Assembly (NCBI GenBank): GCA_947503965.1
Contig: CANNFU010000002.1
Coordinates: 372,001-436,000, forward strand
DNA length: 64,000 nt
From: an uncultured Paracoccaceae bacterium
GTDB taxonomy: Bacteria; Pseudomonadota; Alphaproteobacteria; Rhodobacterales; Rhodobacteraceae
Direction of reading: 5' to 3'
Shown: positions 1-64,000 of the stretch, one piece after another
Layout: each line of letters begins with the position of its first letter
Numbering within the stretch: the stretch's first letter is position 1
Made by a program: the position numbers and the translations under genes
Notes under the pieces: generated by a model
Databases searched by the model: none
What the model was told of the DNA's origin: nothing
Seen by the model: the letters and a program-made list of their open reading frames with translations, nothing else

Positions 1-237
1 ATCCTGTCGGACAAGGCCAAACTTTATCATGGCGACCAGCCCTGCAAGGTGATTGGCCGGGTCTCGATGGACCTGCTGACGGTCGATGTGACCGACCTGC
101 CTGATGTGCCCGGCAAACTGACGCTGATCGGCCCGCAACAGACCGTTGATGACCTTGCCGCGCAGGCGCAGACCATCGGGTACGAGGTGCTGACACAGCT
201 TGGGCGGCGCTATAGCCGCAAAACCTTTGGCAAATAG
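1..237 (+). CDS. alr: Alanine racemase, C-terminal part (5' end outside window)
   Basis: The reading frame is open from base 1 and ends at 237, so only about the last 78 residues are present. The stretch VIGRVSMDLLTVDVTD is the conserved C-terminal beta-domain motif of PLP-dependent alanine racemases, where the Met of RVSMD lies at the dimer active site. The tail (LTQLGRRYSRKTF) is also typical of the family. The enzyme makes D-alanine for peptidoglycan. It lies 45 bases upstream of a PqiA-like gene and runs the same way. Identity is secure for this family; an anabolic alr cannot be told from a catabolic dadX copy here. Confidence 0.9.
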   Translation: MLSDKAKLYHGDQPCKVIGRVSMDLLTVDVTDLPDVPGKLTLIGPQQTVDDLAAQAQTIGYEVLTQLGRRYSRKTFGK

Positions 238-282
238 GCCTGACAGCCCCTACATAGGTCCAAGGTTTCATTAAGGTTTCTC

Positions 283-729
283 ATGTTAAACATTCTGCGC
301 GTCGCCAACCTCTCGCTGTTAATACTTTTCCCCATCGCCTGGTTCGCGCCATTGATGCGCGCCGGCCTGCTACCGCTTTTTGGCCTGACCGAAATCAGCG
401 TGATCACCGGTATGCAGGCGCTTTGGGAAAGCGATGTGGCGCTGGCGTTGCTGGTCACGGCTTTTGCGCTTTTCGCGCCTTATCTTAAGACGATCGGCAT
501 CGCGCTTGTCCATTTTAACCTATTGAAAGATAACACGATTCCCGTTCTTTCGTGGATCGGAAAACTGGCCATGGCCGATGTCTTTCTGATCGCCCTTTAT
601 ATCGTAGTGTTCAAAGGTGTCGGCATCGGCAAGGTCGAAACCGGCTGGGGCTTGTACATGTTCACCGCCTGCATCCTTGCCTCAATCGTCATCTCTGCGC
701 TGACCCCGAAAGCCAAGGCCACCGCGTAA
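283..729 (+). CDS. PqiA-like integral membrane protein (paraquat-inducible protein A family)
   Basis: This 148-residue protein is almost entirely hydrophobic, with four predicted membrane spans (about residues 5-25, 50-72, 88-110 and 120-142). Its pattern, with small polar breaks such as LAMADVFLIALYIV, is that of single-domain PqiA proteins, which are shorter than the two-domain E. coli PqiA. Family members belong to membrane lipid-homeostasis systems with MCE proteins, but no MCE gene is adjacent. It sits between alr and radA, 39 bases before the radA start. The start is the ATG following a TTAAGG-like sequence. Function beyond membrane location is inferred from family only. Confidence 0.75.
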   Translation: MLNILRVANLSLLILFPIAWFAPLMRAGLLPLFGLTEISVITGMQALWESDVALALLVTAFALFAPYLKTIGIALVHFNLLKDNTIPVLSWIGKLAMADVFLIALYIVVFKGVGIGKVETGWGLYMFTACILASIVISALTPKAKATA

Positions 730-768
730 CCCATTGCCCTGCCCGGCAAACTGGTCCAAAAGGTGAAC

Positions 769-2139
769 ATGGCCAAAGATCTTTCCTATTCCTGCAACGA
801 ATGCGGTGCCAGTTTCAGCAAATGGTCCGGGCGCTGTGATGGTTGCGGCGCGTGGAATTCGATCACCGAACACAAGGCGCTGGCGTCCGGGCCCAAGGGC
901 AAGACGCTGGGCGGCGCCCGCGGCAGACCGATCACGCTGACCGATCTTGAAACGCAGGAAAAAGAACCGCCGCGCACCATGTCCGGCGTCGGCGAACTTG
1001 ACCGCGTGCTTGGCGGCGGTTTGGTCAACGCGTCTGCGTTGCTGGTGGGCGGTGATCCAGGCATCGGCAAGTCGACCCTGCTGTTGCAGGCTGCTGCAAG
1101 ATTCGCCCGTAACGGATTGAAAGTCATCTACATTTCAGGCGAGGAATCAAACGCTCAGGTCCAGATGCGCGCCCGCCGGCTGGGGCTGGAGAAAAGCCCC
1201 GTGATGCTGGCGGCTGAAACCAATCTGCGCGATATTCTGACAACGCTGGAGGCCGAAAAACCCGACCTCGCCATCATCGATTCCATCCAGACCATGTGGG
1301 CCGATAATGTCGACAGCGCCCCCGGCAGTGTATCCCAAGTCCGCTCGTCAGCGCATGAGCTGACCACATTCGCCAAACGTAACGGCATGTCCGTCGTCAT
1401 GGTCGGCCACGTCACCAAAGACGGCACGATCGCTGGCCCCCGCGTCGTCGAACACATGGTCGACACAGTGCTCTATTTCGAAGGTGAGCGTGGCCATCAA
1501 TTCCGTATCCTGCGGTCCGTCAAGAACCGGTTCGGCCCCGCAGACGAAATCGGCGTGTTCGAAATGACCGGTAAAGGTCTGGCAGAGGTCAAGAATCCCT
1601 CTGCCCTGTTCCTGTCGGAACGGGGCACCCCTGCCCCCGGCTCGGTTGTGTTTGCGGGCATCGAAGGCACAAGACCGATGCTGTGCGAGATCCAGGCACT
1701 TGTGGCACCTTCGCCACACAGCCAACCCCGCCGATCAGTGGTCGGATGGGATGGCGGACGGCTTGCCATGATCCTGGCGGTGCTCGAATCGCGCTGCGGC
1801 GTGCCCTTCACCGGATTGGACGTTTATCTCAATGTAGCAGGGGGTTTACGCATCTCTGAACCCGCTGCGGACCTTGCTGTGGCGGCGGCACTTGTATCGG
1901 CCCGCGAAGATGCCGCGCTGCCGTCCGAGGCGGTTGTTTTTGGTGAAATCAGCCTGTCCGGTGCGCTGCGTCCTGTCGTGCAAACCGAAAATAGATTGAA
2001 AGAGGCCCAGAAACTTGGTTTTACCAGTGCGATCATACCGCAACAGGCGAAACAGCCGGCGGTGAATGGCTTGGGCCTTCGTGTTGCTGTTGACCTGGCC
2101 GGATTTGTAGAAGAGGTATTCGGCGCGCGTAGCGTCTGA
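769..2139 (+). CDS. radA: DNA repair protein RadA (Sms)
   Basis: Three RadA landmarks are visible in order: an N-terminal zinc finger (CNECGASFSKWSGRCDGCG), a RecA-like ATPase with Walker A GGDPGIGKST near residue 90 and the RadA-specific KNRFG motif, and a C-terminal Lon-protease-like domain that lacks a catalytic function in this family. RadA is a DnaB-type helicase that drives branch migration in homologous recombination. I place the start at ATG 769, preceded by AAAGG at 758-762, instead of the GTG six bases upstream. It is followed after 16 bases by cvpA, probably in one transcript. Confidence 0.95.
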   Translation: MAKDLSYSCNECGASFSKWSGRCDGCGAWNSITEHKALASGPKGKTLGGARGRPITLTDLETQEKEPPRTMSGVGELDRVLGGGLVNASALLVGGDPGIGKSTLLLQAAARFARNGLKVIYISGEESNAQVQMRARRLGLEKSPVMLAAETNLRDILTTLEAEKPDLAIIDSIQTMWADNVDSAPGSVSQVRSSAHELTTFAKRNGMSVVMVGHVTKDGTIAGPRVVEHMVDTVLYFEGERGHQFRILRSVKNRFGPADEIGVFEMTGKGLAEVKNPSALFLSERGTPAPGSVVFAGIEGTRPMLCEIQALVAPSPHSQPRRSVVGWDGGRLAMILAVLESRCGVPFTGLDVYLNVAGGLRISEPAADLAVAAALVSAREDAALPSEAVVFGEISLSGALRPVVQTENRLKEAQKLGFTSAIIPQQAKQPAVNGLGLRVAVDLAGFVEEVFGARSV

Positions 2140-2155
2140 GGGCAGGAGACGGACC

Positions 2156-2719
2156 ATGGAAGGCTTCACACTTGTCGACGCAGGCGTCGCCATCATCATT
2201 CTTTTGTCAGGTGTACTTGCCTACAGCCGGGGCTTTGTGCGCGAGGCGATGGCGATTATCGGGTGGATTGGCGCGACTGTTATCGCATTCATCTTTGCCG
2301 ATCAGGTCGAACCACTGGTCCGGCAGATCCCTGTCGTGGGCGATTTCATCGGCGATAGCTGCGAACTGGCGATTATCGCGGCCTTTGCAGCCGTTTTCGC
2401 GGTGGCACTGGTTGTCGTCTCGATCTTCACGCCCCTGTTTTCCAGCGTCGTGCAGCGTTCGGCGCTTGGTGGCGTCGATCAGGCGCTTGGCTTCTTCTTT
2501 GGTGTCCTGCGCGGCATTCTGTTGATCGCTGTCGCCTTTTTCGTCTACGAAACCGTGTTTTCGACACAGGCCTTTGCCGAGATTGACGACAGCCGATCCG
2601 CACAGGTCTTTGCCCAGATCACAGGCCAGATCGAAGATCAGGACCCCGAACAGGCGCTTGGCTGGATCACAGAGCAATATCAGCAACTGGTCGGCAATTG
2701 CGGCGCACCTGCGCAGTAA
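2156..2719 (+). CDS. cvpA: CvpA family membrane protein (colicin V production protein)
   Basis: The 187-residue protein has four hydrophobic spans in the first 125 residues, followed by a soluble acidic tail. The opening (FTLVDAGVAIIILLSGVLAYSRGFVREAM) and the GGVDQALGFFFGVLRG stretch are the two signature regions of the CvpA family. In many bacteria cvpA lies directly upstream of purF, as here. In E. coli it supports colicin V export and, more generally, envelope homeostasis; the mechanism is not established. A GGCAGGAGACGG ribosome site precedes ATG 2156. A strong intrinsic terminator follows the gene, so purF is likely transcribed separately. Confidence 0.9.
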   Translation: MEGFTLVDAGVAIIILLSGVLAYSRGFVREAMAIIGWIGATVIAFIFADQVEPLVRQIPVVGDFIGDSCELAIIAAFAAVFAVALVVVSIFTPLFSSVVQRSALGGVDQALGFFFGVLRGILLIAVAFFVYETVFSTQAFAEIDDSRSAQVFAQITGQIEDQDPEQALGWITEQYQQLVGNCGAPAQ

Positions 2720-2740
2720 ATTTCAACCGATTTCGCAAAA

Positions 2741-2766
2741 GCCACCCCTGCACCGGGTGGCTTTTT
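2741..2766 (+). terminator. Rho-independent terminator after cvpA
   Basis: GCCACCC (2741-2747) and GGGTGGC (2755-2761) form a perfect 7-bp GC-rich stem with a 7-base loop, followed immediately by five T residues (2762-2766). It lies 22 bases after the cvpA stop and ends the radA-cvpA transcript. Confidence 0.85.
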
Positions 2767-2917
2767 CATTTGCAGAAGCCCCAAAATACACACAGCGGCA
2801 GCAAAGCATGCTTTTAGGCACGACAAACATGATCGTTTCGTGACACCACGCACCCAACCCGCTAAGACCGGGGCAGACCAGTGCCAACGGATTCGGAGCT
2901 GCCCCTTGCCCACCGAA

Positions 2918-4378
2918 ATGCCCCCCGCCCACCCTTTTGACGATGACAAACTGCGGGAGGAATGTGGCGTCTTTGGCGTTGTCGGTGTGACCGATGCGGC
3001 CAGCTTTGTCGCCCTTGGCCTGCACGCCTTGCAACACCGCGGACAGGAAGCGGGCGGAATCGTCACGCACGACACTGAAACAGGTTTTAATCAGGCCCGG
3101 CGCATCGGTCTTGTCCGCGACAATTTCACCAGCGCGGATACCATGCAGATCCTGCCCGGCAGCATCGGTATCGGGCATGTGCGCTATTCTACAGCCGGTT
3201 CCAAAGGTCAGACCGCCATCCGGGACGTGCAACCGTTCTTCGGCGAGTTCGCCATGGGCGGTGCAGCAATCGCCCATAATGGGAACATCACAAACGCCCT
3301 GTCTTTACGACGTGAACTGATCGAACGCGGTTCGATCTTTCAGAGTTCGTCCGACAGTGAATGCATCATCCACCTGATGGCCCGGTCCATGGGCCGCAAT
3401 ATCCCCGACCGCATGGAAGAGGCTTTGCGCAAGGTCGAAGGCGCGTTTTCCATCGTCGCCATGACCCGCACGAAACTGATCGGCTGCCGCGACCCGCTGG
3501 GCGTGCGCCCGCTGGTTTTGGGCAAGGTGGGTGACGGCTGGGCACTGGCATCGGAAACCTGTGCCTTGGACATCATCGGCGCCGAATTCGTCCGCGAGGT
3601 TGCACCGGGCGAGATGGTGGTCATCACTGCCGAAAAGGGTGTGGAAAGCCACTTTCCTTTCCGCCCGAACCGGGCGCGGTTCTGCATTTTTGAACATGTC
3701 TATTTCAGCCGCCCGGACAGCATCCTTGGCGGGCGCTCGGTCTACGAGACCCGTGAAAACATTGGCCGCGAACTGGCCAAGGAAACCCCGGTCGAGGCGG
3801 ACCTTGTCTGCCCCGTGCCTGACAGCGGCACACCTGCCGCCATCGGCTATTCCCTGCAATCAGGCATTCCCTATGCCATGGGGATCATCCGCAACCAATA
3901 TATGGGTCGCACCTTTATCGAACCGACCGAAAGCATCCGCAACATGGGGGTGCGCCTGAAGCTGAACGTCAACCGCGCCCTGATCAAGGGCAAGCGGGTG
4001 ATCCTTGTCGACGACAGCGTGGTGCGCGGGACGACCAGCCGCAAGATCAAGGAAATGATCCTTGATGCAGGCGCGGCAGAGGTGCATTTCCGCATTGCCT
4101 CTCCGCCCACGGCGTGGCCTTGTTTCTATGGTGTCGACACGCCGCAGCGTGAAAAATTGCTGGCCGCCACGATGTCAGAAGACGAAATGCGCGACCATCT
4201 GGGCGTGGACAGCCTGAGATTCATCTCGCTCGATGGGCTTTATCGCGCCGTGGGCGAGGCCAAGGGCCGCGACAAGAACGCACCAGCCTATTGCGACGCC
4301 TGTTTCTCGGGTGAATACCCAGTCGCCCCATCAGATATGATTGAGCAGGGGTTTCAGGCGAAGACTGCAGCGGAGTAG
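2918..4378 (+). CDS. purF: Amidophosphoribosyltransferase (first committed step of purine synthesis)
   Basis: PurF converts PRPP and glutamine to phosphoribosylamine. The glutaminase half begins with EECGVFG, whose Cys (residue 16 from ATG 2918) becomes the N-terminal nucleophile after propeptide removal. LHALQHRGQEAGGI and SDSECIIHL follow. The phosphoribosyltransferase half carries the PRPP loop VILVDDSVVRGTTS. The frame stays open upstream to GTG 2840, but the N-terminus MPPAHPFDDDKL matches the short propeptide of related enzymes. TTG 2906, with GGAG seven bases before it, is an alternative start. Length (about 486 residues) fits the family. Confidence 0.95.
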   Translation: MPPAHPFDDDKLREECGVFGVVGVTDAASFVALGLHALQHRGQEAGGIVTHDTETGFNQARRIGLVRDNFTSADTMQILPGSIGIGHVRYSTAGSKGQTAIRDVQPFFGEFAMGGAAIAHNGNITNALSLRRELIERGSIFQSSSDSECIIHLMARSMGRNIPDRMEEALRKVEGAFSIVAMTRTKLIGCRDPLGVRPLVLGKVGDGWALASETCALDIIGAEFVREVAPGEMVVITAEKGVESHFPFRPNRARFCIFEHVYFSRPDSILGGRSVYETRENIGRELAKETPVEADLVCPVPDSGTPAAIGYSLQSGIPYAMGIIRNQYMGRTFIEPTESIRNMGVRLKLNVNRALIKGKRVILVDDSVVRGTTSRKIKEMILDAGAAEVHFRIASPPTAWPCFYGVDTPQREKLLAATMSEDEMRDHLGVDSLRFISLDGLYRAVGEAKGRDKNAPAYCDACFSGEYPVAPSDMIEQGFQAKTAAE

Positions 4379-4387
4379 CACGTCGCC

Positions 4388-4975
4388 ATGATACAGCGTC
4401 GCGGTGACGGGTCAGATGATCCGAGATGGAATATCCTGAAGCAACCAAATGCCACCTGCACCTGTTGTGGCGACCCGATGTCGGCATTGCTCAGCTTTGC
4501 CTATTCGGGGCCAGATGTTTTTCCCGATCACGCGCTACAGCAAGAGAACTGGGTACTCTTGCAGGAAGATGGCGATATCCTGACAGAGGATTTCTGCCGT
4601 TTGGACAAGTATCGGTTTGTCCGGTGCATCCTGGAACTACCGCTTCTGTGTCTTGATGACATGCTGACCATCGGTGTCTGGGGTACATTGAGCATCGAGA
4701 ACTTCGATCGGTATGTCGAGAGTTTTGATGACGGACAACAGGAAGATCTGGGCGAGATGTTCAGTTGGCTCTCCAATCCGGTTCCGCCTGATATGCCTCC
4801 ACCTATCGCGATGTCGCTGCGCCCACAAAATGACCGCCAGCGTCCGAAATTGATGTTTTCAGATAAAGACCATCCGCTTTACCGACCACAACGCGATGGC
4901 CTGTCATTTGATCAACTCGCTGAACTGCTCAACTCATACGGTCACGACATCATGAAACCCAGCGCCCATCATTAA
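4388..4975 (+). CDS. DUF2199 domain protein
   Basis: A 195-residue soluble protein with an N-terminal CTCCGDPMSALLSFAYSGPDVF segment; the Cys pair and the downstream ILTEDFCRLD and VWGTLSIENFDRY motifs match the DUF2199 family as I remember it. No catalytic residues can be named. It starts ten bases after purF and ends 14 bases before an ArsC-like gene, so it is probably co-transcribed with purF. Function unknown. Confidence 0.7.
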   Translation: MIQRRGDGSDDPRWNILKQPNATCTCCGDPMSALLSFAYSGPDVFPDHALQQENWVLLQEDGDILTEDFCRLDKYRFVRCILELPLLCLDDMLTIGVWGTLSIENFDRYVESFDDGQQEDLGEMFSWLSNPVPPDMPPPIAMSLRPQNDRQRPKLMFSDKDHPLYRPQRDGLSFDQLAELLNSYGHDIMKPSAHH

Positions 4976-4989
4976 AGGAAAGCCGCCAA

Positions 4990-5394
4990 ATGACCACCGT
5001 GATCCATCACAATCCCGATTGTGGCACGTCCCGCAATGTCCTTGCCGTTATCCGTGCGTCGGGGACCGAACCGATTGTCATCGAATACCTGAAAACCGGT
5101 TGGACCCGCCCGCAGCTACAGGCGCTGTTCGCCGCCGCCGACCTGACGCCACGTGCGGCACTGCGCACATCGAAGTCACCGGCCGAGGAACTGGGTCTGC
5201 TTGATCCTGCCGTCAGCGACGATGTTCTGCTGGATGCCATGGTTGCCCATCCGATCCTTGTGAACCGGCCTATCGTCTGCACCCCCAAGGGGGTTGCCTT
5301 GTGCCGTCCGTCCGACGCCGTGCTGCCATTGCTGGAGATAGCATTGACCACACCGGTCCATAAGGAAGACGGCACCCTGATCTGCGCCCCCTGA
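4990..5394 (+). CDS. arsC: ArsC-type arsenate reductase, glutaredoxin-dependent class
   Basis: A 134-residue thioredoxin-fold protein. HNPDCGTSRN near the start carries the catalytic Cys (residue 11) of the glutaredoxin-linked ArsC family, and NRPIVCTPKGVALCRPSD provides the conserved Arg-containing loop. The YLKTGWTRPQLQ segment is also typical. The enzyme reduces arsenate to arsenite in the cytoplasm. No arsenite exporter or ArsR regulator is next to it, so it may be a housekeeping copy or a relative such as the YfgD type. AAAGGAAAG lies upstream of the ATG. Confidence 0.85.
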   Translation: MTTVIHHNPDCGTSRNVLAVIRASGTEPIVIEYLKTGWTRPQLQALFAAADLTPRAALRTSKSPAEELGLLDPAVSDDVLLDAMVAHPILVNRPIVCTPKGVALCRPSDAVLPLLEIALTTPVHKEDGTLICAP

Positions 5395-5529
5395 TCACGA
5401 AAATGGCCGCGATTGTCGCAGAAATGTGACCCTGAACCTTGCGTCAGTGCCACGTATCGGCCTGTTCCTTGCCATAGTCTTCTGAGAAATATCCGCGACA
5501 ATAAGACAAAAACTGTAGCGGTGTTTCCT

Positions 5530-5790
5530 ATGGCAGAACAAACCCCGGCCCTTGCGGCCGCGCATGCAACGCGGCCGGATGCGATCGACCTGCGTGGTCT
5601 GACGGTGATTGGCGTCATGCGCGCCCACGATGGACCAGCGGCATTGCTGCGGTCGTCGCGCGGACGTATTGCACGCGTACAGGTCGGCGCAGAGGTGTTT
5701 GGCGTGCGGGTGGCGGCGATTGCCGATGATCAGGTTCTGTTGACAGATCGTTGGGGTCAAACCCAGGCCGTCGCTCTCGCGGGCAGCTAG
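5530..5790 (+). CDS. Small protein resembling the PilP / type II secretion GspC homology region
   Basis: From ATG 5530 the product has 86 residues: a short low-complexity Ala-rich start, then IDLRGLTVIGVMRAHDGPAALLRSSRGRI...VGAEVFGVRVAAIADDQVLL. The pattern of a mutable beta segment with ALL..SSRG...V..G..V.G..V..I....V.L resembles PilP and GspC homology-region domains, which bind secretin-type partners. No pilus or secretion gene is nearby. The frame is open upstream to 5413, but the extra part has no family character. It is followed after 39 bases by an SDR gene. The assignment is tentative. Confidence 0.5.
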   Translation: MAEQTPALAAAHATRPDAIDLRGLTVIGVMRAHDGPAALLRSSRGRIARVQVGAEVFGVRVAAIADDQVLLTDRWGQTQAVALAGS

Positions 5791-5829
5791 GACTTGACGC
5801 CGCGCACTGTTCGGCACATCACGCGGGCC

Positions 5830-6471
5830 ATGACACAGACTGCATTGATCACAGGCGCGTCGCGCGGCCTTGGCGCGGCTTTGGCCAAGGCGCTGGCCCC
5901 GACACATCACATCATCGCCGTCGGCAAGACGGTCGGCGGGCTGGAAGAGCTGGATGATGCCATTCAGGCGTCGGGCGGCGCGGCCACGCTGGCGCCTATG
6001 GACATTACCGTTGATGCGGCAATGCAGCAGCTCTGCCGCGGGATTTATGACCGCTGGGGCAACCTTGACCTTTGGTTGCACACGGCCGTTCATGCAGCCC
6101 CCCTTGCCCCTGCCGGGCATGTCGCGCCAAAGGACCTGACCAAGTCGATATCCGTGAATATCGAGGCCACATCGCGCCTGATCGCATATGTCAGCCCCTT
6201 GCTGGGCACGACCGGCCGCGCCGTGTTCTTTGATGACCCCCGCGGTGGCGCGCGATTTTTCGGGGCTTATGGCGCTACAAAGGCCGCGCAGATCGCGCTT
6301 GCCCGGTCGTGGCAGGCTGAAACGGTCAAGACCGGACCCAAGGTGACCATTCTAGAACCCGCACCGATGCCCACCGCCACACGCGCCCGGTTCTATCCCG
6401 GCGAAAACCGCGATGCGCTGACAGACCCGGCGGTTGAAGCCGCACGCTTGCTGCCAGACATTCTGCGCTGA
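5830..6471 (+). CDS. Short-chain dehydrogenase/reductase (SDR)
   Basis: The Rossmann nucleotide motif ITGASRGLGAALA stands at the N-terminus from ATG 5830, and the catalytic YGATK motif (Tyr-x-x-x-Lys) occurs at about residues 147-151. At 213 residues it is slightly short for a classical SDR and lacks a clear long C-terminal substrate loop. Substrate is not predictable. I chose ATG 5830 over the upstream TTG 5794 because the Rossmann strand normally starts within the first ten residues. It follows the small PilP-like gene in the same direction. Confidence 0.8.
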   Translation: MTQTALITGASRGLGAALAKALAPTHHIIAVGKTVGGLEELDDAIQASGGAATLAPMDITVDAAMQQLCRGIYDRWGNLDLWLHTAVHAAPLAPAGHVAPKDLTKSISVNIEATSRLIAYVSPLLGTTGRAVFFDDPRGGARFFGAYGATKAAQIALARSWQAETVKTGPKVTILEPAPMPTATRARFYPGENRDALTDPAVEAARLLPDILR

Positions 6472-6611
6472 TGGTAATGTGGATGCGAACGGATCTGTAA
6501 CCGTTGCCCACATTCGACGGTGCGCAATAACGTCTGTTACCGCCGACACATGCGCTTGCCGCGCACGGGATGCTCGCATAGGTACAAAACCAAAGGGCAA
6601 AGGGGCAGCAA

Positions 6612-7397
6612 ATGCGCATTCTCATCACCAATGACGACGGGATCAATGCACCGGGACTGAAGGTGCTGACCGACATTGCGCGTGATGTGGCTGGCCCCGA
6701 TGGTGAGGTCTGGACGGTCGCGCCTGCCTTTGAACAATCCGGCGTTGGACACTGTATCAGCTACACCCACCCCACAATGATTGTAGAGTTGGAAGAGCGC
6801 CGGTTTGCCGCCGAAGGATCGCCCGCGGATTGCATCATTGCGGGGCTTTATGACGTCCTGAAAGACACACCACCCGACCTGATCTTGTCAGGCGTCAACC
6901 GGGGCAACAACGCGGCTGAAAACACGCTTTATTCCGGCACGATCGGGGCCTGTATCGAAGGGGCATTGCAAGGGGTGCGGTCTATCGCATTGTCGCAGTT
7001 CTACGGGCCTGACAATGCCAATCTTGATAATCCGTTCGAGGCTGCGGCACACCATGGTGCGGAAACGGTCAAGGCCTTGTTGCAGGACAGCCTGTGGGAC
7101 GATGCGGACTATAAACTGTTCTACAATGTCAATTTCCCACCTGTCGCGGGCGCAGATGTCAAAGGGCTGGCACCCACAACCCAAGGGTTCCGCCTGAACA
7201 CACGATTCCGGGCTGAGGCGCAGACTTCGCCCACGGGGCGCAGGTTCTTATGGGTGCGCGGTGGGCCTCAGCATGAACCGACCGCCCCCGGCACCGATGC
7301 GGCGGCCAATCTGGATGGCTATATCTCTATCACACCGATGCGCGCCGATCTGACAGATTACGAGATGATCGCGCGGCTGGATGAGGCGCTCAAGTGA
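6612..7397 (+). CDS. surE: 5'/3'-nucleotidase SurE
   Basis: The N-terminus [16 protein letters not shown] carries the metal-binding Asp pair (NDD) of SurE. The motifs [13 protein letters not shown] and [22 protein letters not shown] follow, including the conserved Asn ligand. SurE dephosphorylates nucleoside monophosphates and short polyphosphate. AAAGGGGCAGCAA precedes the ATG. The gene overlaps pcm by four bases, giving the widespread surE-pcm-nlpD order. The 262-residue length matches the family. Confidence 0.95.
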
Positions 7398-8035
7398 CAT
7401 TCGACGCCGCCACCAAAATGCAATTCCTGTATCAGCTGCGCAGCAAGGGCGTGACCGATACGCGCGTGCTGACAGCGATGGAACAGGTCGACCGGGCCGA
7501 TTACGTCAAAGGCACATTTGCAGACCGGGCGTATGAGGACATGCCCCTGCCCATCGCCTGCGGTCAGACCATCAGCCAGCCATCGGTTGTCGGACTGATG
7601 ACACAGGCCCTGCGGGTCGACCCGCGGGATAAGGTGCTCGAAATCGGGACAGGCTCGGGTTATCAGGCGGCAATCCTGAGCAAGCTGGCGCGCCGGGTCT
7701 ATACGGTGGATCGTTACCGCCGCCTTGTCCACGCCGCGCGCGCCGTGTTTGAGGCGCATGACATCACCAATATCACCACCTTCACTGCCGATGGCAGCCA
7801 TGGATTTACCGAACAGGCACCGTTTGACAAGATCCTTGTCACCGCCGCGGCAGAGGACCCGCCCGGCCCGCTTTTGGCGCAATTGCGTGTGGGCGGGATC
7901 ATGGTTTTGCCGGTTGGACAGTCCGACGCAGTGCAAAGCCTGATCCGCGTAACCCGGCTTGAGAGCGGATATGATTACGATGAATTACGTGCAGTGCGCT
8001 TTGTCCCCTTGCTAGAAGGGCTCGGACAGGAGTAA
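7394..8035 (+). CDS. pcm: Protein-L-isoaspartate O-methyltransferase
   Basis: The 213-residue protein has the PCMT signature: [39 protein letters not shown], and the SAM-binding loop [15 protein letters not shown]. It repairs isoaspartyl residues in aged proteins using S-adenosylmethionine. The start is a GTG that overlaps the surE stop (GTGA), implying translational coupling. An NlpD-like lipoprotein gene follows 60 bases later. Confidence 0.95.
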
Positions 8036-8095
8036 ACTAACACAAAATATGGTACGACCCCGGCGAACAAGGGGCGGCTTGGCACAAGGAGCGGT

Positions 8096-9292
8096 ATGAT
8101 GGCCCAGGGGCAGATTTCGGTAAGACGTGTGATGATGACAGGTGTCGCGCTGGTGGCGCTGACAGCCTGCGAGGACTTTGATTTCGACTTGCGCGGCGAT
8201 ATCGGCGACGGGTTCGATACGACCCGCGCGGTGCAGGAATTGCCCAATCGACCACGGCCGGATGATCGCGGCGTAATCTCTTATCCCAACTATCAGGTTG
8301 TTGTTGCCCGACGGGATGACACGATCCGGGGCATCGCGATCCGGCTCGGGCTCGATGCAAATGAACTGGCAGAATATAACGGGATCGAACCGGATGTGAT
8401 CCTGCGCCGGGACGAGATTATCGCCCTGCCGACCCGCGTTGCGGAACCTTCGTTAGCGACAGGTGCGCTTACTAACGGCCCCATTCAGCCGCTTGACGTG
8501 TCAGCCGTGGCGACAAGCGCGCTGGACCGCGCTGATGCGTCAGGAACCGTAACAGCCGCGCCACTGCCCCCGGCAGCGACGCCTGCAGCAGCACCAGCCG
8601 CGCCAGTGTTAACAGGGGCCGAACCGATCCGGCATCAGGTCGCGCGTGGTGAGACTGCATTTTCGATCTCACGACTTTACAACGTCTCTGTGCCACGGAT
8701 TGCCGAATGGAACGGCCTTGATAGCCAGTTCACGATCCGCGAAGGACAGTTCCTGCTGATCCCCCAGGACGGTGCATCCCCGGTGGCAACACCGGCCAGC
8801 GCACCTGTCACCGCACCGGGTCAAGGTACACAGACGCCCTTGCCACCCAGCGCGTCCGCGCCGCTTCCGGTTGCTGTGGCGCCAGAGGCTGCACCGACGC
8901 CACCCCCTGCCCCCGATCTGGGCACGCCTGCGTCGGCAAGCACGGCCCGCTTCTCGGCACCGGTTCAGGGCAGTATCATTCGCGGTTACGCACCCGGCAG
9001 CAATGAAGGCGTCGATTTTGGCGTACCCGCTGGTACGGCCGTGCAGGCCGCCGATGGCGGCACCGTCGCGGCAGTCACAACGGATACAAGCGGCGGGTCA
9101 ATCGTGGTCATCAAGCATAATGATGGTCTGCTGACTGTATACACGCAGATGGACGATCTGACCGTATCAAAGAACGACACTGTCAGCCGTGGTCAGAAAA
9201 TCGGCGAAGTGCGGGCAGCAGATACACCGTTCCTGCATTTCGAAGTACGTCGGGGCCTGCAGAGCGTCGATCCGACAGATTTCCTGCCCTGA
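8096..9292 (+). CDS. nlpD: NlpD-like lipoprotein: two LysM domains plus degenerate M23 peptidase domain
   Basis: A signal peptide ends in the lipobox LTAC, so Cys25 is the lipidated residue. Two LysM peptidoglycan-binding modules follow (about 63-105 and 178-222), then a Pro/Ala-rich linker and a C-terminal LytM/M23 domain (about 285-398). In the M23 part the usual first zinc ligand His (H-x-G-x-D) is replaced (SNEGVDFGV), and the second motif is FLHFEVR instead of H-L-H. This resembles NlpD/EnvC proteins that activate amidases during cell separation instead of cutting peptidoglycan themselves. Position after surE-pcm supports the name. Confidence 0.85.
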   Translation: MMAQGQISVRRVMMTGVALVALTACEDFDFDLRGDIGDGFDTTRAVQELPNRPRPDDRGVISYPNYQVVVARRDDTIRGIAIRLGLDANELAEYNGIEPDVILRRDEIIALPTRVAEPSLATGALTNGPIQPLDVSAVATSALDRADASGTVTAAPLPPAATPAAAPAAPVLTGAEPIRHQVARGETAFSISRLYNVSVPRIAEWNGLDSQFTIREGQFLLIPQDGASPVATPASAPVTAPGQGTQTPLPPSASAPLPVAVAPEAAPTPPPAPDLGTPASASTARFSAPVQGSIIRGYAPGSNEGVDFGVPAGTAVQAADGGTVAAVTTDTSGGSIVVIKHNDGLLTVYTQMDDLTVSKNDTVSRGQKIGEVRAADTPFLHFEVRRGLQSVDPTDFLP

Positions 9293-9298
9293 TCAATC

Positions 9299-9335
9299 AG
9301 ATCGTAGGATGGGTGCAACCCGTCCTACGTGATCT
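9299..9335. terminator. Large hairpin between converging genes, likely bidirectional terminator
   Basis: GTAGGA (9304-9309) pairs with TCCTAC (9323-9328), a T:G pair follows, and GGGT pairs with ACCC around a GCA loop. AGATC (9299-9303) and GATCT (9331-9335) extend the stem after a two-base GT bulge. It lies 7 bases after nlpD and covers the stop codon of the opposing DUF815 gene. There is no T-run. It could also be a copy of a dispersed palindromic repeat. Confidence 0.55.
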
Positions 9336-10167
9336 GCACGCCCTTGCGCCCGGCAAGATCCGTGAAATACTGCCAGGCCACCCGGCCTGACCTGCTGCCG
9401 CGCGTGGCCTGCCATTCGATGGCCTCGGCGCGCAGTGTCGCATCATCAATGGCCACACCATACGCATTACAGTAGCCTCGGATCATGGCGAGGTATTCAT
9501 CCTGATCACACGGATGAAAGCCGAGCCACAGTCCGAACCGATCAGAAAGCGATACCTTTTCCTCGACCGCTTCGGATGGAGAGATCGCGGTGGAGCGTTC
9601 ATTTTCAATCATATCGCGCGGCATCAGATGCCGCCGGTTGGACGTGGCATAAAGCACAACATTGTCAGGCCGCCCTTCGATCCCGCCATCCAGCACGGCC
9701 TTGAGCGATTTGTAATGCGCGTCGTCATGACCGAACGACAGATCATCGCAGAAAAGAATGAACCTTTCGGATGTTCCGCGTAAAAGGTTCAGACAGCGCC
9801 CGATACTTGGCAAATCCTCGCGCTGGACCTCTACGATCTTGAGCATGGGGTATTCGTCCTGCAACGCGCCGTGGATCGCCTTGACAAGGCTGGATTTCCC
9901 CATACCGCGCGCGCCCCAGAGCAGCGCGTTGTTGGCCGGCAAGCCTGCCGCAAACTGTGTCGTGTTCGCCATCAGCGTATCGCGGGACCGGTCGACCCCA
10001 ATCAACAGATCGACCGAGACACGATTGACCTTGGGCACAGGCACCAGACGGTCGGGATCAGGATGCCAGACAAAAGCGGATGCCGCGGCGAAATCCGGTG
10101 CGGCGACCGGCGCGGGGCTGATCCGCTCTAACGCTTCAGCAATACGGACGGCCGTCTTGTTCTTCAC
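9325..10167 (-). CDS. DUF815 family AAA-type ATPase
   Basis: This 280-residue protein has the Walker A motif WGARGMGKSSLVKA (around residue 88) and a Walker B-like FILFCDDLSF. ATSNRRHLMPRDMIEN is the characteristic DUF815 sensor region. Members of this family are DnaA/IstB-like ATPases of unknown role, often found beside tat genes in alphaproteobacteria, as here. Its start overlaps the end of tatC by four bases, so it belongs to the tatABC operon. Confidence 0.85.
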   Translation of the reverse strand: MKNKTAVRIAEALERISPAPVAAPDFAAASAFVWHPDPDRLVPVPKVNRVSVDLLIGVDRSRDTLMANTTQFAAGLPANNALLWGARGMGKSSLVKAIHGALQDEYPMLKIVEVQREDLPSIGRCLNLLRGTSERFILFCDDLSFGHDDAHYKSLKAVLDGGIEGRPDNVVLYATSNRRHLMPRDMIENERSTAISPSEAVEEKVSLSDRFGLWLGFHPCDQDEYLAMIRGYCNAYGVAIDDATLRAEAIEWQATRGSRSGRVAWQYFTDLAGRKGVQIT

Positions 10168-11141
10168 TTTTTGGCGTCCGGATCTGTGGTGTCGCCATCG
10201 GCCAGATCTGCATCAATCTCGTCATCGTCATCGATGTCAAACAGGCTCTCATCCTCGCCAATGATGCCTTCGGCGCGGGCGACCCGGTCTTTCTTGCGCT
10301 CAACCGCGGCGACCAGATGGATCGAGATTTCATAAAGCCCATAAACGACCACGAAAAGGATAAGCTGCGTTGTCACATCGGGTGGCGTGACCAATGCGGC
10401 AACGATCAAAATGCCCACTACTGCATATTTGCGCGTGCCGCGCAGGCCCCGCGAACTGGCCAGACCGGCGGTCCCCAACAGGGTCAGCAACACGGGCAGT
10501 TGAAAACACACACCAAAGGCCACAATCATCTTGAGCGTGATATCAAGCGTTTCGTTCACCTTGCCGTTAAAGACGATATCAACGCCTGTATCGGGCAGCG
10601 CGACGCCGCCAGCGGCCCCGGGAAGGAGTGCGGCACCACCATCCGGCGGCACAACACCGGCCATCAGCGCCGAAACATAGGATGGCAGGTCTGCAAAGCC
10701 CAGAAAGAATGCCATTGCCAGTGGCACCACGATGTAGTGGGCAAATGACGCACCAAGCAGAAACAGAAACGGTGAGGCGATGATGAATGGCAAAAATGCA
10801 TTCTTTTCATTGCGATAAAGGCCAGGCGCCACAAAGCGCCACAACTGATAGGCAATGATCGGAAAGGCCAGCGTCAGACCGCCTACAACCGAAATACGGA
10901 TCAGCGTGAAAAAGTATTCCTGCGGCGCGGTATACTGCATGACAGGGTTCGGGTTGCCAAGATCCCGCATGGTTTTTTCGATCGGCGCCAGCAGAAAATC
11001 CAGCAATATGCCACCGAACGAAAAGCAGATGATCATCGCCACAAGGAACGCAGAGACAGAATAGATCAGCCGCTGTCGCAGCTCGATCAGATGCTCCATC
11101 AAGGGGGCGGAGCTGTCTTCGATCTCGTCTGCGGCGCTCAT
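10164..11141 (-). CDS. tatC: Twin-arginine translocase subunit TatC
   Basis: TatC is the receptor for twin-arginine signal peptides. The protein starts with an acidic cytoplasmic leader and [16 protein letters not shown], the family hallmark including the conserved Glu of ELR. The PEEYFFTL-like segment ([13 protein letters not shown]) and six membrane spans follow. Two parts are unusual: a Gly/Ala-rich periplasmic insertion near residues 160-185, and a long acidic C-terminal tail of about 45 residues (DDDDEID). The first ATG overlaps the tatB stop by four bases. Confidence 0.95.
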
Positions 11142-11566
11142 GTATCGGCCTTTGGTGCTTTGGGCGCTTGTGCGGCTTCGGCGGCAATGGCGGCGTCTTC
11201 AGCCTCGCGTGCTTTGCGTTCGACGGCCGCCTTGGCCATCGCGTCGCTCATCTTTTCTTTGGCGGCCTGACGTTCAGCCGACAGGGCTTGCGTGGCGGGG
11301 CCTTTGGTCATGCCTGTCGCCTCTTTGATCTTGTCTGTGCCGAACTGTTTGGGATTGGCGGCAGCTTTCAGCGTTTTCGAGACCTCTTTGACGCCGGATT
11401 CGTCCGCTGCCTGTTCCATCGCGCGAGAAAATTCGCGCGCCATCATCCGCGCCTTGCCAGTGAATTGACCCAATGTGCGAAACAGGCCCGGCAAATCCTT
11501 GGGCCCGATCACAATCAGGGCCACAATCCCGACGACAAGCATTTCGCTCCAGCCAAGGCCAAACAT
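11138..11566 (-). CDS. tatB: Sec-independent translocase subunit TatB
   Basis: The N-terminal membrane helix and amphipathic region ([34 protein letters not shown]) match TatB, with the Glu8 and the GP hinge typical of the family. The rest is a long Ala/Lys/Glu-rich cytoplasmic helix with a low-complexity APKAPKAD end. It forms the substrate-binding complex with TatC. It lies 18 bases downstream of tatA and overlaps tatC. Confidence 0.95.
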
Positions 11567-11584
11567 CGCGGCGGTCCTAACCTA

Positions 11585-11797
11585 TCAGACTTTGTCTTTG
11601 TCTTCTTCAGGCGTCACATCGCGCGCCTCGGCCATGCCGTCTTCCAGCTCTTTCTTGCCGTCATCCACGCCTTTCTTGAACGCGGTGATGCCTTTGCCCA
11701 CCTCGCCCATCAGGCTGGAAATCTTGCCGCGCCCAAACAGGACCAATACGACAACTGCGATCAGTAAAAGGCCGGGAAGGCCAATATTGTTGAGCAT
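11585..11797 (-). CDS. tatA: Sec-independent translocase subunit TatA
   Basis: A 70-residue protein with one N-terminal membrane helix ([18 protein letters not shown]), the [17 protein letters not shown] hinge and amphipathic helix, and a charged tail. This is the pore-forming subunit that polymerises to move folded proteins. It is the first gene of the tatABC-DUF815 operon; GAGGAGAATATC precedes its ATG. Confidence 0.95.
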
Positions 11798-12005
11798 GAT
11801 ATTCTCCTCTGCCGGGCGGTTGCCACCCGATAAGCACCGTTCTTCATCGTGACAGATAGGCCGGGTTGGCGCGCAATGGAAGCCGGAAACGTGTTATTTC
11901 GACACCGCAAGCGCCTTTTTCACAAAGGTTTTTCGTAATTTGCGACAGAAACTTGTCAGTTGTCAGAAAAATGGCAAAACTCGCGCGAATCGAAAGGAAA
12001 TCCTG

Positions 12006-12698
12006 ATGCGCCGTGCCGACCGACTGATGCAACTTGTTCAGATCCTGCGCGATGGGACGCTGCATCGTGCCGGTGATCTTGCAGCGGCGACGGATGTGTC
12101 GCTGCGTACGATTTACCGTGACATGGAAACACTGGCCGCCTCCGGCGTGCCCATCGAAGGCGAGCGTGGCATCGGATACCGCGTAACAGCCGCCATCACC
12201 CTGCCCCCGTTGAACCTGACCATGACCGAGGTTGAAGCATTGCATCTGGGACTAAGTGCTGTGGGCGATAGCGATGATGTGGAGCTGTCCACTGCCGCGC
12301 GCGCACTGTCGGCCAAGTTGGACGCCGTGATGCCCGAGGATCGCAGCCGTGCGCCGACAGGTTACGGGTTTGCAGTCTATCCTTTCGCAGATGCCGCACG
12401 CGGGTTTCAGCATTTGCCCAGCATGCGACAGGCCATCCGCACCCGCCAGAAGCTGGAACTGACGCTGAACGGGGAAGAGCGTATCGTGCGCCCGCTGCAG
12501 CTTGACTATTGGGGGCGGCTTTGGACCTGTGTCGTCTGGTGCGAAAAGCGCAAAGCATTTGATGAGCTGCGGGTTGACCAAATCAGCGCCATTCGCATCC
12601 TGCCCAGCCTTTTTGTGGATGAGCCCGGCAAATCACTGGGCGCCTATAACGCACAACGTCAAGGCCAGTCCGCAACCGCAATCAAAGGTCTGAAATAG
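12006..12698 (+). CDS. YafY/DeoR-type regulator with WYL domain
   Basis: The N-terminus MRRADRLMQLVQILRDG...TAGDLAAATDVSLRTIYRDMETL-like region is a helix-turn-helix that binds DNA. The C-terminal half (about 140-215) has a WYL-type ligand domain (VRPLQLDYWGRLWTCVVWCE). WYL regulators sense small ligands or nucleic acids. ATG 12006 follows AAAGGAAATCCTG; the frame is open further upstream, but the extra residues lack family character. It is divergent from tatA, separated by about 208 bases. Target genes cannot be read from the sequence. Confidence 0.85.
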   Translation: MRRADRLMQLVQILRDGTLHRAGDLAAATDVSLRTIYRDMETLAASGVPIEGERGIGYRVTAAITLPPLNLTMTEVEALHLGLSAVGDSDDVELSTAARALSAKLDAVMPEDRSRAPTGYGFAVYPFADAARGFQHLPSMRQAIRTRQKLELTLNGEERIVRPLQLDYWGRLWTCVVWCEKRKAFDELRVDQISAIRILPSLFVDEPGKSLGAYNAQRQGQSATAIKGLK

Positions 12699-12875
12699 GC
12701 GATCATGCGCGGGCGTTTTTTCCAGCGCTTCGCCCTAAGGTGCACGCCCGTGCCGAAGATGGCAGTGCCGCAAGATCACGTTGCCCGGTTTGGCACGAAT
12801 TTCGATGCGGCGGCAGGCAGCGAAAATGGATTTGCAGGCGGAGTGATGGAACGTCTCAGGGCTCTTGCGCCGTGA

Positions 12876-13694
12876 CTACCATCCCATGACCTTGCGCAGC
12901 ATGTTCAGCGCCATCAACACAAGGAATATGCCAAACACCCGTTTGAGCGGGGCCGGATCCAGCCGATGCGCCAGCGCCGCGCCCCAGGGTGCCGTGATCA
13001 GGGTCATGCCCACCACCAAGGCAAAAGCCACCACATTGACGGCACCGAAGGTCAAAGGCGGTGCAACAGCAACATCAACAAACAAGAATGCAATCACGGA
13101 TGGCACGGCGATGATCAGGCCGAACCCGGCCGCTGTTCCCACGGCTTTATGAATTGGCACATTGTGCAGTGTCATGACTGGCACCCCGAATGAACCACCA
13201 CCGATCCCCAGCAAGACCGACAGAAATCCCGCCACCGGGGACAGCACGGCACGCACCAGGCCACCGGGCATGCGCCTGCCCAACCGCCAATGCATGCGGC
13301 CAAAAGTCATGTAGATCCCCACAAGAAATGCCAGGATGGCAAAGATCGCCTGCAACATTTCAGATCGCAGCGCGGCGGCCACAAGCACGCCCGCCAGTGC
13401 ACCAATAATCAGACCCGGTGCCCATGTCTTCAGGATCGCCCACTCGACCGCGCCGCGCTTATCATGCGCCAGAACGGACCGCGCAGATGTCACAATAATG
13501 GTCGCCAAAGACGTGGCGAGACATAGTTGCATCACCTGCGGGCTATCATATCCCAATGTGCCGAACACAAACAGGAAAGCGGGCACCAAGATGATCCCGC
13601 CACCGACCCCCAGCAAACCGGCCAGGATGCCGGACGCCGCGCCAAGCACCAGAAGCATCGCGGCCATGGCGACCAATACAGGGATGTTGTCCAC
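12876..13694 (-). CDS. TauE/SafE family permease (sulfite/sulfonate exporter type)
   Basis: The 272-residue protein has about eight membrane helices in two related halves. Both carry the family's glycine-rich signature: GILAGLLGVGGGIILVPAF near the start and VLLGIGGGSFGVPVM in the second half. Family members export sulfite, sulfoacetate or similar anions. No sulfonate gene is adjacent, so substrate is open. It is downstream of dusA (11 bases), on the same strand. Confidence 0.85.
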   Translation of the reverse strand: MDNIPVLVAMAAMLLVLGAASGILAGLLGVGGGIILVPAFLFVFGTLGYDSPQVMQLCLATSLATIIVTSARSVLAHDKRGAVEWAILKTWAPGLIIGALAGVLVAAALRSEMLQAIFAILAFLVGIYMTFGRMHWRLGRRMPGGLVRAVLSPVAGFLSVLLGIGGGSFGVPVMTLHNVPIHKAVGTAAGFGLIIAVPSVIAFLFVDVAVAPPLTFGAVNVVAFALVVGMTLITAPWGAALAHRLDPAPLKRVFGIFLVLMALNMLRKVMGW

Positions 13695-13705
13695 CAGCGG
13701 CTCCT

Positions 13706-14701
13706 TCAGGCGGCGCGCTGTATGACGTGATCCAAGGCATCCAGAACCACCTCTGGCCCTGCCCCGTCAGCATGCGCGTTTTCCGACAAATGACGCCGCC
13801 AGCCGCGCGCGCCGGGCCGCCCCTGAAACAGCCCCAACATATGCCGCGTGACCTGCCCCAACCGGCCTCCTGCGGCCAGATGCGCCTCAATATACGGCAG
13901 CATGAGATGCACAACTTCTTCGGCAGTGCGGCTCAGGCCGCCACCAAAAATGCGCAGGTCTGCCGCCAAAAGAATTTCGCTGGGGGTATGGTAGGCTGCC
14001 CGACCGATCATCACGCTATCCAGCCCCTGCGCGAGAAACGCCTCCGCCTCGTCCAATGTCGCGATCCCGCCATTGATGGCGATACTCAGATGCGGAAACA
14101 GCCCCTTCATCTGCAGAACCAGATCGTAATCGAGCGGCGGAATATCCCGGTTTTCCTTGGGGCTCAGGCCTTGCAACCATGCTTTGCGCGCATGAATGGC
14201 GAAATGATCAACACCCGCGGCAGATACCCGGGCGATAAAGTCAGGCAAAATCTCTGCCGGTTCCTGATCGTCCACACCAATCCGGCATTTGACAGTCACC
14301 GGAAGATCGACCGCATCGCGCATCGCAGATACACAATCGGCGACAAGACCGGGGCTTTCCATCAGTATCGCGCCAAAACTGCCCGATTGCACCCGGTCCG
14401 AGGGGCATCCGCAATTGAGGTTGATCTCATCATATCCCACGGCGGCGGCAATGCGTGATGCTGCGGCCAACTGCGCAGGGTCCGAACCACCCAATTGCAA
14501 CGCAACTGGATGCTCGGCCACATCAAAGCCCAGCAGACGATCCCGGTCACCATGAATGATCGCCGGAGCCGTCACCATTTCGGTATACAGCAGGGTATGC
14601 TGCGACATCAGCCGATGCAGATAACGGCAATGACGGTCAGTCCAATCCATCATAGGGGCAATAGACAATCGCGCTGCCGTAGCGGCGGCAGTGTTGGGCA
14701 T
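13706..14701 (-). CDS. dusA: tRNA-dihydrouridine synthase A
   Basis: FMN enzyme reducing uridine in the tRNA D-loop. [15 protein letters not shown] is the DusA start, [18 protein letters not shown] contains the catalytic Cys, and [17 protein letters not shown] and [11 protein letters not shown] (phosphate loop) follow in order. The DusA subgroup is indicated by [10 protein letters not shown] and the long C-terminal helical domain ending in [22 protein letters not shown]. The frame is open to 14761, but ATG 14701, preceded by AGGAGAATTTAGA, is the better start. Confidence 0.92.
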
Positions 14702-15116
14702 TCTAAATTCTCCTATGATCCGCGATCCGGTTCTCGAGACCATGCTGCACCAATACTGCACAGGAATTGGGGCAGTCTAGTCCCCCGAGAGATAAGACAG
14801 GCGAAAGGCGGTGATTGGGCGGGTTTGTAAGCCTACCCGCTGCGTGATCGCTTGGCCCAGAGGGAAATCGACATTCAAGAAACCTCGGATAATTCACATC
14901 TTCTCTTTGCCTCTCACGCGCGCACCTGCTCCTCACTTTTTGATGCAAAAGCAGTTTCGCTTCACTCTTCCATCGGTGACAGCCTCGATCGAGGTATCCA
15001 ACATTTCACCTCTACCGATGCTGCTTCGCGCTTACTGAAGGCCCGCTAAACCAACGCTGGCATCAAACCCGACAGGTCGATTGTATTTCAATGGCCAGAT
15101 ATCCAAGATGCCCTTT
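14702..15116. other. Non-coding gap between dusA and the XRE-cupin regulator
   Basis: About 415 bases. Short open frames here have no ribosome site or family character. I see no tRNA-like cloverleaf, terminator with T-run or repeat. The first part must hold the dusA promoter. Confidence 0.5.
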
Positions 15117-15671
15117 CTAGAATGTTGGCGGCGTACAGGCACTGATAATATGGCAAACCTCAGTTCCGACATTGCGAAAGCGGTGCGGTTGACGGCTATC
15201 GAAAAGATAGCCCTCTCCGACTGACAAGATGCGGGTCTGATCTCCCACCGTGATCTCAATCTGACCACTGACAACGATCCCGGCTTCTTCACCCGCGTGG
15301 GACATCAATTCAGGGCCGGTATCGGCATTTGGCGGATACCTCTCGTCCAATAGCTGAAGGCTGTGGGTGCTCGCATCACCGAGCTGGCGCAACGAAACGG
15401 ACGCAAGACCCGATTGGGGAGCGACCTCGATGAACTCGTCTGCACCGTAGAAAAACTTTGGCTCGTCACTCTCTTCAAGCGTCGCAAAGAACTCTGCGAT
15501 GCTCAAAGGGATCGCATCAAGTAGACTTTTCAGTGACGCAACCGACGGGCTCGTCTTGTTTTGCTCTATCAGTGAGACGGTTCCGTTGGTCAGGCCTGCA
15601 CGTGCGGCAAGTTCGCGCTGGGATAATCCGTGTTGTTTCCGGATGGTCTGCAGTCTTTTACCAATGTCCAC
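15117..15671 (-). CDS. XRE-family regulator with C-terminal cupin domain (PuuR-like)
   Basis: Residues 1-60 form a helix-turn-helix of the XRE class (IGKRLQTIRKQHGLSQRELAARAGLTNGTVSLIEQNK). Residues about 105-180 form a cupin (SHAGEEAGIVVSGQIEITVGDQ...GEGYLFDSRQPHRFRN). This architecture is that of PuuR, the putrescine-catabolism repressor, and related sensors of amino-acid catabolites. It is divergent from a GABA-type aminotransferase gene and heads the catabolic island, so it probably controls it. The ligand is not determinable from sequence. Confidence 0.88.
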   Translation of the reverse strand: MDIGKRLQTIRKQHGLSQRELAARAGLTNGTVSLIEQNKTSPSVASLKSLLDAIPLSIAEFFATLEESDEPKFFYGADEFIEVAPQSGLASVSLRQLGDASTHSLQLLDERYPPNADTGPELMSHAGEEAGIVVSGQIEITVGDQTRILSVGEGYLFDSRQPHRFRNVGTEVCHIISACTPPTF

Positions 15672-15813
15672 GCGTGTTTCCTTTGGGGTAGCTCAATTTT
15701 TGTCACAAGATCAACGTAGTACAAGAGGATGTGCCTCGAAACACTAATTGCCATTCAAATGATGGTTTTCTGTAGGGCTCTGGCCTCGCACCAGATGGGG
15801 CAAAGAATCCGTA

Positions 15814-15851
15814 TTGACAGCTAAATTAAACGTATTATGAGAATTTTAAAC
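15814..15851 (+). promoter_or_regulatory. Putative promoter and operator of the aminotransferase gene
   Basis: TTGACA (15814-15819) is a perfect -35 hexamer; with a 16-base spacer the best -10 is the weak TATGAG (15836-15841). ATTAAAC (15825-15831) and TTTAAAC (15845-15851) are spaced 20 bases, two helix turns, and overlap the promoter. ATTAAAC recurs at 17408-17414 upstream of the TRAP receptor gene. This could be the binding site of the XRE-cupin regulator. Confidence 0.35.
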
Positions 15852-15896
15852 ACTCCCGTTGGGAATCGTGTTTTCTCTTACTAGGAAGCCCCTGAT

Positions 15897-17279
15897 ATGA
15901 CGAACACTGTCAAAAAGAAGTCCCGGAAGCCTGCCGCCAAGTCAAAACCGAGTATTTCGATTGTTCCTGACATGGTTGAACACACAAACTCAAATGCCGC
16001 ATTGATTGCCCGCCGCGAGGCCGCTGTTGCACGGGGTGTCGCCTCTGCAGCGCCGATTTTCGCGCAACACGCAGAAAATGCAGAACTCTGGGATGTTGAG
16101 GGCAACCGTTTCGTCGATTTCGCGGGTGGCATTGCTGTTCTCAACACAGGACATCGTCATCCGAAAGTGATCGCGGCGGCCAAGGCGCAAGAAGATCATT
16201 ACACCCATACCAGTTTTCAGGTCGTTCCCTATGAGCCCTACATCGCCTTGGCAGAAAAGCTGAACGCGCTGGCCCCAGGTGACCATGCGAAAAAGTCGTT
16301 GCTTGTCACGACAGGTGCGGAAGCCGTCGAGAATGCGGTCAAGATCGCACGCGCGGCAACAGGTCGTCCTGGTGTGATTGCATTCACGGGCGGATATCAT
16401 GGCCGTACCCTTTTGACCCTTGGTATGACCGGCAAGATCAGCCCCTATAAGAAGGACGTAGGCCCCTTCCCGTCAGATATTTTCCGCGCACCCTTCCCAA
16501 GCGTGCGTGACGGGATCACCGTTCAGGACGCGCTGACCGGGCTGCAAAATCTGTTCCTGACCGATGCGCAGCCAGAGCGTATCGCCGCGATCATCATTGA
16601 GCCCGTGTTGGGCGAAGGTGGCTATACGCCTGTGCCGTTTGAGATGATGCAGGCTTTGCGCGACATCTGTGACACCCACGGCATCATGCTGATTGCCGAT
16701 GAAATTCAGGCTGGTTTCGGCCGCACTGGTACATGGTTCGCGATTGAGCATTCCGGCGTTGTGCCTGATCTGATCACCGTTGCGAAATCAATGGCGGGCG
16801 GATACCCGATTGCGGGCGTCATCGGCCGGGCCGAAGTGATGGATGCCGTCATCCCGGGCGGATTGGGTGGCACATATGGCGGCAACCCAGTTGCATGTGC
16901 AGCTGCCTTGGCCGCGATCGAAGCGATTGAGGAAGAAGGCCTGTTGGCACGCTCGACTGCACTGGGCGAAACCTTCCGCGCGCGCTTTGCCGAGATCGGA
17001 GCACGGGTCGCACCCTACCGGATGTGGGACATTCGCGGCCTTGGCGCAATGCTCGCCGTTGAGTTTGTCACGGACTTTGAAACAGCCACGCCAGATGCTC
17101 ATCTGACCAAGGCTGTTGTCGCACATGCATTGAAGCGCGGTCTGATCCTGCTGGCTTGTGGCATGCATGGAAATGCCTTGCGGATCATGGTTCCGCTGAC
17201 GGCATCGGACGCCATCATCGAAGAAGGTTTGGCCATCTTCGAAGAGGCACTTGCTGCTGCGATCTCTGATCAACATTAA
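15897..17279 (+). CDS. gabT: Class III aminotransferase, 4-aminobutyrate type
   Basis: A 460-residue fold-type I PLP enzyme. The cofactor motifs are TGAEAVENAVKIARAATGR, the Asp of IADEIQAGFGRTGTW, and the Schiff-base Lys in TVAKSMAGGYPIAGV. GGTYGGNPVACAAALA completes the GABA-aminotransferase pattern. The enzyme moves the terminal amino group of GABA or a related omega-amino acid to 2-oxoglutarate. The Lys-rich N-terminus (KKKSRKPAAKSKP) is an uncommon extension. It is divergent from the XRE-cupin gene and followed by a strong terminator. With the SSADH at 30.4-31.9 kb it would complete the GABA-to-succinate route. Confidence 0.88.
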   Translation: MTNTVKKKSRKPAAKSKPSISIVPDMVEHTNSNAALIARREAAVARGVASAAPIFAQHAENAELWDVEGNRFVDFAGGIAVLNTGHRHPKVIAAAKAQEDHYTHTSFQVVPYEPYIALAEKLNALAPGDHAKKSLLVTTGAEAVENAVKIARAATGRPGVIAFTGGYHGRTLLTLGMTGKISPYKKDVGPFPSDIFRAPFPSVRDGITVQDALTGLQNLFLTDAQPERIAAIIIEPVLGEGGYTPVPFEMMQALRDICDTHGIMLIADEIQAGFGRTGTWFAIEHSGVVPDLITVAKSMAGGYPIAGVIGRAEVMDAVIPGGLGGTYGGNPVACAAALAAIEAIEEEGLLARSTALGETFRARFAEIGARVAPYRMWDIRGLGAMLAVEFVTDFETATPDAHLTKAVVAHALKRGLILLACGMHGNALRIMVPLTASDAIIEEGLAIFEEALAAAISDQH

Positions 17280-17300
17280 TAGAAAATCAGACGTTTTTGG

Positions 17301-17330
17301 AAAGGCGGGCAAATTGCCCGCCTTTCTTCG
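17301..17330 (+). terminator. Intrinsic terminator after the aminotransferase
   Basis: AAAGGCGGGC (17301-17310) and GCCCGCCTTT (17316-17325) form a perfect 10-bp stem with an AAATT loop, followed by the T-rich CTTCGTTT. It lies 21 bases after the stop at 17279. The remaining gap to 17633 holds an ATTAAAC motif (17408-17414) and presumably the TRAP operon promoter; I see no gene in it. Confidence 0.85.
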
Positions 17331-17633
17331 TTTGGAACTCTGAGAGCAATCAGACGTCCCTAGGCTAGGCTCAGTTCTTGCAGACATCGGCGTCAGATGT
17401 TCAATATATTAAACAAATTCTGTCGCCTGATGATGAATTATGTTGCATGAATCATATCCCTTTGTCAGTCTTCGCCAGTACGAACGTCTTTTGCGTGGCT
17501 TGAAATGCGAAACGCCAAGCCGTGAAAAAAGACCGTGAAGGGCACAGCGCTGCGTCTGTTTGTCCGACCCTACGGATAAGAAAACCTTCCACCAAGGAAG
17601 GCACGACACGACTGAAGTAACTGGGAGAAAACC

Positions 17634-18590
17634 ATGAAATTTTTTAAGCACCTTGCGTTCGCGGGGGCCATGTTGGCCGGTACCGCGACGACAGCGCAAG
17701 AACAATTCATCACCATCGGAACCGGCGGGCAGACGGGCGTCTACTTTGTTGTCGGTCAATCCATTTGCCGATTGGTCAATCGCGGCACAGCTGACCATAA
17801 CCTGAAATGCACTGCCCCCTCCACGGGCGGTTCGATCGCAAACATCAACGCCATTATGGCGGGTGACATGGATATGGGCGTGGCCCAATCCGACTGGCAG
17901 TTCCACGCATATAACGGCACCTCGGAATTCGAAGGCAACCAGTTCTCGGACGCACGTGCTGTATTCTCTGTCCATGGTGAGCCGTTCACGGTGATTGCCC
18001 GCGCAGATGCCGGGATCACGACCTTCGCTGACCTTCAGGGCAAGCGCGTCAACATCGGCAACCCCGGTTCGGGCCAATATGCGACCATGCAGGTTGTCAT
18101 GGATGCCCTGGGCTGGACCATGGATGATTTTGCATTGGCGTCAGAGCTGAAGCCGGCCGAGCAAGCCGCCGCACTTGGCGACAACAAGGTGGATGCGATC
18201 ATCTATACTGTTGGTCATCCCAACGGATCCATCCAAGAGGCAGTATCGACTGTCGATGCTGTTTTGATCCCCGTGACGGGCCCTGAGATCGACCAGTTGA
18301 TCGCGGACAACCCTTACTATGCAGCCGCATCAATTCCTGGCGGCATGTATGAGGGGTCGCCCGATGCGACCTCCACTTTTGGTGTCAAAGCGACATTCGT
18401 CACATCTGCCAGTGTTGATGATGAAGTCGTCTATCAGGTCGTAAAGGCTGTCTTCGACGACTTTGACCGGTTCAAGCGTTTGCACCCTGCGTTTGAGAAC
18501 CTGACCGAAGAAGAAATGATCAAAGATGGTCTGTCCGCTCCGCTGCACCCCGGCGCAGAGCGTTACTACAAAGAGCGTGGCTGGATGTAA
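17634..18590 (+). CDS. TAXI-family TRAP transporter substrate-binding protein
   Basis: A signal peptide (KHLAFAGAMLAGTATTAQEQ) is followed by ITIGTGGQTGVYFVVGQSICRLVNRG, the TAXI receptor signature, and by TAPSTGGSIANINAI-like and VNIGNPGSGQYATM segments. The protein is the periplasmic receptor of a sodium-driven TRAP transporter, and the next gene is its fused membrane subunit. TAXI systems often carry glutamate or other organic acids; substrate cannot be assigned. CTGGGAGAAAACC precedes the ATG. Confidence 0.92.
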   Translation: MKFFKHLAFAGAMLAGTATTAQEQFITIGTGGQTGVYFVVGQSICRLVNRGTADHNLKCTAPSTGGSIANINAIMAGDMDMGVAQSDWQFHAYNGTSEFEGNQFSDARAVFSVHGEPFTVIARADAGITTFADLQGKRVNIGNPGSGQYATMQVVMDALGWTMDDFALASELKPAEQAAALGDNKVDAIIYTVGHPNGSIQEAVSTVDAVLIPVTGPEIDQLIADNPYYAAASIPGGMYEGSPDATSTFGVKATFVTSASVDDEVVYQVVKAVFDDFDRFKRLHPAFENLTEEEMIKDGLSAPLHPGAERYYKERGWM

Positions 18591-18613
18591 TCTGCCCACG
18601 TATCGCTTGATCA

Positions 18614-18644
18614 CTGATGCGGCGGGATTGATCCGCCGCATCAG
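18614..18644 (+). promoter_or_regulatory. Intercistronic 12-bp perfect hairpin between TRAP receptor and permease
   Basis: CTGATGCGGCGG (18614-18625) and CCGCCGCATCAG (18633-18644) pair perfectly around the loop GATTGAT. No T-run follows, so it is more likely an RNA-stability or attenuation element that keeps receptor mRNA more abundant than permease mRNA than a full terminator. Confidence 0.6.
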
Positions 18645-18691
18645 ACAAAGAAGACAAGATGATGTGCCCGAAATGGGCCGCAGGGGGCGAA

Positions 18692-21463
18692 ATGTCAGAC
18701 AATCCAAATCAACAGCAAGCCGCTGCAGTAGAGAACGCGGCCGCTGGCCGGGGTGGTCTCAGCCAGGAAGAACTCGACGCGCTTGTTGCATCCTCTGACA
18801 CCGGTGGGCGGGGCGCGGCTGGTACAGTCGGTATTTTCCTGACCTGCGTGGCCCTTGCGTGGTCGTTATTTCAGCTTTGGATCGCGTCCCCTATTCCATT
18901 TATCGTCGGCTGGGGTGTCTTTAATGATACCGAGAGCCGGTCAATCCATCTGGCATTCGCCATATTCCTTGCATTTGCGGCGTTTCCGGCGACGCGTACA
19001 AAGTTCCAGATCGGGCTTGGCGTCACAGTCCCGGTGGTGCTGGCCTTCCTGTTCATGACGGGCGCCAAAGATGGCACCGTCATCTGGTGGATCCCATTGG
19101 TGGCAATTGCGGTTGTTGCCGCAGTTGTTCTTGGCTCTCCCAAAGACCGCGTGCCGGTTTGGGAATGGGCGCTGGCCGTTGTCGGGGCGCTCGCTGCACT
19201 TTATCTCTTCGTCTACTACCGTGATATCGCGGGACGGGTCGGTGCGCCGATTATGCAAGACTTTGTCGTCGCCGTCATCGGCCTGATGTTGCTGCTCGAA
19301 GCGACGCGCCGCGCGCTTGGACCTGCATTGATGATCGTGGCCTCGGTCTTCCTTGTCTACACAGTGCTTGGCCCAAATATGCCCAGCATCATCGCGCACA
19401 AAGGCAACAGCCTGTCAGAGATTGTGAACCACCAATGGATCACGACCGAAGGCGTCTTTGGCATTGCCTTGGGCGTGTCCACATCCTTTGTGTTCCTGTT
19501 CGTGCTGTTCGGCTCACTTCTGGACCGGGCGGGCGCAGGTAACTACTTTATCCAGGTGGCATTCAGCTTGATGGGCCACATGAAGGGCGGCCCTGCAAAG
19601 GCGGCGGTTGTGTCCTCTGCAATGACTGGTCTGATCTCTGGTTCTTCCATCGCAAACGTGGTGACGACTGGTACGTTCACCATCCCGCTAATGAAGAAAG
19701 TCGGCTTTTCGTCTGAAAAGGCAGGCGCCGTTGAAGTTGCGTCATCCGTAAACGGCCAGATCATGCCACCCGTGATGGGCGCTGCGGCCTTCCTGATGGT
19801 TGAATATGTGGGCATCCCTTACTTTGATGTTGTCAAGCACGCCTTCTTGCCTGCCGTCATTTCCTACATCGCGCTGGTCTATATTGTGCATCTTGAAGCG
19901 CTGAAAGCCGGGATGGAGGGTTTGCCTCGCGCCTACACCCCCAAGCCCATCGTGCAACGGCTGATCGGCATCGCGTTCACGATCGCCGCTATCTGCGCGA
20001 TTTCCTTTATCGTCTACTACGGCATGGGCTGGATCCGCCCCGCGTTCCCGAATTCGGCAGGCTACATCATCTTTGCGTTCCTTTCGTTGGTCTATGTCGG
20101 ATTGCTCTACATCTCTTCAAAAGAAGCGCCGCTAGAGCTTGACGATCCAAACGCACCGGTCACCGCACTGCCCCTGCCCGGTCCCACCATCCGGTCTGGC
20201 CTGCATTTCATCTTGCCGGTTGTTGTGCTGGTTTGGGCGCTGATGGTTGACCGCTTGTCACCTGGTCTGTCGGCTTTCTGGGCCACCGCTTACATGGTGT
20301 TCATTCTGGTCACGCAACGCCCGCTGACAGCCATGATGCGCGGTGACAGCGCATTGGGTGCGGCCATCATACAAGGCGGCAAGGACCTGATCGACGGTCT
20401 GGAAACCGGCGCGCGGAACATGATTGGGATCGGTATCGCCACCGCGACCGCGGGTATCATCGTGGGTGCTGTCAGCCAAACGGGCGTCGGCTCTGCCTTG
20501 GCAGATGTGGTTGAGGTGCTGTCGGGCGGTAATATCCTTGCCATTTTGTTCCTGACGGCGATCTTGTCGCTGATCCTTGGGATGGGCCTGCCGACAACCG
20601 CGAACTATATTGTTGTGTCGGCGCTGCTCGCCCCGGTGATCGTGACATTGGGCCAGCAAAACGGCCTGATCGTGCCACTGATCGCGGTGCATCTGTTCGT
20701 GTTCTACTTCGGCATCATGGCAGATGTGACGCCCCCTGTCGGATTGGCCAGCTTCGCAGCTGCTGCCGTATCAGGTGGTGATCCGATCAAGACCGGCGTC
20801 GTGGCGTTCTTTTATAGCTTGCGTACCGCGGCTCTGCCTTTCCTCTTTATCTTCAACACAGAGCTGCTGTTGATTGATGTCACTTGGTTGCAAGGTATCT
20901 TCGTGTTCATTGTCGCGACCATAGCGATGCTCTTATTCGCGGCGGCGACCCAAGGGTGGTTCCTTGCCAAGAACCGCATTTACGAAACACTCGCCTTGCT
21001 TCTCATCGCCTTTACGCTGTTCCGCCCCGGGTTCTGGATGGACATGGTCTATCCACCCTACAGCGAAGAAAACCCAACAGAGATTGCGGCGGCAGCACTG
21101 GCCACACCCGTGGGCGAGGATATGCGCCTGCGCGTGGCCGGATTAAATGATCTTGGTGATCCGATTGAGTTTGTTGCGGTTTTGACGATCCCAGACGGCG
21201 CGACAGGCGAAGAACGTCTTGAAAACGCTGGGCTGATGTTCCGTGAGGATGGGGACACGTTAATTATTGATGATGTCAGCTTTGGCAGCGCTGGTGAAAC
21301 GGCGGGCCTGGATTGGGACCAAGAAGTACTGCGCGTTTTGCGCCCGGTTGGGCAGCCGTCAAAGTACCTGATGTTCCTGCCTGCCCTTCTGTTGCTGGCT
21401 TTGGTGGTCTTCCTGCAACGTGGTCGCAGCAGCCGCGCGTCGCGCAATACGGCCGAGGCATAG
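18692..21463 (+). CDS. TRAP transporter fused 4TM/12TM permease with C-terminal DUF3394-like domain
   Basis: The 923-residue protein combines the small and large TRAP membrane subunits. About 16 or more membrane spans run from residue 35 to 815. The large-subunit signature SGSSIANVVTTGTFTIPLMKK and the second half LGMGLPTTANYIVVSALLAP are both present. Residues about 805-900 are a soluble domain (GEDMRLRVAGLNDLGDPIEF) matching DUF3394, ending with one more helix. ATG 18692 is chosen because AGGGGGCGAA precedes it; the frame extends 33 bases upstream. It pairs with the TAXI receptor and is followed 13 bases later by a Usp gene. Confidence 0.93.
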   Translation: MSDNPNQQQAAAVENAAAGRGGLSQEELDALVASSDTGGRGAAGTVGIFLTCVALAWSLFQLWIASPIPFIVGWGVFNDTESRSIHLAFAIFLAFAAFPATRTKFQIGLGVTVPVVLAFLFMTGAKDGTVIWWIPLVAIAVVAAVVLGSPKDRVPVWEWALAVVGALAALYLFVYYRDIAGRVGAPIMQDFVVAVIGLMLLLEATRRALGPALMIVASVFLVYTVLGPNMPSIIAHKGNSLSEIVNHQWITTEGVFGIALGVSTSFVFLFVLFGSLLDRAGAGNYFIQVAFSLMGHMKGGPAKAAVVSSAMTGLISGSSIANVVTTGTFTIPLMKKVGFSSEKAGAVEVASSVNGQIMPPVMGAAAFLMVEYVGIPYFDVVKHAFLPAVISYIALVYIVHLEALKAGMEGLPRAYTPKPIVQRLIGIAFTIAAICAISFIVYYGMGWIRPAFPNSAGYIIFAFLSLVYVGLLYISSKEAPLELDDPNAPVTALPLPGPTIRSGLHFILPVVVLVWALMVDRLSPGLSAFWATAYMVFILVTQRPLTAMMRGDSALGAAIIQGGKDLIDGLETGARNMIGIGIATATAGIIVGAVSQTGVGSALADVVEVLSGGNILAILFLTAILSLILGMGLPTTANYIVVSALLAPVIVTLGQQNGLIVPLIAVHLFVFYFGIMADVTPPVGLASFAAAAVSGGDPIKTGVVAFFYSLRTAALPFLFIFNTELLLIDVTWLQGIFVFIVATIAMLLFAAATQGWFLAKNRIYETLALLLIAFTLFRPGFWMDMVYPPYSEENPTEIAAAALATPVGEDMRLRVAGLNDLGDPIEFVAVLTIPDGATGEERLENAGLMFREDGDTLIIDDVSFGSAGETAGLDWDQEVLRVLRPVGQPSKYLMFLPALLLLALVVFLQRGRSSRASRNTAEA

Positions 21464-21476
21464 AAAGGGCAAAAAC

Positions 21477-21908
21477 ATGTTCAACTGCATACTTCTGACT
21501 GTTGACCTTAACCATCCCGCATCTTGGAAAAAGGCGCTGCCGCAAGCGGTTGAACTGGCGCGCGCCTCAAAGTCCAAATTGCATATTATGTCTGTTGTTC
21601 CCGATATGGGGACGCCATTGGTCGAGGGTTTCTTTCCCGACGATTTTGAAAAGCAGGCTGTTGAAGCGGCAAGTAAAGCGCTTGATGATTTGGTTCGAAA
21701 GGAAGTGCCCGAAGACGTCGCCGTAAAACAGCATCTCGCATTTGGCAAAATCCACAAACAGGTGCTCAAGACGATTGAAAGCATCAAATGTGATCTGGTG
21801 ATCATGGCATCGCATAAACCTGATCGCGTGCGCGAGTTTCTGGTCGGATCAAACGCGGACCGCGTGGTGCGCAGATCACCTGTTTCCGTTCTCGTGGTAA
21901 GGGCGTAA
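21477..21908 (+). CDS. Universal stress protein family (TRAP-associated)
   Basis: The 143-residue Usp fold begins with MFNCILLTVDLNHPASW and ends with the ATP-binding loop DLVIMASHKP...LVGSNADRVVRRSPVSVLVVR (G-x-N-A-x-x-V-x-R type). Usp proteins beside TRAP genes (as in the ectoine transporter's TeaD) regulate the transporter in an ATP-dependent way. The 13-base gap from the permease gene supports that role. GAAAGGGCAAAAAC precedes ATG 21477. Confidence 0.9.
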   Translation: MFNCILLTVDLNHPASWKKALPQAVELARASKSKLHIMSVVPDMGTPLVEGFFPDDFEKQAVEAASKALDDLVRKEVPEDVAVKQHLAFGKIHKQVLKTIESIKCDLVIMASHKPDRVREFLVGSNADRVVRRSPVSVLVVRA

Positions 21909-21976
21909 AGGTTGCCGGAAGCGGAGATATTGACGGCCCTTATGGCGCGCCTCCGTGTTTACGGAGAACTTGATAC

Positions 21977-22945
21977 ATGACCCCTTTCGCAGTTGCAGGC
22001 GTACAGATGTACGTCAACGCGCTTCAACCGAATGTCGACGGCATGATGCAGCGCCTTGATGTGCTGATGATGCGGTTCCCTTGGACACAGATGGTTCTGT
22101 TCAGCGAGTTGGCGCCATTTGGCCCGCTTGAGAAATTCAAACTCCCCCCTGAAAACGAAGTGATCAATAGGTTTTGCGAAGCGGCACGCAAACACAAAGT
22201 ATGGCTGATCCCCGGCTCTATGTTCCTGACCCACCCGGAAGATGGTCGCGTCTATAACACGTCGCTCGTGATTGATCCTGATGGCAATGTTGTTCGCCGT
22301 TACGCCAAGATGTTCCCGTTCCTGCCTTACGAGGCGGGCATTTCTGCGGGCACAGATTTCTGCGTCTTTGACGTGCCCGACGTCGGTCGTTTCGGCCTGT
22401 CGATCTGCTATGACATGTGGTTCCCCGAAACCACCCGCCAGCTCACGTCTCAGGGCGTTGAGGTGCTGCTGCATCCCGTTCTGACAGGAACCACAGATCG
22501 TGACGCAGAGCTGGCAATCGCGCGCGCAACAGCGGCGCAGTTCCAGTGCTATGTGATTGATGTGAACGGTCTGGGTGCCGGTGGTGTCGGTAAATCGCTG
22601 GTGGTTGATCCGACTTCACTTGTCTTGCACCAATCCGCAGGCCAAGAGGATATGTTCCCGATTGAGGTGGACCTGTCGATGGTCCGTCGTCAACGCGAAA
22701 CCGGCCTGAAGGGGCTTGGCCAGGTCCTCAAAAGCTTCCGCGACAGGTCCAGCGACTTTTCAGTCTATGACCGAGAAAGCGGGACCGATGCTTACCTCAA
22801 ATCGCTTGGCCCGCTTGAGATACCCCAACAGGGTTCCCGGGCTGGACTGCATGTCGATTTGCCCGTCAACGCCGAAGCCGAGGCCACCGAACGCACCCGT
22901 GCGTTAGGAATGCCCCCCGTTATGGGCAAGACATCTAGCGGCTAA
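21977..22945 (+). CDS. Carbon-nitrogen hydrolase (nitrilase superfamily amidase)
   Basis: The Glu-Lys-Cys triad is readable: Glu44 in LFSELAPFG, Lys111 in RRYAKMFPF and Cys144 in LSICYDMWFPE. Length, 322 residues, fits amidase and N-carbamoyl-putrescine amidase relatives. It hydrolyses an amide, nitrile or carbamoyl bond. The C-terminal tail after residue 270 has a Pro/Ala/Thr-rich segment. The gene sits between the Usp gene and the decarboxylase, in the same direction; a role in releasing ammonia from an amide or carbamoyl intermediate is inferred. Confidence 0.85.
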   Translation: MTPFAVAGVQMYVNALQPNVDGMMQRLDVLMMRFPWTQMVLFSELAPFGPLEKFKLPPENEVINRFCEAARKHKVWLIPGSMFLTHPEDGRVYNTSLVIDPDGNVVRRYAKMFPFLPYEAGISAGTDFCVFDVPDVGRFGLSICYDMWFPETTRQLTSQGVEVLLHPVLTGTTDRDAELAIARATAAQFQCYVIDVNGLGAGGVGKSLVVDPTSLVLHQSAGQEDMFPIEVDLSMVRRQRETGLKGLGQVLKSFRDRSSDFSVYDRESGTDAYLKSLGPLEIPQQGSRAGLHVDLPVNAEAEATERTRALGMPPVMGKTSSG

Positions 22946-23011
22946 GAGCACTGACTGCGCCGCATCGCTGGATCAGTCATCGTTCGAACGCCACAATATG
23001 GAGAACGACCG

Positions 23012-25753
23012 ATGGATTCCGTCAGCGACTATTATTCTGCGACACAATTGCGTTCCGACAGATGGAGCGCGCTGCGTGAGGCGACAACATCCATCTGCCG
23101 CGAAAGCAGCGCGAAAAAGATATCCAGCCTCAAGGGGCAGATCACAAACCTGTTCGAGTCGCTGGCCCTGATCGAGCCTTATTGGGCCTTCCCCGGCATG
23201 GCGGCCTTTGACCACATGCGACGTCAGTTCGAACACAACAACTACGACGATTTGTCTTTCACCGTTAACCGCGTTACCCGTGCGCTGACAACCGGCGCTT
23301 ATCGCCGCCGTAACATCCCCTTGGATCGCGATAGCACCGACGATGAGGAACACAACGACGAGGCAATGCTCTCGCCAGAGGCGCGCGCGATGACCCGCCC
23401 CTACTTTGAGGTCCTGATCGTCGACAATGTGAACGACCATCAAGAACGCTGGCTGAAAAGTAACGTCTCGCGCATGCGCAGGCCCGAGGACCCGTTCAAC
23501 TACGAGGCGGTTGTCGTGCCAAGCCTGGAGGACGCACTGATCGCAGTTCTGTTCAACCACAACATTCAGGCGATTGTGGTCCGGCCTGGTCTGGTTCTGA
23601 AGTCCAAGAACGCGAACGAAATACTGGCCAAATACCTGACAAACGCCAGCGATTCAGACGAAATCGACGCGATGCTACCCGAAGACTACGGACCTGAGCT
23701 GTGCCGCTTGATCGCACGGGTCCGACCAGAACTGGATGCGTATCTGGTCACAGAGAGATCGGTTGAGGATATCGCTGGCCTTGATCTAGGCATCTGCCGT
23801 CGGGTTTTCTACAATCAAGAAGACTTCATGGAGCTGCACCTGAATATTCTGCGCGGTGTGGCGGCCCGCAACAAAACTCCGTTTTTCACCGCTCTGGTCA
23901 ATTACTCCAAGCAGCCAACTGGCGTTTTCCATGCCATGCCGATCAGCCGGGGCAAGTCGATCACCCGCTCGCATTGGATTCAAGATATGGGCGCGTTCTA
24001 TGGGCCCAACATCTTTCTTGCCGAAACATCTGCGACGTCTGGCGGGCTCGACAGTCTGTTGGAACCACACGGTCCTATCAAGGAAGCGCAGGAACTGGCC
24101 AGCCGCGCATTCGGGTCCAAACAGACATTCTTTGCCACCAACGGCACATCAACTTGTAACAAGATCGTCGTGCAGGCTGTTGTCCGGCCGGGTGACATCG
24201 TTCTCGTCGATCGTGACTGCCACAAATCACATCACTATGGGATGGTGCTTGCAGGCGCCGAGGTCGTCTATCTCGATAGCTATCCCCTTAACGAATACTC
24301 GATGTATGGCGCGGTGCCGCTCAAAGAAATCAAACATCAACTGCTAGCGCTCAAGGCCGCCGGCAAACTTGACCGCGTGCGCATGCTGCTGCTGACCAAC
24401 TGCACATTTGACGGATTGGTCTACAATGTTGAACGGGTCATGGAAGAGTGTTTGGCAATCAAGCCCGACCTTGTTTTCCTATGGGACGAAGCATGGTTCG
24501 CTTTTGCCCGTTTCAGCCCCACCTACCGCCAGCGCACCGGCATGCGCACGGCCAATGATCTACGCAAGCGGCTACGGACGGATGCGCACCGTGCAGCCTA
24601 TGAAGCGCAGCAAAAAGAGCTGGCTGATGCCCCCGATGAGACATGGCTTGAAACGCGTTTGATCGCCCCGCCAACGTCACGGATCAGGGTTTATGCAACG
24701 CAGTCGACGCACAAAACCCTGACATCACTGCGGCAGGGGTCGATGATTCATGTGAACGATCAGGATTTCAAAGGCGAGGTCGAACAGTCGTTCCACGAAG
24801 CCTATATGACACACACATCGACGTCGCCCAATTACCAGATCATTGCCTCGCTTGATGTGGGTCGCCGCCAGGTCGAGCTTGAAGGGTTCGAATTTGTGCA
24901 ACGCCAGATCGAGGCCGCGATGTCGATGCGCAAGGCGATCAGCAGCCATCCGTTGCTGCAAAAGTACTTCAAGGTGCTGACAGCCGGCGACATGATCCCC
25001 GAGCATCACCGGCAAAGCGGCGTGACCAGCTATTTCGACAACGATCAAGGCTGGACCGACATGTGGGATTGCTGGGAGCAGGATGATTTCGTGCTTGATG
25101 CTACCCGCGTCACGCTGGCCGTTGGTGGTACCGGCTGGGATGGTGACACCTTCAAGAACGACGTCCTGATGGATAAATATGGCATCCAGATCAACAAGAC
25201 CTCGCGCAACACCGTCCTGTTCATGACCAATATCGGGACCACCCGCTCATCGGTTGCCTATCTGATCGAAGTGCTGGTCGAGATCGCGAACGAGCTGGAC
25301 GAATTGCTCGATGATGCCTCGCGGATGGAACGTTTGTCTTTTGATAAACGCGTCAAGAACCTGACTGAAAACTATCCACCGCTGCCAGATTTCAGCAGGT
25401 TCCATGATGCATTCCGTCCTGATGATGTAACGCCAGAAGGTGATATCCGGACGGCCTACTATCTCAGCTATCAGGAATCCAATTGTGACTACCTTGAACT
25501 GACCGGCTCACTCAAAGATGCGCTTGATGCGGGCGAAGAGGTTGTCTCAGCAGGTTTTATCATCCCTTACCCACCCGGCTTCCCAATCCTTGTCCCGGGG
25601 CAAGTGATCAGCCAGGAAATACTGGCCTTCATGCTTGCCCTCGATGTGAACGAAATCCACGGCTACCGCGCCGATCTCGGTTTGCGCGTCTTCACACCAG
25701 AGGCCCTGGCCGCCTTGCCCAAAGCCAAAAATCTTAAAACTGCCGCCGAATAA
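23012..25753 (+). CDS. Orn/Lys/Arg-type PLP decarboxylase (fold type I)
   Basis: A 913-residue protein. After a roughly 320-residue N-terminal part, which includes a wing/receiver-like domain (FEVLIVDNVNDHQER), the PLP domain begins with THWIQDMGAFYGP-like and AFGSKQTFFATNGTSTCNKIV motifs. HKSHHYG follows, then the cofactor Asp in FLWDEAWFAF, and the Schiff-base Lys in QSTHKTLTSLRQGSMIHV. The C-terminal domain has IPYPPGFPILVPGQ, shared by Orn, Lys and Arg decarboxylases. Which amino acid it takes is not clear. It lies directly upstream of an ATP-grasp ligase (17 bases), an unusual pairing. Confidence 0.9.
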   Translation: MDSVSDYYSATQLRSDRWSALREATTSICRESSAKKISSLKGQITNLFESLALIEPYWAFPGMAAFDHMRRQFEHNNYDDLSFTVNRVTRALTTGAYRRRNIPLDRDSTDDEEHNDEAMLSPEARAMTRPYFEVLIVDNVNDHQERWLKSNVSRMRRPEDPFNYEAVVVPSLEDALIAVLFNHNIQAIVVRPGLVLKSKNANEILAKYLTNASDSDEIDAMLPEDYGPELCRLIARVRPELDAYLVTERSVEDIAGLDLGICRRVFYNQEDFMELHLNILRGVAARNKTPFFTALVNYSKQPTGVFHAMPISRGKSITRSHWIQDMGAFYGPNIFLAETSATSGGLDSLLEPHGPIKEAQELASRAFGSKQTFFATNGTSTCNKIVVQAVVRPGDIVLVDRDCHKSHHYGMVLAGAEVVYLDSYPLNEYSMYGAVPLKEIKHQLLALKAAGKLDRVRMLLLTNCTFDGLVYNVERVMEECLAIKPDLVFLWDEAWFAFARFSPTYRQRTGMRTANDLRKRLRTDAHRAAYEAQQKELADAPDETWLETRLIAPPTSRIRVYATQSTHKTLTSLRQGSMIHVNDQDFKGEVEQSFHEAYMTHTSTSPNYQIIASLDVGRRQVELEGFEFVQRQIEAAMSMRKAISSHPLLQKYFKVLTAGDMIPEHHRQSGVTSYFDNDQGWTDMWDCWEQDDFVLDATRVTLAVGGTGWDGDTFKNDVLMDKYGIQINKTSRNTVLFMTNIGTTRSSVAYLIEVLVEIANELDELLDDASRMERLSFDKRVKNLTENYPPLPDFSRFHDAFRPDDVTPEGDIRTAYYLSYQESNCDYLELTGSLKDALDAGEEVVSAGFIIPYPPGFPILVPGQVISQEILAFMLALDVNEIHGYRADLGLRVFTPEALAALPKAKNLKTAAE

Positions 25754-25770
25754 GAAAAGGAAAAATACAA

Positions 25771-27228
25771 ATGCCAACAGTGCTAAAGAACATTTCGGAG
25801 ATCCGTCGCTTTTTTCACCGCAACGAGGACCCGATCTATTTCATTTCGGCGACCAACTTTAACCTGCTTGGCCTTGATGAATGGGTGAAGAATTTCAAGT
25901 ACATCTGCTACATCGACTGTTATGGCGGCAAGCACCCGAACGTGTTCTGCCCATCCGAACAACCGCATGCAGAGTTTCAATCCATCGAAGACATCAACAA
26001 CTATCTGCTGCAGCACAAAGAGGTCATCGACTTTATCAAGCGCCGCGGCGGCAAGCCCAAGTTTGTGTTCCTGATGTTTGACGAGGAAACCGAGCGGCTG
26101 TCCAAGGAACTGGGTGCCGACGTCTGGTTCCCAAAGGCCAAGCTGCGCACCAGCATGGACAACAAGATTGAAACCGTCCGCATTGGCAACAAGGCTGGCG
26201 TGCCTTCTGTGCCGAATGTGTTGGCTGAGGTAAATTCCTACGAAGACTTGCGGAAAACGTGTGAAAAAGCAGGCATCGGACATGATCTGGTCCTGCAATC
26301 CGCTTTCGGTGACAGTGGCCACACGACCTTCTTTATCAAATCCGAAGCCGATTTCCGGCGTCACGAGCATGAGATCGTCGGCGAGGGGGAAATTAAGATC
26401 ATGAAGCGGATCGATTGCCGTGGTTCGGCAATCGAGGCATGTGCCACCAAAGAGGGGACTATCGTTGGCCCGCTGATGACCGAACTCGTTGGCTTCAAAG
26501 ACCTTACGCCCTATCGCGGCGGCTGGTGCGGAAATGAAATCCTGTCGACAGCATTCCCGCCAAAGGTGCGTCAGAAGGCACGCGAATTGACATTCAAATT
26601 CGGTGAGCAACTGCGCAAGGAGGGCTATCGCGGGTACTTTGAACTCGATTTCCTGATCGACAAGAAGACCGGCGATCTTTGGCTGGGGGAATTGAACCCA
26701 CGCATCACGGGCGCATCGTCCATGACCAACCACGCAGCCTTTGCACATGCGGATGCGCCATTGTTCCTGTTCCACCTGCTTGAATTCTCGAAGAAGAAGT
26801 TTGATCTTGATACGACCGAGCTGAACGACCGTTGGGCGAACCCAGATATGATCGACAGCTGGTCGCAGATGGTGATCAAACACACCGAAGACAACGTCGA
26901 TATCTGCACTGCGGCCCCTGAAACCGGCATCTATAAGATGCTGGAAGATGGGCGCGTTGTCTTTGACCGTTTCGACTATCACCGGCGTGCCGTAGAATCC
27001 GAGAACGAAGCCTTCTTCCTACAAATCATGCAGCCGGGAAGCTATCGCTATGAAGGTGCCGACATCGGCATCTTGGTGACACGTGGTCGGTCGATGACCA
27101 AAAACTTCCAGTTGAATGAGCGCGCCAAAAAGTGGATCCACGGTATCAAGCAATCTGTAGCCGGCAAAGCCTTGCCCGTGGCCAATGCGGGCCCTGCTAT
27201 CGCGGACCCCGCCTTCAAAATTCTGTAA
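25771..27228 (+). CDS. ATP-grasp ligase (carboxylate-amine ligase / biotin-carboxylase-like)
   Basis: A 485-residue ATP-grasp enzyme. An N-terminal domain is followed by the ATP-grasp core: LVLQSAFGDSGHTTFFI (the flexible lid), GEIKIMKRIDCRGSAIEACAT, and the metal-binding ELDFLID...LWLGELNPRITGASSMTN. No biotin-carboxyl-carrier is nearby, so it more likely forms a C-N bond by acyl-phosphate chemistry than carboxylates biotin. In this operon it could conjugate an amine to a carboxylate. It sits 17 bases after the decarboxylase gene and 13 before the C45 gene. Exact substrates unknown. Confidence 0.8.
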   Translation: MPTVLKNISEIRRFFHRNEDPIYFISATNFNLLGLDEWVKNFKYICYIDCYGGKHPNVFCPSEQPHAEFQSIEDINNYLLQHKEVIDFIKRRGGKPKFVFLMFDEETERLSKELGADVWFPKAKLRTSMDNKIETVRIGNKAGVPSVPNVLAEVNSYEDLRKTCEKAGIGHDLVLQSAFGDSGHTTFFIKSEADFRRHEHEIVGEGEIKIMKRIDCRGSAIEACATKEGTIVGPLMTELVGFKDLTPYRGGWCGNEILSTAFPPKVRQKARELTFKFGEQLRKEGYRGYFELDFLIDKKTGDLWLGELNPRITGASSMTNHAAFAHADAPLFLFHLLEFSKKKFDLDTTELNDRWANPDMIDSWSQMVIKHTEDNVDICTAAPETGIYKMLEDGRVVFDRFDYHRRAVESENEAFFLQIMQPGSYRYEGADIGILVTRGRSMTKNFQLNERAKKWIHGIKQSVAGKALPVANAGPAIADPAFKIL

Positions 27229-27241
27229 GAGGAAACATACA

Positions 27242-28213
27242 ATGCTTTGGCGTGCCCTCAGCGAAGATTTACCCGGTCCGAAATGGACCGGGCTTTTCGC
27301 CGAATACTGGCCGGATTACAAACGATGGTGGCTGAAAGAGGGCGACGCGGCGCGGCCGAGTTATCTGGAAAGCCGCCGTGCGCTCAAAGAGCATATGCCA
27401 GAGATCGTCCCGCTTTATGATGATCTTTGCGAACTGGCCGGCGGCGGCGATCAGGCATCGCGCTTTCTGAGTTTCTATTGCCCACCGCCGTATCTTTCAG
27501 GGTGTAGCCAAGCCATATGGCCAGGCGAAGAACCTGTCTTGGTGCGCAACTACGACTATAACGCCAACGCCTTTGACAGTCTGGTGCTCCGCACCGGCTG
27601 GCAAGGGCGGCGTGTCATGGGAACGTCAGACGGGCTTTGGGGCCTCGTTGACGGGATGAATGATGCAGGTTTAGCTATCTCGCTGACGTTTGGTGGTAGG
27701 CGCGTGGTTGGTGATGGGTTCGGCGTCCCCCTCATCCTGCGCTATGTCCTGCAGACCTGTGCGACCGCTGAACAGGCGGGCGCAGTACTCGCGCGCGTGC
27801 CGACGCACATGAGTTACAACGTCACCGTATTGGACGCCAAACGCCACTACCTGACCGCGATGATGGCACCGGACAGGCCTGCGGTGATCACACATGCAGC
27901 TGTGGCAACCAACCACCAGGAAAACGTCGAATGGCTCAGCCATGCCCGCTTCACCGCCACAGTCGAGCGTGAAAGGTTCTTGCTGCAACGGCTGACCTTG
28001 CACCGCGATCCCGAAGACAAATTCATTGGTGCCTTCCTGCGCCCGCCACTCTACTCCACCGCTTTCGATGCAGGCTTTGGTACGCTCTACACCGCCGTTT
28101 ACCGCCCTCGATTACAACAGATGGAAGTGCGCTGGCCGGGCACGACGTGGAACCTTGATATGGATGATTTCCAAGAAGGCGGTCGCCGTGTCCAGATCCC
28201 GGGTGCTGCGTAA
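27242..28213 (+). CDS. C45-type Ntn hydrolase (acyl-CoA:6-APA acyltransferase / amidohydrolase fold)
   Basis: From ATG 27242 (ribosome site AAGAGGAAAC) the protein has 323 residues. SGCSQAIWPGEEPVLVRNYDYNANAFDSLVL matches the nucleophile region of peptidase family C45: the Cys near residue 87 would become the N-terminal nucleophile, and RNYDY is the usual downstream motif. GTSDGLWGLVDGMNDAGLAISLTF also fits. These enzymes hydrolyse or exchange amides. Beside a ligase that can make amides, it may remove a temporary acyl group. This is inferred from context. Confidence 0.75.
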   Translation: MLWRALSEDLPGPKWTGLFAEYWPDYKRWWLKEGDAARPSYLESRRALKEHMPEIVPLYDDLCELAGGGDQASRFLSFYCPPPYLSGCSQAIWPGEEPVLVRNYDYNANAFDSLVLRTGWQGRRVMGTSDGLWGLVDGMNDAGLAISLTFGGRRVVGDGFGVPLILRYVLQTCATAEQAGAVLARVPTHMSYNVTVLDAKRHYLTAMMAPDRPAVITHAAVATNHQENVEWLSHARFTATVERERFLLQRLTLHRDPEDKFIGAFLRPPLYSTAFDAGFGTLYTAVYRPRLQQMEVRWPGTTWNLDMDDFQEGGRRVQIPGAA

Positions 28214-28223
28214 GGATCAACCG

Positions 28224-29549
28224 ATGTCACATATATTTCCCCGCCATACCAAACAGTTACCACCTGTCGCTGTGCGCGGTGAGGGATGTTACTTGTACGA
28301 CGATACGGGTAAACAGTATCTTGATGCATCTGGCGGGGCCGCTGTGTCATGTCTGGGCCATGGCGATCAAACCATCATCGAAGCCGTAAAGGCGCAGTTG
28401 GACAAACTGGCCTATGCCCACACCGGTTTTTTCACATCAGAACCCGCTGAAACGCTGGCGAACTTGCTGATTGACCACGCGCCCGGCGATCTGGATCGGG
28501 TTTATCTGGTGTCCGGCGGGTCCGAAGCGATGGAGGCCGCACTAAAACTTGCGCGGCAATATTTTGTCGAAAAGGGTGAGCCAAAACGCGGACGGCTGAT
28601 CGCGCGCAAGCAAAGCTATCACGGCAACACGATGGGTGCTTTGTCTGCCGGCGGCAATGCATGGCGGCGCGCGCAATTTGGTCCGCTTCTGATCGACATG
28701 AGCCATATTGACCCGTGCTACGAATACCGCCTGAAGCGTGATGACGAAACGCCCGCGGAATACGGACTGCGGGCCGCAAACCTGCTGGAAGAGGAAATCC
28801 TGCGGGTTGGCCCAGAAAACGTCATGGCCTTTGCCGCTGAGCCTGTCGTCGGGGCGACCGCTGGTGCATTGGCCCCTGCTCCGAGATATTTCAAACGCAT
28901 CCGCGAGATATGTGATCAATACGGCATCCTGTTGATCCTGGATGAGGTCATGTGCGGGATGGGGCGTACAGGCACCCTTTTCGCGTGCGAACAAGACGGT
29001 GTGTCACCTGATATTTTATGCATAGCCAAAGGGTTAGGTGCTGGCTATCAACCTATTGGTGCCATGCTGTGCAGCCGCGAGATTTACGAAGCGATCGAGA
29101 ACGGCAGCGGATTTTTCCAGCATGGGCATACTTATCTGGGACACCCGACCGCTGCCGCCGCCGGTGTTGCCGTCGTCAATGCGATGCTGGATCGCAAGCT
29201 GATCCCGCGTGTGAAGACACAAGGCGACAAGCTGATGGCCGCCTTGCATGCCCAGTTCGGGCAGCATCCAAACGTTGGCGATATTCGCGGGCGCGGGCTA
29301 TTTCAAGGCGTCGAGCTGGTCGCTGATCGTGACACGAAGGCCCCGTTCGATCCGTCGCGCAAGATTGCCCCCAAGATCAAGAAGGCCGCATTTGAAGCGG
29401 GCATGATCTGCTATCCCATGAGCGGTACGATAGATGGCCAAACAGGTGACCACGTCCTCCTGGCACCCCCGTTCATTATCAGCGATGCGCAGATCGGTGA
29501 ACTCGTCCAAAAACTGGCGGGGGCCATTGATATCGCCCTGCAACCCTAA
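28224..29549 (+). CDS. Class III aminotransferase (second in the island)
   Basis: A 441-residue PLP enzyme starting at ATG 28224, which follows AAGGATCAACCG. VSGGSEAMEAALKLARQYF binds the cofactor phosphate, LILDEVMCGMGRTGTLF holds the PLP-pairing Asp, and CIAKGLGAGYQPIGAML holds the Schiff-base Lys. It is only distantly similar to the aminotransferase at 15.9 kb, so they likely act on different amines. It begins 10 bases after the C45 gene and ends 9 bases before a BKACE gene, within one operon. Confidence 0.88.
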   Translation: MSHIFPRHTKQLPPVAVRGEGCYLYDDTGKQYLDASGGAAVSCLGHGDQTIIEAVKAQLDKLAYAHTGFFTSEPAETLANLLIDHAPGDLDRVYLVSGGSEAMEAALKLARQYFVEKGEPKRGRLIARKQSYHGNTMGALSAGGNAWRRAQFGPLLIDMSHIDPCYEYRLKRDDETPAEYGLRAANLLEEEILRVGPENVMAFAAEPVVGATAGALAPAPRYFKRIREICDQYGILLILDEVMCGMGRTGTLFACEQDGVSPDILCIAKGLGAGYQPIGAMLCSREIYEAIENGSGFFQHGHTYLGHPTAAAAGVAVVNAMLDRKLIPRVKTQGDKLMAALHAQFGQHPNVGDIRGRGLFQGVELVADRDTKAPFDPSRKIAPKIKKAAFEAGMICYPMSGTIDGQTGDHVLLAPPFIISDAQIGELVQKLAGAIDIALQP

Positions 29550-29558
29550 GGCCCGACC

Positions 29559-30389
29559 ATGACAAACCCCTGTATCATCTGTGTCGCCATCACCGGTTCC
29601 GTTCCGCGCAAGAAAGACAATCCTGCAGTCCCGATCACAATCAGCGAACAGATTGAATCGACGCATGCCGCGTTCGAAGCGGGTGCCGCGATTTGCCATG
29701 CCCATGTGCGCAATGATGATGAAACACCGTCCTCGGACCCCGAAAAATTCGCGGCACTCAAGGAAGGCGTCGAAAAACACTGTCCGGGCATGATCATTCA
29801 ATTGTCGACAGGTGGGCGTTCAGGTGCGGGCACAGAGCGCGGTGGCATGCTGCCCTTGCGCCCCGATATGGCATCGCTGTCTGTCGGATCGAACAACTTC
29901 CCCACGCGAGTCTATGAGAACCCGCCAGATCTTGTCGATTGGCTCGCGTCCGAGATGCGGACCTATGACGTCAAACCAGAGATCGAGGCTTTTGACCTGT
30001 CTCATATCCACAAAGCCGCCGCGATGAACCGCGACGGGCGCATCCCCGGTGCACTTTATATCCAGTTTGTGATGGGCGTGAAAAACGCGATGCCCGTGGA
30101 TCGGGACGTGTTTGACTACTACGTCAAAACGGTGAACCGCTTGGTGCCAGACGCACAATGGTGCGCCGCAGGCGTTGGTGCTGGACAGATCGAAGTCAGC
30201 GAATGGGCCATCGCTGCAGGTGGCCACACGCGCACAGGGCTGGAAGACAACGTGCGGTGGGACAAAGACACGCTCGCACCATCCAACGCAGCATTGGTGA
30301 TACGCACAGCAGAAATTTGCGCGCGCTATGACCGGCCCGTTGCGACACCTGCGCAAGCAAGAAAGATACTGGGTCTGCGCCCTAGTTAA
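29559..30389 (+). CDS. BKACE family protein (beta-keto acid cleavage enzyme, DUF849)
   Basis: A 276-residue TIM-barrel protein. CHAHVRNDDETPSSDPEKF holds the zinc-binding His-x-His and the BKACE substrate loop. QLSTGGRSGAGTERGGML, SVGSNNFP, and the C-terminal GGHTRTGLEDNVRWDKD with its metal Glu complete the family pattern. BKACE enzymes split beta-keto acids with acetyl-CoA; the founder, Kce, acts on 3-keto-5-aminohexanoate in lysine fermentation. Here it could shorten the carbon chain after transamination. It ends overlapping the convergent SSADH gene by 8 bases. Confidence 0.92.
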   Translation: MTNPCIICVAITGSVPRKKDNPAVPITISEQIESTHAAFEAGAAICHAHVRNDDETPSSDPEKFAALKEGVEKHCPGMIIQLSTGGRSGAGTERGGMLPLRPDMASLSVGSNNFPTRVYENPPDLVDWLASEMRTYDVKPEIEAFDLSHIHKAAAMNRDGRIPGALYIQFVMGVKNAMPVDRDVFDYYVKTVNRLVPDAQWCAAGVGAGQIEVSEWAIAAGGHTRTGLEDNVRWDKDTLAPSNAALVIRTAEICARYDRPVATPAQARKILGLRPS

Positions 30390-31863
30390 TCTCGCCCATG
30401 CAAAGGTATTTAATCTCCAAATAGTCCTCGGTCCCGTATTTTGAGCCTTCGCGACCCAAACCAGACTGTTTGACCCCACCAAACGGTGCGACCTCGGTCG
30501 AGATCAGGCCGGTGTTGATACCCACCATGCCGGATTCCAGCGCCTCTGTGACCCGCCAGATACGGGCCATGTCGCGGCTATAAAAGTATGAGGCAAGACC
30601 AAATTCGCTGTCGTTTGCCATCGCGATGACATCCGCCTCGTCTTCGAATTTGAACAGAGGTGCAACTGGGCCAAACGTTTCCTCGCGCGCGACTTTCATA
30701 TCGCGGGTCACGCCTGTCAGTACAGTTGGTTGAAAGAAATGCGCACCCAGCTCTGCACGTGCACCACCCAAAGCCACTGCGGCACCCTTTTGTAAAGCAT
30801 CGGCGATATGATCTTCAACTTTCGCCACAGCGGCGTCGTTGATCAACGGACCTGTGGTGACACCGTCGGCAAAGCCATCCCCGACGTTCAGCGCGGCAAC
30901 CGCCTGTGTCAGTTTTTCTGCGAAGGTATCGTAAACGCCTGCCTGCACGTAAATACGATTGGCGCAGACACAGGTCTGCCCACTATTGCGATATTTCGCG
31001 ATCATTGCTCCAGAGACTGCGGCATCTATGTCAGCATCATCGAAAACGATGAATGGGGCATTGCCGCCCAATTCCAACGACATTTTCTTTATCGTGTCTG
31101 AGCACTGGCTCATCAAGATTTTGCCCACGCGGGTCGATCCGGTAAAGGTGATCTTGGCGACTTTTTCATTGGCGCAAAGCTCTTTGCCAATCGCGGCGCT
31201 GTCAGAGGACGGGATCACGTTGAACACGCCCGCTGGAATGCCCGCACGCTCTGCCAACACTGCCATTGCCAACGCCGAAAGTGGTGTCAACTCAGCCGGG
31301 CGTGCCACAAAAGTACAGCCAACAGCCAAAGCTGGTGCCACCTTGCGCGCAATCATCGCGTTGGGAAAATTCCACGGCGTTATCGACCCCACAACTCCAA
31401 TCGGTTGTTTCAATATCACGATCCGCTTGTCACGCTGGTGACCCGGAATGACATCGCCATAGACGCGCTTTGCCTCTTCGCCGAACCATTCAATGAATGA
31501 CGCTCCATAAAGGATTTCGCCACGCGCCTCGGCCCAAGGTTTGCCCATTTCCATCGTCAGGATTGTCGCCAGATCATCCGCGTTTGCGACCATTAGATCG
31601 AACCATTTTCGCAAAACGGCTGCACGCTCCTTGCCGCTCCAGGCACTCCAGTCAGCCTTGGCGGCATAAGCGGCATCAATCGCAGCGGTGGTATCTGCAA
31701 CACCAAGATCAGCAACTTTTGCAATCACTGCACCAGTGGCCGGGTTTGTGACATCAAATGTCTGATCGCCGTCGATCCAGCGACCGTTCACGTAGGCGCG
31801 CGTCTCACAAAGAGTGGGATCTTGCAGGTTCGACACCCAAGGCAAATGTTCAAGTTCCGACAT
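30382..31863 (-). CDS. gabD: NAD(P)-dependent succinate-semialdehyde dehydrogenase
   Basis: The 493-residue aldehyde dehydrogenase shows PWNFPNAMIARKVAPALAVGCTFV, FTGSTRVGKILM, the catalytic Glu in LELGGNAPFIVF and the catalytic Cys in NSGQTCVCANRIYV. SSADH-like features include CVCANR and the C-terminal GINTGLISTEVAPFGGVKQSGLGREG. It oxidises succinate semialdehyde to succinate. Start at ATG 31863 follows AAGGAAATTACA. Transcribed toward the catabolic operon and overlapping its last gene by 8 bases, it would finish a GABA-type pathway. Confidence 0.9.
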   Translation of the reverse strand: MSELEHLPWVSNLQDPTLCETRAYVNGRWIDGDQTFDVTNPATGAVIAKVADLGVADTTAAIDAAYAAKADWSAWSGKERAAVLRKWFDLMVANADDLATILTMEMGKPWAEARGEILYGASFIEWFGEEAKRVYGDVIPGHQRDKRIVILKQPIGVVGSITPWNFPNAMIARKVAPALAVGCTFVARPAELTPLSALAMAVLAERAGIPAGVFNVIPSSDSAAIGKELCANEKVAKITFTGSTRVGKILMSQCSDTIKKMSLELGGNAPFIVFDDADIDAAVSGAMIAKYRNSGQTCVCANRIYVQAGVYDTFAEKLTQAVAALNVGDGFADGVTTGPLINDAAVAKVEDHIADALQKGAAVALGGARAELGAHFFQPTVLTGVTRDMKVAREETFGPVAPLFKFEDEADVIAMANDSEFGLASYFYSRDMARIWRVTEALESGMVGINTGLISTEVAPFGGVKQSGLGREGSKYGTEDYLEIKYLCMGEIN

Positions 31864-32089
31864 TGTAATTTCCTTTGTTCTTAAGCGCTCTGAAGCCGTG
31901 TGAAGCAGGGGTGTCAGCATGTCCAGCGATAGATGGTGCCCGACTTACGCGTGCGTTTGACGCCGTAGCACCGCGCCAAGAAGCCCGTACAAAGGCGTTT
32001 CCCGCATCCATCACGAAAAAAGTGCGCAGATCATTGGAATTCTCATCCGGGCCAATGACATAGTACCACCAATTCAACTAAGGTATTGA

Positions 32090-34588
32090 ATGGACATTGT
32101 TATCGTTACCGCGATCGTCGCGTCGCTTTTCTTGGTGATCGGTGTGGCGGAGCCATTGGCGGCACGTCTACGGCTGCCCTACAGCGTCATCCTGGCGGTG
32201 TTGGGCATCTTGATAGGCATGGGCGCAATTTTCTTTTTGCGGACTGATCTGACGGATGCACTGAACCCGGTCGCGGCCGCTATCGTTGGGTTGCCAATCC
32301 GATCTAACGTCTTTCTCTACGTCTTTCTTCCAACCCTTCTGTTTCAGGCCACACTGGGTATGAACCTGCGTCAGATGCTTGATGATTGGGTGCCGATACT
32401 GGTGCTGGCGGTCGTCGCCGTCGTGGTTGCGACACTGTCGGTTGGCTATGCGCTCAGCTGGGCAAGCACATTACCATTGGCCGCGTGCCTTTTGATCGGT
32501 GCGATCGTATCAACGACTGACCCATCCGCAGTTGTAAGCATCTTTCGTTCGATCTCGGCACCACGCAGACTGGTCAGGATCATCGAAGGCGAAAGCCTGC
32601 TGAATGATGCAGCGGCGGTCGCGCTTTTCGGCCTCTTTATGGGGTTTGTCATGCTGGGTGTGCCGGATCCCACATTCACCGGTGCAATCGCCCGCTTTCC
32701 AATTCTTATTGCCGGGGGCGCGCTGACAGGTTGGCTTGCCGCGCGCGCTGCAATCTGGATCATGGCGGCCTCTGGACGATATGAGATTGCACAAATCTCG
32801 ATCTCGGTTTCGCTTCCATATCTATCCTACATCATTGCAGAGCAAAGCATCGGCGCATCCGGCGTCATCGCAGTTGTCGCGGCAGGACTGACAATGAACC
32901 TGGCTGGGCCACGCCGCCTGCCACCGTCCGCATGGGCCAATCTGCGCGAGGTTTGGGATTTGCTGGCGCATTGGGCTGGCGCATTGATCTTTATTCTTGC
33001 AGCCTTTTTGATCCCCCGGCTGTTAGAAGAAGTCCGGCCCTCGGACGTCCTTTTATTGGGTGTTGTCATACTTGCAGCAATCGCGGCGCGCATGGCGATC
33101 TTGTTTGGGTTGTTTCCGCTGCTGGCAACGATCCGGCTATCACCACCGGTCGAACGGCCATATCGGGTTGCGATCCTATGGGGCGGTTTGCGGGGCGCTG
33201 TGACACTGGCGCTGGCCCTTGCTGTCACTGAAAGCACGCAAGTCACGATAGAAGTCAAACGCGTGGTCGGCATTTTGGCTACTGGTTTCACCCTTTTCAC
33301 GCTTATTGCCCAAGGTACGACATTACGATTTATCATCGCCAAACTGGGGCTCGACAAGCTTTCACCACTGGACGAAGCACTCTCGAAACAAGTCGTTGCG
33401 GTGGCGTTGCAAACCGTGCGCGAAGACGTCGCGCGCACCGCCGAGAATTATGACCTCACCCATGAAATCGTTCGCTCCGAGGCCAAGTCATTCGGGGAAC
33501 GATTGGATGAGGCAGTCACTCAAGCCGAAGAGAGCGTCGAAATTCTTGACCGCGACCGTATTACACTTGGCCTGATCTCATTGGCAGGTGCCGAACGCGA
33601 CACGATACTGGAACGAATGCGTGACCGGACGATCTCGGCAAGGATGAGCGAAAAGATCCTGACAGATGCAGATAGATTGATTGAAGCCGCACGTACAGGC
33701 GGGCGCAGCGGCTACCGGGATGCCGCCAATCTTAGTATCAAATACGGTCGTTCTTTCCGGTTCGCTGTTTGGCTGCACAACAGGTTTCGATTGTCCAAGA
33801 CGCTGGGCGACATGACCGCAGACCGGTTTGAGTTGCTGTTGCTGCAGCGGCTCATTCTACGCGATCTCGACGGGTTTATCGGGGGACGCATTCGCCGTAT
33901 CCACGGCCGCCGCGTCGCCGAACTTTTGCAGGAATTGCTCAGCAGACGGGCTGATGGGGTCGCGACAGCACTTGAAGGTCTCCGTCTGCAATATCCCGGT
34001 TACGCAGAAGAACTGGAGCGCCGCTTCATTCGACGCACCGCACTCCGGCTTGAGGAACGCGAATATACCATCACACGCGAGGATGGTTTGGTGGGAGAGG
34101 AACTCTATACTGTCTTAATACAAGGCATCTCTGCACGGCGCAGGGCCGCAGAAGGCAGACCACGATTGGATGTCGCTATCAAGGGCCCCGATTTGGTCCG
34201 TCAGTTTCCGCTTTTTTCCGATCTCGACAATAAGGCTCTGAAAAGATTGAGCCGGGTACTCAGAACACGTCATGCGAACGTCGGCGAGGTCGTGATGCGC
34301 AGGAATAGCCAAGCCAAGAGTGTCTACTTCATTGCATCTGGAGCAGTTGAACTGGAAGCCGCCGGCCAAACGTGGCGCTTGGGGCGCGGAGAAATGTTTG
34401 GTCAGTTAGCGATGCTCATGGAAAAACCGCGCCGCGCCGAAGTGCGTGTAATCGCACCATCGACGATTCTAGTCCTGGACGAACAGCGCTTTCGCCGTCT
34501 TTTAAAGCGAAGCCGCGGCATGCAGGACTCCGTCCGACACAGTGCTCAGAAACGCGGAATAGACCCATCCACACTCCTGCTGGACTGA
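32090..34588 (+). CDS. CPA1-type sodium/proton antiporter with C-terminal cyclic-nucleotide-binding domain
   Basis: Residues 1-420 hold about 12 membrane spans with the ion-binding region TTDPSAVVSIF...IIEGESLLNDAAAVALFGL (the ND motif of NhaP/SOD2 exchangers) and WGGLRGAVTLALALAV. Residues about 430-690 are cytoplasmic and helical. Residues about 705-815 form a cNMP-binding domain (FPLFSDLDNKALKRLSRVL, GEMFGQLAMLMEKPRRAEVRV). The architecture suggests gating by a cyclic nucleotide. The phosphate-binding cassette GQLAML..PRRAEV is close to consensus. The gene stands alone between the catabolic and gas-vesicle regions. Confidence 0.88.
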   Translation: MDIVIVTAIVASLFLVIGVAEPLAARLRLPYSVILAVLGILIGMGAIFFLRTDLTDALNPVAAAIVGLPIRSNVFLYVFLPTLLFQATLGMNLRQMLDDWVPILVLAVVAVVVATLSVGYALSWASTLPLAACLLIGAIVSTTDPSAVVSIFRSISAPRRLVRIIEGESLLNDAAAVALFGLFMGFVMLGVPDPTFTGAIARFPILIAGGALTGWLAARAAIWIMAASGRYEIAQISISVSLPYLSYIIAEQSIGASGVIAVVAAGLTMNLAGPRRLPPSAWANLREVWDLLAHWAGALIFILAAFLIPRLLEEVRPSDVLLLGVVILAAIAARMAILFGLFPLLATIRLSPPVERPYRVAILWGGLRGAVTLALALAVTESTQVTIEVKRVVGILATGFTLFTLIAQGTTLRFIIAKLGLDKLSPLDEALSKQVVAVALQTVREDVARTAENYDLTHEIVRSEAKSFGERLDEAVTQAEESVEILDRDRITLGLISLAGAERDTILERMRDRTISARMSEKILTDADRLIEAARTGGRSGYRDAANLSIKYGRSFRFAVWLHNRFRLSKTLGDMTADRFELLLLQRLILRDLDGFIGGRIRRIHGRRVAELLQELLSRRADGVATALEGLRLQYPGYAEELERRFIRRTALRLEEREYTITREDGLVGEELYTVLIQGISARRRAAEGRPRLDVAIKGPDLVRQFPLFSDLDNKALKRLSRVLRTRHANVGEVVMRRNSQAKSVYFIASGAVELEAAGQTWRLGRGEMFGQLAMLMEKPRRAEVRVIAPSTILVLDEQRFRRLLKRSRGMQDSVRHSAQKRGIDPSTLLLD

Positions 34589-34777
34589 GATTTCGTGTTC
34601 ACTTGCGCAACCGGCTGACCTCGCCCGCATTGCCTTTAAGCGGTTGGGTCTGGTTCGCAAGGGCACGGAACGCGACATAAGGCCGACATGCTGATCAAGG
34701 CAGTTTGACGTGTTAGATTTGCGATATGGATGTCGAACGCCAGACGCCTCTACTTTGCCCTTTCAGCTATGCAGAGC

Positions 34778-35386
34778 TTACGTGCGCGCTTGAGCGAACG
34801 AGATCCATTCACCTACATTTACGATTTGCCCGACGACACCAAGCTGCGCCGCCAACTCATTCGCATCCTTTTGTGCAAGTTGTGTCACGGTTGTCACATT
34901 GCATTGCGCCAGCATCCAGATCAATCCAGGGCCCGCACCCAGCAGATTTGCCAGTTCGCTGCGCATCCAATCATCAGAAGCCGTCACTCTTGTATCCAAA
35001 CCAGCTTTCAAAGGCATTTCGGATATATCTGTCACGTCGTCGTCGGTGACATGCTCAGGCATCTCCGCCAGCGCAGCATTCTTGACGGCCAGCTCATTGA
35101 GACTGTCGATTTCGTCCTGGCCAGTATTCGGGCCAGCTAACCTATCATCTGCCGGACTAAATCTGCCTTCCTCGACGGAAGGATCGGAGGTTATCAGATG
35201 CTCCTCCACTGAAACATCTGGTTGAACAGCGGTATCCAGGTGATGATCTTCGGGAAAGTTCGCATCCTGCTCCGTGAGTATCTGAGACCGTCTAGCCATG
35301 CGCGCCTGACGAATCTCCAAAAGACTGGCGCGTGCCGAGCGCCGGACATCTACTGCCCGTTTTCTATAGTTTTCAGTTTGCATCAT
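34778..35386 (-). CDS. Uncharacterised protein with C-terminal helix-hairpin-helix-like domain
   Basis: A 202-residue protein. It has an Arg-rich N-terminal helix (residues 5-40, RKRAVDVRRSARASLLEIRQARMARRSQ), a long acidic low-complexity middle, and a C-terminal segment LLGAGPGLIWMLAQCNVTTVTQLAQ...LGVVGQIVNVGEWISFAQ. The end resembles the H3TH/helix-hairpin-helix units of COG3743-type proteins, with G-x-G-P replacing G-I-G-P. It may bind nucleic acid or protein. Its start overlaps the upstream minus-strand gene by four bases (AAAGGGACG precedes ATG 35386). The pair diverges from the pyp operon, so it may belong to the gas-vesicle system. Function unknown. Confidence 0.6.
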   Translation of the reverse strand: MMQTENYRKRAVDVRRSARASLLEIRQARMARRSQILTEQDANFPEDHHLDTAVQPDVSVEEHLITSDPSVEEGRFSPADDRLAGPNTGQDEIDSLNELAVKNAALAEMPEHVTDDDVTDISEMPLKAGLDTRVTASDDWMRSELANLLGAGPGLIWMLAQCNVTTVTQLAQKDANELAAQLGVVGQIVNVGEWISFAQART

Positions 35387-35859
35387 CGTCCCTTTGCTAC
35401 AGATCGGCATTCGTTTGGCGCGCAATAGGTGTCAAATAAGCTCAGAAAATCACCAACAAGAATTGAAAAATACTTCTGAAGCGCAAGCGCCCGTAACATC
35501 CCAAGAAGTGTGTCAGCCACATGCCCACATTGCGCTGGGCCCAATGGGTGTCGACAGAGCATTTCAAGGTGATCAGCAACGTCATTCACATCCGCCATCA
35601 CATGCGCATCCAAACCCAGATCGGTTCCAGATATATGCGTATATGCGATGACAAAGTCGCCCTTTCGGCGGGCCCAGACATCGATGAACAAAGTGATCTG
35701 TGGCGTAACAACACGCCGAAGATGCGCGATCCGCCGACCTTTGAAGCGCAAGGGGGGTTGCCCCTGGCGCCCAAGTACCACCATGTCCCACACATCAGGT
35801 ATGGACGTCGCGCGGCCCGAACCGCCCGGCATTGTATCCTGTTGTGCGCATAACATCAT
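35383..35859 (-). CDS. Uncharacterised protein, member A of a local paralogue family
   Basis: A 158-residue protein I cannot assign to a named family. Three segments match other proteins in this cluster: QPPLRFKGRRIAHL (34-47), ITLFIDVWARRKGDFVIAY (55-73) and YFSILVGDFLSLFD (130-143). They correspond to ARPLNFSGSELAMA, YEINLYRTTEQSFVTAI and HYQSLVGEFLYDLE in the gene at 37464-37949. The pattern suggests a small beta-sheet core followed by helices. GGAG nine bases before the ATG is its ribosome site. It is divergent from the pyp operon and overlaps the helix-hairpin-helix gene by four bases. Confidence 0.65.
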   Translation of the reverse strand: MMLCAQQDTMPGGSGRATSIPDVWDMVVLGRQGQPPLRFKGRRIAHLRRVVTPQITLFIDVWARRKGDFVIAYTHISGTDLGLDAHVMADVNDVADHLEMLCRHPLGPAQCGHVADTLLGMLRALALQKYFSILVGDFLSLFDTYCAPNECRSVAKGR

Positions 35860-35874
35860 TTATAGAGACTCCGC

Positions 35875-35901
35875 CTTCATCAGCATCAAATAGCGATGAA
35901 G
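35875..35901. promoter_or_regulatory. Inverted repeat in the divergent pyp control region
   Basis: CTTCATC (35875-35881) and GATGAAG (35895-35901) are a perfect 7-bp inverted repeat with a 13-base spacer. It lies 15 bases upstream of the minus-strand start at 35859 and in the 190-base region shared with the pyp operon. It could be an operator or a leader hairpin for the minus-strand pair. Confidence 0.4.
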
Positions 35902-36003
35902 CAGTTACTCCGCGGTTAATTTGAGAAAGAAATTGTCGAATTCTTTTTGGGAAGTGATTTGTGAAATCTTCATAATTTGAGTCGATCTAATACCGAACTG
36001 CAA

Positions 36004-36032
36004 TGCCTCCCGGTACCGAAAACCGAGAGGCA
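36004..36032 (+). promoter_or_regulatory. Leader stem-loop just before the first gene of the pyp operon
   Basis: TGCCTC (36004-36009) pairs with GAGGCA (36027-36032), then after a C/A mismatch CGGT (36011-36014) pairs with ACCG (36022-36025), leaving a 7-base loop. The stem ends four bases before the ribosome site AAAGGAG (36036-36042), so folding could affect translation of the gene at 36051. Confidence 0.4.
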
Positions 36033-36050
36033 GCGAAAGGAGCAACGCAA

Positions 36051-36488
36051 ATGAGTGAAATTGGATGCCTCAGCGAATCTGAAGGGCAATATGAGTTTCG
36101 GGACCCCAGTCGTAGCCTCATTGTCAGGGGTGAACACCCCGAATGGGTCCTTCTGGCGGCCGCCGAGGTCATTGGAAACACTGCAAAGCTGGAAGCAGAA
36201 AGCGTGATTGAAGAGCTTAATGCAATGGTGGAATTCGAAGCGGCCGAACCAATTGAAGTCGATTCAGCGAAATATGCGCTGAAAGAAAGGTTCGAATTGA
36301 TACCACAATGCATCGTGACGGTTGGCAAACTGGATTATAAATGGGCGGCCGCCGAAGGACGCGCCAAAAAACAAGATGAATTTGGTGACCAAGCGCTGAA
36401 ACGCGTTCATGACATGTCTTTGACCCGCTCTGACACGTTCCTCGTGAATGAGAACGGCGATGACACCTCCAAAGAAACACAAGCCTAG
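36051..36488 (+). CDS. Uncharacterised protein at the head of the pyp operon
   Basis: A 145-residue acidic protein from ATG 36051 (AAAGGAG eight bases upstream). It starts with a segment of probable beta strands (YEFRDPSRSLIVRGEHPEWVLLAAAEVIG) and continues with helices rich in Glu/Ala. The end is charged and polar (DDTSKETQA). I recognise no motif. It is 15 bases upstream of pyp and surely co-transcribed, making it a candidate partner or output protein of the photoreceptor. It shows no clear similarity to the three local paralogues. Confidence 0.65.
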   Translation: MSEIGCLSESEGQYEFRDPSRSLIVRGEHPEWVLLAAAEVIGNTAKLEAESVIEELNAMVEFEAAEPIEVDSAKYALKERFELIPQCIVTVGKLDYKWAAAEGRAKKQDEFGDQALKRVHDMSLTRSDTFLVNENGDDTSKETQA

Positions 36489-36503
36489 AGCAAGGACAAT
36501 AAC

Positions 36504-36878
36504 ATGGAAATTATCCCCTTCGGCAGCCAAGATCTGGACAATATCCTGAACCGAGAGCCGCAACGCGCAGAGTATCTTCCATTTGGTGCAGTCATGCTGG
36601 ACCGGCATGGGAAAATCGTTAAATACAATAAGGCCGAGGGCCTGATTGCCAGTCGCACGCCCGAAGAAATGATCGGCAAGGATTTCTTCAACGATGTCGC
36701 CCCCTGCGCTAAAGGCAAGCGGTTTCACGGCGAGTTTCTGAAGTTTCACCGGACTGGTCAACTCAATGTCATGTTTGACTATAGGTTCGCCTACAAGGGT
36801 GCGGATGTCGGTGTGAAGATCCACCTCAAAGCACAACCAGACGGGCAGAATTGCTGGATGTTTGTAAAGCGCACTTAA
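36504..36878 (+). CDS. pyp: Photoactive yellow protein (blue-light receptor, PAS fold)
   Basis: The 124-residue protein matches Halorhodospira PYP from end to end. FGAVMLDRHGKIVKYNKAEG and IGKDFFNDVAPC align with the two core segments. The chromophore Cys (Cys69 there) is Cys68 in DVAPC. The phenolate-binding Tyr42 and Glu46 are Tyr41 and Glu45, and Arg52 is Arg51. The ending CWMFVKRT matches the PYP end YWVFVKRV. Two tuning positions differ: Thr50 is Ala49, and Met100 is Gly99. PYP binds p-coumaric acid by a thioester and isomerises in blue light. Genes for making and activating coumarate (tal, pcl) are in the same cluster. Confidence 0.95.
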   Translation: MEIIPFGSQDLDNILNREPQRAEYLPFGAVMLDRHGKIVKYNKAEGLIASRTPEEMIGKDFFNDVAPCAKGKRFHGEFLKFHRTGQLNVMFDYRFAYKGADVGVKIHLKAQPDGQNCWMFVKRT

Positions 36879-36903
36879 GGCGGACACGGAGGCACTGACG
36901 AAA

Positions 36904-37446
36904 ATGGCATCGCCTGCTGCATTGGATACAAATGTGATGATATCGCAAGAATTGCGAAATATTATCGCATGCCGCAGGAGGCAAAACGCGACATGTATTC
37001 AGACGTGCTCGGACCAATCAACTGCAGCATTACAAATCCGACCAGAATTGTCGGTAAATGCGCCTCGTTGGGCGCAGATAAAACTACGACGGGATGCTGA
37101 GAGGCCATTCGTATTTGATGGCCTCAATATCCTGCAGTTTTCGCGCCCTATGCAACTGGGTGACGTCGAGTGTCTTCATACTGTTTCACTTTACTTGTGC
37201 GCAGATCAGACATTCCAAATCGCCCTTAACTTGGACGTACCACATGATGCACCAGCGAGATCATCGTATCGGGTTTTTCCCATCCGAAACATGACATTAA
37301 ACAAGTGGATCGTCGATTGGTGCGCAGACCTTTGCGTCGTGGCGCAGAGTCTAAGACGTCCATTGAACCAAAGTACCGACCTTCGAGAAATGCAAGATGT
37401 GTTTCACCAAATGACCTCATACTGTTTCCGGTTTGAGAAGTTCTAG
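36904..37446 (+). CDS. Uncharacterised protein, member B of a local paralogue family
   Basis: A 180-residue protein 25 bases after pyp. Residues 1-60 are basic and Cys-containing with no recognised motif. ERPFVFDGLNILQF (66-79) and HTVSLYLCADQTFQIAL (92-108) align with the same two segments in the proteins at 35383-35859 and 37464-37949, though the C-terminal part is more diverged. The base composition is lower in GC and codon use less biased than the housekeeping genes, a hint of transfer. It contains 8 Cys in total. Function unknown; position suggests a role with PYP. Confidence 0.6.
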   Translation: MASPAALDTNVMISQELRNIIACRRRQNATCIQTCSDQSTAALQIRPELSVNAPRWAQIKLRRDAERPFVFDGLNILQFSRPMQLGDVECLHTVSLYLCADQTFQIALNLDVPHDAPARSSYRVFPIRNMTLNKWIVDWCADLCVVAQSLRRPLNQSTDLREMQDVFHQMTSYCFRFEKF

Positions 37447-37463
37447 ACAGAAAGGAACGACGC

Positions 37464-37949
37464 ATGACAACGATCATGGAAGTGACCCATAACGATGTGG
37501 CCTTGCAGGCAGGCGTGTCGCAGGTCGCGCAGAACGCGATGAGCTATGCAATTAAGCGTGTTGGTGCACGCCCATTGAACTTCAGCGGATCGGAGTTGGC
37601 AATGGCAATGAGCTACACGCCCTCCATTCCATATTGGTACGAGATCAATCTTTACCGCACTACAGAGCAAAGTTTTGTGACTGCAATCCGTCGTTTTCAT
37701 CAATCTGAGGACAAGCAAGATACGGTTCAGGCCTGGCAGTCAGAGACCCTTGAAGAAGCAATCGACAAGCTGACGGCCCATGACGCGGCGCACGACGTAC
37801 CCTTAGCGATAGAGATCGACACCGCAATAGCACCGGCGGCAGAGGTAGCTGCAATCGCGCTGCATTTACTTTCAGAGATTTCTGATACGCGCCGCCATTA
37901 CCAAAGCCTGGTTGGTGAGTTTCTTTATGATCTGGAAAGCGGCTCTTAA
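37464..37949 (+). CDS. Uncharacterised protein, member C of a local paralogue family
   Basis: A 161-residue protein. ARPLNFSGSELAMA (35-48), YEINLYRTTEQSFVTAI (59-75), a helix with SETLEEAIDKLTAHD (93-107), and HYQSLVGEFLYDLES (145-159) give the fullest match to member A on the opposite strand. The predicted form is a beta hairpin followed by helices. AGAAAGGAACGACGC lies upstream of the ATG, and the gene is 17 bases after member B. No named family comes to mind. Confidence 0.65.
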   Translation: MTTIMEVTHNDVALQAGVSQVAQNAMSYAIKRVGARPLNFSGSELAMAMSYTPSIPYWYEINLYRTTEQSFVTAIRRFHQSEDKQDTVQAWQSETLEEAIDKLTAHDAAHDVPLAIEIDTAIAPAAEVAAIALHLLSEISDTRRHYQSLVGEFLYDLESGS

Positions 37950-37996
37950 ATTCAGGTACCGGCGAATATGTCTTCCATTTCGACAATAACAAAACG

Positions 37997-39244
37997 GTGT
38001 CAAACGTGACAGCACTGTCAGAAGATGCTGTCAGGCGGATCCTTTTGAGTCTCATTGCAGTCGCGCAAGGAGAGATGATCCGAAAAGGCATAATAAGTGC
38101 AGAATGCACAATTGGCCTACACCAGCTTGGTAAAACAGATATACAGATAGATAACCTCGTTCTGGACGACGGCGAATTGGGATTTGATAGCCTGTCTCTC
38201 CTGAGCTTGGTCTCAACAGTAAACCAATTCTTTAACTTGCATCAGTCTGGGATCGAGGACTACTTACTTGTCAAGCGTCGTATTGGGGATTGGGTCGACC
38301 TGATCTCGCAGCATTTCGATCTGTGTGGTGACAATGTTTCTTTTTCGTTTCAGACCTCAGGTTCATTGGGTGCTCCGCAAACGATCACCCATCTTGCTGG
38401 GGCGCTGCGCGCCGAAATCTCGGGGCTGATTTCCGGCGGTATTCTACCGCTTCAACCGGGCACGCGGATAATCAGTCTGGTGCCACCGCATCACATTTAT
38501 GGTTTCTTATTCTCCTGTTTACTGCCAACGATCGCGGGTCTTGCCTTGGCCGATCTGCACCGGCTGCCGCCGACCAGCGCTTTGCGAAAGGCAAGTTCTG
38601 GCGATCTCATTGTGGCGACACCGTATATTTGGGACCACTTGGCGACTGCGAAGATGCGATTTCGATGCGATATTCATGGTATCAGCTCGGGGGGGCCATC
38701 GACCCAAGCGACTTGGTCTCTCATCGAAGATGGCGGGTTATCGACCTTAACGGAGATATATGGTGCAACCGAAACCGGCGGGGTTGGTTTTAGAAAAGTT
38801 AATACACAAGATTTTATGATGATGCCGCATCTTGCCCGCAAGGGTAACGCGATTTGGCGCAAAGACGTTAGCAATGCGCCGCTGGCGTTGCAGGACCATG
38901 TCGACTGGACAGGAAAACGCAGCTTTAGGATCTCAGGAAGGCGCGATAATGCTATCCAGATTGCCGGTGTCAACGTGTCACTCGATCATGTCGCTGATGT
39001 GATTGGCAGCTGTGCTGGTGTGCGCGGCGTGCATGTTCGTTTTGACGATGAACAGATCAAGGCATTCGTTGTCCCGGCAAATGGCGATGCGGACACCGGA
39101 CAATTGGCAGATGCCGTGCGGGCGCATATCAGTACCAATCTGGATCCCGTAGCAAGACCAGCCGAAATTCGTTTTGGTCCTGAAGCTCCGCGTAATGCGA
39201 TGGGAAAACTGCGCGACTGGTCGTCGATCAATTTGGCTGAATAA
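37997..39244 (+). CDS. pcl: p-Coumarate-activating AMP-forming ligase with N-terminal carrier-protein-like segment
   Basis: Adenylation motifs are present in a compact 415-residue protein: FQTSGSLGAPQTITH (core A3, though the usual PK is PQ), YGATETGGVGF (A5), SFRISGRRDNAIQIAGVNVSL (A7/A8) and RNAMGKLRDW with the catalytic Lys (A10). Residues about 45-100 resemble an acyl carrier protein: LGFDSLSLLSLVSTVNQFF has the D-S-L phosphopantetheine site (Ser65). In known PYP systems this enzyme makes p-coumaroyl-CoA for chromophore attachment. Start is GTG 37997 or GTG 38006. The gene separates the pyp group from gvpN. Confidence 0.85.
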   Translation: MSNVTALSEDAVRRILLSLIAVAQGEMIRKGIISAECTIGLHQLGKTDIQIDNLVLDDGELGFDSLSLLSLVSTVNQFFNLHQSGIEDYLLVKRRIGDWVDLISQHFDLCGDNVSFSFQTSGSLGAPQTITHLAGALRAEISGLISGGILPLQPGTRIISLVPPHHIYGFLFSCLLPTIAGLALADLHRLPPTSALRKASSGDLIVATPYIWDHLATAKMRFRCDIHGISSGGPSTQATWSLIEDGGLSTLTEIYGATETGGVGFRKVNTQDFMMMPHLARKGNAIWRKDVSNAPLALQDHVDWTGKRSFRISGRRDNAIQIAGVNVSLDHVADVIGSCAGVRGVHVRFDDEQIKAFVVPANGDADTGQLADAVRAHISTNLDPVARPAEIRFGPEAPRNAMGKLRDWSSINLAE

Positions 39245-39388
39245 CGCCTGACCGACAAGGCGCCGAAACGCATACCCGCCCGATGTCGAAACCTCGCATT
39301 CATCTCGCAACGGTTAATCAATACTTCACCCTAATCGCAGAAATTGGAGAAATCACGCGACAGGTAGACAAAAAAACTGGATCCAAGA

Positions 39389-40342
39389 TTGACCAAACAT
39401 CACATTTCAACGGAGCACCCAAACCAGGCCGCATTGGTGAATTGTGTCCCTGTCGCTTACAACCCTTGGCTTGGTCTACAAAGGGAACATAGGTTCTTTG
39501 AGAACGAAGAAGTGGCGGCATTGGTCCAAAGGGCGCTATTTTACGCGCGTGCCGGGGTGCCCGTGCATTTTCAGGGCACCGCTGGCCGTGGTAAAACGGC
39601 TGTCGCCATGGAAATTGCGAACCGGCTAGGCCGGGATGTACGTGTCATGACGGGTAATGATTGGCTTGATGTTGATGACATGATCGGCAAACAGGTTGGC
39701 CAGACGACCAGCTCTGTTGTCGACAAGTATATTCAAAGAGTGCGGCGTAGCGAAGCAACGCTGCGTTATGACTGGAAAAACTCCATGCTAGCCGACGCGA
39801 TGGTGCATGGGCATACGCTTGTGTATGATGAGTTTACCCGCGCCAGCGCACAGGCAAACGGGATTTTGCTAAGCGTTCTGGAGGAAGGTGTTCTTATCGC
39901 GACCGACCCCTTGGCGCCGGGCGAACACATTGAAGCCCATCCCGATTTCAGGATTATCCTGACATCAAACCCCGATGATTATTCGGGTGTGAACGCAACC
40001 CCGGACGCCTTGCTGGACCGCATGATAACCTTTCACATGCCGCGATACTCGCTGGAAACCGAAGGTGGCGTCGTGGCAACCCGTACCGGTATCCCAACAG
40101 ATCTTAGCATGCGGATTGTGAAGTTGGTTACTGCGCTGTCGACCACCGAAAAGGCGTGTTCCATGCGCGCGGCGATCATGATTGCCCAGATCGCCGCGAT
40201 GCGTCTGCGGTCCGCAAAGTTGTCGGATGCGCTGCTTGCACAGATCGGTGCTGACGTGCTCAGGGGACGCGGCGTTGATGTGACAACCGGACAAGTCGCC
40301 CGATATCTCAGCCAGTCAGATGAAAAGGAGACCGCAAAATGA
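39389..40342 (+). CDS. gvpN: Gas vesicle protein GvpN (AAA+ ATPase)
   Basis: The MoxR-like AAA+ core begins with VHFQGTAGRGKTAVAMEIAN (Walker A Lys69-Thr70), then LVYDEFTRASAQANGILLSVLEEG (Walker B) and FRIILTSNPDDYSGVN, which are typical of GvpN. GvpN is needed to grow vesicles to full width, in concert with GvpC or GvpO. The start is uncertain: TTG 39389 precedes the family-like region, and GTG 39437 is an alternative. Its stop overlaps the next small gene by four bases. A 144-base gap lies upstream, where a promoter may be. Confidence 0.93.
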   Translation: MTKHHISTEHPNQAALVNCVPVAYNPWLGLQREHRFFENEEVAALVQRALFYARAGVPVHFQGTAGRGKTAVAMEIANRLGRDVRVMTGNDWLDVDDMIGKQVGQTTSSVVDKYIQRVRRSEATLRYDWKNSMLADAMVHGHTLVYDEFTRASAQANGILLSVLEEGVLIATDPLAPGEHIEAHPDFRIILTSNPDDYSGVNATPDALLDRMITFHMPRYSLETEGGVVATRTGIPTDLSMRIVKLVTALSTTEKACSMRAAIMIAQIAAMRLRSAKLSDALLAQIGADVLRGRGVDVTTGQVARYLSQSDEKETAK

Positions 40343-40563
40343 AGCGCCCCAAAACCCAAATGCCACGACGTCCGCAAATGGCAAAAGGCGCGACGGCGCG
40401 TACGGCGAAAGATGCGGCGATCAACCTGGTCCGATTGGAATTTGATGCGGCCCGACTGCAAATGGGCCTGGATCAGGCACAAAATCGCGCTGCGAGTTAT
40501 CAACATGAACTGACGCGCAATGCCGAGCAGCGTCAACACTTACTTAACATTTTGAATGGATGA
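40339..40563 (+). CDS. Small helical protein between gvpN and gvpO
   Basis: A 74-residue basic protein overlapping gvpN by four bases (ATGA). The N-terminus is rich in Lys, Arg and Pro; the rest (INLVRLEFDAARLQMGLDQAQNRAASYQHELTRNAEQRQHLLNIL) looks like one long coiled-coil helix. I do not recognise it. Tight coupling to gvpN and gvpO implies a gas-vesicle accessory role, possibly in assembly. Confidence 0.65.
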   Translation: MKRPKTQMPRRPQMAKGATARTAKDAAINLVRLEFDAARLQMGLDQAQNRAASYQHELTRNAEQRQHLLNILNG

Positions 40564-40584
40564 AATGCCTGAAGGGAGCGCGAA

Positions 40585-40893
40585 ATGAAACACGAGGCAA
40601 AGGTCCAGTTCAAGACAGCGCAAAGCGATCAAGGCGCCCTGACCATGCTTGAGGCGATTGCCGCAGCAAAGTCGGCGATCGGAACGATGACCGGCCAGAC
40701 AATAGACTCGGTTGCCCAATGTGCGCGTCACGACAACGACCACTGGTCTGTGTCAATTGATGTCATCGAAAGCATGGCACGGCTGGGCGATAACGATCTT
40801 TTGGCCACCTATCAGGTCGAGATCGGGTCAAATGCAGAGCTGGTACAATTCAATCGTGTGCGCCGGTATCATCGCGAGGATCAGGATGCCTGA
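40585..40893 (+). CDS. gvpO: Gas vesicle protein GvpO
   Basis: A 102-residue protein whose C-terminal half, DHWSVSIDVIESMARLGDNDLLATYQVEIGSNAELVQFNRVRRYHRE, is the GvpO signature. GvpO is essential for vesicle formation in haloarchaea and actinobacteria. GAAGGGAGCGCGAA precedes the ATG, and the stop overlaps gvpJ by one base (TGATG). Confidence 0.92.
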   Translation: MKHEAKVQFKTAQSDQGALTMLEAIAAAKSAIGTMTGQTIDSVAQCARHDNDHWSVSIDVIESMARLGDNDLLATYQVEIGSNAELVQFNRVRRYHREDQDA

Positions 40894-41213
40894 TGGCCTA
40901 TGATATTCAAGGCCCCGCACAAGGTGATGGTCTTGCTGATGTGCTCGAACGCATTCTTGACAAAGGTGTCGTGATTGCCGGTGACGTCTCAATTTCACTC
41001 GTGGGGATCGAGCTGCTGACGATCCGCCTGCGTCTTTTGATCGCAACGGTCGATAAGGCCAAGGAAATGGGCATCAACTGGTGGGAAAATGATCCACGAC
41101 TTTCCGCGCAGGCGACCGTGCTTGAGGACCAGAACACTGCGCTCTTGGCGCGCATCGACGCTTTGGAGGCTAAATTGGCCGCGCAGCCACATGAAAGGTC
41201 GATAATATCATGA
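40893..41213 (+). CDS. gvpJ: Gas vesicle GvpA-family minor protein, GvpJ type
   Basis: [47 protein letters not shown] is the GvpA/J/M/S core of about 50 residues, with paired amphipathic strands. It differs from GvpA by the C-terminal INWWENDPRL and a coiled-coil tail, features of GvpJ/S proteins thought to nucleate vesicles. It lies in an unbroken run of overlapping genes (one base with gvpO, four with gvpH). Confidence 0.88.
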   Translation: MAYDIQGPAQGDGLADVLERILDKGVVIAGDVSISLVGIELLTIRLRLLIATVDKAKEMGINWWENDPRLSAQATVLEDQNTALLARIDALEAKLAAQPHERSIIS

Positions 41214-41749
41214 CGCACAAAAAAAGGAGCCGCGTTGAGGATGCCGCGAAAGAAATCGATGATGGCCTTGGTGCTTTGTTTGGCACGCTGAGCGCGGCCA
41301 TTGGCGAAATGGTCAACCGGATCGAAGACGGCAACACAGGCACGGTCGCGCGTGATCATGTCTTTGAGACGTCGAAGGGACCAGTCCGGGCTCATGCCGG
41401 GATCAGGTTGCGGATGGGCGGATTAGAACAGGATGTCGCGGCCGCAACGCCAGTCCCCGTGAACCCGGACAGACCGCAAACACCTCGCAAAAATCCGCCG
41501 GGCAAACCCATTGCCTACGAAGTCTTGGAAGACGATGATCATTGGATGCTGACGGCCGATCTGCCTGGCGTCTCAATCGGCGACCTGAACATCGGGCAGA
41601 ATGGCAGAACATTGGAAATACAAACGTCCGGTGCGCGCCGCTATGAAGGGCGCATTGATCTGGAAACCGATTTCTCAATCGAAGACATCGATCAGACCTT
41701 GCGCAATGGGATCCTGACGCTGCGCATCCGAAAGGCGGGGGCTGCATGA
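41210..41749 (+). CDS. gvpH: GvpH: Hsp20-like gas vesicle protein
   Basis: The C-terminal 85 residues (YEVLEDDDHWMLTADLPGVSIGDLNIGQNGRTLEI...FSIEDIDQTLRNGILTLRIRKA) are an alpha-crystallin domain. The N-terminal half has EIDDGLGALFGTLSAAIGEMVNRI, common in GvpH proteins. GvpH is a small heat-shock-type chaperone in vesicle assembly and, in haloarchaea, a regulator. It overlaps both neighbours by four bases. Confidence 0.9.
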   Translation: MTHKKRSRVEDAAKEIDDGLGALFGTLSAAIGEMVNRIEDGNTGTVARDHVFETSKGPVRAHAGIRLRMGGLEQDVAAATPVPVNPDRPQTPRKNPPGKPIAYEVLEDDDHWMLTADLPGVSIGDLNIGQNGRTLEIQTSGARRYEGRIDLETDFSIEDIDQTLRNGILTLRIRKAGAA

Positions 41750-42516
41750 TTTACCTTTATGGATTGGCTGCCGCTGATTGCGAACATGTTGCATCCCGAC
41801 TGGACGGCATGACGGGATTGCAAGCACCACTTCAGCAAACGCAGATCGGCGATTGGACATTGGTTCATTCCGACCATGACGATCAGGAAATCCTGCCGAA
41901 ACGAAGACTGTTGCTGGCACATACGACGGTATTGGAACAGATGGTGTCTATGGGTACCGTTCTTCCGGCCCGTTTTGGATTGGTTGCGAACGATATCGCC
42001 GAAGTGACAACGCTCATCCACGCGATGCAGGAAAAAATTGCCACCGAATTTGATAAGGTTCGCAGCGCGATTGAACTGGGTATCAGGGTATCTTTTCCAC
42101 GGCAGGCCGCGCTTGCCGCCACATTGCAGGACAATCCGCGCCTGCATGCCGAGCGGGCCGTATTGCAAAAGAAGGGTCCGCAGGCACATTTCGAGATTGC
42201 GGAGTTTGGGGGGAAGCTTGCCGACCACTTGGATCGACGGCGTGCGCAGGCACAACGCCGTTTACTTGATGCGTTGCTTCCAATGGCACGTGATCACGTC
42301 TTGCGCAAACCCGAAGAAGACACGGAAGTGCTGCGCGCAGAGTTTCTTGTTGATGAACAGATGCAGACGGCATTCGAAACCACGGTGACAACCGCAGCAT
42401 CAGATCTGGATTTTGCACCCGGAGAGGAGGCCAGCATACAGGTCATCGGACCTGTGCCAATGTATAATTTTGTGCGCTTGAACCTGACATTCGACGTCGA
42501 TCAGGCTGCCGCCTGA
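41746..42516 (+). CDS. gvpF: GvpF/GvpL family gas vesicle protein (1 of 4)
   Basis: A 256-residue GvpL/F protein. It starts with IYLYGLA, has the central VLPARFGLVANDIAEV (the LP-x-RFG-type motif) and RVSF, and ends with ASIQVIGPVPMYNFVRLNLTF, the family's terminal I-x-G-P-x-P-x-Y-x-F motif. GvpF contacts GvpA and helps start the vesicle. Overlaps gvpH and gvpG. Which of the four F/L genes equals F or L is not decidable by eye; this one keeps the most family motifs. Confidence 0.88.
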   Translation: MIYLYGLAAADCEHVASRLDGMTGLQAPLQQTQIGDWTLVHSDHDDQEILPKRRLLLAHTTVLEQMVSMGTVLPARFGLVANDIAEVTTLIHAMQEKIATEFDKVRSAIELGIRVSFPRQAALAATLQDNPRLHAERAVLQKKGPQAHFEIAEFGGKLADHLDRRRAQAQRRLLDALLPMARDHVLRKPEEDTEVLRAEFLVDEQMQTAFETTVTTAASDLDFAPGEEASIQVIGPVPMYNFVRLNLTFDVDQAAA

Positions 42517-42746
42517 TGGGGCTGGTGCGCGCCCTTCTGACACTTCCCGTGAAGGGGCCTGTACAGAGCGGACTTTGGGTTGCCCGCAAGGTACACGAAA
42601 CCGCTGAGGTCGAATTCAACGACCCCGCGGCTTTGCGCAAAATGCTTGTCTCGCTTGAACAGCAATTGCTGAATGGCGACATCAGCGAAGCCGCCTATGA
42701 CAAGGCTGAGACCGAAATTCTGATGCGGCTGAGGGGGCTGCGATGA
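42516..42746 (+). CDS. gvpG: Gas vesicle protein GvpG
   Basis: A 76-residue protein. LLTLPVKGPVQSGLWVARKVHETAEVEFNDPAALRKMLVSLEQQLLNGDISEAAYDKAETEIL is the full GvpG pattern (P-x-x-G-x-x-W-x-x-x-x-I/V, then a short coiled coil). It overlaps its neighbours by one and four bases and supports assembly with GvpF/L. Confidence 0.93.
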   Translation: MGLVRALLTLPVKGPVQSGLWVARKVHETAEVEFNDPAALRKMLVSLEQQLLNGDISEAAYDKAETEILMRLRGLR

Positions 42747-44848
42747 CCATGCAGATGCCTCTGTACGCAGCGAGTTCTGCGCAACAAACGCGTGCGGTAC
42801 TGCGGGTGCCGATCGACAAGATGCGCGCGCTTTCGATAGAGGCCGGTGATACAATCGCCGTTACTGGGGCACGGCGCACGCATGCGAGGGTCATGCCATC
42901 GCCCACCGGAACCGACCGGATCGAAGCGATGGCTGAACTTGTCCATAATATCGGCAGTCGATGGGGCGACACAGTAGATATCGCGCCCGCCGCCCTGCCC
43001 GCTTTGAATACGGTACTGGTCAAGATCAAAAACGATGCCAACTGCAGCACGCAGGACCTTGCTGAAACACTTTATGACTTTCCACTGACCGAAGGCGATG
43101 CACTGACCGTAACGCTACCGATGGGGCGTATGGCAGACATCGAAATTGTGGCCCTTGATCCCGCACCTGCCGGGCTTTTTCAGGAAACGACAAGTCTGTC
43201 GCTGACCGAAAAACCCGCCACTTCGAGCCAGTATGCCGAGATAGGCGGCCTGTCTGAACAGATTGCGCGCGTGCACGAAATGGTCGCTGTTCCGCTATTG
43301 CGCCCCGAGTTATTCGCAAGGCTGGGCGTGCCCGCACCACGCGGCGTGCTGTTCACCGGGCCTCCGGGATCGGGCAAGACGCTGCTTGCGCGCAGCATTG
43401 CCGCCAAGACATCAGCTGCCTTCTTTCAGATCAGCGGCCCGGAAATCATCTCAAAGCATTACGGTGAAAGCGAAGCGGCGTTGCGCAAAGTGTTCCAGGC
43501 AGCGCAAAAGGACGCCCCGGCTATCATTTTCATCGACGAGATTGACGCAATCGCCCCCAAGCGCGACAGCTTGTCTGGTGAAAAGCAGGTTGAACGCCGT
43601 GTTGTCGCACAGCTTTTGACATTGATGGATGGTCTGTCGGAACGCGGTCGCATCATATTGATGGCTGCAACAAATTTGCCCGACAGCCTTGATCCCGCCT
43701 TGCGCAGGCCCGGTCGATTTGATCGAGAAATCAATTTTGCGCCGCCGACCTTGTCACAACGGCAAGACATCCTGCACGTTCATCTGCGAAACGCCCCGCT
43801 TGCAGCCGATGTCGATCTGAAGGCGATTGCGCGCGATAGTCACGGCTATGTTGGCGCCGACCTCGCCGCATTGGCCAGAGAAGCATCGCTTGCAGCACTT
43901 GATCGGGCAGTTACCGAAGCCGGTGGTGAAGATCGCGTACAGGTCGACCGTCTGTTTATCACACAACCCGACCTTGTCCGCGGCCTTGCTGTAACGGGCC
44001 CAAGCATCCTGCGCGACACGTTTGTCGAAAGCCCCGTCATCACCTTCGCCGATGTCGGCGGGATGGGACCTGTCAAAGCTGCCCTGAACGAAGCCATTAT
44101 CTGGCCTCAGCAGCACAAAGACACTTTCGCCCAACTGAAGCTCAGGCCGATCACGGGGGTCTTGATGTCGGGTCCGCCCGGCAGTGGCAAGACCTTGATT
44201 GCGCGTGCCTTGGCCAGTGAGAGTGGCATGAACTTCATCCCGATACGCCCGGGCCGGATCATGTCGCAATTTCTGGGCGACGCAGAGCGCGCCATTGCCG
44301 AGGTCTTTGCCAAGGCACGCCAATCAGCGCCTTGTGTGATTTTCTTTGATGAGCTTGACGCACTGGCCCCGCGCCGTACCGGCAAGGATGCCGTGCTGGA
44401 CCGCATTGTGGCGCAGCTTCTGACAGAAATGGACGGGCTGGAAGCCAACAAGGATGTTGTTGTCATCGCAGCGACAAACCGGGCTGCGGCGATTGATCCC
44501 GCGCTTACGCGGCCGGGGCGTTTTGATGTTGTGGTGCCGATCCCGTTGCCGGATCTTTCCGCACGTCTCGCGATACTTGAGATCCATTGCGCGCACCTGC
44601 CACTGGCGCCGGACATCAACCTTGATCAGCTTGCCAGAGAGACCAAGGGCGCATCCGGCGCAACCCTTGCCGCCTTGGCCACAGCCGCAGCGCGATGCGC
44701 CATGCGCAGGGCTCTGACCCAGGATCAGCCAGATCCCATCGTCACAATGGATGATTTCAAGACGGCCATGTCCGAGCTTCAACAGTCGGATACATCACGC
44801 CAACAAGATTTTATCGGAGCAGAAGGTGAACGCCATGAAGCGCTTTGA
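42743..44848 (+). CDS. CDC48/VAT-like double AAA+ ATPase in the gas-vesicle operon
   Basis: The N-terminal domain (residues 15-100, LRVPIDKMRALSIEAGDTIAVTG) is a CDC48-type double-psi barrel. Two AAA+ modules follow: Walker A GPPGSGKT near residues 207 and 477, Walker B IIFIDEIDAI and VIFFDELDAL, and arginine-finger regions RRPGRFDREI and TRPGRFDVVV. These are hexameric unfoldases; in gvp clusters of actinobacteria and Rhodobacter a relative is often present, but its role is not settled. It overlaps gvpG by four bases and the next gene by 14. Confidence 0.92.
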   Translation: MTMQMPLYAASSAQQTRAVLRVPIDKMRALSIEAGDTIAVTGARRTHARVMPSPTGTDRIEAMAELVHNIGSRWGDTVDIAPAALPALNTVLVKIKNDANCSTQDLAETLYDFPLTEGDALTVTLPMGRMADIEIVALDPAPAGLFQETTSLSLTEKPATSSQYAEIGGLSEQIARVHEMVAVPLLRPELFARLGVPAPRGVLFTGPPGSGKTLLARSIAAKTSAAFFQISGPEIISKHYGESEAALRKVFQAAQKDAPAIIFIDEIDAIAPKRDSLSGEKQVERRVVAQLLTLMDGLSERGRIILMAATNLPDSLDPALRRPGRFDREINFAPPTLSQRQDILHVHLRNAPLAADVDLKAIARDSHGYVGADLAALAREASLAALDRAVTEAGGEDRVQVDRLFITQPDLVRGLAVTGPSILRDTFVESPVITFADVGGMGPVKAALNEAIIWPQQHKDTFAQLKLRPITGVLMSGPPGSGKTLIARALASESGMNFIPIRPGRIMSQFLGDAERAIAEVFAKARQSAPCVIFFDELDALAPRRTGKDAVLDRIVAQLLTEMDGLEANKDVVVIAATNRAAAIDPALTRPGRFDVVVPIPLPDLSARLAILEIHCAHLPLAPDINLDQLARETKGASGATLAALATAAARCAMRRALTQDQPDPIVTMDDFKTAMSELQQSDTSRQQDFIGAEGERHEAL

Positions 44849-45773
44849 ACTGCTTGCCCTGCTTCCCCGGTCCGACAGCCTACCCGATATCGCAGGGCTG
44901 CAACATGTGCGCACATCGGGGTACATGGCCCTGTTATCGGATGTCCCCCGCGCGATCATGGCCTTGCCCCAAAGCCGCAAACAGGCGCTTTCGACTGCGG
45001 CAACCCGACAGGCGCTGCTGGAAAAGTGTATGGGTCGCGGGCCCCTTATCGTGTGTCGACCCCACTATCATATCGCCAGAACCGAGATCGCGGGTCTGAT
45101 CAGCGCGAACCGGCCGCTATTGGACAGATTGGCGCTGCGCCTTTGCGATAAGGTGCAATATCAGGTCTCGGTCAGTTGGACACCGGATGCGGTGCTCAAC
45201 CGATTTCGCGATACCGAGGAACTGGCTCCACTTTTTCGCGCAAAGCAGGTTAGCCCTGAGAGTATCGAGCGCGCGGTATGCGCCTTGGCCGAACGATTGG
45301 CAGACCAGATTACCCAGTCGCTTTACGCGGTTTCGGTTGAAATGCTGCGCCTGCCGAACGGGCCAGATATGCTCTGCAATCTCGTTTTGCTGCTGGACGA
45401 AGGCGAAATCAGCAAACTGGATCAAGCGGTTGAGGCGATCGATGCCATCTGGACAGAAGGGTTCAGGATCAAACAAATCGGTCCAGCGCCCGCCGCATCA
45501 TTTGTCTTGCTTGACCCAAAAACCGTCAGCCCGGACGAAGTGAGCGCGGCCTTCAAACATCTTGGTTTGCTCAAGAACGCCACCGCGGATGACATCGCGC
45601 GGGCGCGCAAACATGCTTTGCAACGTGCACCGCAACATGCCGCATACAGTAAGCATTGCGCGGATATCGCCCATGCAGCATTGCATGCAACTTGCGATGG
45701 CCAACCGCTGATCCTGTGTACTGTTCATTCCGAAGATCAGGCGGGCCCCACCGCACAAAGGCAGGTGGCCTGA
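44835..45773 (+). CDS. gvpL: GvpF/GvpL family gas vesicle protein, long form (2 of 4)
   Basis: From ATG 44835 (AGAAGG upstream) it has 312 residues. VQYQVSVSWTPDAVLNRFRD, the coiled-coil centre and LYAVSVEMLRLPNGPDMLCNLVLLLDEGEISKLDQAV are GvpL/F-like, and FRIKQIGPAPAASFVLL is the family end motif. The extra 80 residues after that motif (VSAAFKHLGLLKNATADDIARARKHALQ) resemble a degenerate J domain, without H-P-D. It starts inside the end of the AAA+ gene and ends two bases before the next. Confidence 0.8.
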   Translation: MKRFELLALLPRSDSLPDIAGLQHVRTSGYMALLSDVPRAIMALPQSRKQALSTAATRQALLEKCMGRGPLIVCRPHYHIARTEIAGLISANRPLLDRLALRLCDKVQYQVSVSWTPDAVLNRFRDTEELAPLFRAKQVSPESIERAVCALAERLADQITQSLYAVSVEMLRLPNGPDMLCNLVLLLDEGEISKLDQAVEAIDAIWTEGFRIKQIGPAPAASFVLLDPKTVSPDEVSAAFKHLGLLKNATADDIARARKHALQRAPQHAAYSKHCADIAHAALHATCDGQPLILCTVHSEDQAGPTAQRQVA

Positions 45774-45774
45774 C

Positions 45775-46488
45775 ATGCCGCTGATCCAGCTTCACGGGCT
45801 CGTCCCCGGCACGACACGGAAAGTGTCGCATGGACCAATACATCACTTGCTGGATTGCGGCGACATTGGTGCATTGACCAGCCCCGTGGCCGACGACATG
45901 GATTTTGAAGACCCAACGGCATTGGCCAATTGGGCAAGCACTCATAACAGGATTCTTCTGGCCTATTGCGCAACCCATCCGGTTTTGCCCATGTCGATCG
46001 GGGCTGTCTTTTCGAACCAACGAGCCCTGCGCACAAAGATCGAAGATAACATTGATGAATATCGGGCCGCACTTGATGTGCTTCGAGACGTGCAAGAATT
46101 CACGATCCAACTGCAGGTCACCGACCGCATACCGACGACACCGACCATATCCGCAACTGGTCGCGACTTTTTGTTGGCACGCCGGACTCAGCGTGATCGT
46201 CGAACCGATCTAAAAGCGGATCAAGTAAAAATGGCGCGCGATATCGTCGCTCAACTACAGCAATACAGCTTGCAGATCACATCAAATACCCCGCCAAAGG
46301 CGGACCGACTTCTCGCTTGTTCCGCGCTTATTCAGAGAACCGCGCAACCAAAGCTACGACAGTTGGCGCAAAGGCTGCATCAACCAGCGCTCGATCTGGG
46401 GTTGGACCTTGTCGTGACAGGTCCCTGGCCGCCCTATTCATTCGACGTCAGCAACATATCCGCGCTTGAGGGTTGCGATGGGTGTTGA
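45775..46488 (+). CDS. GvpF/GvpL family gas vesicle protein (3 of 4)
   Basis: A 237-residue GvpF/L protein: PLIQLHGLVPG at the start, YCATHPVLPMSIGAVFSN in the centre, RRTQRDRR and the end motif LDLVVTGPWPPYSFDVSNI. The G-P-W-P-P-Y-S-F form is the most canonical of the four copies. Its last 11 bases overlap the small GvpA-type gene. Confidence 0.86.
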   Translation: MPLIQLHGLVPGTTRKVSHGPIHHLLDCGDIGALTSPVADDMDFEDPTALANWASTHNRILLAYCATHPVLPMSIGAVFSNQRALRTKIEDNIDEYRAALDVLRDVQEFTIQLQVTDRIPTTPTISATGRDFLLARRTQRDRRTDLKADQVKMARDIVAQLQQYSLQITSNTPPKADRLLACSALIQRTAQPKLRQLAQRLHQPALDLGLDLVVTGPWPPYSFDVSNISALEGCDGC

Positions 46489-46690
46489 ACTGCATCTGGC
46501 AACCGCTGATGAGGTGTTATGCTCAGGTGATGACCGCCTCGTCGATCTGGTGGACGGGTTGTTGCACCACGGCGTCGTCGTCCGTGGAGAACTGTGGTTG
46601 ACGGTTGCGGATGTCGATCTGGTGTTTCTGGGCGTCGATCTACTTCTCGCTGCACCACATAAAATTCGCCCCGCGGACCAGCCAACATGA
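46478..46690 (+). CDS. Gas vesicle GvpA-family minor protein, GvpM/S type
   Basis: A 70-residue protein from ATG 46478. RLVDLVDGLLHHGVVVRGELWLTVADVDLVFLGVDLLLAAP follows the GvpA fold with changes typical of the minor M/S paralogues, such as ELWLTVADVDLVFLG for the GvpA core [14 protein letters not shown]. It overlaps the preceding gene by 11 bases and the following gene by four, and lacks the long tail of GvpJ. Confidence 0.82.
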   Translation: MGVELHLATADEVLCSGDDRLVDLVDGLLHHGVVVRGELWLTVADVDLVFLGVDLLLAAPHKIRPADQPT

Positions 46691-47304
46691 TCGGGCTCGG
46701 CTGGACATCCGAAACCGCCACTGTCCCGGATGGTCTGAGACTGCACGGCGACGGGCCGATCAGGGCGCTCTGTGCTCCGACAGCGGTTTCAAAAACGGCG
46801 CGGGATCGGCTCGGGATGCAGGTCCGATCTTTTGACGCGGGAATTGATCTTTTGCCCATCGCCCCATCGCATCAGATTTCCTCGCAACAAGCGATAAGCA
46901 TGATGAGAACGGCAGATATGGCACCGATAATCACACAGCTGAAAACAAAGGGGCAACTGACCCTCTCGGTCCAGCAGCCCCAAATCGCAACAGACCCGAT
47001 ATCTGATGGCCGGTCCTGGCTTGCCGCACGTAAGAACCGCCATGATGTCCGCGCGAATCAGGCCGACTTATTGCACCATATCGCCGCGTTGGCGGGTCGC
47101 CCCGTCTCACCATTACGCCGCACAAACCACTGCGTACAATGCGATATTCTGGTCGAACGATCTGAAGCTGACAAGCTGAAGGATCAATTGGCGCACCACC
47201 TTCACGGTTCATCGGGCCTTGTCGAAGGCGTCATATCCATTACCGGATTATGGCCCCCATTTGGTTTTGCCGACTTGCAGCGACTTGGGGCCAGTGCCGC
47301 ATGA
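46687..47304 (+). CDS. GvpF/GvpL family gas vesicle protein, short and diverged (4 of 4)
   Basis: A 205-residue protein with only weak family identity in the first half. The SWLAARKNRHDVRANQADLLHHIA segment and the end VEGVISITGLWPPFGFADLQRLG carry the GvpF/L end pattern (I-x-G-x-W-P-P-F-x-F). Overlaps its neighbours by four bases on each side. It may be a specialised adaptor. Confidence 0.75.
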   Translation: MIGLGWTSETATVPDGLRLHGDGPIRALCAPTAVSKTARDRLGMQVRSFDAGIDLLPIAPSHQISSQQAISMMRTADMAPIITQLKTKGQLTLSVQQPQIATDPISDGRSWLAARKNRHDVRANQADLLHHIAALAGRPVSPLRRTNHCVQCDILVERSEADKLKDQLAHHLHGSSGLVEGVISITGLWPPFGFADLQRLGASAA

Positions 47305-47630
47305 TCGCACCCTTCGAAATCGCCGCCGCCGATCTGCAGGACACATTGACGCGTGTCGCAGACGCGGGCGGACGTGTGCAGATCGACCCCGATCGGGTGG
47401 AAAATGATCTTGCCCGGCTCGTTCTTGGGCTGATGGAATTCTTACGGCAATTGATGGAATTGCAGGCCATTCGCCAGATGGAACATGGATATCTGACAGA
47501 AGAGCAAGAAGAAAAACTGGGAACCACCTTGATGCGCGCAGAGGCGGCCATCCACGACCTCGCCGCCAAATTCGATCTGACGCCCGAGGATCTTTCCCTT
47601 GATTTGGGGCCATTAGGCCGAACGATCTGA
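47301..47630 (+). CDS. gvpK: Gas vesicle protein GvpK
   Basis: From ATG 47301 it has 109 residues. RVQIDPDRVENDLARLVLGLMEFLRQLMELQAIRQMEHGYLTEEQEEKLGTTLMRAE is the GvpK signature. The end EDLSLDLGPLGRTI is also usual. It overlaps the previous gene by four bases and closes the long run of overlapping gvp genes. Confidence 0.93.
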   Translation: MIAPFEIAAADLQDTLTRVADAGGRVQIDPDRVENDLARLVLGLMEFLRQLMELQAIRQMEHGYLTEEQEEKLGTTLMRAEAAIHDLAAKFDLTPEDLSLDLGPLGRTI

Positions 47631-47737
47631 TCGAATGGTAACGTCCTGTCAATAACTTCGCGCTAACCAAGACACTGGGGACTAGCGGATCGGCAAGGCA
47701 GGTTCGACATCATGCGGGCTGAGCAGGATAAACAGTA

Positions 47738-49579
47738 ATGGGGACATCGTTTCAGTCGCATATCCAACGCCTTCAGCAGGCTGGGATCGCGACACATTTG
47801 GTTGAAAACGCCGATGCCGTTGATCCACTTTTTGCGCTCGCCAAGGTTCGCGACTTTCCACAGGTTACATTCGCAGCCGTGTTCGAAAACGGATCGGTGG
47901 TGTTAGGCTGTCACGATACATTGCCCCCCCAACTTCAGGACATTGCTCAACCCATTGTTGCGACGGATGAACGGCCATCTGATGACCTGATGGCGAAAAT
48001 GGATGCGCTGCACGAAGCCGTTCGAACGTCCTCGGATGTGGCCGCGTCAGATGTGATGGCACAGCTATCAGCCATTCAGGCCACGCTCGACCAGCAGGGC
48101 CAGACCGCAGCGCAAGTCGCGGATCGGCTGACAGAGTTCGAAAATCAGTTCGCCGAAAGTCGTGAGGCGATCACCGCAAAACTGCCGGATGACGGTGCAC
48201 TCGAAACGATAGCCACGCAACTGTCCGCCTTGCAAGACACTATCAAGGATTTCTCTGATCACGACGCACTGACGGCGATCCGCGCCGATCTGGCAGCCCT
48301 GACCGCGCAAGGCGAAGCGGCACCACCGGACTTTGAGGCGTTGTTGAACCAACACGCGAACGATATCATCGCACAGGTATCAAACGCCTTTCCAAAACCT
48401 GCACCAATCACTGATCTCTTAGATGGGCAGCGCATGTTGCAGCAATCGCTTGCTGAGGTGGCTGACACTGTTCAGACCATGCTTACCGCCTCGACGGCAA
48501 GCGACCAAGCTGCGCACCCTGCCCTGCCGGATATTCTTGATCGCCTCAATCAGTTGACTGGGTTGAGCGACATGGTCACGCAAATCCCAGAGCAGATTGC
48601 GATACTTGGTGAAAAAATCACTGCGCCCGATCCGCAGCCCGACAATCACTTGGCAAAACAAATCAGCGATTTGTCGGACCAGATCGCCATTCTTGGATCA
48701 CGCCCCGATCCGGTAATCGACCTGACAGAACAACGACAGATCCTGGCGCGATTTCAAACTGCAATGTCCACGGTACTGTCCCGGCTGGAAAACCAAATTG
48801 AATGCGTGTCGTCCCTGCAGCAGGATGACACGGTCGCGCAGCTCCGTTGGGACAGTGTCACTGAAAAAATGCAGGCGTTGTCCGAAAGTATCGCACCTCT
48901 GGCAGATCTACCAAACAGGATCGCGGCGATTGATACGCAGCTTCAACAACTTCCCGAAGCTCAGGACGCAGTGTTGCGCACCTTGAATGATTTGAAGCGA
49001 CGCCCTGATCCCGCTCTTGATCTGACAGAGCAACGACAAAGCCTCGCGCAGTTCGCAAGCGCAGTTGGTACGGCGGTAAAACGGCTGGAAATGGTTGCTG
49101 AACAGTTAACCCACGACAAAACCGATACCGACATCATGCCCACATTGGCCCGGATGGAAGACCTGTTTAGAACAACGCACGCGCAAGACAACCAAATGGA
49201 TCTTGGTCAGGCACTAGCCGCGCACGGCAGCGAGATCGCAGCGCTCAAAACAGATATCGTCGCTTATCTGGAACGTCCTGCGCCTGCGCCGGATCTGACC
49301 ATGCAGCGCGCTAGTCTTGCGCGGTTTGCGACAGCGCTTGGCACCGTCGTTTCGCGGTTTGAAAGGATCGCCGCGCAGTTCGAAACGGTGACTGAAACCC
49401 AGCCGCCGCCTTGTGCCGACGCCGCGCCACCAGCAGCACCGTTGGCGCCCCGGCCGTTTGCCCATGCCGATATCTCTTTCGACGCCCTGCGGACAGGCTT
49501 GGCCGAACTGATTGCGCAGCAGATCATGAACAGTGGCTCATCCAACAAGATGCCCTGCGCAGATCCGTCAAAACCCTAA
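47738..49579 (+). CDS. Large coiled-coil repeat protein in the gvp cluster (possible GvpC counterpart)
   Basis: A 613-residue hydrophilic protein with no signal peptide or membrane span. Residues 80-210 and the inter-repeat segments read as long coiled coils. A roughly 33-residue unit recurs four times, at residues 220-250, 322-355, 422-455 and 513-546. It is built as R-P-x-P-x-x-D-L-T-x-Q-R-x-x-L-A-x-F-x-x-A-x-x-T-x-x-x-R-L/F-E, in steps of 91-102 residues. No GvpC is otherwise seen in the cluster. Cyanobacterial GvpC also has 33-residue repeats that clasp the vesicle wall, so this could be its counterpart; sequence similarity is not obvious. It lies between gvpK (107-base gap) and gvpA. Confidence 0.75.
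   Translation: MGTSFQSHIQRLQQAGIATHLVENADAVDPLFALAKVRDFPQVTFAAVFENGSVVLGCHDTLPPQLQDIAQPIVATDERPSDDLMAKMDALHEAVRTSSDVAASDVMAQLSAIQATLDQQGQTAAQVADRLTEFENQFAESREAITAKLPDDGALETIATQLSALQDTIKDFSDHDALTAIRADLAALTAQGEAAPPDFEALLNQHANDIIAQVSNAFPKPAPITDLLDGQRMLQQSLAEVADTVQTMLTASTASDQAAHPALPDILDRLNQLTGLSDMVTQIPEQIAILGEKITAPDPQPDNHLAKQISDLSDQIAILGSRPDPVIDLTEQRQILARFQTAMSTVLSRLENQIECVSSLQQDDTVAQLRWDSVTEKMQALSESIAPLADLPNRIAAIDTQLQQLPEAQDAVLRTLNDLKRRPDPALDLTEQRQSLAQFASAVGTAVKRLEMVAEQLTHDKTDTDIMPTLARMEDLFRTTHAQDNQMDLGQALAAHGSEIAALKTDIVAYLERPAPAPDLTMQRASLARFATALGTVVSRFERIAAQFETVTETQPPPCADAAPPAAPLAPRPFAHADISFDALRTGLAELIAQQIMNSGSSNKMPCADPSKP
48395..49375 (+). repeat. Four internal coding repeats of the large coiled-coil protein
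   Basis: Units lie at 48395-48487 (most degenerate), 48701-48802, 49001-49102 and 49274-49375. Units 2 and 3 share RPDPxxDLTEQRQ; unit 4 has RPAPAPDLTMQRASLARF; unit 1 has KPAPITDLLDGQRMLQQSL. They are protein repeats; DNA identity between them is only partial. Confidence 0.8.
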
Positions 49580-49593
49580 GATTGTCGCTATCT

Positions 49594-49622
49594 TTGCTGC
49601 AAGATCAACACAATATTATGGT
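49594..49622 (+). promoter_or_regulatory. Possible sigma-70 type promoter for gvpA
   Basis: TTGCTG (49594-49599) and TATGGT (49617-49622) are separated by 17 bases, 71 bases before the gvpA start. A separate promoter would explain high expression of the main wall protein at the end of the cluster. Assignment by pattern only. Confidence 0.3.
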
Positions 49623-49692
49623 CTGCAGGATAACCATCAAAGGGCCTTATGACCCATGGGGCTGAAAGCGTTGTCAAATGATGGAGAGAATA

Positions 49693-49905
49693 ATGGCAAT
49701 CGAAAAAAACATTGCATCGGCCTCAATTGCAGAGGTTGTCGATCGCATCCTCGACAAAGGTATTGTGATTGATGCATTCGTTCGGATTTCACTGGTCGGC
49801 ATCGAACTGATCGCGATCGAGGTACGCGCGGTTGTGTCCTCGGTGGAAACCTGGCTGAAATATGCAGAGGCCGTTGGCCTGACGGTCGACCCGGCCACTG
49901 CCTAA
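49693..49905 (+). CDS. gvpA: Major gas vesicle structural protein GvpA
   Basis: A 70-residue protein: [58 protein letters not shown] is nearly the consensus GvpA sequence, including DRILDKG, the RxSLVGIEL strand pair and the YAEAVGLT end. GvpA polymerises into the ribbed vesicle wall. ATG 49693 follows GGAGAGAATA. It is the last gvp gene and converges on tal, with only 7 bases between the stop codons. Confidence 0.97.
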
Positions 49906-49912
49906 AAGATGC

Positions 49913-51502
49913 TTAACCGGCCGGCGGGGCCTCAGTGGCGATAGCAGCAGCTATCGCCTCGATGTCCCGCCCAAGCGGTCTGTCTTCTGTCAGGCGGGGG
50001 CTGGTTTCTCTGACATATCCACGCAATCTCTGTGCGCTTTCGGAAAATGCCAGATCGCCGCTTGTCTCCGATTGCAGATCAATGGCCTGCGCCAGACACA
50101 GTGCCAAGATGGCCTGGATTTGAGACAGCATCTTTAACTTGGTCTGCACGTGCCGCGCGGCAATCGTACCCATCGAGACAACATCCTGGTTTGCCCCATT
50201 GGTCGAAATTGACTGCACCGAGGCCGCGCCGATCATCCGCATCTCGGCCAAAAGCGCCGTTGCCGTGACCTGGGCACCCATGAAACCGGAATTTAACCCC
50301 GGCGCCCCTTGATGCAGAAAAGCAGGCAATCCCCGGTTCAGTGTCTCATCCGTGATCCGGGCAACCTGTCGTTCCGCCAGCCCCGCCAGAACACAAAGCG
50401 CGTTTGCCAACGCATCCGATGCCAGGCCCACATGCTGGCCCATGAAGTTACCACCATGTAAAACAAGCACGTCGTCCGCCTCCGCTGGCGGGAAAATGGG
50501 GTTGTCAGTCACGGATGTCAGCTCGGTCAAGACAATCTGATTGTGCCAGTCTAGGGTATCCCACACAGCACCGATCACTTGCGGCGCGCAGCGCAGCGTA
50601 TACGCATCCTGTGCCGCATGCTCTTCTGTTCTAGGCCCCAGATCGGTCAAACGACGATCAGCCAGATGCGTCCGGATCACCCGTTCGCTTCCCGTCAGAT
50701 GGTGCCGCAATTGGTCCGCCGCGTCGCCTTGGCGCGCATGCGGTCGCAACTGCGCAAAGGCAGGATGCCATGCCTCGACCCGGCCCTGTTGCGTTTCGGC
50801 CATCGCCGCCGTCAGCGCAATCGACCAAGCAACGGCGCGCCCGGCCTGATCAGCATTCAGCACGGCAATCCCTGTCATCGCCGACGTGCCATTCACCAGC
50901 GCCAGCCCATCACGGCGCGTCAGATCGATGGGCTGCAAACCAAGGTGCTCCAGCGCTGCTGCCCCTGCAAGCACATGGCCCGCCCGATCCGAAAATGCGC
51001 CACGGCCTTGAAAGCACAACACCATATGGGCCAGCGGCGTCAGATCACCCGACGCGCCCACCGTCCCCTGACTGGGCAGGCAAGGTGACAGATCCGCGTT
51101 TAGCAGCGTGACCAAAGTCCCAATTGCCGCATCCGAAGCCCCGGATGCCCCTTGCAAAATCGACATCAATCGCGCCAAGACCACCGCCCGCCCACTGGCC
51201 CAATCAAGGTTGGGACCAACGCCGCTGGCAAGGTGGTGCACCAGATTTTGCTGCAACGCAGCGCCGCATGATTTGTCCACCAATCTGTTGGCCAGCGGCC
51301 CGAAACCGGTCGTCAGCCCGTAAACATGACGATCCTCTGCAATCACCTGCTGAAGCCGGTCATGCGACGCAGCACAACGGGCCGACGCACCGGGGTGCAA
51401 TGCGATCCTGACTGCGCCGTCAATAATGGCCCTTGCGTCCGCCAGCGACAGATCGCGATCCAGAATAATGCGATCTGTCTGCACTGTGTTTGTCGGGCGC
51501 AT
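49913..51502 (-). CDS. tal: Tyrosine ammonia-lyase (makes p-coumarate for PYP)
   Basis: A 529-residue MIO enzyme. GTVGASGDLTPLAHM gives the Ala150-Ser151-Gly152 triad that forms the MIO cofactor. The selectivity loop NLVHHLASGVGP has His at position 90, aligning with His89 of the R. sphaeroides tyrosine ammonia-lyase, where this residue sets tyrosine over phenylalanine preference. RHVYGLTTGFGPLANR carries the catalytic Tyr61. It deaminates tyrosine to p-coumaric acid. ATG 51502 follows GGAGGGGTCG. Converging on gvpA, with PYP and a coumarate ligase in the cluster, its role in chromophore supply is clear. Confidence 0.95.
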   Translation of the reverse strand: MRPTNTVQTDRIILDRDLSLADARAIIDGAVRIALHPGASARCAASHDRLQQVIAEDRHVYGLTTGFGPLANRLVDKSCGAALQQNLVHHLASGVGPNLDWASGRAVVLARLMSILQGASGASDAAIGTLVTLLNADLSPCLPSQGTVGASGDLTPLAHMVLCFQGRGAFSDRAGHVLAGAAALEHLGLQPIDLTRRDGLALVNGTSAMTGIAVLNADQAGRAVAWSIALTAAMAETQQGRVEAWHPAFAQLRPHARQGDAADQLRHHLTGSERVIRTHLADRRLTDLGPRTEEHAAQDAYTLRCAPQVIGAVWDTLDWHNQIVLTELTSVTDNPIFPPAEADDVLVLHGGNFMGQHVGLASDALANALCVLAGLAERQVARITDETLNRGLPAFLHQGAPGLNSGFMGAQVTATALLAEMRMIGAASVQSISTNGANQDVVSMGTIAARHVQTKLKMLSQIQAILALCLAQAIDLQSETSGDLAFSESAQRLRGYVRETSPRLTEDRPLGRDIEAIAAAIATEAPPAG

Positions 51503-51660
51503 CGACCCCTCCGGCAATCTGTTTGCCGGACACTAGCTGTTTTCTGGTTAACGTAATCCTAAGGGCTGCATGACGAAGGAAATTTGGGATGGCGCAGGCG
51601 AAGGAAAGAAATCCTTAAAGATACACGCGTATGGAACAGTCCTGAAATGAAGGATTGGTC

Positions 51661-54477
51661 ATGACAGAAGAACCGTTAAGCATTGAATCAGACACCCCCG
51701 CCCCTCTTCTGCCAGAGATGATCGGGGCCGTCGCCACAAGGTTGCTGGCCAACAAGACACTGCTGCTTTTCGATCTCGAAACGGGCATATTGGTTGCGGC
51801 AAACGAGACCGCGCAGATGCAGCTGGGACTTGACCTGAGCAATGCGATACAGCCCACCTTTTCCGAGATGGTCGGATTTGCCACGGCCGAGCAATATTGG
51901 GATCTGCTGCGCGCCGGCGATGCCTGTGATTGGAGCGGCGCGATCGAAGGTGCGCTTGGTCTGTCAGTGACCGGCGACGCAAATGCCGTCGTCTGCGGGC
52001 TGCAAGACGCGACCACACATGTCCTGGTCCAACTCACGCCCATCACCGCAAAAGCCAGCGTCGCTGACACGGGGTCGCAGGACCCCATCTTTGCTTGTCT
52101 GCAAACCGCAATCGGAACGATCGAGTACGATCTGGATGGCAATATCATCGCGCTGAATGACCGTGCCATGACCGCCATGGAGGATTACGGAGAAGAACTT
52201 GTCGGTGCCAATCATGACAAGATCTGGCCGAAATCAGTTTGCGAATCCGAGGAATATTTTGATTTCTGGGAGAAGCTGCGGCAGGGTCGTACGGTCGAAG
52301 GGCGCTATAAACATATCACCGCCCTCGGGACCGAAGTCTGGTTTCACAGCATCTTTGCCCCGATTGATGCAAATGGCGGCCAGCCCACCCGGGTATTGCA
52401 ATGCCTGATGGACGTTTCCGAAAGCACATATGCCGCTGAAAAGGCGATCTCACAAAGCGATGGTTTGTGGAACAGCCTGCCGATGTGTGAATTCGACAAG
52501 GACCGGCATGTCGCAGCGATCAACAAGAAAATGGCCGACACACTCGGCTATGATGCCGATGATGCAATCGGCATGCATGATGATGATTTCTGCGACAAAG
52601 GTTTTGCGCGCGGCACCCTTTACACCAAAGCATGGGAGGACCTGGCCGAGGGCAAGACCCAACGCCTGCGGATCCGCCACATGTCCAAGGATCGGAACCT
52701 GATCTGGCTGTCTTCCACATTGATCCCAATCATGGATGCAGCTGGCCAGCTGCAAAAAGTCATCAAAGTTGGCGAGGACATCACCGAAGAATATGAAGAC
52801 TACATCGATTGCAGCACTATGCTTGCCGCATCGGAAGATATGATCGGGCGAGCCGAATTTGACGGCGCTGGCGCGCTGCTTCGTGGCAACAAGATGTTTC
52901 GAAAGATGTTCAAGCTCGAACAGGATGAAATGGCTAATAAGCGGCTGAGCGACCTGTTTTCAGGCCGCATGAAGGGCGATCATAAATATCGCAGCTTCTG
53001 GGACCGTATGCATGAAGGCAAAACCATTGCCAAAACCGACGAAATGCAAACCGCTGATGGTGAGACGATTTATCTCAAGGCGCTTTATGTGCCACTCTTC
53101 ACGCCGAACGGGAATTTCTGGAAGATGGCCCTGTTCTTTGTGGATGTAACGGCAAGCACGATCCGGGAAATGAAGCTCGACGAACGGATGCGCGCCATTA
53201 ACCTGACGCAGATGATGATCGAATATGCGCCAGATGGCACGGTTCTGGACATCAATGAAAAATTCACCACTGCATTCGGATTAAGTGAACGCGAAGTGAA
53301 GGGGCAAAAACTCAACACACTCTACGCCCGCGATCCAAAGGACAGCGAAATGCATCGCAAGATGTGGGACCGCGTGACGAGTGGCGAGAGCGAAACGGGC
53401 GAGTTCCGGCATCAGGACCACAATGGCAAGGACCTGTGGCTGCACGGTGCATATAGCCCGATACAGGACCCCAAGCACACCGTTTCAAGCGTCATCTTCT
53501 ACGGCAGCGACATTACAACCCAAAAGCTGCAACAGCTCGAAACCAGCTATAAGCTGGATGCGCTTCATGCGCTGCAATCTGTCATCGAATTCGATACCGC
53601 CGGAAACGTGCTGCGCGCCAATGATATCTTCCTCAAGACCTTTGGCTATTCATTGCGCGAAATTGTCGGCCAGCATCATTCCATGTTCTGTTCACCTGAT
53701 TATGTGCAGACAGAAGAATATCGTTCACTTTGGTTCAACCTTGGCAAGGGGAATGGCCACACAGGCCGCGTCCGCCGCGTTGCGCGCTTTAACCGTGATG
53801 TCTATCTTCTGGCCAATTATCACCCGGTGCGTGATATTGATGGCGCCGTGACAAAGGTGATTGAATCCGCTGTGGAGATATCGCCGCTCATCGCGCTTGA
53901 AAAAACAGCGCGGGACAGCGGTGACCAGATCACCGCGATGATCGAACACGGCGTTAATTCGACATCGAAGATCAAGAACAGCGCCGAAGGTCTGTCGGAC
54001 GCCACAAAATCGTCGCAGGACATGACCGCGCAAAACCGCGCAAATGTGGAAACCACGCTTGAAAAGCTGACACAGGTGTCATCCGAAGTGTCCGAGTTGG
54101 CCGAAATCGTCGAGGTGGTCGGCGAGATCGCCGTGCAAACCAACCTTTTGGCTTTCAACGCCGCCATCGAAGCTGCGCGGGCGGGCGAACATGGCATCGG
54201 CTTTTCGATTGTCGCCGATGAGGTACGCAAACTGGCCGAACGCAATGGCCAGGCGGCACGGGGCATCAGTCGCCATGTGGAACAGGCGACGGGATACATC
54301 TCGACCGGAACCGAAAGTGCGCATGCGCTTCTGGACGATCTGGCCGGTCAATCGCAAACACTAACGCAGAACGCCGAAGTCATTGCCGCAATTCTAAGCG
54401 AAAGCGAATTGCAACAGACCCAGATGAACCAGGTCGTTGAGATTGCAAAGGGTCTGCAATCCGTAGCCTCGGACTGA
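51661..54477 (+). CDS. Soluble chemoreceptor with six PAS domains
   Basis: A 938-residue protein without membrane spans. Six PAS units follow one another (about residues 30-120, 150-265, 270-385, 390-510, 520-635 and 640-750); typical cores are [23 protein letters not shown] and [24 protein letters not shown] short methyl-accepting signalling domain ends the protein, with the tip [48 protein letters not shown]. It should sense something inside the cell. ATG 51661 follows GAAGGATTGGTC. It is divergent from tal by about 158 bases and leads into a triple-CheW gene 9 bases later. Confidence 0.92.
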
Positions 54478-54486
54478 TGCCGCACG

Positions 54487-55911
54487 ATGGCCGAAACTGA
54501 CAGCATGCAGTTCGGGATCATTCAGATCGGGCCAAGCCTGATTGCGATCCCGATCGAACATCTTTCCGAAGTCCTTCATGTGCGAAAGGAAGAACCAATC
54601 GCACAAAATGGCGCATTGCTGCGCGGTGGTATTGAACTGCGCGGCCGCATCGTACCCATCCTTGATGTCCAGGCATTGGCGGGGTTGCCCGAACCGGATG
54701 CCGCCGCGAAACTGGGCGTTATCATTGAGCATGCGCAGCGCCTTGTTGTGATCTTCGCCGACAAGATCGTCGGCATTGCCACAATTGCAGCCAAGGACAT
54801 TCATGGCATTTCGAAAGGTTGCGACGCGGACACGCCGTTGTTCAAGAATATCTTCGCCTACGACGACGGCTTTGCCTCTGTTCTTGATGTGGCGACAACC
54901 TTCGCATCGCCCGATATCTTCACTGCTAAAAGGCCGGATATTTCAAAGAAAGATGTCTTGCGGACACATGAACCGGTTCTCACATTCGAAGCCGGACGGG
55001 CCTTATATTCGGTTCCCGCGGTCGAGGTTTACGCAGCCATTCCAAGGCAGCGTATCGAAAGAACGGCGATCACGATGGGCGCCTGCTTGGGCGAGATCAC
55101 CTATCACGGGCGCCGTATCCCGGTTGTATGTCCTTTCACCATCCTGGGTTTAGGCAATCGGGAACGCCCTGCATTGACGGAAATCGTCGCCTTGCGGTTT
55201 CCAGACGATCTGGTGCTGGGCTTCGCAGTTGATGCAATCCACGAGATCGGCACATTTTCCGGGGTAAAGGAAACCACCATCCCGATTTGGCAGTCGGGCC
55301 GCAACTTTATCGACCGGGTTGTTATCCGCAACGATGATGAACAGATTTTTGCGATCAATCTGGAAAACCTGCGCGCAGCCACCGATCTTCTAACCATTGC
55401 CAAACTGTCGCAAGACGACCAGCCGTCAGAAACGCCGCCGCAGACCCAGATCTCAAGCGAACAGAACATCACCCGCGAGAAAGAGCGGTATCTTGTCGTT
55501 GACGCCTGTGACCGGCTTGCCATTCCTCTGTCGCAGGTCAACCGCATTGTCGAACCACCCACCCGCACGACACCGGCGGATGCCGGAACGCCGGGCTTTT
55601 CCGGATATTTTTCGCGCTTCAACGAAAGCATTGCATTATTTGACCTCGGGGCGTGCCGGGGGCGGCAGGCAGTCAACGACACACGCGCGAAGATATTGCT
55701 GACCGGGCGGCCGGGGCATCAGATTGGGTTTCTCGTTGACCATGTCGTCAGTATTGAGATGTCCGAATGGTGCGAAAAGCCTGGGGCTGCCAAAAAGCGA
55801 GGGGAGACAACCCTTGTCCAACTGGGCGATGGGCCCGCCGCAAAGGTGTTGCCAGCATTCAATCTTCTTGAAGCACTTGACGATCACGCGGCGAAGTCTG
55901 TCTGCGGCTAG
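54487..55911 (+). CDS. Triple CheW-domain protein
   Basis: The 474-residue protein holds three CheW-like folds: about 5-140 (IIQIGPSLIAIPIEHLSEVL, IELRGRIVPILDVQALAG), 165-310 (ITYHGRRIPVVCPFTILG, VALRFPDDLVLGFAVDAI) and 340-465 (YLVVDACDRLAIPLSQVNRIVEPP, IALFDLGA, HQIGFLVDHVVSIEM). CheW links chemoreceptors to the CheA kinase; three copies in one chain could make a denser array or a dedicated coupling unit. It starts 9 bases after the PAS receptor gene. No cheA or cheY is in the window. Confidence 0.9.
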   Translation: MAETDSMQFGIIQIGPSLIAIPIEHLSEVLHVRKEEPIAQNGALLRGGIELRGRIVPILDVQALAGLPEPDAAAKLGVIIEHAQRLVVIFADKIVGIATIAAKDIHGISKGCDADTPLFKNIFAYDDGFASVLDVATTFASPDIFTAKRPDISKKDVLRTHEPVLTFEAGRALYSVPAVEVYAAIPRQRIERTAITMGACLGEITYHGRRIPVVCPFTILGLGNRERPALTEIVALRFPDDLVLGFAVDAIHEIGTFSGVKETTIPIWQSGRNFIDRVVIRNDDEQIFAINLENLRAATDLLTIAKLSQDDQPSETPPQTQISSEQNITREKERYLVVDACDRLAIPLSQVNRIVEPPTRTTPADAGTPGFSGYFSRFNESIALFDLGACRGRQAVNDTRAKILLTGRPGHQIGFLVDHVVSIEMSEWCEKPGAAKKRGETTLVQLGDGPAAKVLPAFNLLEALDDHAAKSVCG

Positions 55912-56332
55912 GCCAAACAAAAGATCACGCAGCCCAAGCACCGCACGGACACACCAGAGTGAATCCCGCTAGTGCAGACCTGTCGCGCTGCACCTATATT
56001 GGCAGCGCGGCAAAAGCACCAACGCCAATAGCCCTACTGGCGTCAGGCCAACATTGCCGCTGCATCAAATCGTGATCGCAGCACCAGTACATGTCAGGTA
56101 GCGTTTCAACAGAGCGTCCCTCCCCCCCCCCCAAAAAAATCACGGCATCCCGGAATAAATCCGTCACCCTGGACGTAAATCAAACGACTGTGCCGTGCGA
56201 GGTAGACCGACAGACCCAAGGGGCATCGGCCCGTCGCGGTCTGCAACCACACGCGCCCAGGCCAAAGCAGCAACGAACGTAGAATGTGTTAACGCCACAG
56301 CCGCGCGGGCGTCCTGAACCGGAGAATGAAAC
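55912..56332. other. Non-coding gap with a C11A7 homopolymer run
   Basis: A 421-base gap. Eleven C followed by seven A occupy 56122-56139, preceded by a CCCT stretch. No convincing gene or terminator is seen. The start of the next gene lies about 190 bases downstream of the run, which could alter promoter spacing by slippage or be a sequencing-sensitive site. Confidence 0.5.
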
Positions 56333-58009
56333 ATGTCAAAGCCCCTAACCCTTGCAGCCCTTGCAAATGCGTCATCGCATGAAACGTCGGCCTTGCCATG
56401 TAAGGCACTGAAAATAAGCGTTTTTGGAGAACTCCAGGTCGCACAAAGCGGACAGACGCAACAATTGCCCCCCTCACGCAAGGCGCGCGCGCTGCTTGCT
56501 TATCTGGCGATGACAGGTCGCCCGGTGCGACGCGAACGTCTGTGCGAAATGCTGTGGAGCATCCCCGATGACCCAAGAGCGTCTCTGCGGTGGGCGCTGA
56601 GCCGTATTCGCAAGGTGATTGATACCCCTGACATACAGCGCATTCAGGCAGATCGCGAACGTATCGCCATCGACCTGAGCGATGTCGAGGTTGATTTCGT
56701 CACCGCACGTAGCCTTCTGTTTGACAGCGATCGGATCATTTCCGCAAAGGATCTCAGCACGATCGCAAATACCCTATCCGAAACCGTTCTTGACGGTTTG
56801 GACTATGCCGGAGAGCAGGACTTTGAAACCTGGCTGATGGGCGAGCGTGAAGATGCACGCCTGATGCAGGTCAACGCGCTGCGTCGGCTGGCGACACATG
56901 CCGATCTTGACCCGGCCGACCGGATCAAATGGTCATATCGCTGGCTGGACCTGATGCCGTTCGAGGCACAGGCCGCAAACAGCCTGATCGCCGATTTCCG
57001 TGCGACCGGCCGTTTCGAAGAGGCCGCAAGCATCGAACGTCGCTTTCGGCGCGATACAAGACACACATCTGTCGATCTTGTGCCGGACTACAAACAGGTA
57101 CAGCGCCTCACGCCGCCCGCCAACATCGAAAGGCCACCGCGCGACAGCAGCAGACGCTGGCGGTTACGAAGCCAGACCATCAGCTTTTGCAAGTCTGATG
57201 ACATCAACATCGCCTATGCCGAGGTTGGCGAAGGGCGCCCCTTGGTCAAGGCCGCCAATTGGCTGAACCATCTTGAACTGGACTGGGGCAGCCCGATCTG
57301 GGGACAGGCGTTTCTTGCCTGCGCCCATGAACGCCGCTTTATCCGCTATGACAGCCGCGGCAACGGTTTGTCAGACTGGAATGTCAAAGATATCAATATG
57401 GAGGCCTTCGTAGCAGACCTCGAGGCCGTCGTCGATGCGGCAGGCATCGACCGGTTCCCGTTGTTGGGCATCTCGCAAGGCTGCGCGGTCTCAATCGAAT
57501 ATGCCGCAAGACATCCAGAGCGCGTGTCGGGACTTGTTTTGATTTCGGGCTACGCGGCAGGCTGGCGCATCGGCTCCACCCCGCAAGAGCGTGAAAGACG
57601 CGAGGCCGTCATGACCCTGACCCGGCACGGCTGGGGCACGCCGAACCCCGCTTACCGCCAGATCTTTTCGCAAACCTTCATGCCGGACGCAAAACCCGAA
57701 GATCTGGATTGGTTCAACGAATTTCAGCGGCAAACAACGTCGCCGGAAAACGCGGCAAGGTTTCTGGATGCATTCGGCGATATCGATGTGCGCCATCGCC
57801 TGCGCGACATCAAGGCACCGACAATCGTGTTTCACGCGCGCGGCGACCAGCGCATCGACATCAACCAAGCCAGAGAGCTGGCAACCGAGATCCCCGGCGC
57901 GGAATTCGTCCCGCTCGACAGTCGCAATCATATCTTGCTTGAATCAGAGCCCGCCTGGCAGACCTGCCTGGACAAAGCGATCGCTTTCTTTCGGAAACAT
58001 GATATCTGA
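56333..58009 (+). CDS. BTAD-type transcriptional regulator fused to an alpha/beta hydrolase
   Basis: Residues 28-110 form a winged helix of the OmpR/SARP type (LKISVFGELQV, PPSRKARALLAYLAMTGRPVRRERLCEMLW, RASLRWALSRIRKVID). Residues about 115-245 form a helical BTAD-like segment. Residues about 280-558 form an alpha/beta hydrolase: nucleophile Ser381 in LLGISQGCA, then the acid in FHARGDQRID and the His in DSRNHILLE. A regulator carrying a complete hydrolase triad may sense or destroy a lipid-like or lactone signal. It converges on the ECF sigma-factor gene, 13 bases away. Confidence 0.85.
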   Translation: MSKPLTLAALANASSHETSALPCKALKISVFGELQVAQSGQTQQLPPSRKARALLAYLAMTGRPVRRERLCEMLWSIPDDPRASLRWALSRIRKVIDTPDIQRIQADRERIAIDLSDVEVDFVTARSLLFDSDRIISAKDLSTIANTLSETVLDGLDYAGEQDFETWLMGEREDARLMQVNALRRLATHADLDPADRIKWSYRWLDLMPFEAQAANSLIADFRATGRFEEAASIERRFRRDTRHTSVDLVPDYKQVQRLTPPANIERPPRDSSRRWRLRSQTISFCKSDDINIAYAEVGEGRPLVKAANWLNHLELDWGSPIWGQAFLACAHERRFIRYDSRGNGLSDWNVKDINMEAFVADLEAVVDAAGIDRFPLLGISQGCAVSIEYAARHPERVSGLVLISGYAAGWRIGSTPQERERREAVMTLTRHGWGTPNPAYRQIFSQTFMPDAKPEDLDWFNEFQRQTTSPENAARFLDAFGDIDVRHRLRDIKAPTIVFHARGDQRIDINQARELATEIPGAEFVPLDSRNHILLESEPAWQTCLDKAIAFFRKHDI

Positions 58010-58022
58010 ACGGCCTGCCACA

Positions 58023-58520
58023 TCAGGCGTGGTGGTTCAGCCTGCGACGCGCGCCCGGTTGGGCAGAAAGTATCTTGCGGGCCCGATGCACCAGTATGGC
58101 AATCGTGTCCTTGGGCACATGAAACAGCGCGGCGGCTTCTGCATAGCTGTACCCTTCCACCGAAACAATCAACAAGATAGACCCAAGATCGGCCGGTAAA
58201 TCATTGATCATGTTGGACGATTCCTGTTCCTTCACTTCTTCCTGGTGCGCATAGACGCTCTCTGCATCATCCCGAAACATATCGCGAAAATCCTCCGCAC
58301 GCAGCCGCACCCGGCGGCGCTGCCTCTCGGAGACCCAGCAATTGCGCAGGATACCAAACACCCACCGGTCAAGCGGTTGATCGCGGTCCCTTTGCCCGGC
58401 ATGGCCAAGCGCCCGCGTGCAGGCTTCGCGCAGGATATTATCGGCATCATCTTCGGTACAGGTCAGGGTCAACGCAAAGCGACGCAGCCTCGGCAACAAG
58501 GCAATGATTTCGTCAGTCAT
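58023..58520 (-). CDS. ECF-like RNA polymerase sigma factor
   Basis: From ATG 58520 it has 165 residues. LPRLRRFALTLTCTEDDADNILREACTRAL is region 2, with LDRWVFGILRNCWVSERQRRR as its end. VSVEGYSYAEAAALFHVPKDTIAILVHRARKIL is region 4. It directs RNA polymerase to stress- or signal-specific promoters. No anti-sigma gene is adjacent. An upstream TTG (58541) is a poorer start. Confidence 0.88.
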   Translation of the reverse strand: MTDEIIALLPRLRRFALTLTCTEDDADNILREACTRALGHAGQRDRDQPLDRWVFGILRNCWVSERQRRRVRLRAEDFRDMFRDDAESVYAHQEEVKEQESSNMINDLPADLGSILLIVSVEGYSYAEAAALFHVPKDTIAILVHRARKILSAQPGARRRLNHHA

Positions 58521-59271
58521 TGCAGGATGTCTTACGGCCAATCTTCATTCACTCCAAAATCGGGGTTGAACGGGGGAGAAGTCTTACGGTCGGGCTGGAC
58601 GCATCGGCGCCGAACGGCCCGTGGATCACATCAGTGGGAGCCTGCATGATGTCAGTGGGTGCAGGCGAGCAAATGACAAATCTGCCGGGCACAAGCGAAA
58701 ACCGCCCGACATGACGTGTCGCTCATTTCATGCTGTCCTTCTGCATGCATGTGCTCTGCGCGGCTGAATTTCTGCGGTAAAATTCTCAATAAGACCGACA
58801 CAGGACGGCTTTGCTGGGATTGATAGGTTTGTCTCGGGCACCTGACGCTCCAGGATTAAAATTGTTCAAATAAAACAATGCGCCAGGCAAAATTCGGCAT
58901 CCGCCTGACGGAATCGTCGCACCAACATGCGTCGCAAGCGTTGTAACCAGCGTGGTAACAACGGTGGAAATTTCGCGAGAATACGTTTTTTTTAGCATGC
59001 GTGCTGCCGGTGACGACGTGCGCGGAGACAAGCATCGTAACCTTTGAACACCCAAGACGCCGCTCGCGGCATGGCCCTCGGCACCTCAACCAGGGACATC
59101 AAACCGAAGGGTTGGTCGTCTTTTCGAAGGGCCGCCGAACCAGGCTTTTGAGTTCTCTGACTTTGGCAACCTGCGCGAAATTGACGCTGCGATTTTCATT
59201 GACTTTCCCTTACGGCAAGCGCAACAAAGATATTGTTAAAGCTAATTTTTTAACGAGATATGGTGGGTAAA
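58521..59271. other. Non-coding gap upstream of a small exported protein
   Basis: About 750 bases with only short open frames that lack ribosome sites and family character. A short inverted repeat, GTTAAA (59235-59240) and TTTAAC (59249-59254), lies just upstream of the next gene. It must contain the promoters of the sigma-factor gene and of the 59272 gene. I see no RNA gene. Confidence 0.45.
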
Positions 59272-59535
59272 ATGGTAAACAAAACTACTGGTGCGATCTG
59301 CGCCATTACTTTCTCTGCATTAACAGCATTCACGCCAACACTTGCGACTGCGAACGAGATGGCGCTCACATTCGAGGATCAAGGTGTGACAATTGCCGGT
59401 CAATATGCCGGTTTTCGATCAAATGCTTATGTCCTGATCACCACTGCGGGCGTCATTCACGTGCCTGCAAATCTGGTAAAGTGTGACGGCGTGGATTGTC
59501 TCGAAATCCTGTCCGCCGAAAATCAGGACAGCTGA
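59272..59535 (+). CDS. Small exported protein of unknown function
   Basis: From ATG 59272 (GGTGGGTA upstream) it has 87 residues. A Sec signal peptide (VNKTTGAICAITFSALTAFTPTLATANE) ends near residue 28, leaving a roughly 59-residue mature part with two probable beta hairpins and two Cys close together (KCDGVDCLEIL). No family is recognised. The isolated gene sits between an ECF sigma-factor gene and a hairpin. ATG 59260 is an alternative start. Confidence 0.65.
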   Translation: MVNKTTGAICAITFSALTAFTPTLATANEMALTFEDQGVTIAGQYAGFRSNAYVLITTAGVIHVPANLVKCDGVDCLEILSAENQDS

Positions 59536-59558
59536 TCAAACCTTATTGGCGATGAAAC

Positions 59559-59583
59559 GCCCGGCGACAAAAAGTTGCCGGGC
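59559..59583. terminator. Hairpin terminating converging genes
   Basis: GCCCGGCGAC (59559-59568) and GTTGCCGGGC (59574-59583) pair over ten bases (one G:T) around an AAAAA loop. It is 23 bases after the small gene's stop and 12 bases before the end of the opposing oxidoreductase gene, so it probably stops both. On the minus strand the loop reads TTTTT, and no T-run follows the stem on the plus strand. Confidence 0.6.
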
Positions 59584-59595
59584 ATTCCAATCTGT

Positions 59596-60696
59596 TCACC
59601 CGTGCGCCGCCAACTGAACCGCCTGCCCGGTCCGCGCGCTTTCTTGCGCAGCCAGACCAATCGCAATGGCCTTTGCGCCATCCTGCAGCGTCACCTCGAC
59701 ATCGCCCTCCCCCCTCAACACCGCGTTGAACCGCTGATGCTGATAAAAGGTCGATCCGTTGTGGTCTCCAGCGTCAAGCAAAGTGGGGTCAACAGGAATT
59801 TCTGACACAAAAGGGCCCTTTGGCGCGCGTGGGCTGATGATCATTTGCGGCACAGGTGGATCGCCCAGCAGTTTCGGCCAGAAGCGCCCCGGCCCCGGCA
59901 CCAGCGCCTCGATCTTGCCCTTGGGGCCGACCGCGCTGATCTCTTCCTGCCACTTTGACCCTTCGGCGAACATGCACAATTCCAGCATCGCGCGCGCGCC
60001 TTTGGAGAAATCAAGGATCACGTAGCCATTGTCCCAGATATCAGGCGCCACCCCATCGTATCGTTCATCAATGTGGTTCAACGACTGGCCCGCGCTTGCC
60101 ATCACCCGCACCGGCTCATCATCCAGAATAAGCCGCATCAGATCAAAGAAGTGGCAGCATTTCTCGACCAATGTGCCGCCCGTTTTGGCATTGAACCGGT
60201 TCCAATCGCCAATCTTTGGCAAAAACGGAAAGCGATGCTCGCGGATGGTCAGCATCTTGATCCCGCCGGTCGCCTGCTCGGCCTGTGCAATCAGGGCTGC
60301 GACCGGCGGCATATACCGATACTCCATCGCCACCCAGACCGGGTAGGGGTAATCCTTGAACAGGGTCTCAAGCACCGGCGCGTCTGCGGGATCTGTGTAA
60401 AGCGGCTTTTCACACAAGATCGGCATGGGCCTTGTCGCCACAATCTGCTTGAGCTGCGGCACATGCAGATAATTCGGGCTGACAATCACCACCGCGTCCA
60501 GCGCCTCAAACGCCAGCAACTCTTCCAGCGATCCCGCCACATGCGCATCCTGCGCCAGTGTTGCCGCCGACTCAGCCAGTTCCGGCACCGGGTCATAGAC
60601 CACCGACACCCGCCCTTGCGGCAGCAGATTGATGTTCAGAATATGTTCGCGGCCCATCATGCCGCAGCCGATCAGGCCGTAGTTCACCGTTTCCAC
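59596..60696 (-). CDS. Gfo/Idh/MocA family sugar-type oxidoreductase
   Basis: A 366-residue protein. NYGLIGCGMMGREHILNI is the Rossmann NAD(P)-binding start, and ALDAVVIVSPNYLHVPQLKQI and PILCEKPLYTDPADAPVL carry the E-K-P motif with the catalytic Lys. GTLVEKCCHFFDLMRLILDDEPVRV provides the substrate His. These enzymes oxidise or epimerise sugars and inositols. It follows the GntR gene by 6 bases on the same strand, next to a monooxygenase operon on the other strand. Confidence 0.9.
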   Translation of the reverse strand: METVNYGLIGCGMMGREHILNINLLPQGRVSVVYDPVPELAESAATLAQDAHVAGSLEELLAFEALDAVVIVSPNYLHVPQLKQIVATRPMPILCEKPLYTDPADAPVLETLFKDYPYPVWVAMEYRYMPPVAALIAQAEQATGGIKMLTIREHRFPFLPKIGDWNRFNAKTGGTLVEKCCHFFDLMRLILDDEPVRVMASAGQSLNHIDERYDGVAPDIWDNGYVILDFSKGARAMLELCMFAEGSKWQEEISAVGPKGKIEALVPGPGRFWPKLLGDPPVPQMIISPRAPKGPFVSEIPVDPTLLDAGDHNGSTFYQHQRFNAVLRGEGDVEVTLQDGAKAIAIGLAAQESARTGQAVQLAAHG

Positions 60697-60702
60697 GTCG
60701 CG

Positions 60703-61410
60703 TTAACCTTTTCCCATGCGAGAGACGTAAGTGGCGCGCCCGGCATCATACCAGGTGCGCGAAAATTCTGCCGGTTCCTTGGTGGCGGTCCGGCTGATCC
60801 GTTCAATATAGCCAGCGGTCTGCCCGGCGTTCAGATGAAACGCCGCTGGGGTCCAGTCCGGCACCACATCCACGCCAATGCGATCCTCGACAGCGGCAAT
60901 CACCAGACCCAGTTCATGGCGGTAAAAGTGGTAAAGCGATTCCGACAGATCATCCCGCGCGATCACATCGCGCTGCGACCCGTCCAACCAGATCTCTTCC
61001 AGCGCCACCAAGACACCATCCAGCGATCGTAGCCTGCGGATACGATGCCCCTCCGGATGCCCACCCAGGCGCGCAAAGCCCTCAGGCTTGGACAATCGAT
61101 CCGCCGACAACACCTCTGCCGTTGGCAACCCACCACCTTTCAACAATTCCAGCCGGAAAAACGCATAAACGGATTCCACCGCAGGTCGGTGCCGCACGTA
61201 ATTCCCCGACCCTTGCACCCGATCCAGAAGCCCCTTGGCTTCCACATCCGCCAGCGCTTTGCGCAAGGTACCGACAGCCACCCCCAGATCGTCCGCCATA
61301 TCCCGTTCTGGCGGCAACCGCGCACCATCGGCCAGATGCCCGGCGGCAATCTCGCGGATCAGCATTTCGCTGAGCTGGATGAATTTCGGTAAGGCCGAGG
61401 TTTTCGCCAT
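60703..61410 (-). CDS. GntR-family regulator (HutC/UTRA type)
   Basis: From ATG 61410 (GGGAGGGGTCGCC upstream) it has 235 residues. IREIAAGHLADGARLPPERDMADDLGVAVGTLRKALADVEAKGLLDRVQGSGNYV is the GntR winged helix. The rest (RIRRLRSLDGVLVALEEIWLDG, LYHFYRHELGLVIAAVEDRI) is a UTRA-type ligand domain that binds small sugars or acids. It is divergent from the monooxygenase operon and upstream of the oxidoreductase, and most likely controls both. Confidence 0.88.
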   Translation of the reverse strand: MAKTSALPKFIQLSEMLIREIAAGHLADGARLPPERDMADDLGVAVGTLRKALADVEAKGLLDRVQGSGNYVRHRPAVESVYAFFRLELLKGGGLPTAEVLSADRLSKPEGFARLGGHPEGHRIRRLRSLDGVLVALEEIWLDGSQRDVIARDDLSESLYHFYRHELGLVIAAVEDRIGVDVVPDWTPAAFHLNAGQTAGYIERISRTATKEPAEFSRTWYDAGRATYVSRMGKG

Positions 61411-61451
61411 GGCGACCCCTCCCAAGGCCCACCAGATAAATTGATACACTA

Positions 61452-61491
61452 TTGTTGCACAGAAAATTGCATGCTACGCAAGAGGCAACAA
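61452..61491. promoter_or_regulatory. Nested inverted repeats between GntR and monooxygenase genes (possible operator)
   Basis: TTGTTGC (61452-61458) and GCAACAA (61485-61491) form a 7-bp inverted repeat; inside it, TTGC (61467-61470) and GCAA (61478-61481) form a second with nearly the same centre. It lies in the 103-base divergent region, where a GntR operator is expected. Confidence 0.4.
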
Positions 61492-61513
61492 CACATCTCG
61501 GGGAGGAGAATCG

Positions 61514-62671
61514 ATGACCATCGTACCGGTCACCAGCGCAGATCTTGATGCTGCCGAAGTCAGCTGGTTTTCCGCTCTGTGTTCAGACGATTATCAATTC
61601 CTTGGCGTGCCAGATGGCGATTTGCGCTCAAGCTGGGAACACTGCCGCGACATCGCGCTGACGGCAGAAGAACAGGGTTTCCGCAACATCCTCGCCCCCT
61701 CCTCCTATCAGGTCGGACAGGACACGTTATCCTTCGTCGCTGGCATGGCACCGCTCACCACCAAAATGAACTTCCTGGCCGCCATCCGCTGCGGCGAAGT
61801 CCAACCCATCATGCTCGCCCGCACCATCGCGACCCTCGACCATATGCTCAAAGGGCGGCTGACGTTAAATGTCATCAGCAGCGATTTCCCCGGCGAAGTG
61901 GCCGACAGCGCCTATCGCTACAAACGCAGCCACGAAGTCGTCGAAATCCTGCGCAAATGCTGGACGCAAGACGAAGTCAGCTATGACGGCGACATCTACC
62001 AGATTTCGAAACTCACCACTGAACCCGCCAGACCCTACCAGCAAAACGGCGGCCCACTTCTTTACTTCGGCGGCTACTCCCCCGCCGCCCTCGAACTCTG
62101 CGGCGCGCAATGTGACGTCTACCTGATGTGGCCAGAGACCATGGACATGCTCGAACAACGCATGAAGGACGTGAACGAACGGGCGGCTGCACATGACCGC
62201 ACGCTGGATTACGGCCTGCGCGTCCACATGATCGTGCGGGACACCGAACAAGAGGCGAAGGAATACGCCGACTACATCGCCAGCAAACTCGACGACGAAT
62301 ACGGCAAGCTGATCCGCGACCGCGCCCATGACAGCATATCGCTTGGCGTGTCGCATCAGGCCCGCGCCCGGGAACTCGCCGACAAGTACGGCTACACCGA
62401 ACCGGGTCTCTGGACCGGCGTCGGTCGCGCCCGTTCGGGCTGTGGCGCGGCGCTTGTCGGCTCCACCGACCAGATCATGACGAAAATCGAGGCCTATCAA
62501 AAGATGGGCATCCGTGCTTTCATCTTCTCGGGCTATCCGCATATCGACGAGGCCAAGCATTTTGGCAAACGCGTTATGCCCCAGTTGAAAACCTGCTCGC
62601 TGCCGCATGAATACGGGCGCGTGCCATCCGAAACACCAGCGACCCCCTTGGGCACAGGACCACGCCGTTGA
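61514..62671 (+). CDS. LLM-class flavin-dependent monooxygenase (SsuD/SmoC-like)
   Basis: A 385-residue bacterial-luciferase-like barrel. LTTKMNFLAAIRCGEVQPIMLARTIATLDHMLKGRLTLNVISSDFPGE, EVVEILRKCWT and the end FIFSGYPHIDEAKHFGKRVMPQL match alkanesulfonate monooxygenases (SsuD). It needs reduced flavin, which the downstream flavin reductase gene would supply. GGGGAGGAGAATCG precedes the ATG, and the stop overlaps the next gene by four bases. In the company of an aldo-keto reductase and flavin reductase, a sulfoquinovose-type sulfonate is a plausible substrate. Confidence 0.85.
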   Translation: MTIVPVTSADLDAAEVSWFSALCSDDYQFLGVPDGDLRSSWEHCRDIALTAEEQGFRNILAPSSYQVGQDTLSFVAGMAPLTTKMNFLAAIRCGEVQPIMLARTIATLDHMLKGRLTLNVISSDFPGEVADSAYRYKRSHEVVEILRKCWTQDEVSYDGDIYQISKLTTEPARPYQQNGGPLLYFGGYSPAALELCGAQCDVYLMWPETMDMLEQRMKDVNERAAAHDRTLDYGLRVHMIVRDTEQEAKEYADYIASKLDDEYGKLIRDRAHDSISLGVSHQARARELADKYGYTEPGLWTGVGRARSGCGAALVGSTDQIMTKIEAYQKMGIRAFIFSGYPHIDEAKHFGKRVMPQLKTCSLPHEYGRVPSETPATPLGTGPRR

Positions 62672-63564
62672 ACCGCATTAAAATCACCGAAGACCTGTCC
62701 TTCAGCCGCATCATCTATGGCATGTGGCGGCTGGGCGACGACAGCGACACATCCCCCGCCCATGTGCAGGCCAAGATCGAGGCCTGCCTCGAACAGGGCA
62801 TCACCACCATGGATCAGGCCGACATCTATGGCGGTTATGAGGCGGAGGAGGTGCTGGGCAACGCGCTCAAAGCAGCACCCGCGCTGAAGAACCAGATCGA
62901 GATCGTGACCAAATGCGATATCGTGGCCCCGATGGGCCGCTACAGCGACGCCCGCGTGAAATACTACGACACCAGCCGCGACCACATCATCGCCTCGGTC
63001 GATCATTCGCTGCGGCTGATGGATATCGACAAGATCGACACGTTGCTGATCCACCGGCCCGATCCGATGATGAACCACCGTGAAACCGGTGCTGCACTGG
63101 ACGAGGTTGTAGCCTCTGGCAAGGTCCGCAGCGTTGGCGTGTCCAACTTCAAACTACACGACTGGACGCTGCTGCAATCGGCAATGAAAACCCCGCTGAT
63201 CACCAATCAGATCGAACTGTCTCTTGCAGCGCATCAAGGTTTTACCAACGGCGATGTCGCCTATCTGCAGCAGCGCAACATCCCCATCATGGCTTGGTCG
63301 CCCCTGGGTGGCGGCACACTGGTCAGCGGCGAAGGCAATGCCGAATTGCGCACCGCCATGACCAAAGTGGCACAGGATGCAGGCACCGATATCGGCGCCG
63401 TCGCTGTGGCATGGCTGCTCGCCCACCCGGCCGACATCATGCCCGTCATGGGCACCAATAATATCAGTCGGATCAAAGCATTATCAGACGCTTTGAATAT
63501 CAACATGGACCGCCAGACATGGTTCGCACTCTACACAGCCGCCCTCGGGCAAGAGGTACCATAA
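62668..63564 (+). CDS. Aldo/keto reductase (YdhF/SmoB-like)
   Basis: A 298-residue protein starting at TTG 62668, which overlaps the previous stop (TTGA). FSRIIYGMWRLGDD, TTMDQADIYGGYEAEEVLGNAL (catalytic Asp and Tyr), IEIVTKCDI (Lys), LLIHRPDPMM (His), VRSVGVSNF and WSPLGGGTL define the AKR family in the YdhF subgroup. In the smo sulfoquinovose pathway an enzyme of this kind reduces 6-oxo-glucose to glucose. It ends with a one-base overlap with the next gene (TAATG). Confidence 0.88.
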   Translation: MNRIKITEDLSFSRIIYGMWRLGDDSDTSPAHVQAKIEACLEQGITTMDQADIYGGYEAEEVLGNALKAAPALKNQIEIVTKCDIVAPMGRYSDARVKYYDTSRDHIIASVDHSLRLMDIDKIDTLLIHRPDPMMNHRETGAALDEVVASGKVRSVGVSNFKLHDWTLLQSAMKTPLITNQIELSLAAHQGFTNGDVAYLQQRNIPIMAWSPLGGGTLVSGEGNAELRTAMTKVAQDAGTDIGAVAVAWLLAHPADIMPVMGTNNISRIKALSDALNINMDRQTWFALYTAALGQEVP

Positions 63565-64000
63565 TGGACGCAGGCACCATCGCGACATTCGATCCCAGCA
63601 CCGACGCAGACAGCTTTCGCGGCGCGCTTGGCACCTTCGTCACCGGCGTCACGGTCGTGACCACCGACAGCCCCGAAGGGCCGGTCGCCATTGTCGCCAA
63701 CAGCTTTGCCTCCGTCTCGCTCGACCCGCCGCTTGTGCTCTGGTCGCCCGCCAAATCATCCAAACGCTTCGAACATTTCGCAGGCTCGCGGCGCTTTGCG
63801 ATCCATGTGCTTGCCGCCGATCAGCGCGATATCTGCGCTGCCATCATCAAATCCAAAACCGCAATCAACCAGATCCCGATGCATCTGTCCCATTGCGGCA
63901 TGCCCATCATCAACGGCGCAATGGCCACATTCGAATGTAATCTGGAGGCCACCCATGACGCCGGCGACCACGTCATTATCGTAGGCCGCGTCACCAAGGC
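63564..64000 (+). CDS. Flavin reductase domain protein (3' end outside window)
   Basis: The frame from ATG 63564 stays open to the window end (146 codons seen). FRGALGTFVTGVTVVTT, ANSFASVSLDPPLVLWSPAKSSKRF and FAIHVLAADQRDIC are the FMN-binding flavin-reductase-like pattern; ATFECNLEATHDAGDHVIIVGRV follows. It should reduce flavin for the adjoining SsuD-like monooxygenase. The third gene of a tightly coupled operon. Confidence 0.88.
   Translation, partial: MDAGTIATFDPSTDADSFRGALGTFVTGVTVVTTDSPEGPVAIVANSFASVSLDPPLVLWSPAKSSKRFEHFAGSRRFAIHVLAADQRDICAAIIKSKTAINQIPMHLSHCGMPIINGAMATFECNLEATHDAGDHVIIVGRVTK

Follow-up and report, generated by a model that had tools for sequence, protein, structure and literature searches.

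A photoactive yellow protein gene in an alphaproteobacterial gas-vesicle cluster and its recurrent neighbours as candidate parts of a proposed light-responsive buoyancy module

Our analysis of the window, a 64,000-nucleotide stretch of DNA from an uncultured Paracoccaceae bacterium, indicates that the photoactive yellow protein (PYP) gene lying in its gas-vesicle (gvp) cluster belongs to an arrangement marked by a family of unnamed proteins, here b, h2 and h3 (the h3 family): a member lies within 3.5 kb of pyp in all 21 pyp loci with gvp genes nearby, compared with 4 of the 18 other pyp loci. We give a probability of about 0.5 to the reading that the block is a light-responsive buoyancy module in which, we infer, PYP would be coupled to the vesicles through adaptors, namely h1 and the h3-family proteins. 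The genes for PYP, its unnamed neighbours and its chromophore are the following:

35383-35859, minus strand: b, about 158 aa, a divergent paralogue of h3 (h3 versus b profile-profile E 7.8e-11, probability 97.1)
36051-36488, plus strand: h1, 145 aa, unnamed, ending 15 bases upstream of pyp, with no Pfam or NCBIfam match
36504-36878, plus strand: pyp, photoactive yellow protein, 124 aa (TIGR02373, 175.6 bits; Y41, E45, R51 and C68)
36904-37446, plus strand: h2, 180 aa, a diverged h3 paralogue (profile-profile matches to h3 and b)
37464-37949, plus strand: h3, 161 aa, type member of the b/h2/h3 family
37997-39244, plus strand: 4-coumarate--CoA ligase of the PYP type (TIGR02372, 399.6 bits)
49913-51502, minus strand: tyrosine ammonia-lyase, TAL (PF00221 E 2.8e-142; PDB 2o6y E 8e-179; His90)

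By family membership the pyp product is a true PYP, for which chromophore binding and a photocycle are predicted. The TIGR02373 match is full length (residues 2-123) and above the cut-off of 143.05 bits, and alignment to solved PYPs places Tyr41, Glu45, Arg51 and Cys68 at positions 42, 46, 52 and 69 of the Halorhodospira protein, so that the set of conserved residues proposed in an earlier, sequence-only reading of this DNA is borne out. The window PYP departs from the Halorhodospira protein at Thr50, which is Ala49 here, and at Gln99/Met100, which are Lys98/Gly99, and it is 93% identical to the PYP of Rhodobacter sp. KR11 and 78% to that of Cereibacter johrii. The sequence-only reading expected a yellow protein absorbing near 445 nm; this may be wrong for the window PYP, because the protein resembles Rhodobacter and Cereibacter PYPs and Table 1 in the portion of PMC12826048 available lists 435/375 nm for the protein of R. 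capsulatus and 446/360 nm for that of R. sphaeroides.

The two enzymes named in that reading also stand. The ligase exceeds the TIGR02372 cut-off of 334.7 bits and covers positions 2-386 of the 386 in the profile, and the best PDB matches of the ammonia-lyase are the Rhodobacter TAL 2o6y and the variant 2o78 (E 9.6e-178), its His90 being aligned with H in the former and F in the latter. The residue equivalent to His90 presumably sets tyrosine selectivity, and the run GTVGASGDLTPL corresponds in the PDB alignment to the Ala-Ser-Gly triad, which we take to be the cofactor. Chance or misannotation of pyp, ligase and TAL is ruled out by the curated scores for pyp and ligase together with the residue matches, and chance as the source of the cassette by the profile scores and the presence of the same block in other genomes. 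As judged from family membership, TAL would make p-coumarate, the ligase would activate it and PYP would bind the product. Of the 24 genomes whose pyp locus is of the h3 type, only 14 yielded a close homologue of TAL (E at most 1e-120), namely the window and 13 of 23 named genomes; G637 lay outside the TAL search.

Between the ligase and TAL lies the gas-vesicle block:

39389-40342, plus strand: gvpN, MoxR-type AAA ATPase (AAA_5 E 8e-15), named by position and by similarity to other gvp clusters
40339-40563, plus strand: small conserved gvp-cluster ORF, 74 aa, without a Pfam match, with counterparts between gvpN and gvpO
40585-40893, plus strand: gvpO (PF05800 E 2.7e-16)
40893-41213, plus strand: gvpJ, GvpA family (PF00741 E 1.9e-17)
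41210-41749, plus strand: HSP20-like protein, probably gvpH (PF00011 E 2.7e-4, 21.4 bits against a cut-off of 20.8)
41746-42516, plus strand: first gvpF/L (PF06386 E 1.7e-46)
42516-42746, plus strand: gvpG (PF05120 E 2e-20)
42743-44848, plus strand: Cdc48-like AAA ATPase of the gvp cluster (PF00004 E 9e-87; TIGR01243 E 1.6e-197, under cut-off)
44751-45773, plus strand: second gvpF/L (PF06386 E 1.6e-13)
45775-46488, plus strand: third gvpF/L (PF06386 E 2.8e-32)
46466-46690, plus strand: GvpA-family minor protein, S/M-like (PF00741 E 5.1e-11)
46687-47304, plus strand: h5, conserved gvp-cluster ORF, 205 aa, without a Pfam match, whose counterparts occupy this position in several clusters
47250-47630, plus strand: gvpK (PF05121 E 2.6e-32)
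47738-49579, plus strand: h6, coiled-coil protein with three internal repeats (weak coiled-coil type matches only)
49678-49905, plus strand: gvpA, main shell protein, 75 aa (PF00741 E 1.9e-16; motif search)

Pfam matches and the motif search agree with the claim of a full set from gvpN to gvpA: gvpN, gvpO, gvpJ, three gvpF/L, gvpG, the S/M-like gene, gvpK and gvpA are present. The layout described earlier is likewise upheld: the pyp and ligase genes precede the gvp genes, and TAL is convergent behind gvpA. In 11 named loci a counterpart of the 74-aa ORF, with 32-77% identity, again separates gvpN from gvpO, the Cdc48-like ATPase has counterparts in many of the gvp clusters compared, and h6, whose repeats were spotted by eye in the translation, has 24-38% identical counterparts in 7 loci. 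Since h1, pyp, h2, h3, the ligase and gvpN to gvpA run in the same direction with short gaps (-98 to 144 bases), PYP is probably produced together with the vesicle proteins. Promoter and terminator scans were uninformative (11 promoter sites where 9.7 were expected, and 20 terminator sites where 18.3 were), and the CtrA-type motif TTAA-N7-TTAA had no match anywhere in the 64-kb window.

Linkage of pyp to gvp genes is itself already in print, since PMC3646047, in the part available, describes, for Loktanella sp. SE-62 and for R. capsulatus, gvp clusters close to a PYP gene, which bears out the Rhodobacter precedent named in the sequence-only reading. In the family sample (394 genomes, 393 genera) PYP was found in 5 genomes and a three-copy gvp cluster in 7, all 5 PYP genomes being among those 7, and pyp lay less than 20 kb from gvp in 4 of the 5. 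In the class sample of 337 genomes PYP was found in 9, gvp in 5 and both in 2; leaving out the window itself, gvp was present in 1 of 8 PYP genomes. The gvp count of the family sample excludes G377 and G217, in which the Pfam cut-off was passed only by single partial hits in long frames; four further genomes gave hits under the cut-off. Searches around G637, covering 3 genomes of its genus and 9 of its family, added one unlinked pyp locus, L143. The association therefore holds inside the family but not class-wide: the earlier reading had held that pyp found mostly without gvp genes would count against it, and this is what is seen outside the family, because only 2 of the 9 class-sample PYP genomes have both. 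Linkage as a rule for all PYPs is rejected on the same counts, and the 7 of 9 genomes without gvp indicate that the link belongs to a PYP subgroup.

The tree of PYPs delimits that subgroup. Twenty of the 21 gvp-linked rows fall into one clade of 24 (support 96/94), all 24 rows of which have an h3-family neighbour, and the PYPs adjoining the h3 family form one clade with a single, long-branched exception. In 3 of the 4 gvp-unlinked pyp loci with the h3 family, gvp genes occur elsewhere in the genome, and in L022 pyp and h3 are present and gvpA was not found in the genome bin. The h3 family was found at none of 5 gvp clusters from genomes without pyp (L061, L062, L136-L138), and h3-family genes occur in the PYP-less genomes G140, G051 and, weakly, G008. 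The protein h1 accompanies 15 of the 21 gvp-linked pyp loci (it is missing from 6), and also L014, L015 and L017. The h1 and h3 profiles themselves draw on most of the loci in these counts, and the material independent of them is only the class sample (1 linked and 9 unlinked pyp loci) and 4 plasmid records with pyp. Within that class sample, h1 and the h3 family accompany the sole pyp locus linked to gvp and are absent from the 9 unlinked ones; among plasmids PYP matched in the 4 records at E 1e-8, with no h1 or h3 match at E 1e-4. Some loci lie on short contigs (L127, 7 kb; L138, 3.6 kb) or have pyp at a contig end (L130). L033, a partial PYP unmarked by its profile, was left out of the locus table and the tree; L027, with an in-frame stop, was left out of the tree and its two pieces count as one locus, and the two PYPs of L021 are one locus in the table and two rows in the tree.

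A neighbourhood of this kind could also arise if pyp and gvp had travelled together by horizontal transfer of a surface-water gene island, with no direct signalling between them. The island is indeed sporadic in its distribution, h1 occurring in only 3 of the 40 genomes sampled from the genus, and the 7 class-sample PYP genomes without gvp fit such a history. However, linkage with the h3 family persists across several alphaproteobacterial orders, with PYP identity down to 42-48%, and where pyp and gvp have come apart, by 158 kb in L014 and onto another contig in L015, h3-family genes stand at both places, and so also at gvp clusters that lie away from pyp; in L017, whose gvp genes are on a contig of their own, that contig showed no member of the family. 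We consider joint transfer without signalling quite unlikely.

The sequence-only reading began its interval at 36051, which is the start of h1; h1, h2, h3 and b do not appear in it. The h2 profile matches those of h3 (E 1.9e-6, probability 89.7) and b (E 1.7e-7), and relatives of b lie upstream of h1 in 10 of 28 named loci. That h1 might be a further relative is ruled out, since profile-profile comparison with each of the six h3-type groups gave probabilities between 0.1 and 1.5 only. Searches of Pfam (E 0.001) and NCBIfam (E 0.1) gave no known domain for h1, h2, h3 or b, apart from a match of h3 to EXLDI (NCBIfam, E 0.037) far under the EXLDI cut-off, and the PDB sequence search gave nothing better than E 0.089 for the h3-family profile and E 0.28 for the h1 profile. 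In the AlphaFold2 model of h3 (pLDDT 88.1) a long helix comes after a small sheet of five strands; the model of h1 is poor (pLDDT 59).

The sequence-only reading offered two putative roles, blue light tuning buoyancy or PYP informing floating cells of light. In the proposed module, UV-A or blue light would change the shape of PYP, which would then bind h1 and/or h3-family proteins, the central step, and these may relay the signal to gas-vesicle assembly or expression. The title of Kim 2021 names a PYP-binding protein. According to section 7 of PMC9664959, as far as available, binding of single-domain PYPs to signalling proteins from neighbouring genes has been found in some studies, and Kim 2021 and Kyndt 2004 (R. 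capsulatus) are cited there among such studies.

The h3 family might instead act on gene expression, PYP releasing or capturing a DNA- or RNA-binding h3-family regulator and so setting gvp transcription. Such control of gvp exists in Rhodobacter, since the available parts of PMC7232146 and PMC11999139 describe CtrA control of gvp genes in species of this genus, with FnrL acting as well in R. capsulatus. The fold hit of h3 with the highest probability was the nucleic-acid-binding domain of Borrelia Pur-alpha (probability 0.96, E 0.073, target TM 0.56, not significant), and a WGR domain is also among the non-significant hits, but none of 717 hits in the PDB fold search reached E 0.001, Pfam and NCBIfam gave no helix-turn-helix family for h1, h2, h3 or b, and several paralogues per locus also fit a protein-binding role. 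We regard control of transcription by the h3 family as unlikely.

Downstream of TAL, two further genes absent from the sequence-only reading point towards chemosensory signalling:

51655-54477, plus strand: soluble chemoreceptor in which roughly five PAS domains are combined with an MCP signalling domain (PAS_9 in 5 stretches, MCPsignal), its translation having no strongly hydrophobic segment
54487-55911, plus strand: CheW protein with three CheW stretches (PF01584 E 8.2e-43)

A chemoreceptor and CheW lie beside the gvp block in 14 of 18 h1-bearing genomes, adjoining each other in 11 of the 14 blocks (less than 200 bases between matches, or abutting frames), and the pair was found in none of the 5 gvp clusters of pyp-less genomes. 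This recurrence would suit a scheme in which PYP signals through the linked chemoreceptor and CheW to taxis, the vesicles being merely co-inherited and co-regulated, both serving life near the surface. MCP-PYP fusions are reported in sections 8 and 10 of PMC12826048, as excerpted, and L127 of the class sample has one open frame with MCP-like and PYP stretches; in Cereibacter sphaeroides gvpN and the chemoreceptor gene mcpB are both under CtrA control (PMC11999139, in part). On the other hand, in L014 and L015 chemoreceptor and CheW stay with gvp and not with pyp, no flagellin match was found in the window's genome or in G408, and six linked loci of Acetobacteraceae, Sphingomonadales and Rhodospirillales type, with pyp, the h3 family and gvpA, have no such chemoreceptor in the sequence available, some of their contigs being short. 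Taxis as the output appears distinctly unlikely. Within the buoyancy module, the chemoreceptor and CheW might, more tentatively, supply the CheA pathway with an additional input such as redox state or oxygen, so that buoyancy and other movement could be adjusted jointly. A stronger version, with a PYP subgroup dedicated to gas vesicles, its signal passing through b, h2 and h3 as a new adaptor family, and through h1, to control assembly directly, and the PAS chemoreceptor and CheW tying vesicles to CheA, seems to us decidedly improbable. The window's genome keeps a che cluster despite having no flagellin match, and if that version were true chemosensory signalling would steer buoyancy instead of a flagellum.

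The signal output of PYPs is called unknown or a gap in section 7 of PMC9664959 and the abstract of PMC12826048, in the parts available, and the gvp-linked subgroup seems to have been overlooked in both, because the main text available of each contains no word beginning with "vesic" or "gvp". The light-responsive module proposed here offers specific candidate partners, h1 and the h3 family, picked by co-occurrence, together with a measurable output, gas vesicles, and if light directly controls vesicle formation, the module could also serve in genetic engineering as a tool to switch buoyancy or ultrasound contrast by light.

Among known systems, the pyp-gvp cluster of R. capsulatus (Kyndt et al. 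2004, as described in the parts available of PMC3646047 and PMC9664959) likewise has pyp beside gvp, and its PYP is similar to that of the window, judging from the Rhodobacter sp. KR11 and Cereibacter PYPs. The PYP-binding protein (PBP) of R. capsulatus (Kim et al. 2021) is a partner of a PYP of that species, and h1 or an h3-family protein may be a homologue of it, since PMC9664959, as excerpted, cites the PBP work among studies of PYP partners encoded nearby. The core gvp gene set is common to the window and the Octadecabacter gvp cluster. The pyp operon of Halorhodospira halophila has the same three chromophore genes as the window (pyp, pCL and TAL), but whereas it is a three-gene operon (PMC12826048, section 8, in part), in the window they are interspersed with and flanked by a gvp cluster, h1, the h3 family and a chemoreceptor.

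The window occupies C2:372001-436000 of a 4.65 Mb genome and carries a forward run of 20 genes (36051-49905), in which neighbours are separated by -98 to 144 bases when every frame except h1 is taken from its first start codon. The run begins with h1, the photoactive yellow protein gene pyp, h2, h3, the coumarate ligase gene, gvpN, a small ORF, gvpO, gvpJ and an HSP20-like gene, and continues with gvpF/L, gvpG, a Cdc48-like ATPase gene, two further gvpF/L genes, a GvpA-family gene, h5 (a conserved gvp-cluster ORF), gvpK, a coiled-coil gene and gvpA.

Features of the block and its flanks
35383-35859, divergent: b, paralogue of h2 and h3
36051-36488, forward: h1, unnamed 145 aa protein
36504-36878, forward: pyp
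37997-39244, forward: PYP-type 4-coumarate--CoA ligase
42743-44848, forward: AAA ATPase with two domains, Cdc48-like, within the gvp cluster
47738-49579, forward: three-repeat coiled-coil protein, between gvpK and gvpA
49913-51502, minus, convergent to the run: tyrosine ammonia-lyase (TAL)
beyond TAL: chemoreceptor, about five PAS domains, no segment that is strongly hydrophobic
beyond TAL, with the chemoreceptor: CheW protein with three CheW stretches

Profile, motif and alignment results bore out every gene, residue and coordinate of the sequence-only reading, which had described a complete PYP cassette within a gas-vesicle cluster. PYP and the ligase both score above the NCBI curated equivalog cut-offs, and TAL, aligned with PDB 2o6y over 12-526, has His at the position where 2o6y and 2o78 differ, a residue with a role in tyrosine selectivity. 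The closest named relatives of the PYP are those of Yoonia sp. F2084L (99% identity) and Y. maricola (95%). The coiled-coil protein differs among species and could coat or tether vesicles, and the Cdc48-like ATPase had no match in the examined blocks of L007, L009, L017, L020 and G051.

The pyp-gvp linkage, which the sequence-only reading had proposed to compare across Rhodobacteraceae, is conserved in part. In the family sample (394 genomes, 393 genera), PYP was found in 5 genomes and a strong three-copy gvp signal in 7, which include all 5 with PYP; the distance between pyp and gvp is below 20 kb in four of these and about 158 kb, on one contig, in the fifth (G253). In the class sample, PYP was found in 9 of 337 genomes and gvp in 5; 7 of the 9 genomes with PYP had no gvp match, and in both of the two genomes that have them together the genes are linked. 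These counts show a strong association among close relatives that does not extend to PYPs in general. A GvpA-family gene occurs in 23 of 28 genomes with named pyp relatives, whose loci were chosen by similarity to the window PYP, and the island is rare in the genus sample (h1 in 3/40 genomes). In a tree of 39 PYP rows, 20 of the 21 gvp-linked rows fall in one clade of 24 (support 96/94), whose members come from Rhodobacterales, Rhodoblastus, Sphingomonadales and groups of the Acetobacteraceae/Rhodospirillales type. The remaining gvp-linked row, L129, sits on a long branch and has no firm placement. The label needs four changes on this tree, with the starred branches forcing at least three. As a separate observation, the gvp cluster L061, from a genome with no PYP match (G051), has a 61%-identical TAL beside gvpA, which is either an orphan TAL or a relic of a lost pyp part.

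Separately aligned profiles showed that h2, h3 and b are mutually paralogous (E 7.8e-11 for h3-b, 1.9e-6 for h3-h2 and 1.7e-7 for h2-b), and profile comparison found no kinship between h1 and this h3 family. The pyp loci compared number 39: in 21, gvp genes lie no farther than 20 kb away in the DNA examined, and in 18 they do not. An h3-family gene lies at most 3.5 kb from pyp in all 21 linked loci versus 4 of the 18 unlinked ones, and h1 is present in 15 and 3, respectively. The four unlinked loci with h3-family neighbours (L014, L015, L017 and L022) are also the remaining rows of the PYP clade; the first three have gvp elsewhere in the genome, and no gvp was found in the genome bin of L022. 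On the short contigs L021, L023 and L025, only a gvpA-like gene stands beside pyp, with the remaining gvp genes on other contigs, and in Acetobacteraceae more h3-family members lie both upstream and downstream of pyp. The h1 and h3-family profiles were trained on many of the counted loci, and the independent part of the count is the class sample, where one linked pyp locus has both families and nine unlinked loci have neither. No match to either family was found in five gvp clusters of PYP-less genomes (L061, L062 and L136-L138, the last only 3.6 kb long). Where pyp and gvp are apart, L014 and L015 have extra h3-family genes near gvpA (L072/L098, L100); the gvp contig of L017 showed none. Across the family sample, h3-family matches occur in 8/394 genomes, the five with PYP plus G140, G051 and, weakly, G008; these three PYP-less genomes count against a strict rule.

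A soluble chemoreceptor and a CheW protein are encoded beside the gvp block in 14 of the 18 h1-bearing genomes (the window, L006-L016, L020 and L031), and were not seen in the DNA examined for L017, L018, L019 and L129. The chemoreceptor has 916-977 aa where complete and is split into two frames (656 and 327 aa) in L012. The two genes are adjacent in 11 of the 14 blocks; in L014 and L015 about 1.2 kb separates their matching segments, and in L031, where the CheW match is weak (24%), gvpA lies between them. L014 and L015 keep the pair beside gvp, away from pyp. The five gvp clusters of PYP-less genomes showed no such pair, with one weak 28% chemoreceptor hit in L062. In G140, which had no PYP or gvp matches, a b-like gene, a shortened h1 (70-residue open frame, about 64 matching h1), a PAS chemoreceptor lacking its front and a CheW gene follow one another (L096:9416-13311). 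This arrangement looks like a scar left by loss within the block and favours the view that h1 and the chemoreceptor once belonged to a single block.

The contig that bears the pyp block also has, about 115 kb away from it, a che cluster (L224:6857-13799, C2 ~286.9-293.8 kb; about 1.67 Mb of the window genome was covered) coding for a CheY-like protein, CheA (689 aa), CheW, CheR, a receiver protein and a Cache-HAMP chemoreceptor. Flagellin, the flagellar gene covered, was matched in 26 of the 28 genomes searched (25 above cut-off), the two with no match being the window genome and that of L020 (G408), which suggests that the window genome retains a chemosensory pathway without detectable flagellin. 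Pili-based movement of the organism is possible.

The predicted structure of h3 (pLDDT 88.1) combines a sheet of five strands with short helices and a C-terminal helix of 35 residues, which may pair with another helix. No PDB fold matched it at the E 0.001 threshold; with E values above this, Borrelia Pur-alpha domains gave probabilities up to 0.96 and target TM of 0.51-0.56 over 61-84 alignment columns. The prediction for h1 was not reliable. PYP signalling to the vesicles through h1 and h3-family proteins would be the most likely mechanism, at a probability of roughly one half.

The finding is real and the linkage has precedent. Work on pyp and gvp in R. capsulatus is reportedly that of Kyndt 2004, and a PYP-binding protein of this species is said to be described by Kim 2021. 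Section 7 of PMC9664959 cites both for PYPs binding proteins encoded nearby; since such a protein is in print, the adaptor idea may not be wholly new for R. capsulatus. PMC3646047 places pyp near gvp in R. capsulatus and Loktanella SE-62, which agrees with the Rhodobacter precedent mentioned in the sequence-only reading. The searched text of the PYP family surveys PMC12826048 and PMC9664959 has no word starting with "vesic" or "gvp". The literature searched, which mostly lacked subscription papers, yielded no account of the h3 family or its paralogues, nor of the chemoreceptor linkage. What is added here is the adaptor candidates and the chemoreceptor.

The pyp of Roseococcus thiosulfatophilus RB-3 (L027:10001-10372) is interrupted in frame by a stop at the codon for the chromophore-pocket tyrosine; in the closely related L026 this codon is intact, but Gln replaces Glu46. 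Two pyp genes lie in tandem on an uncultured Rhodospirillales contig (L021:6220-7274), and an open frame that combines an MCP-like part with PYP at its C terminus (L127:4884-6773) is apparently a chemoreceptor-PYP fusion. At positions 99/100 (Halorhodospira numbers), the window PYP has Lys-Gly, unlike the Gln-Met of Halorhodospira; Lys-Gly is also known from the Rhodobacter PYPs. Table 1 of PMC12826048 has the R. capsulatus PYP at 435/375 nm and 1 ms and the R. sphaeroides PYP at 446/360 nm and 2 ms, and because of these values the window PYP is more likely to be of the fast, partly UV-absorbing type than of the pure 445 nm type.
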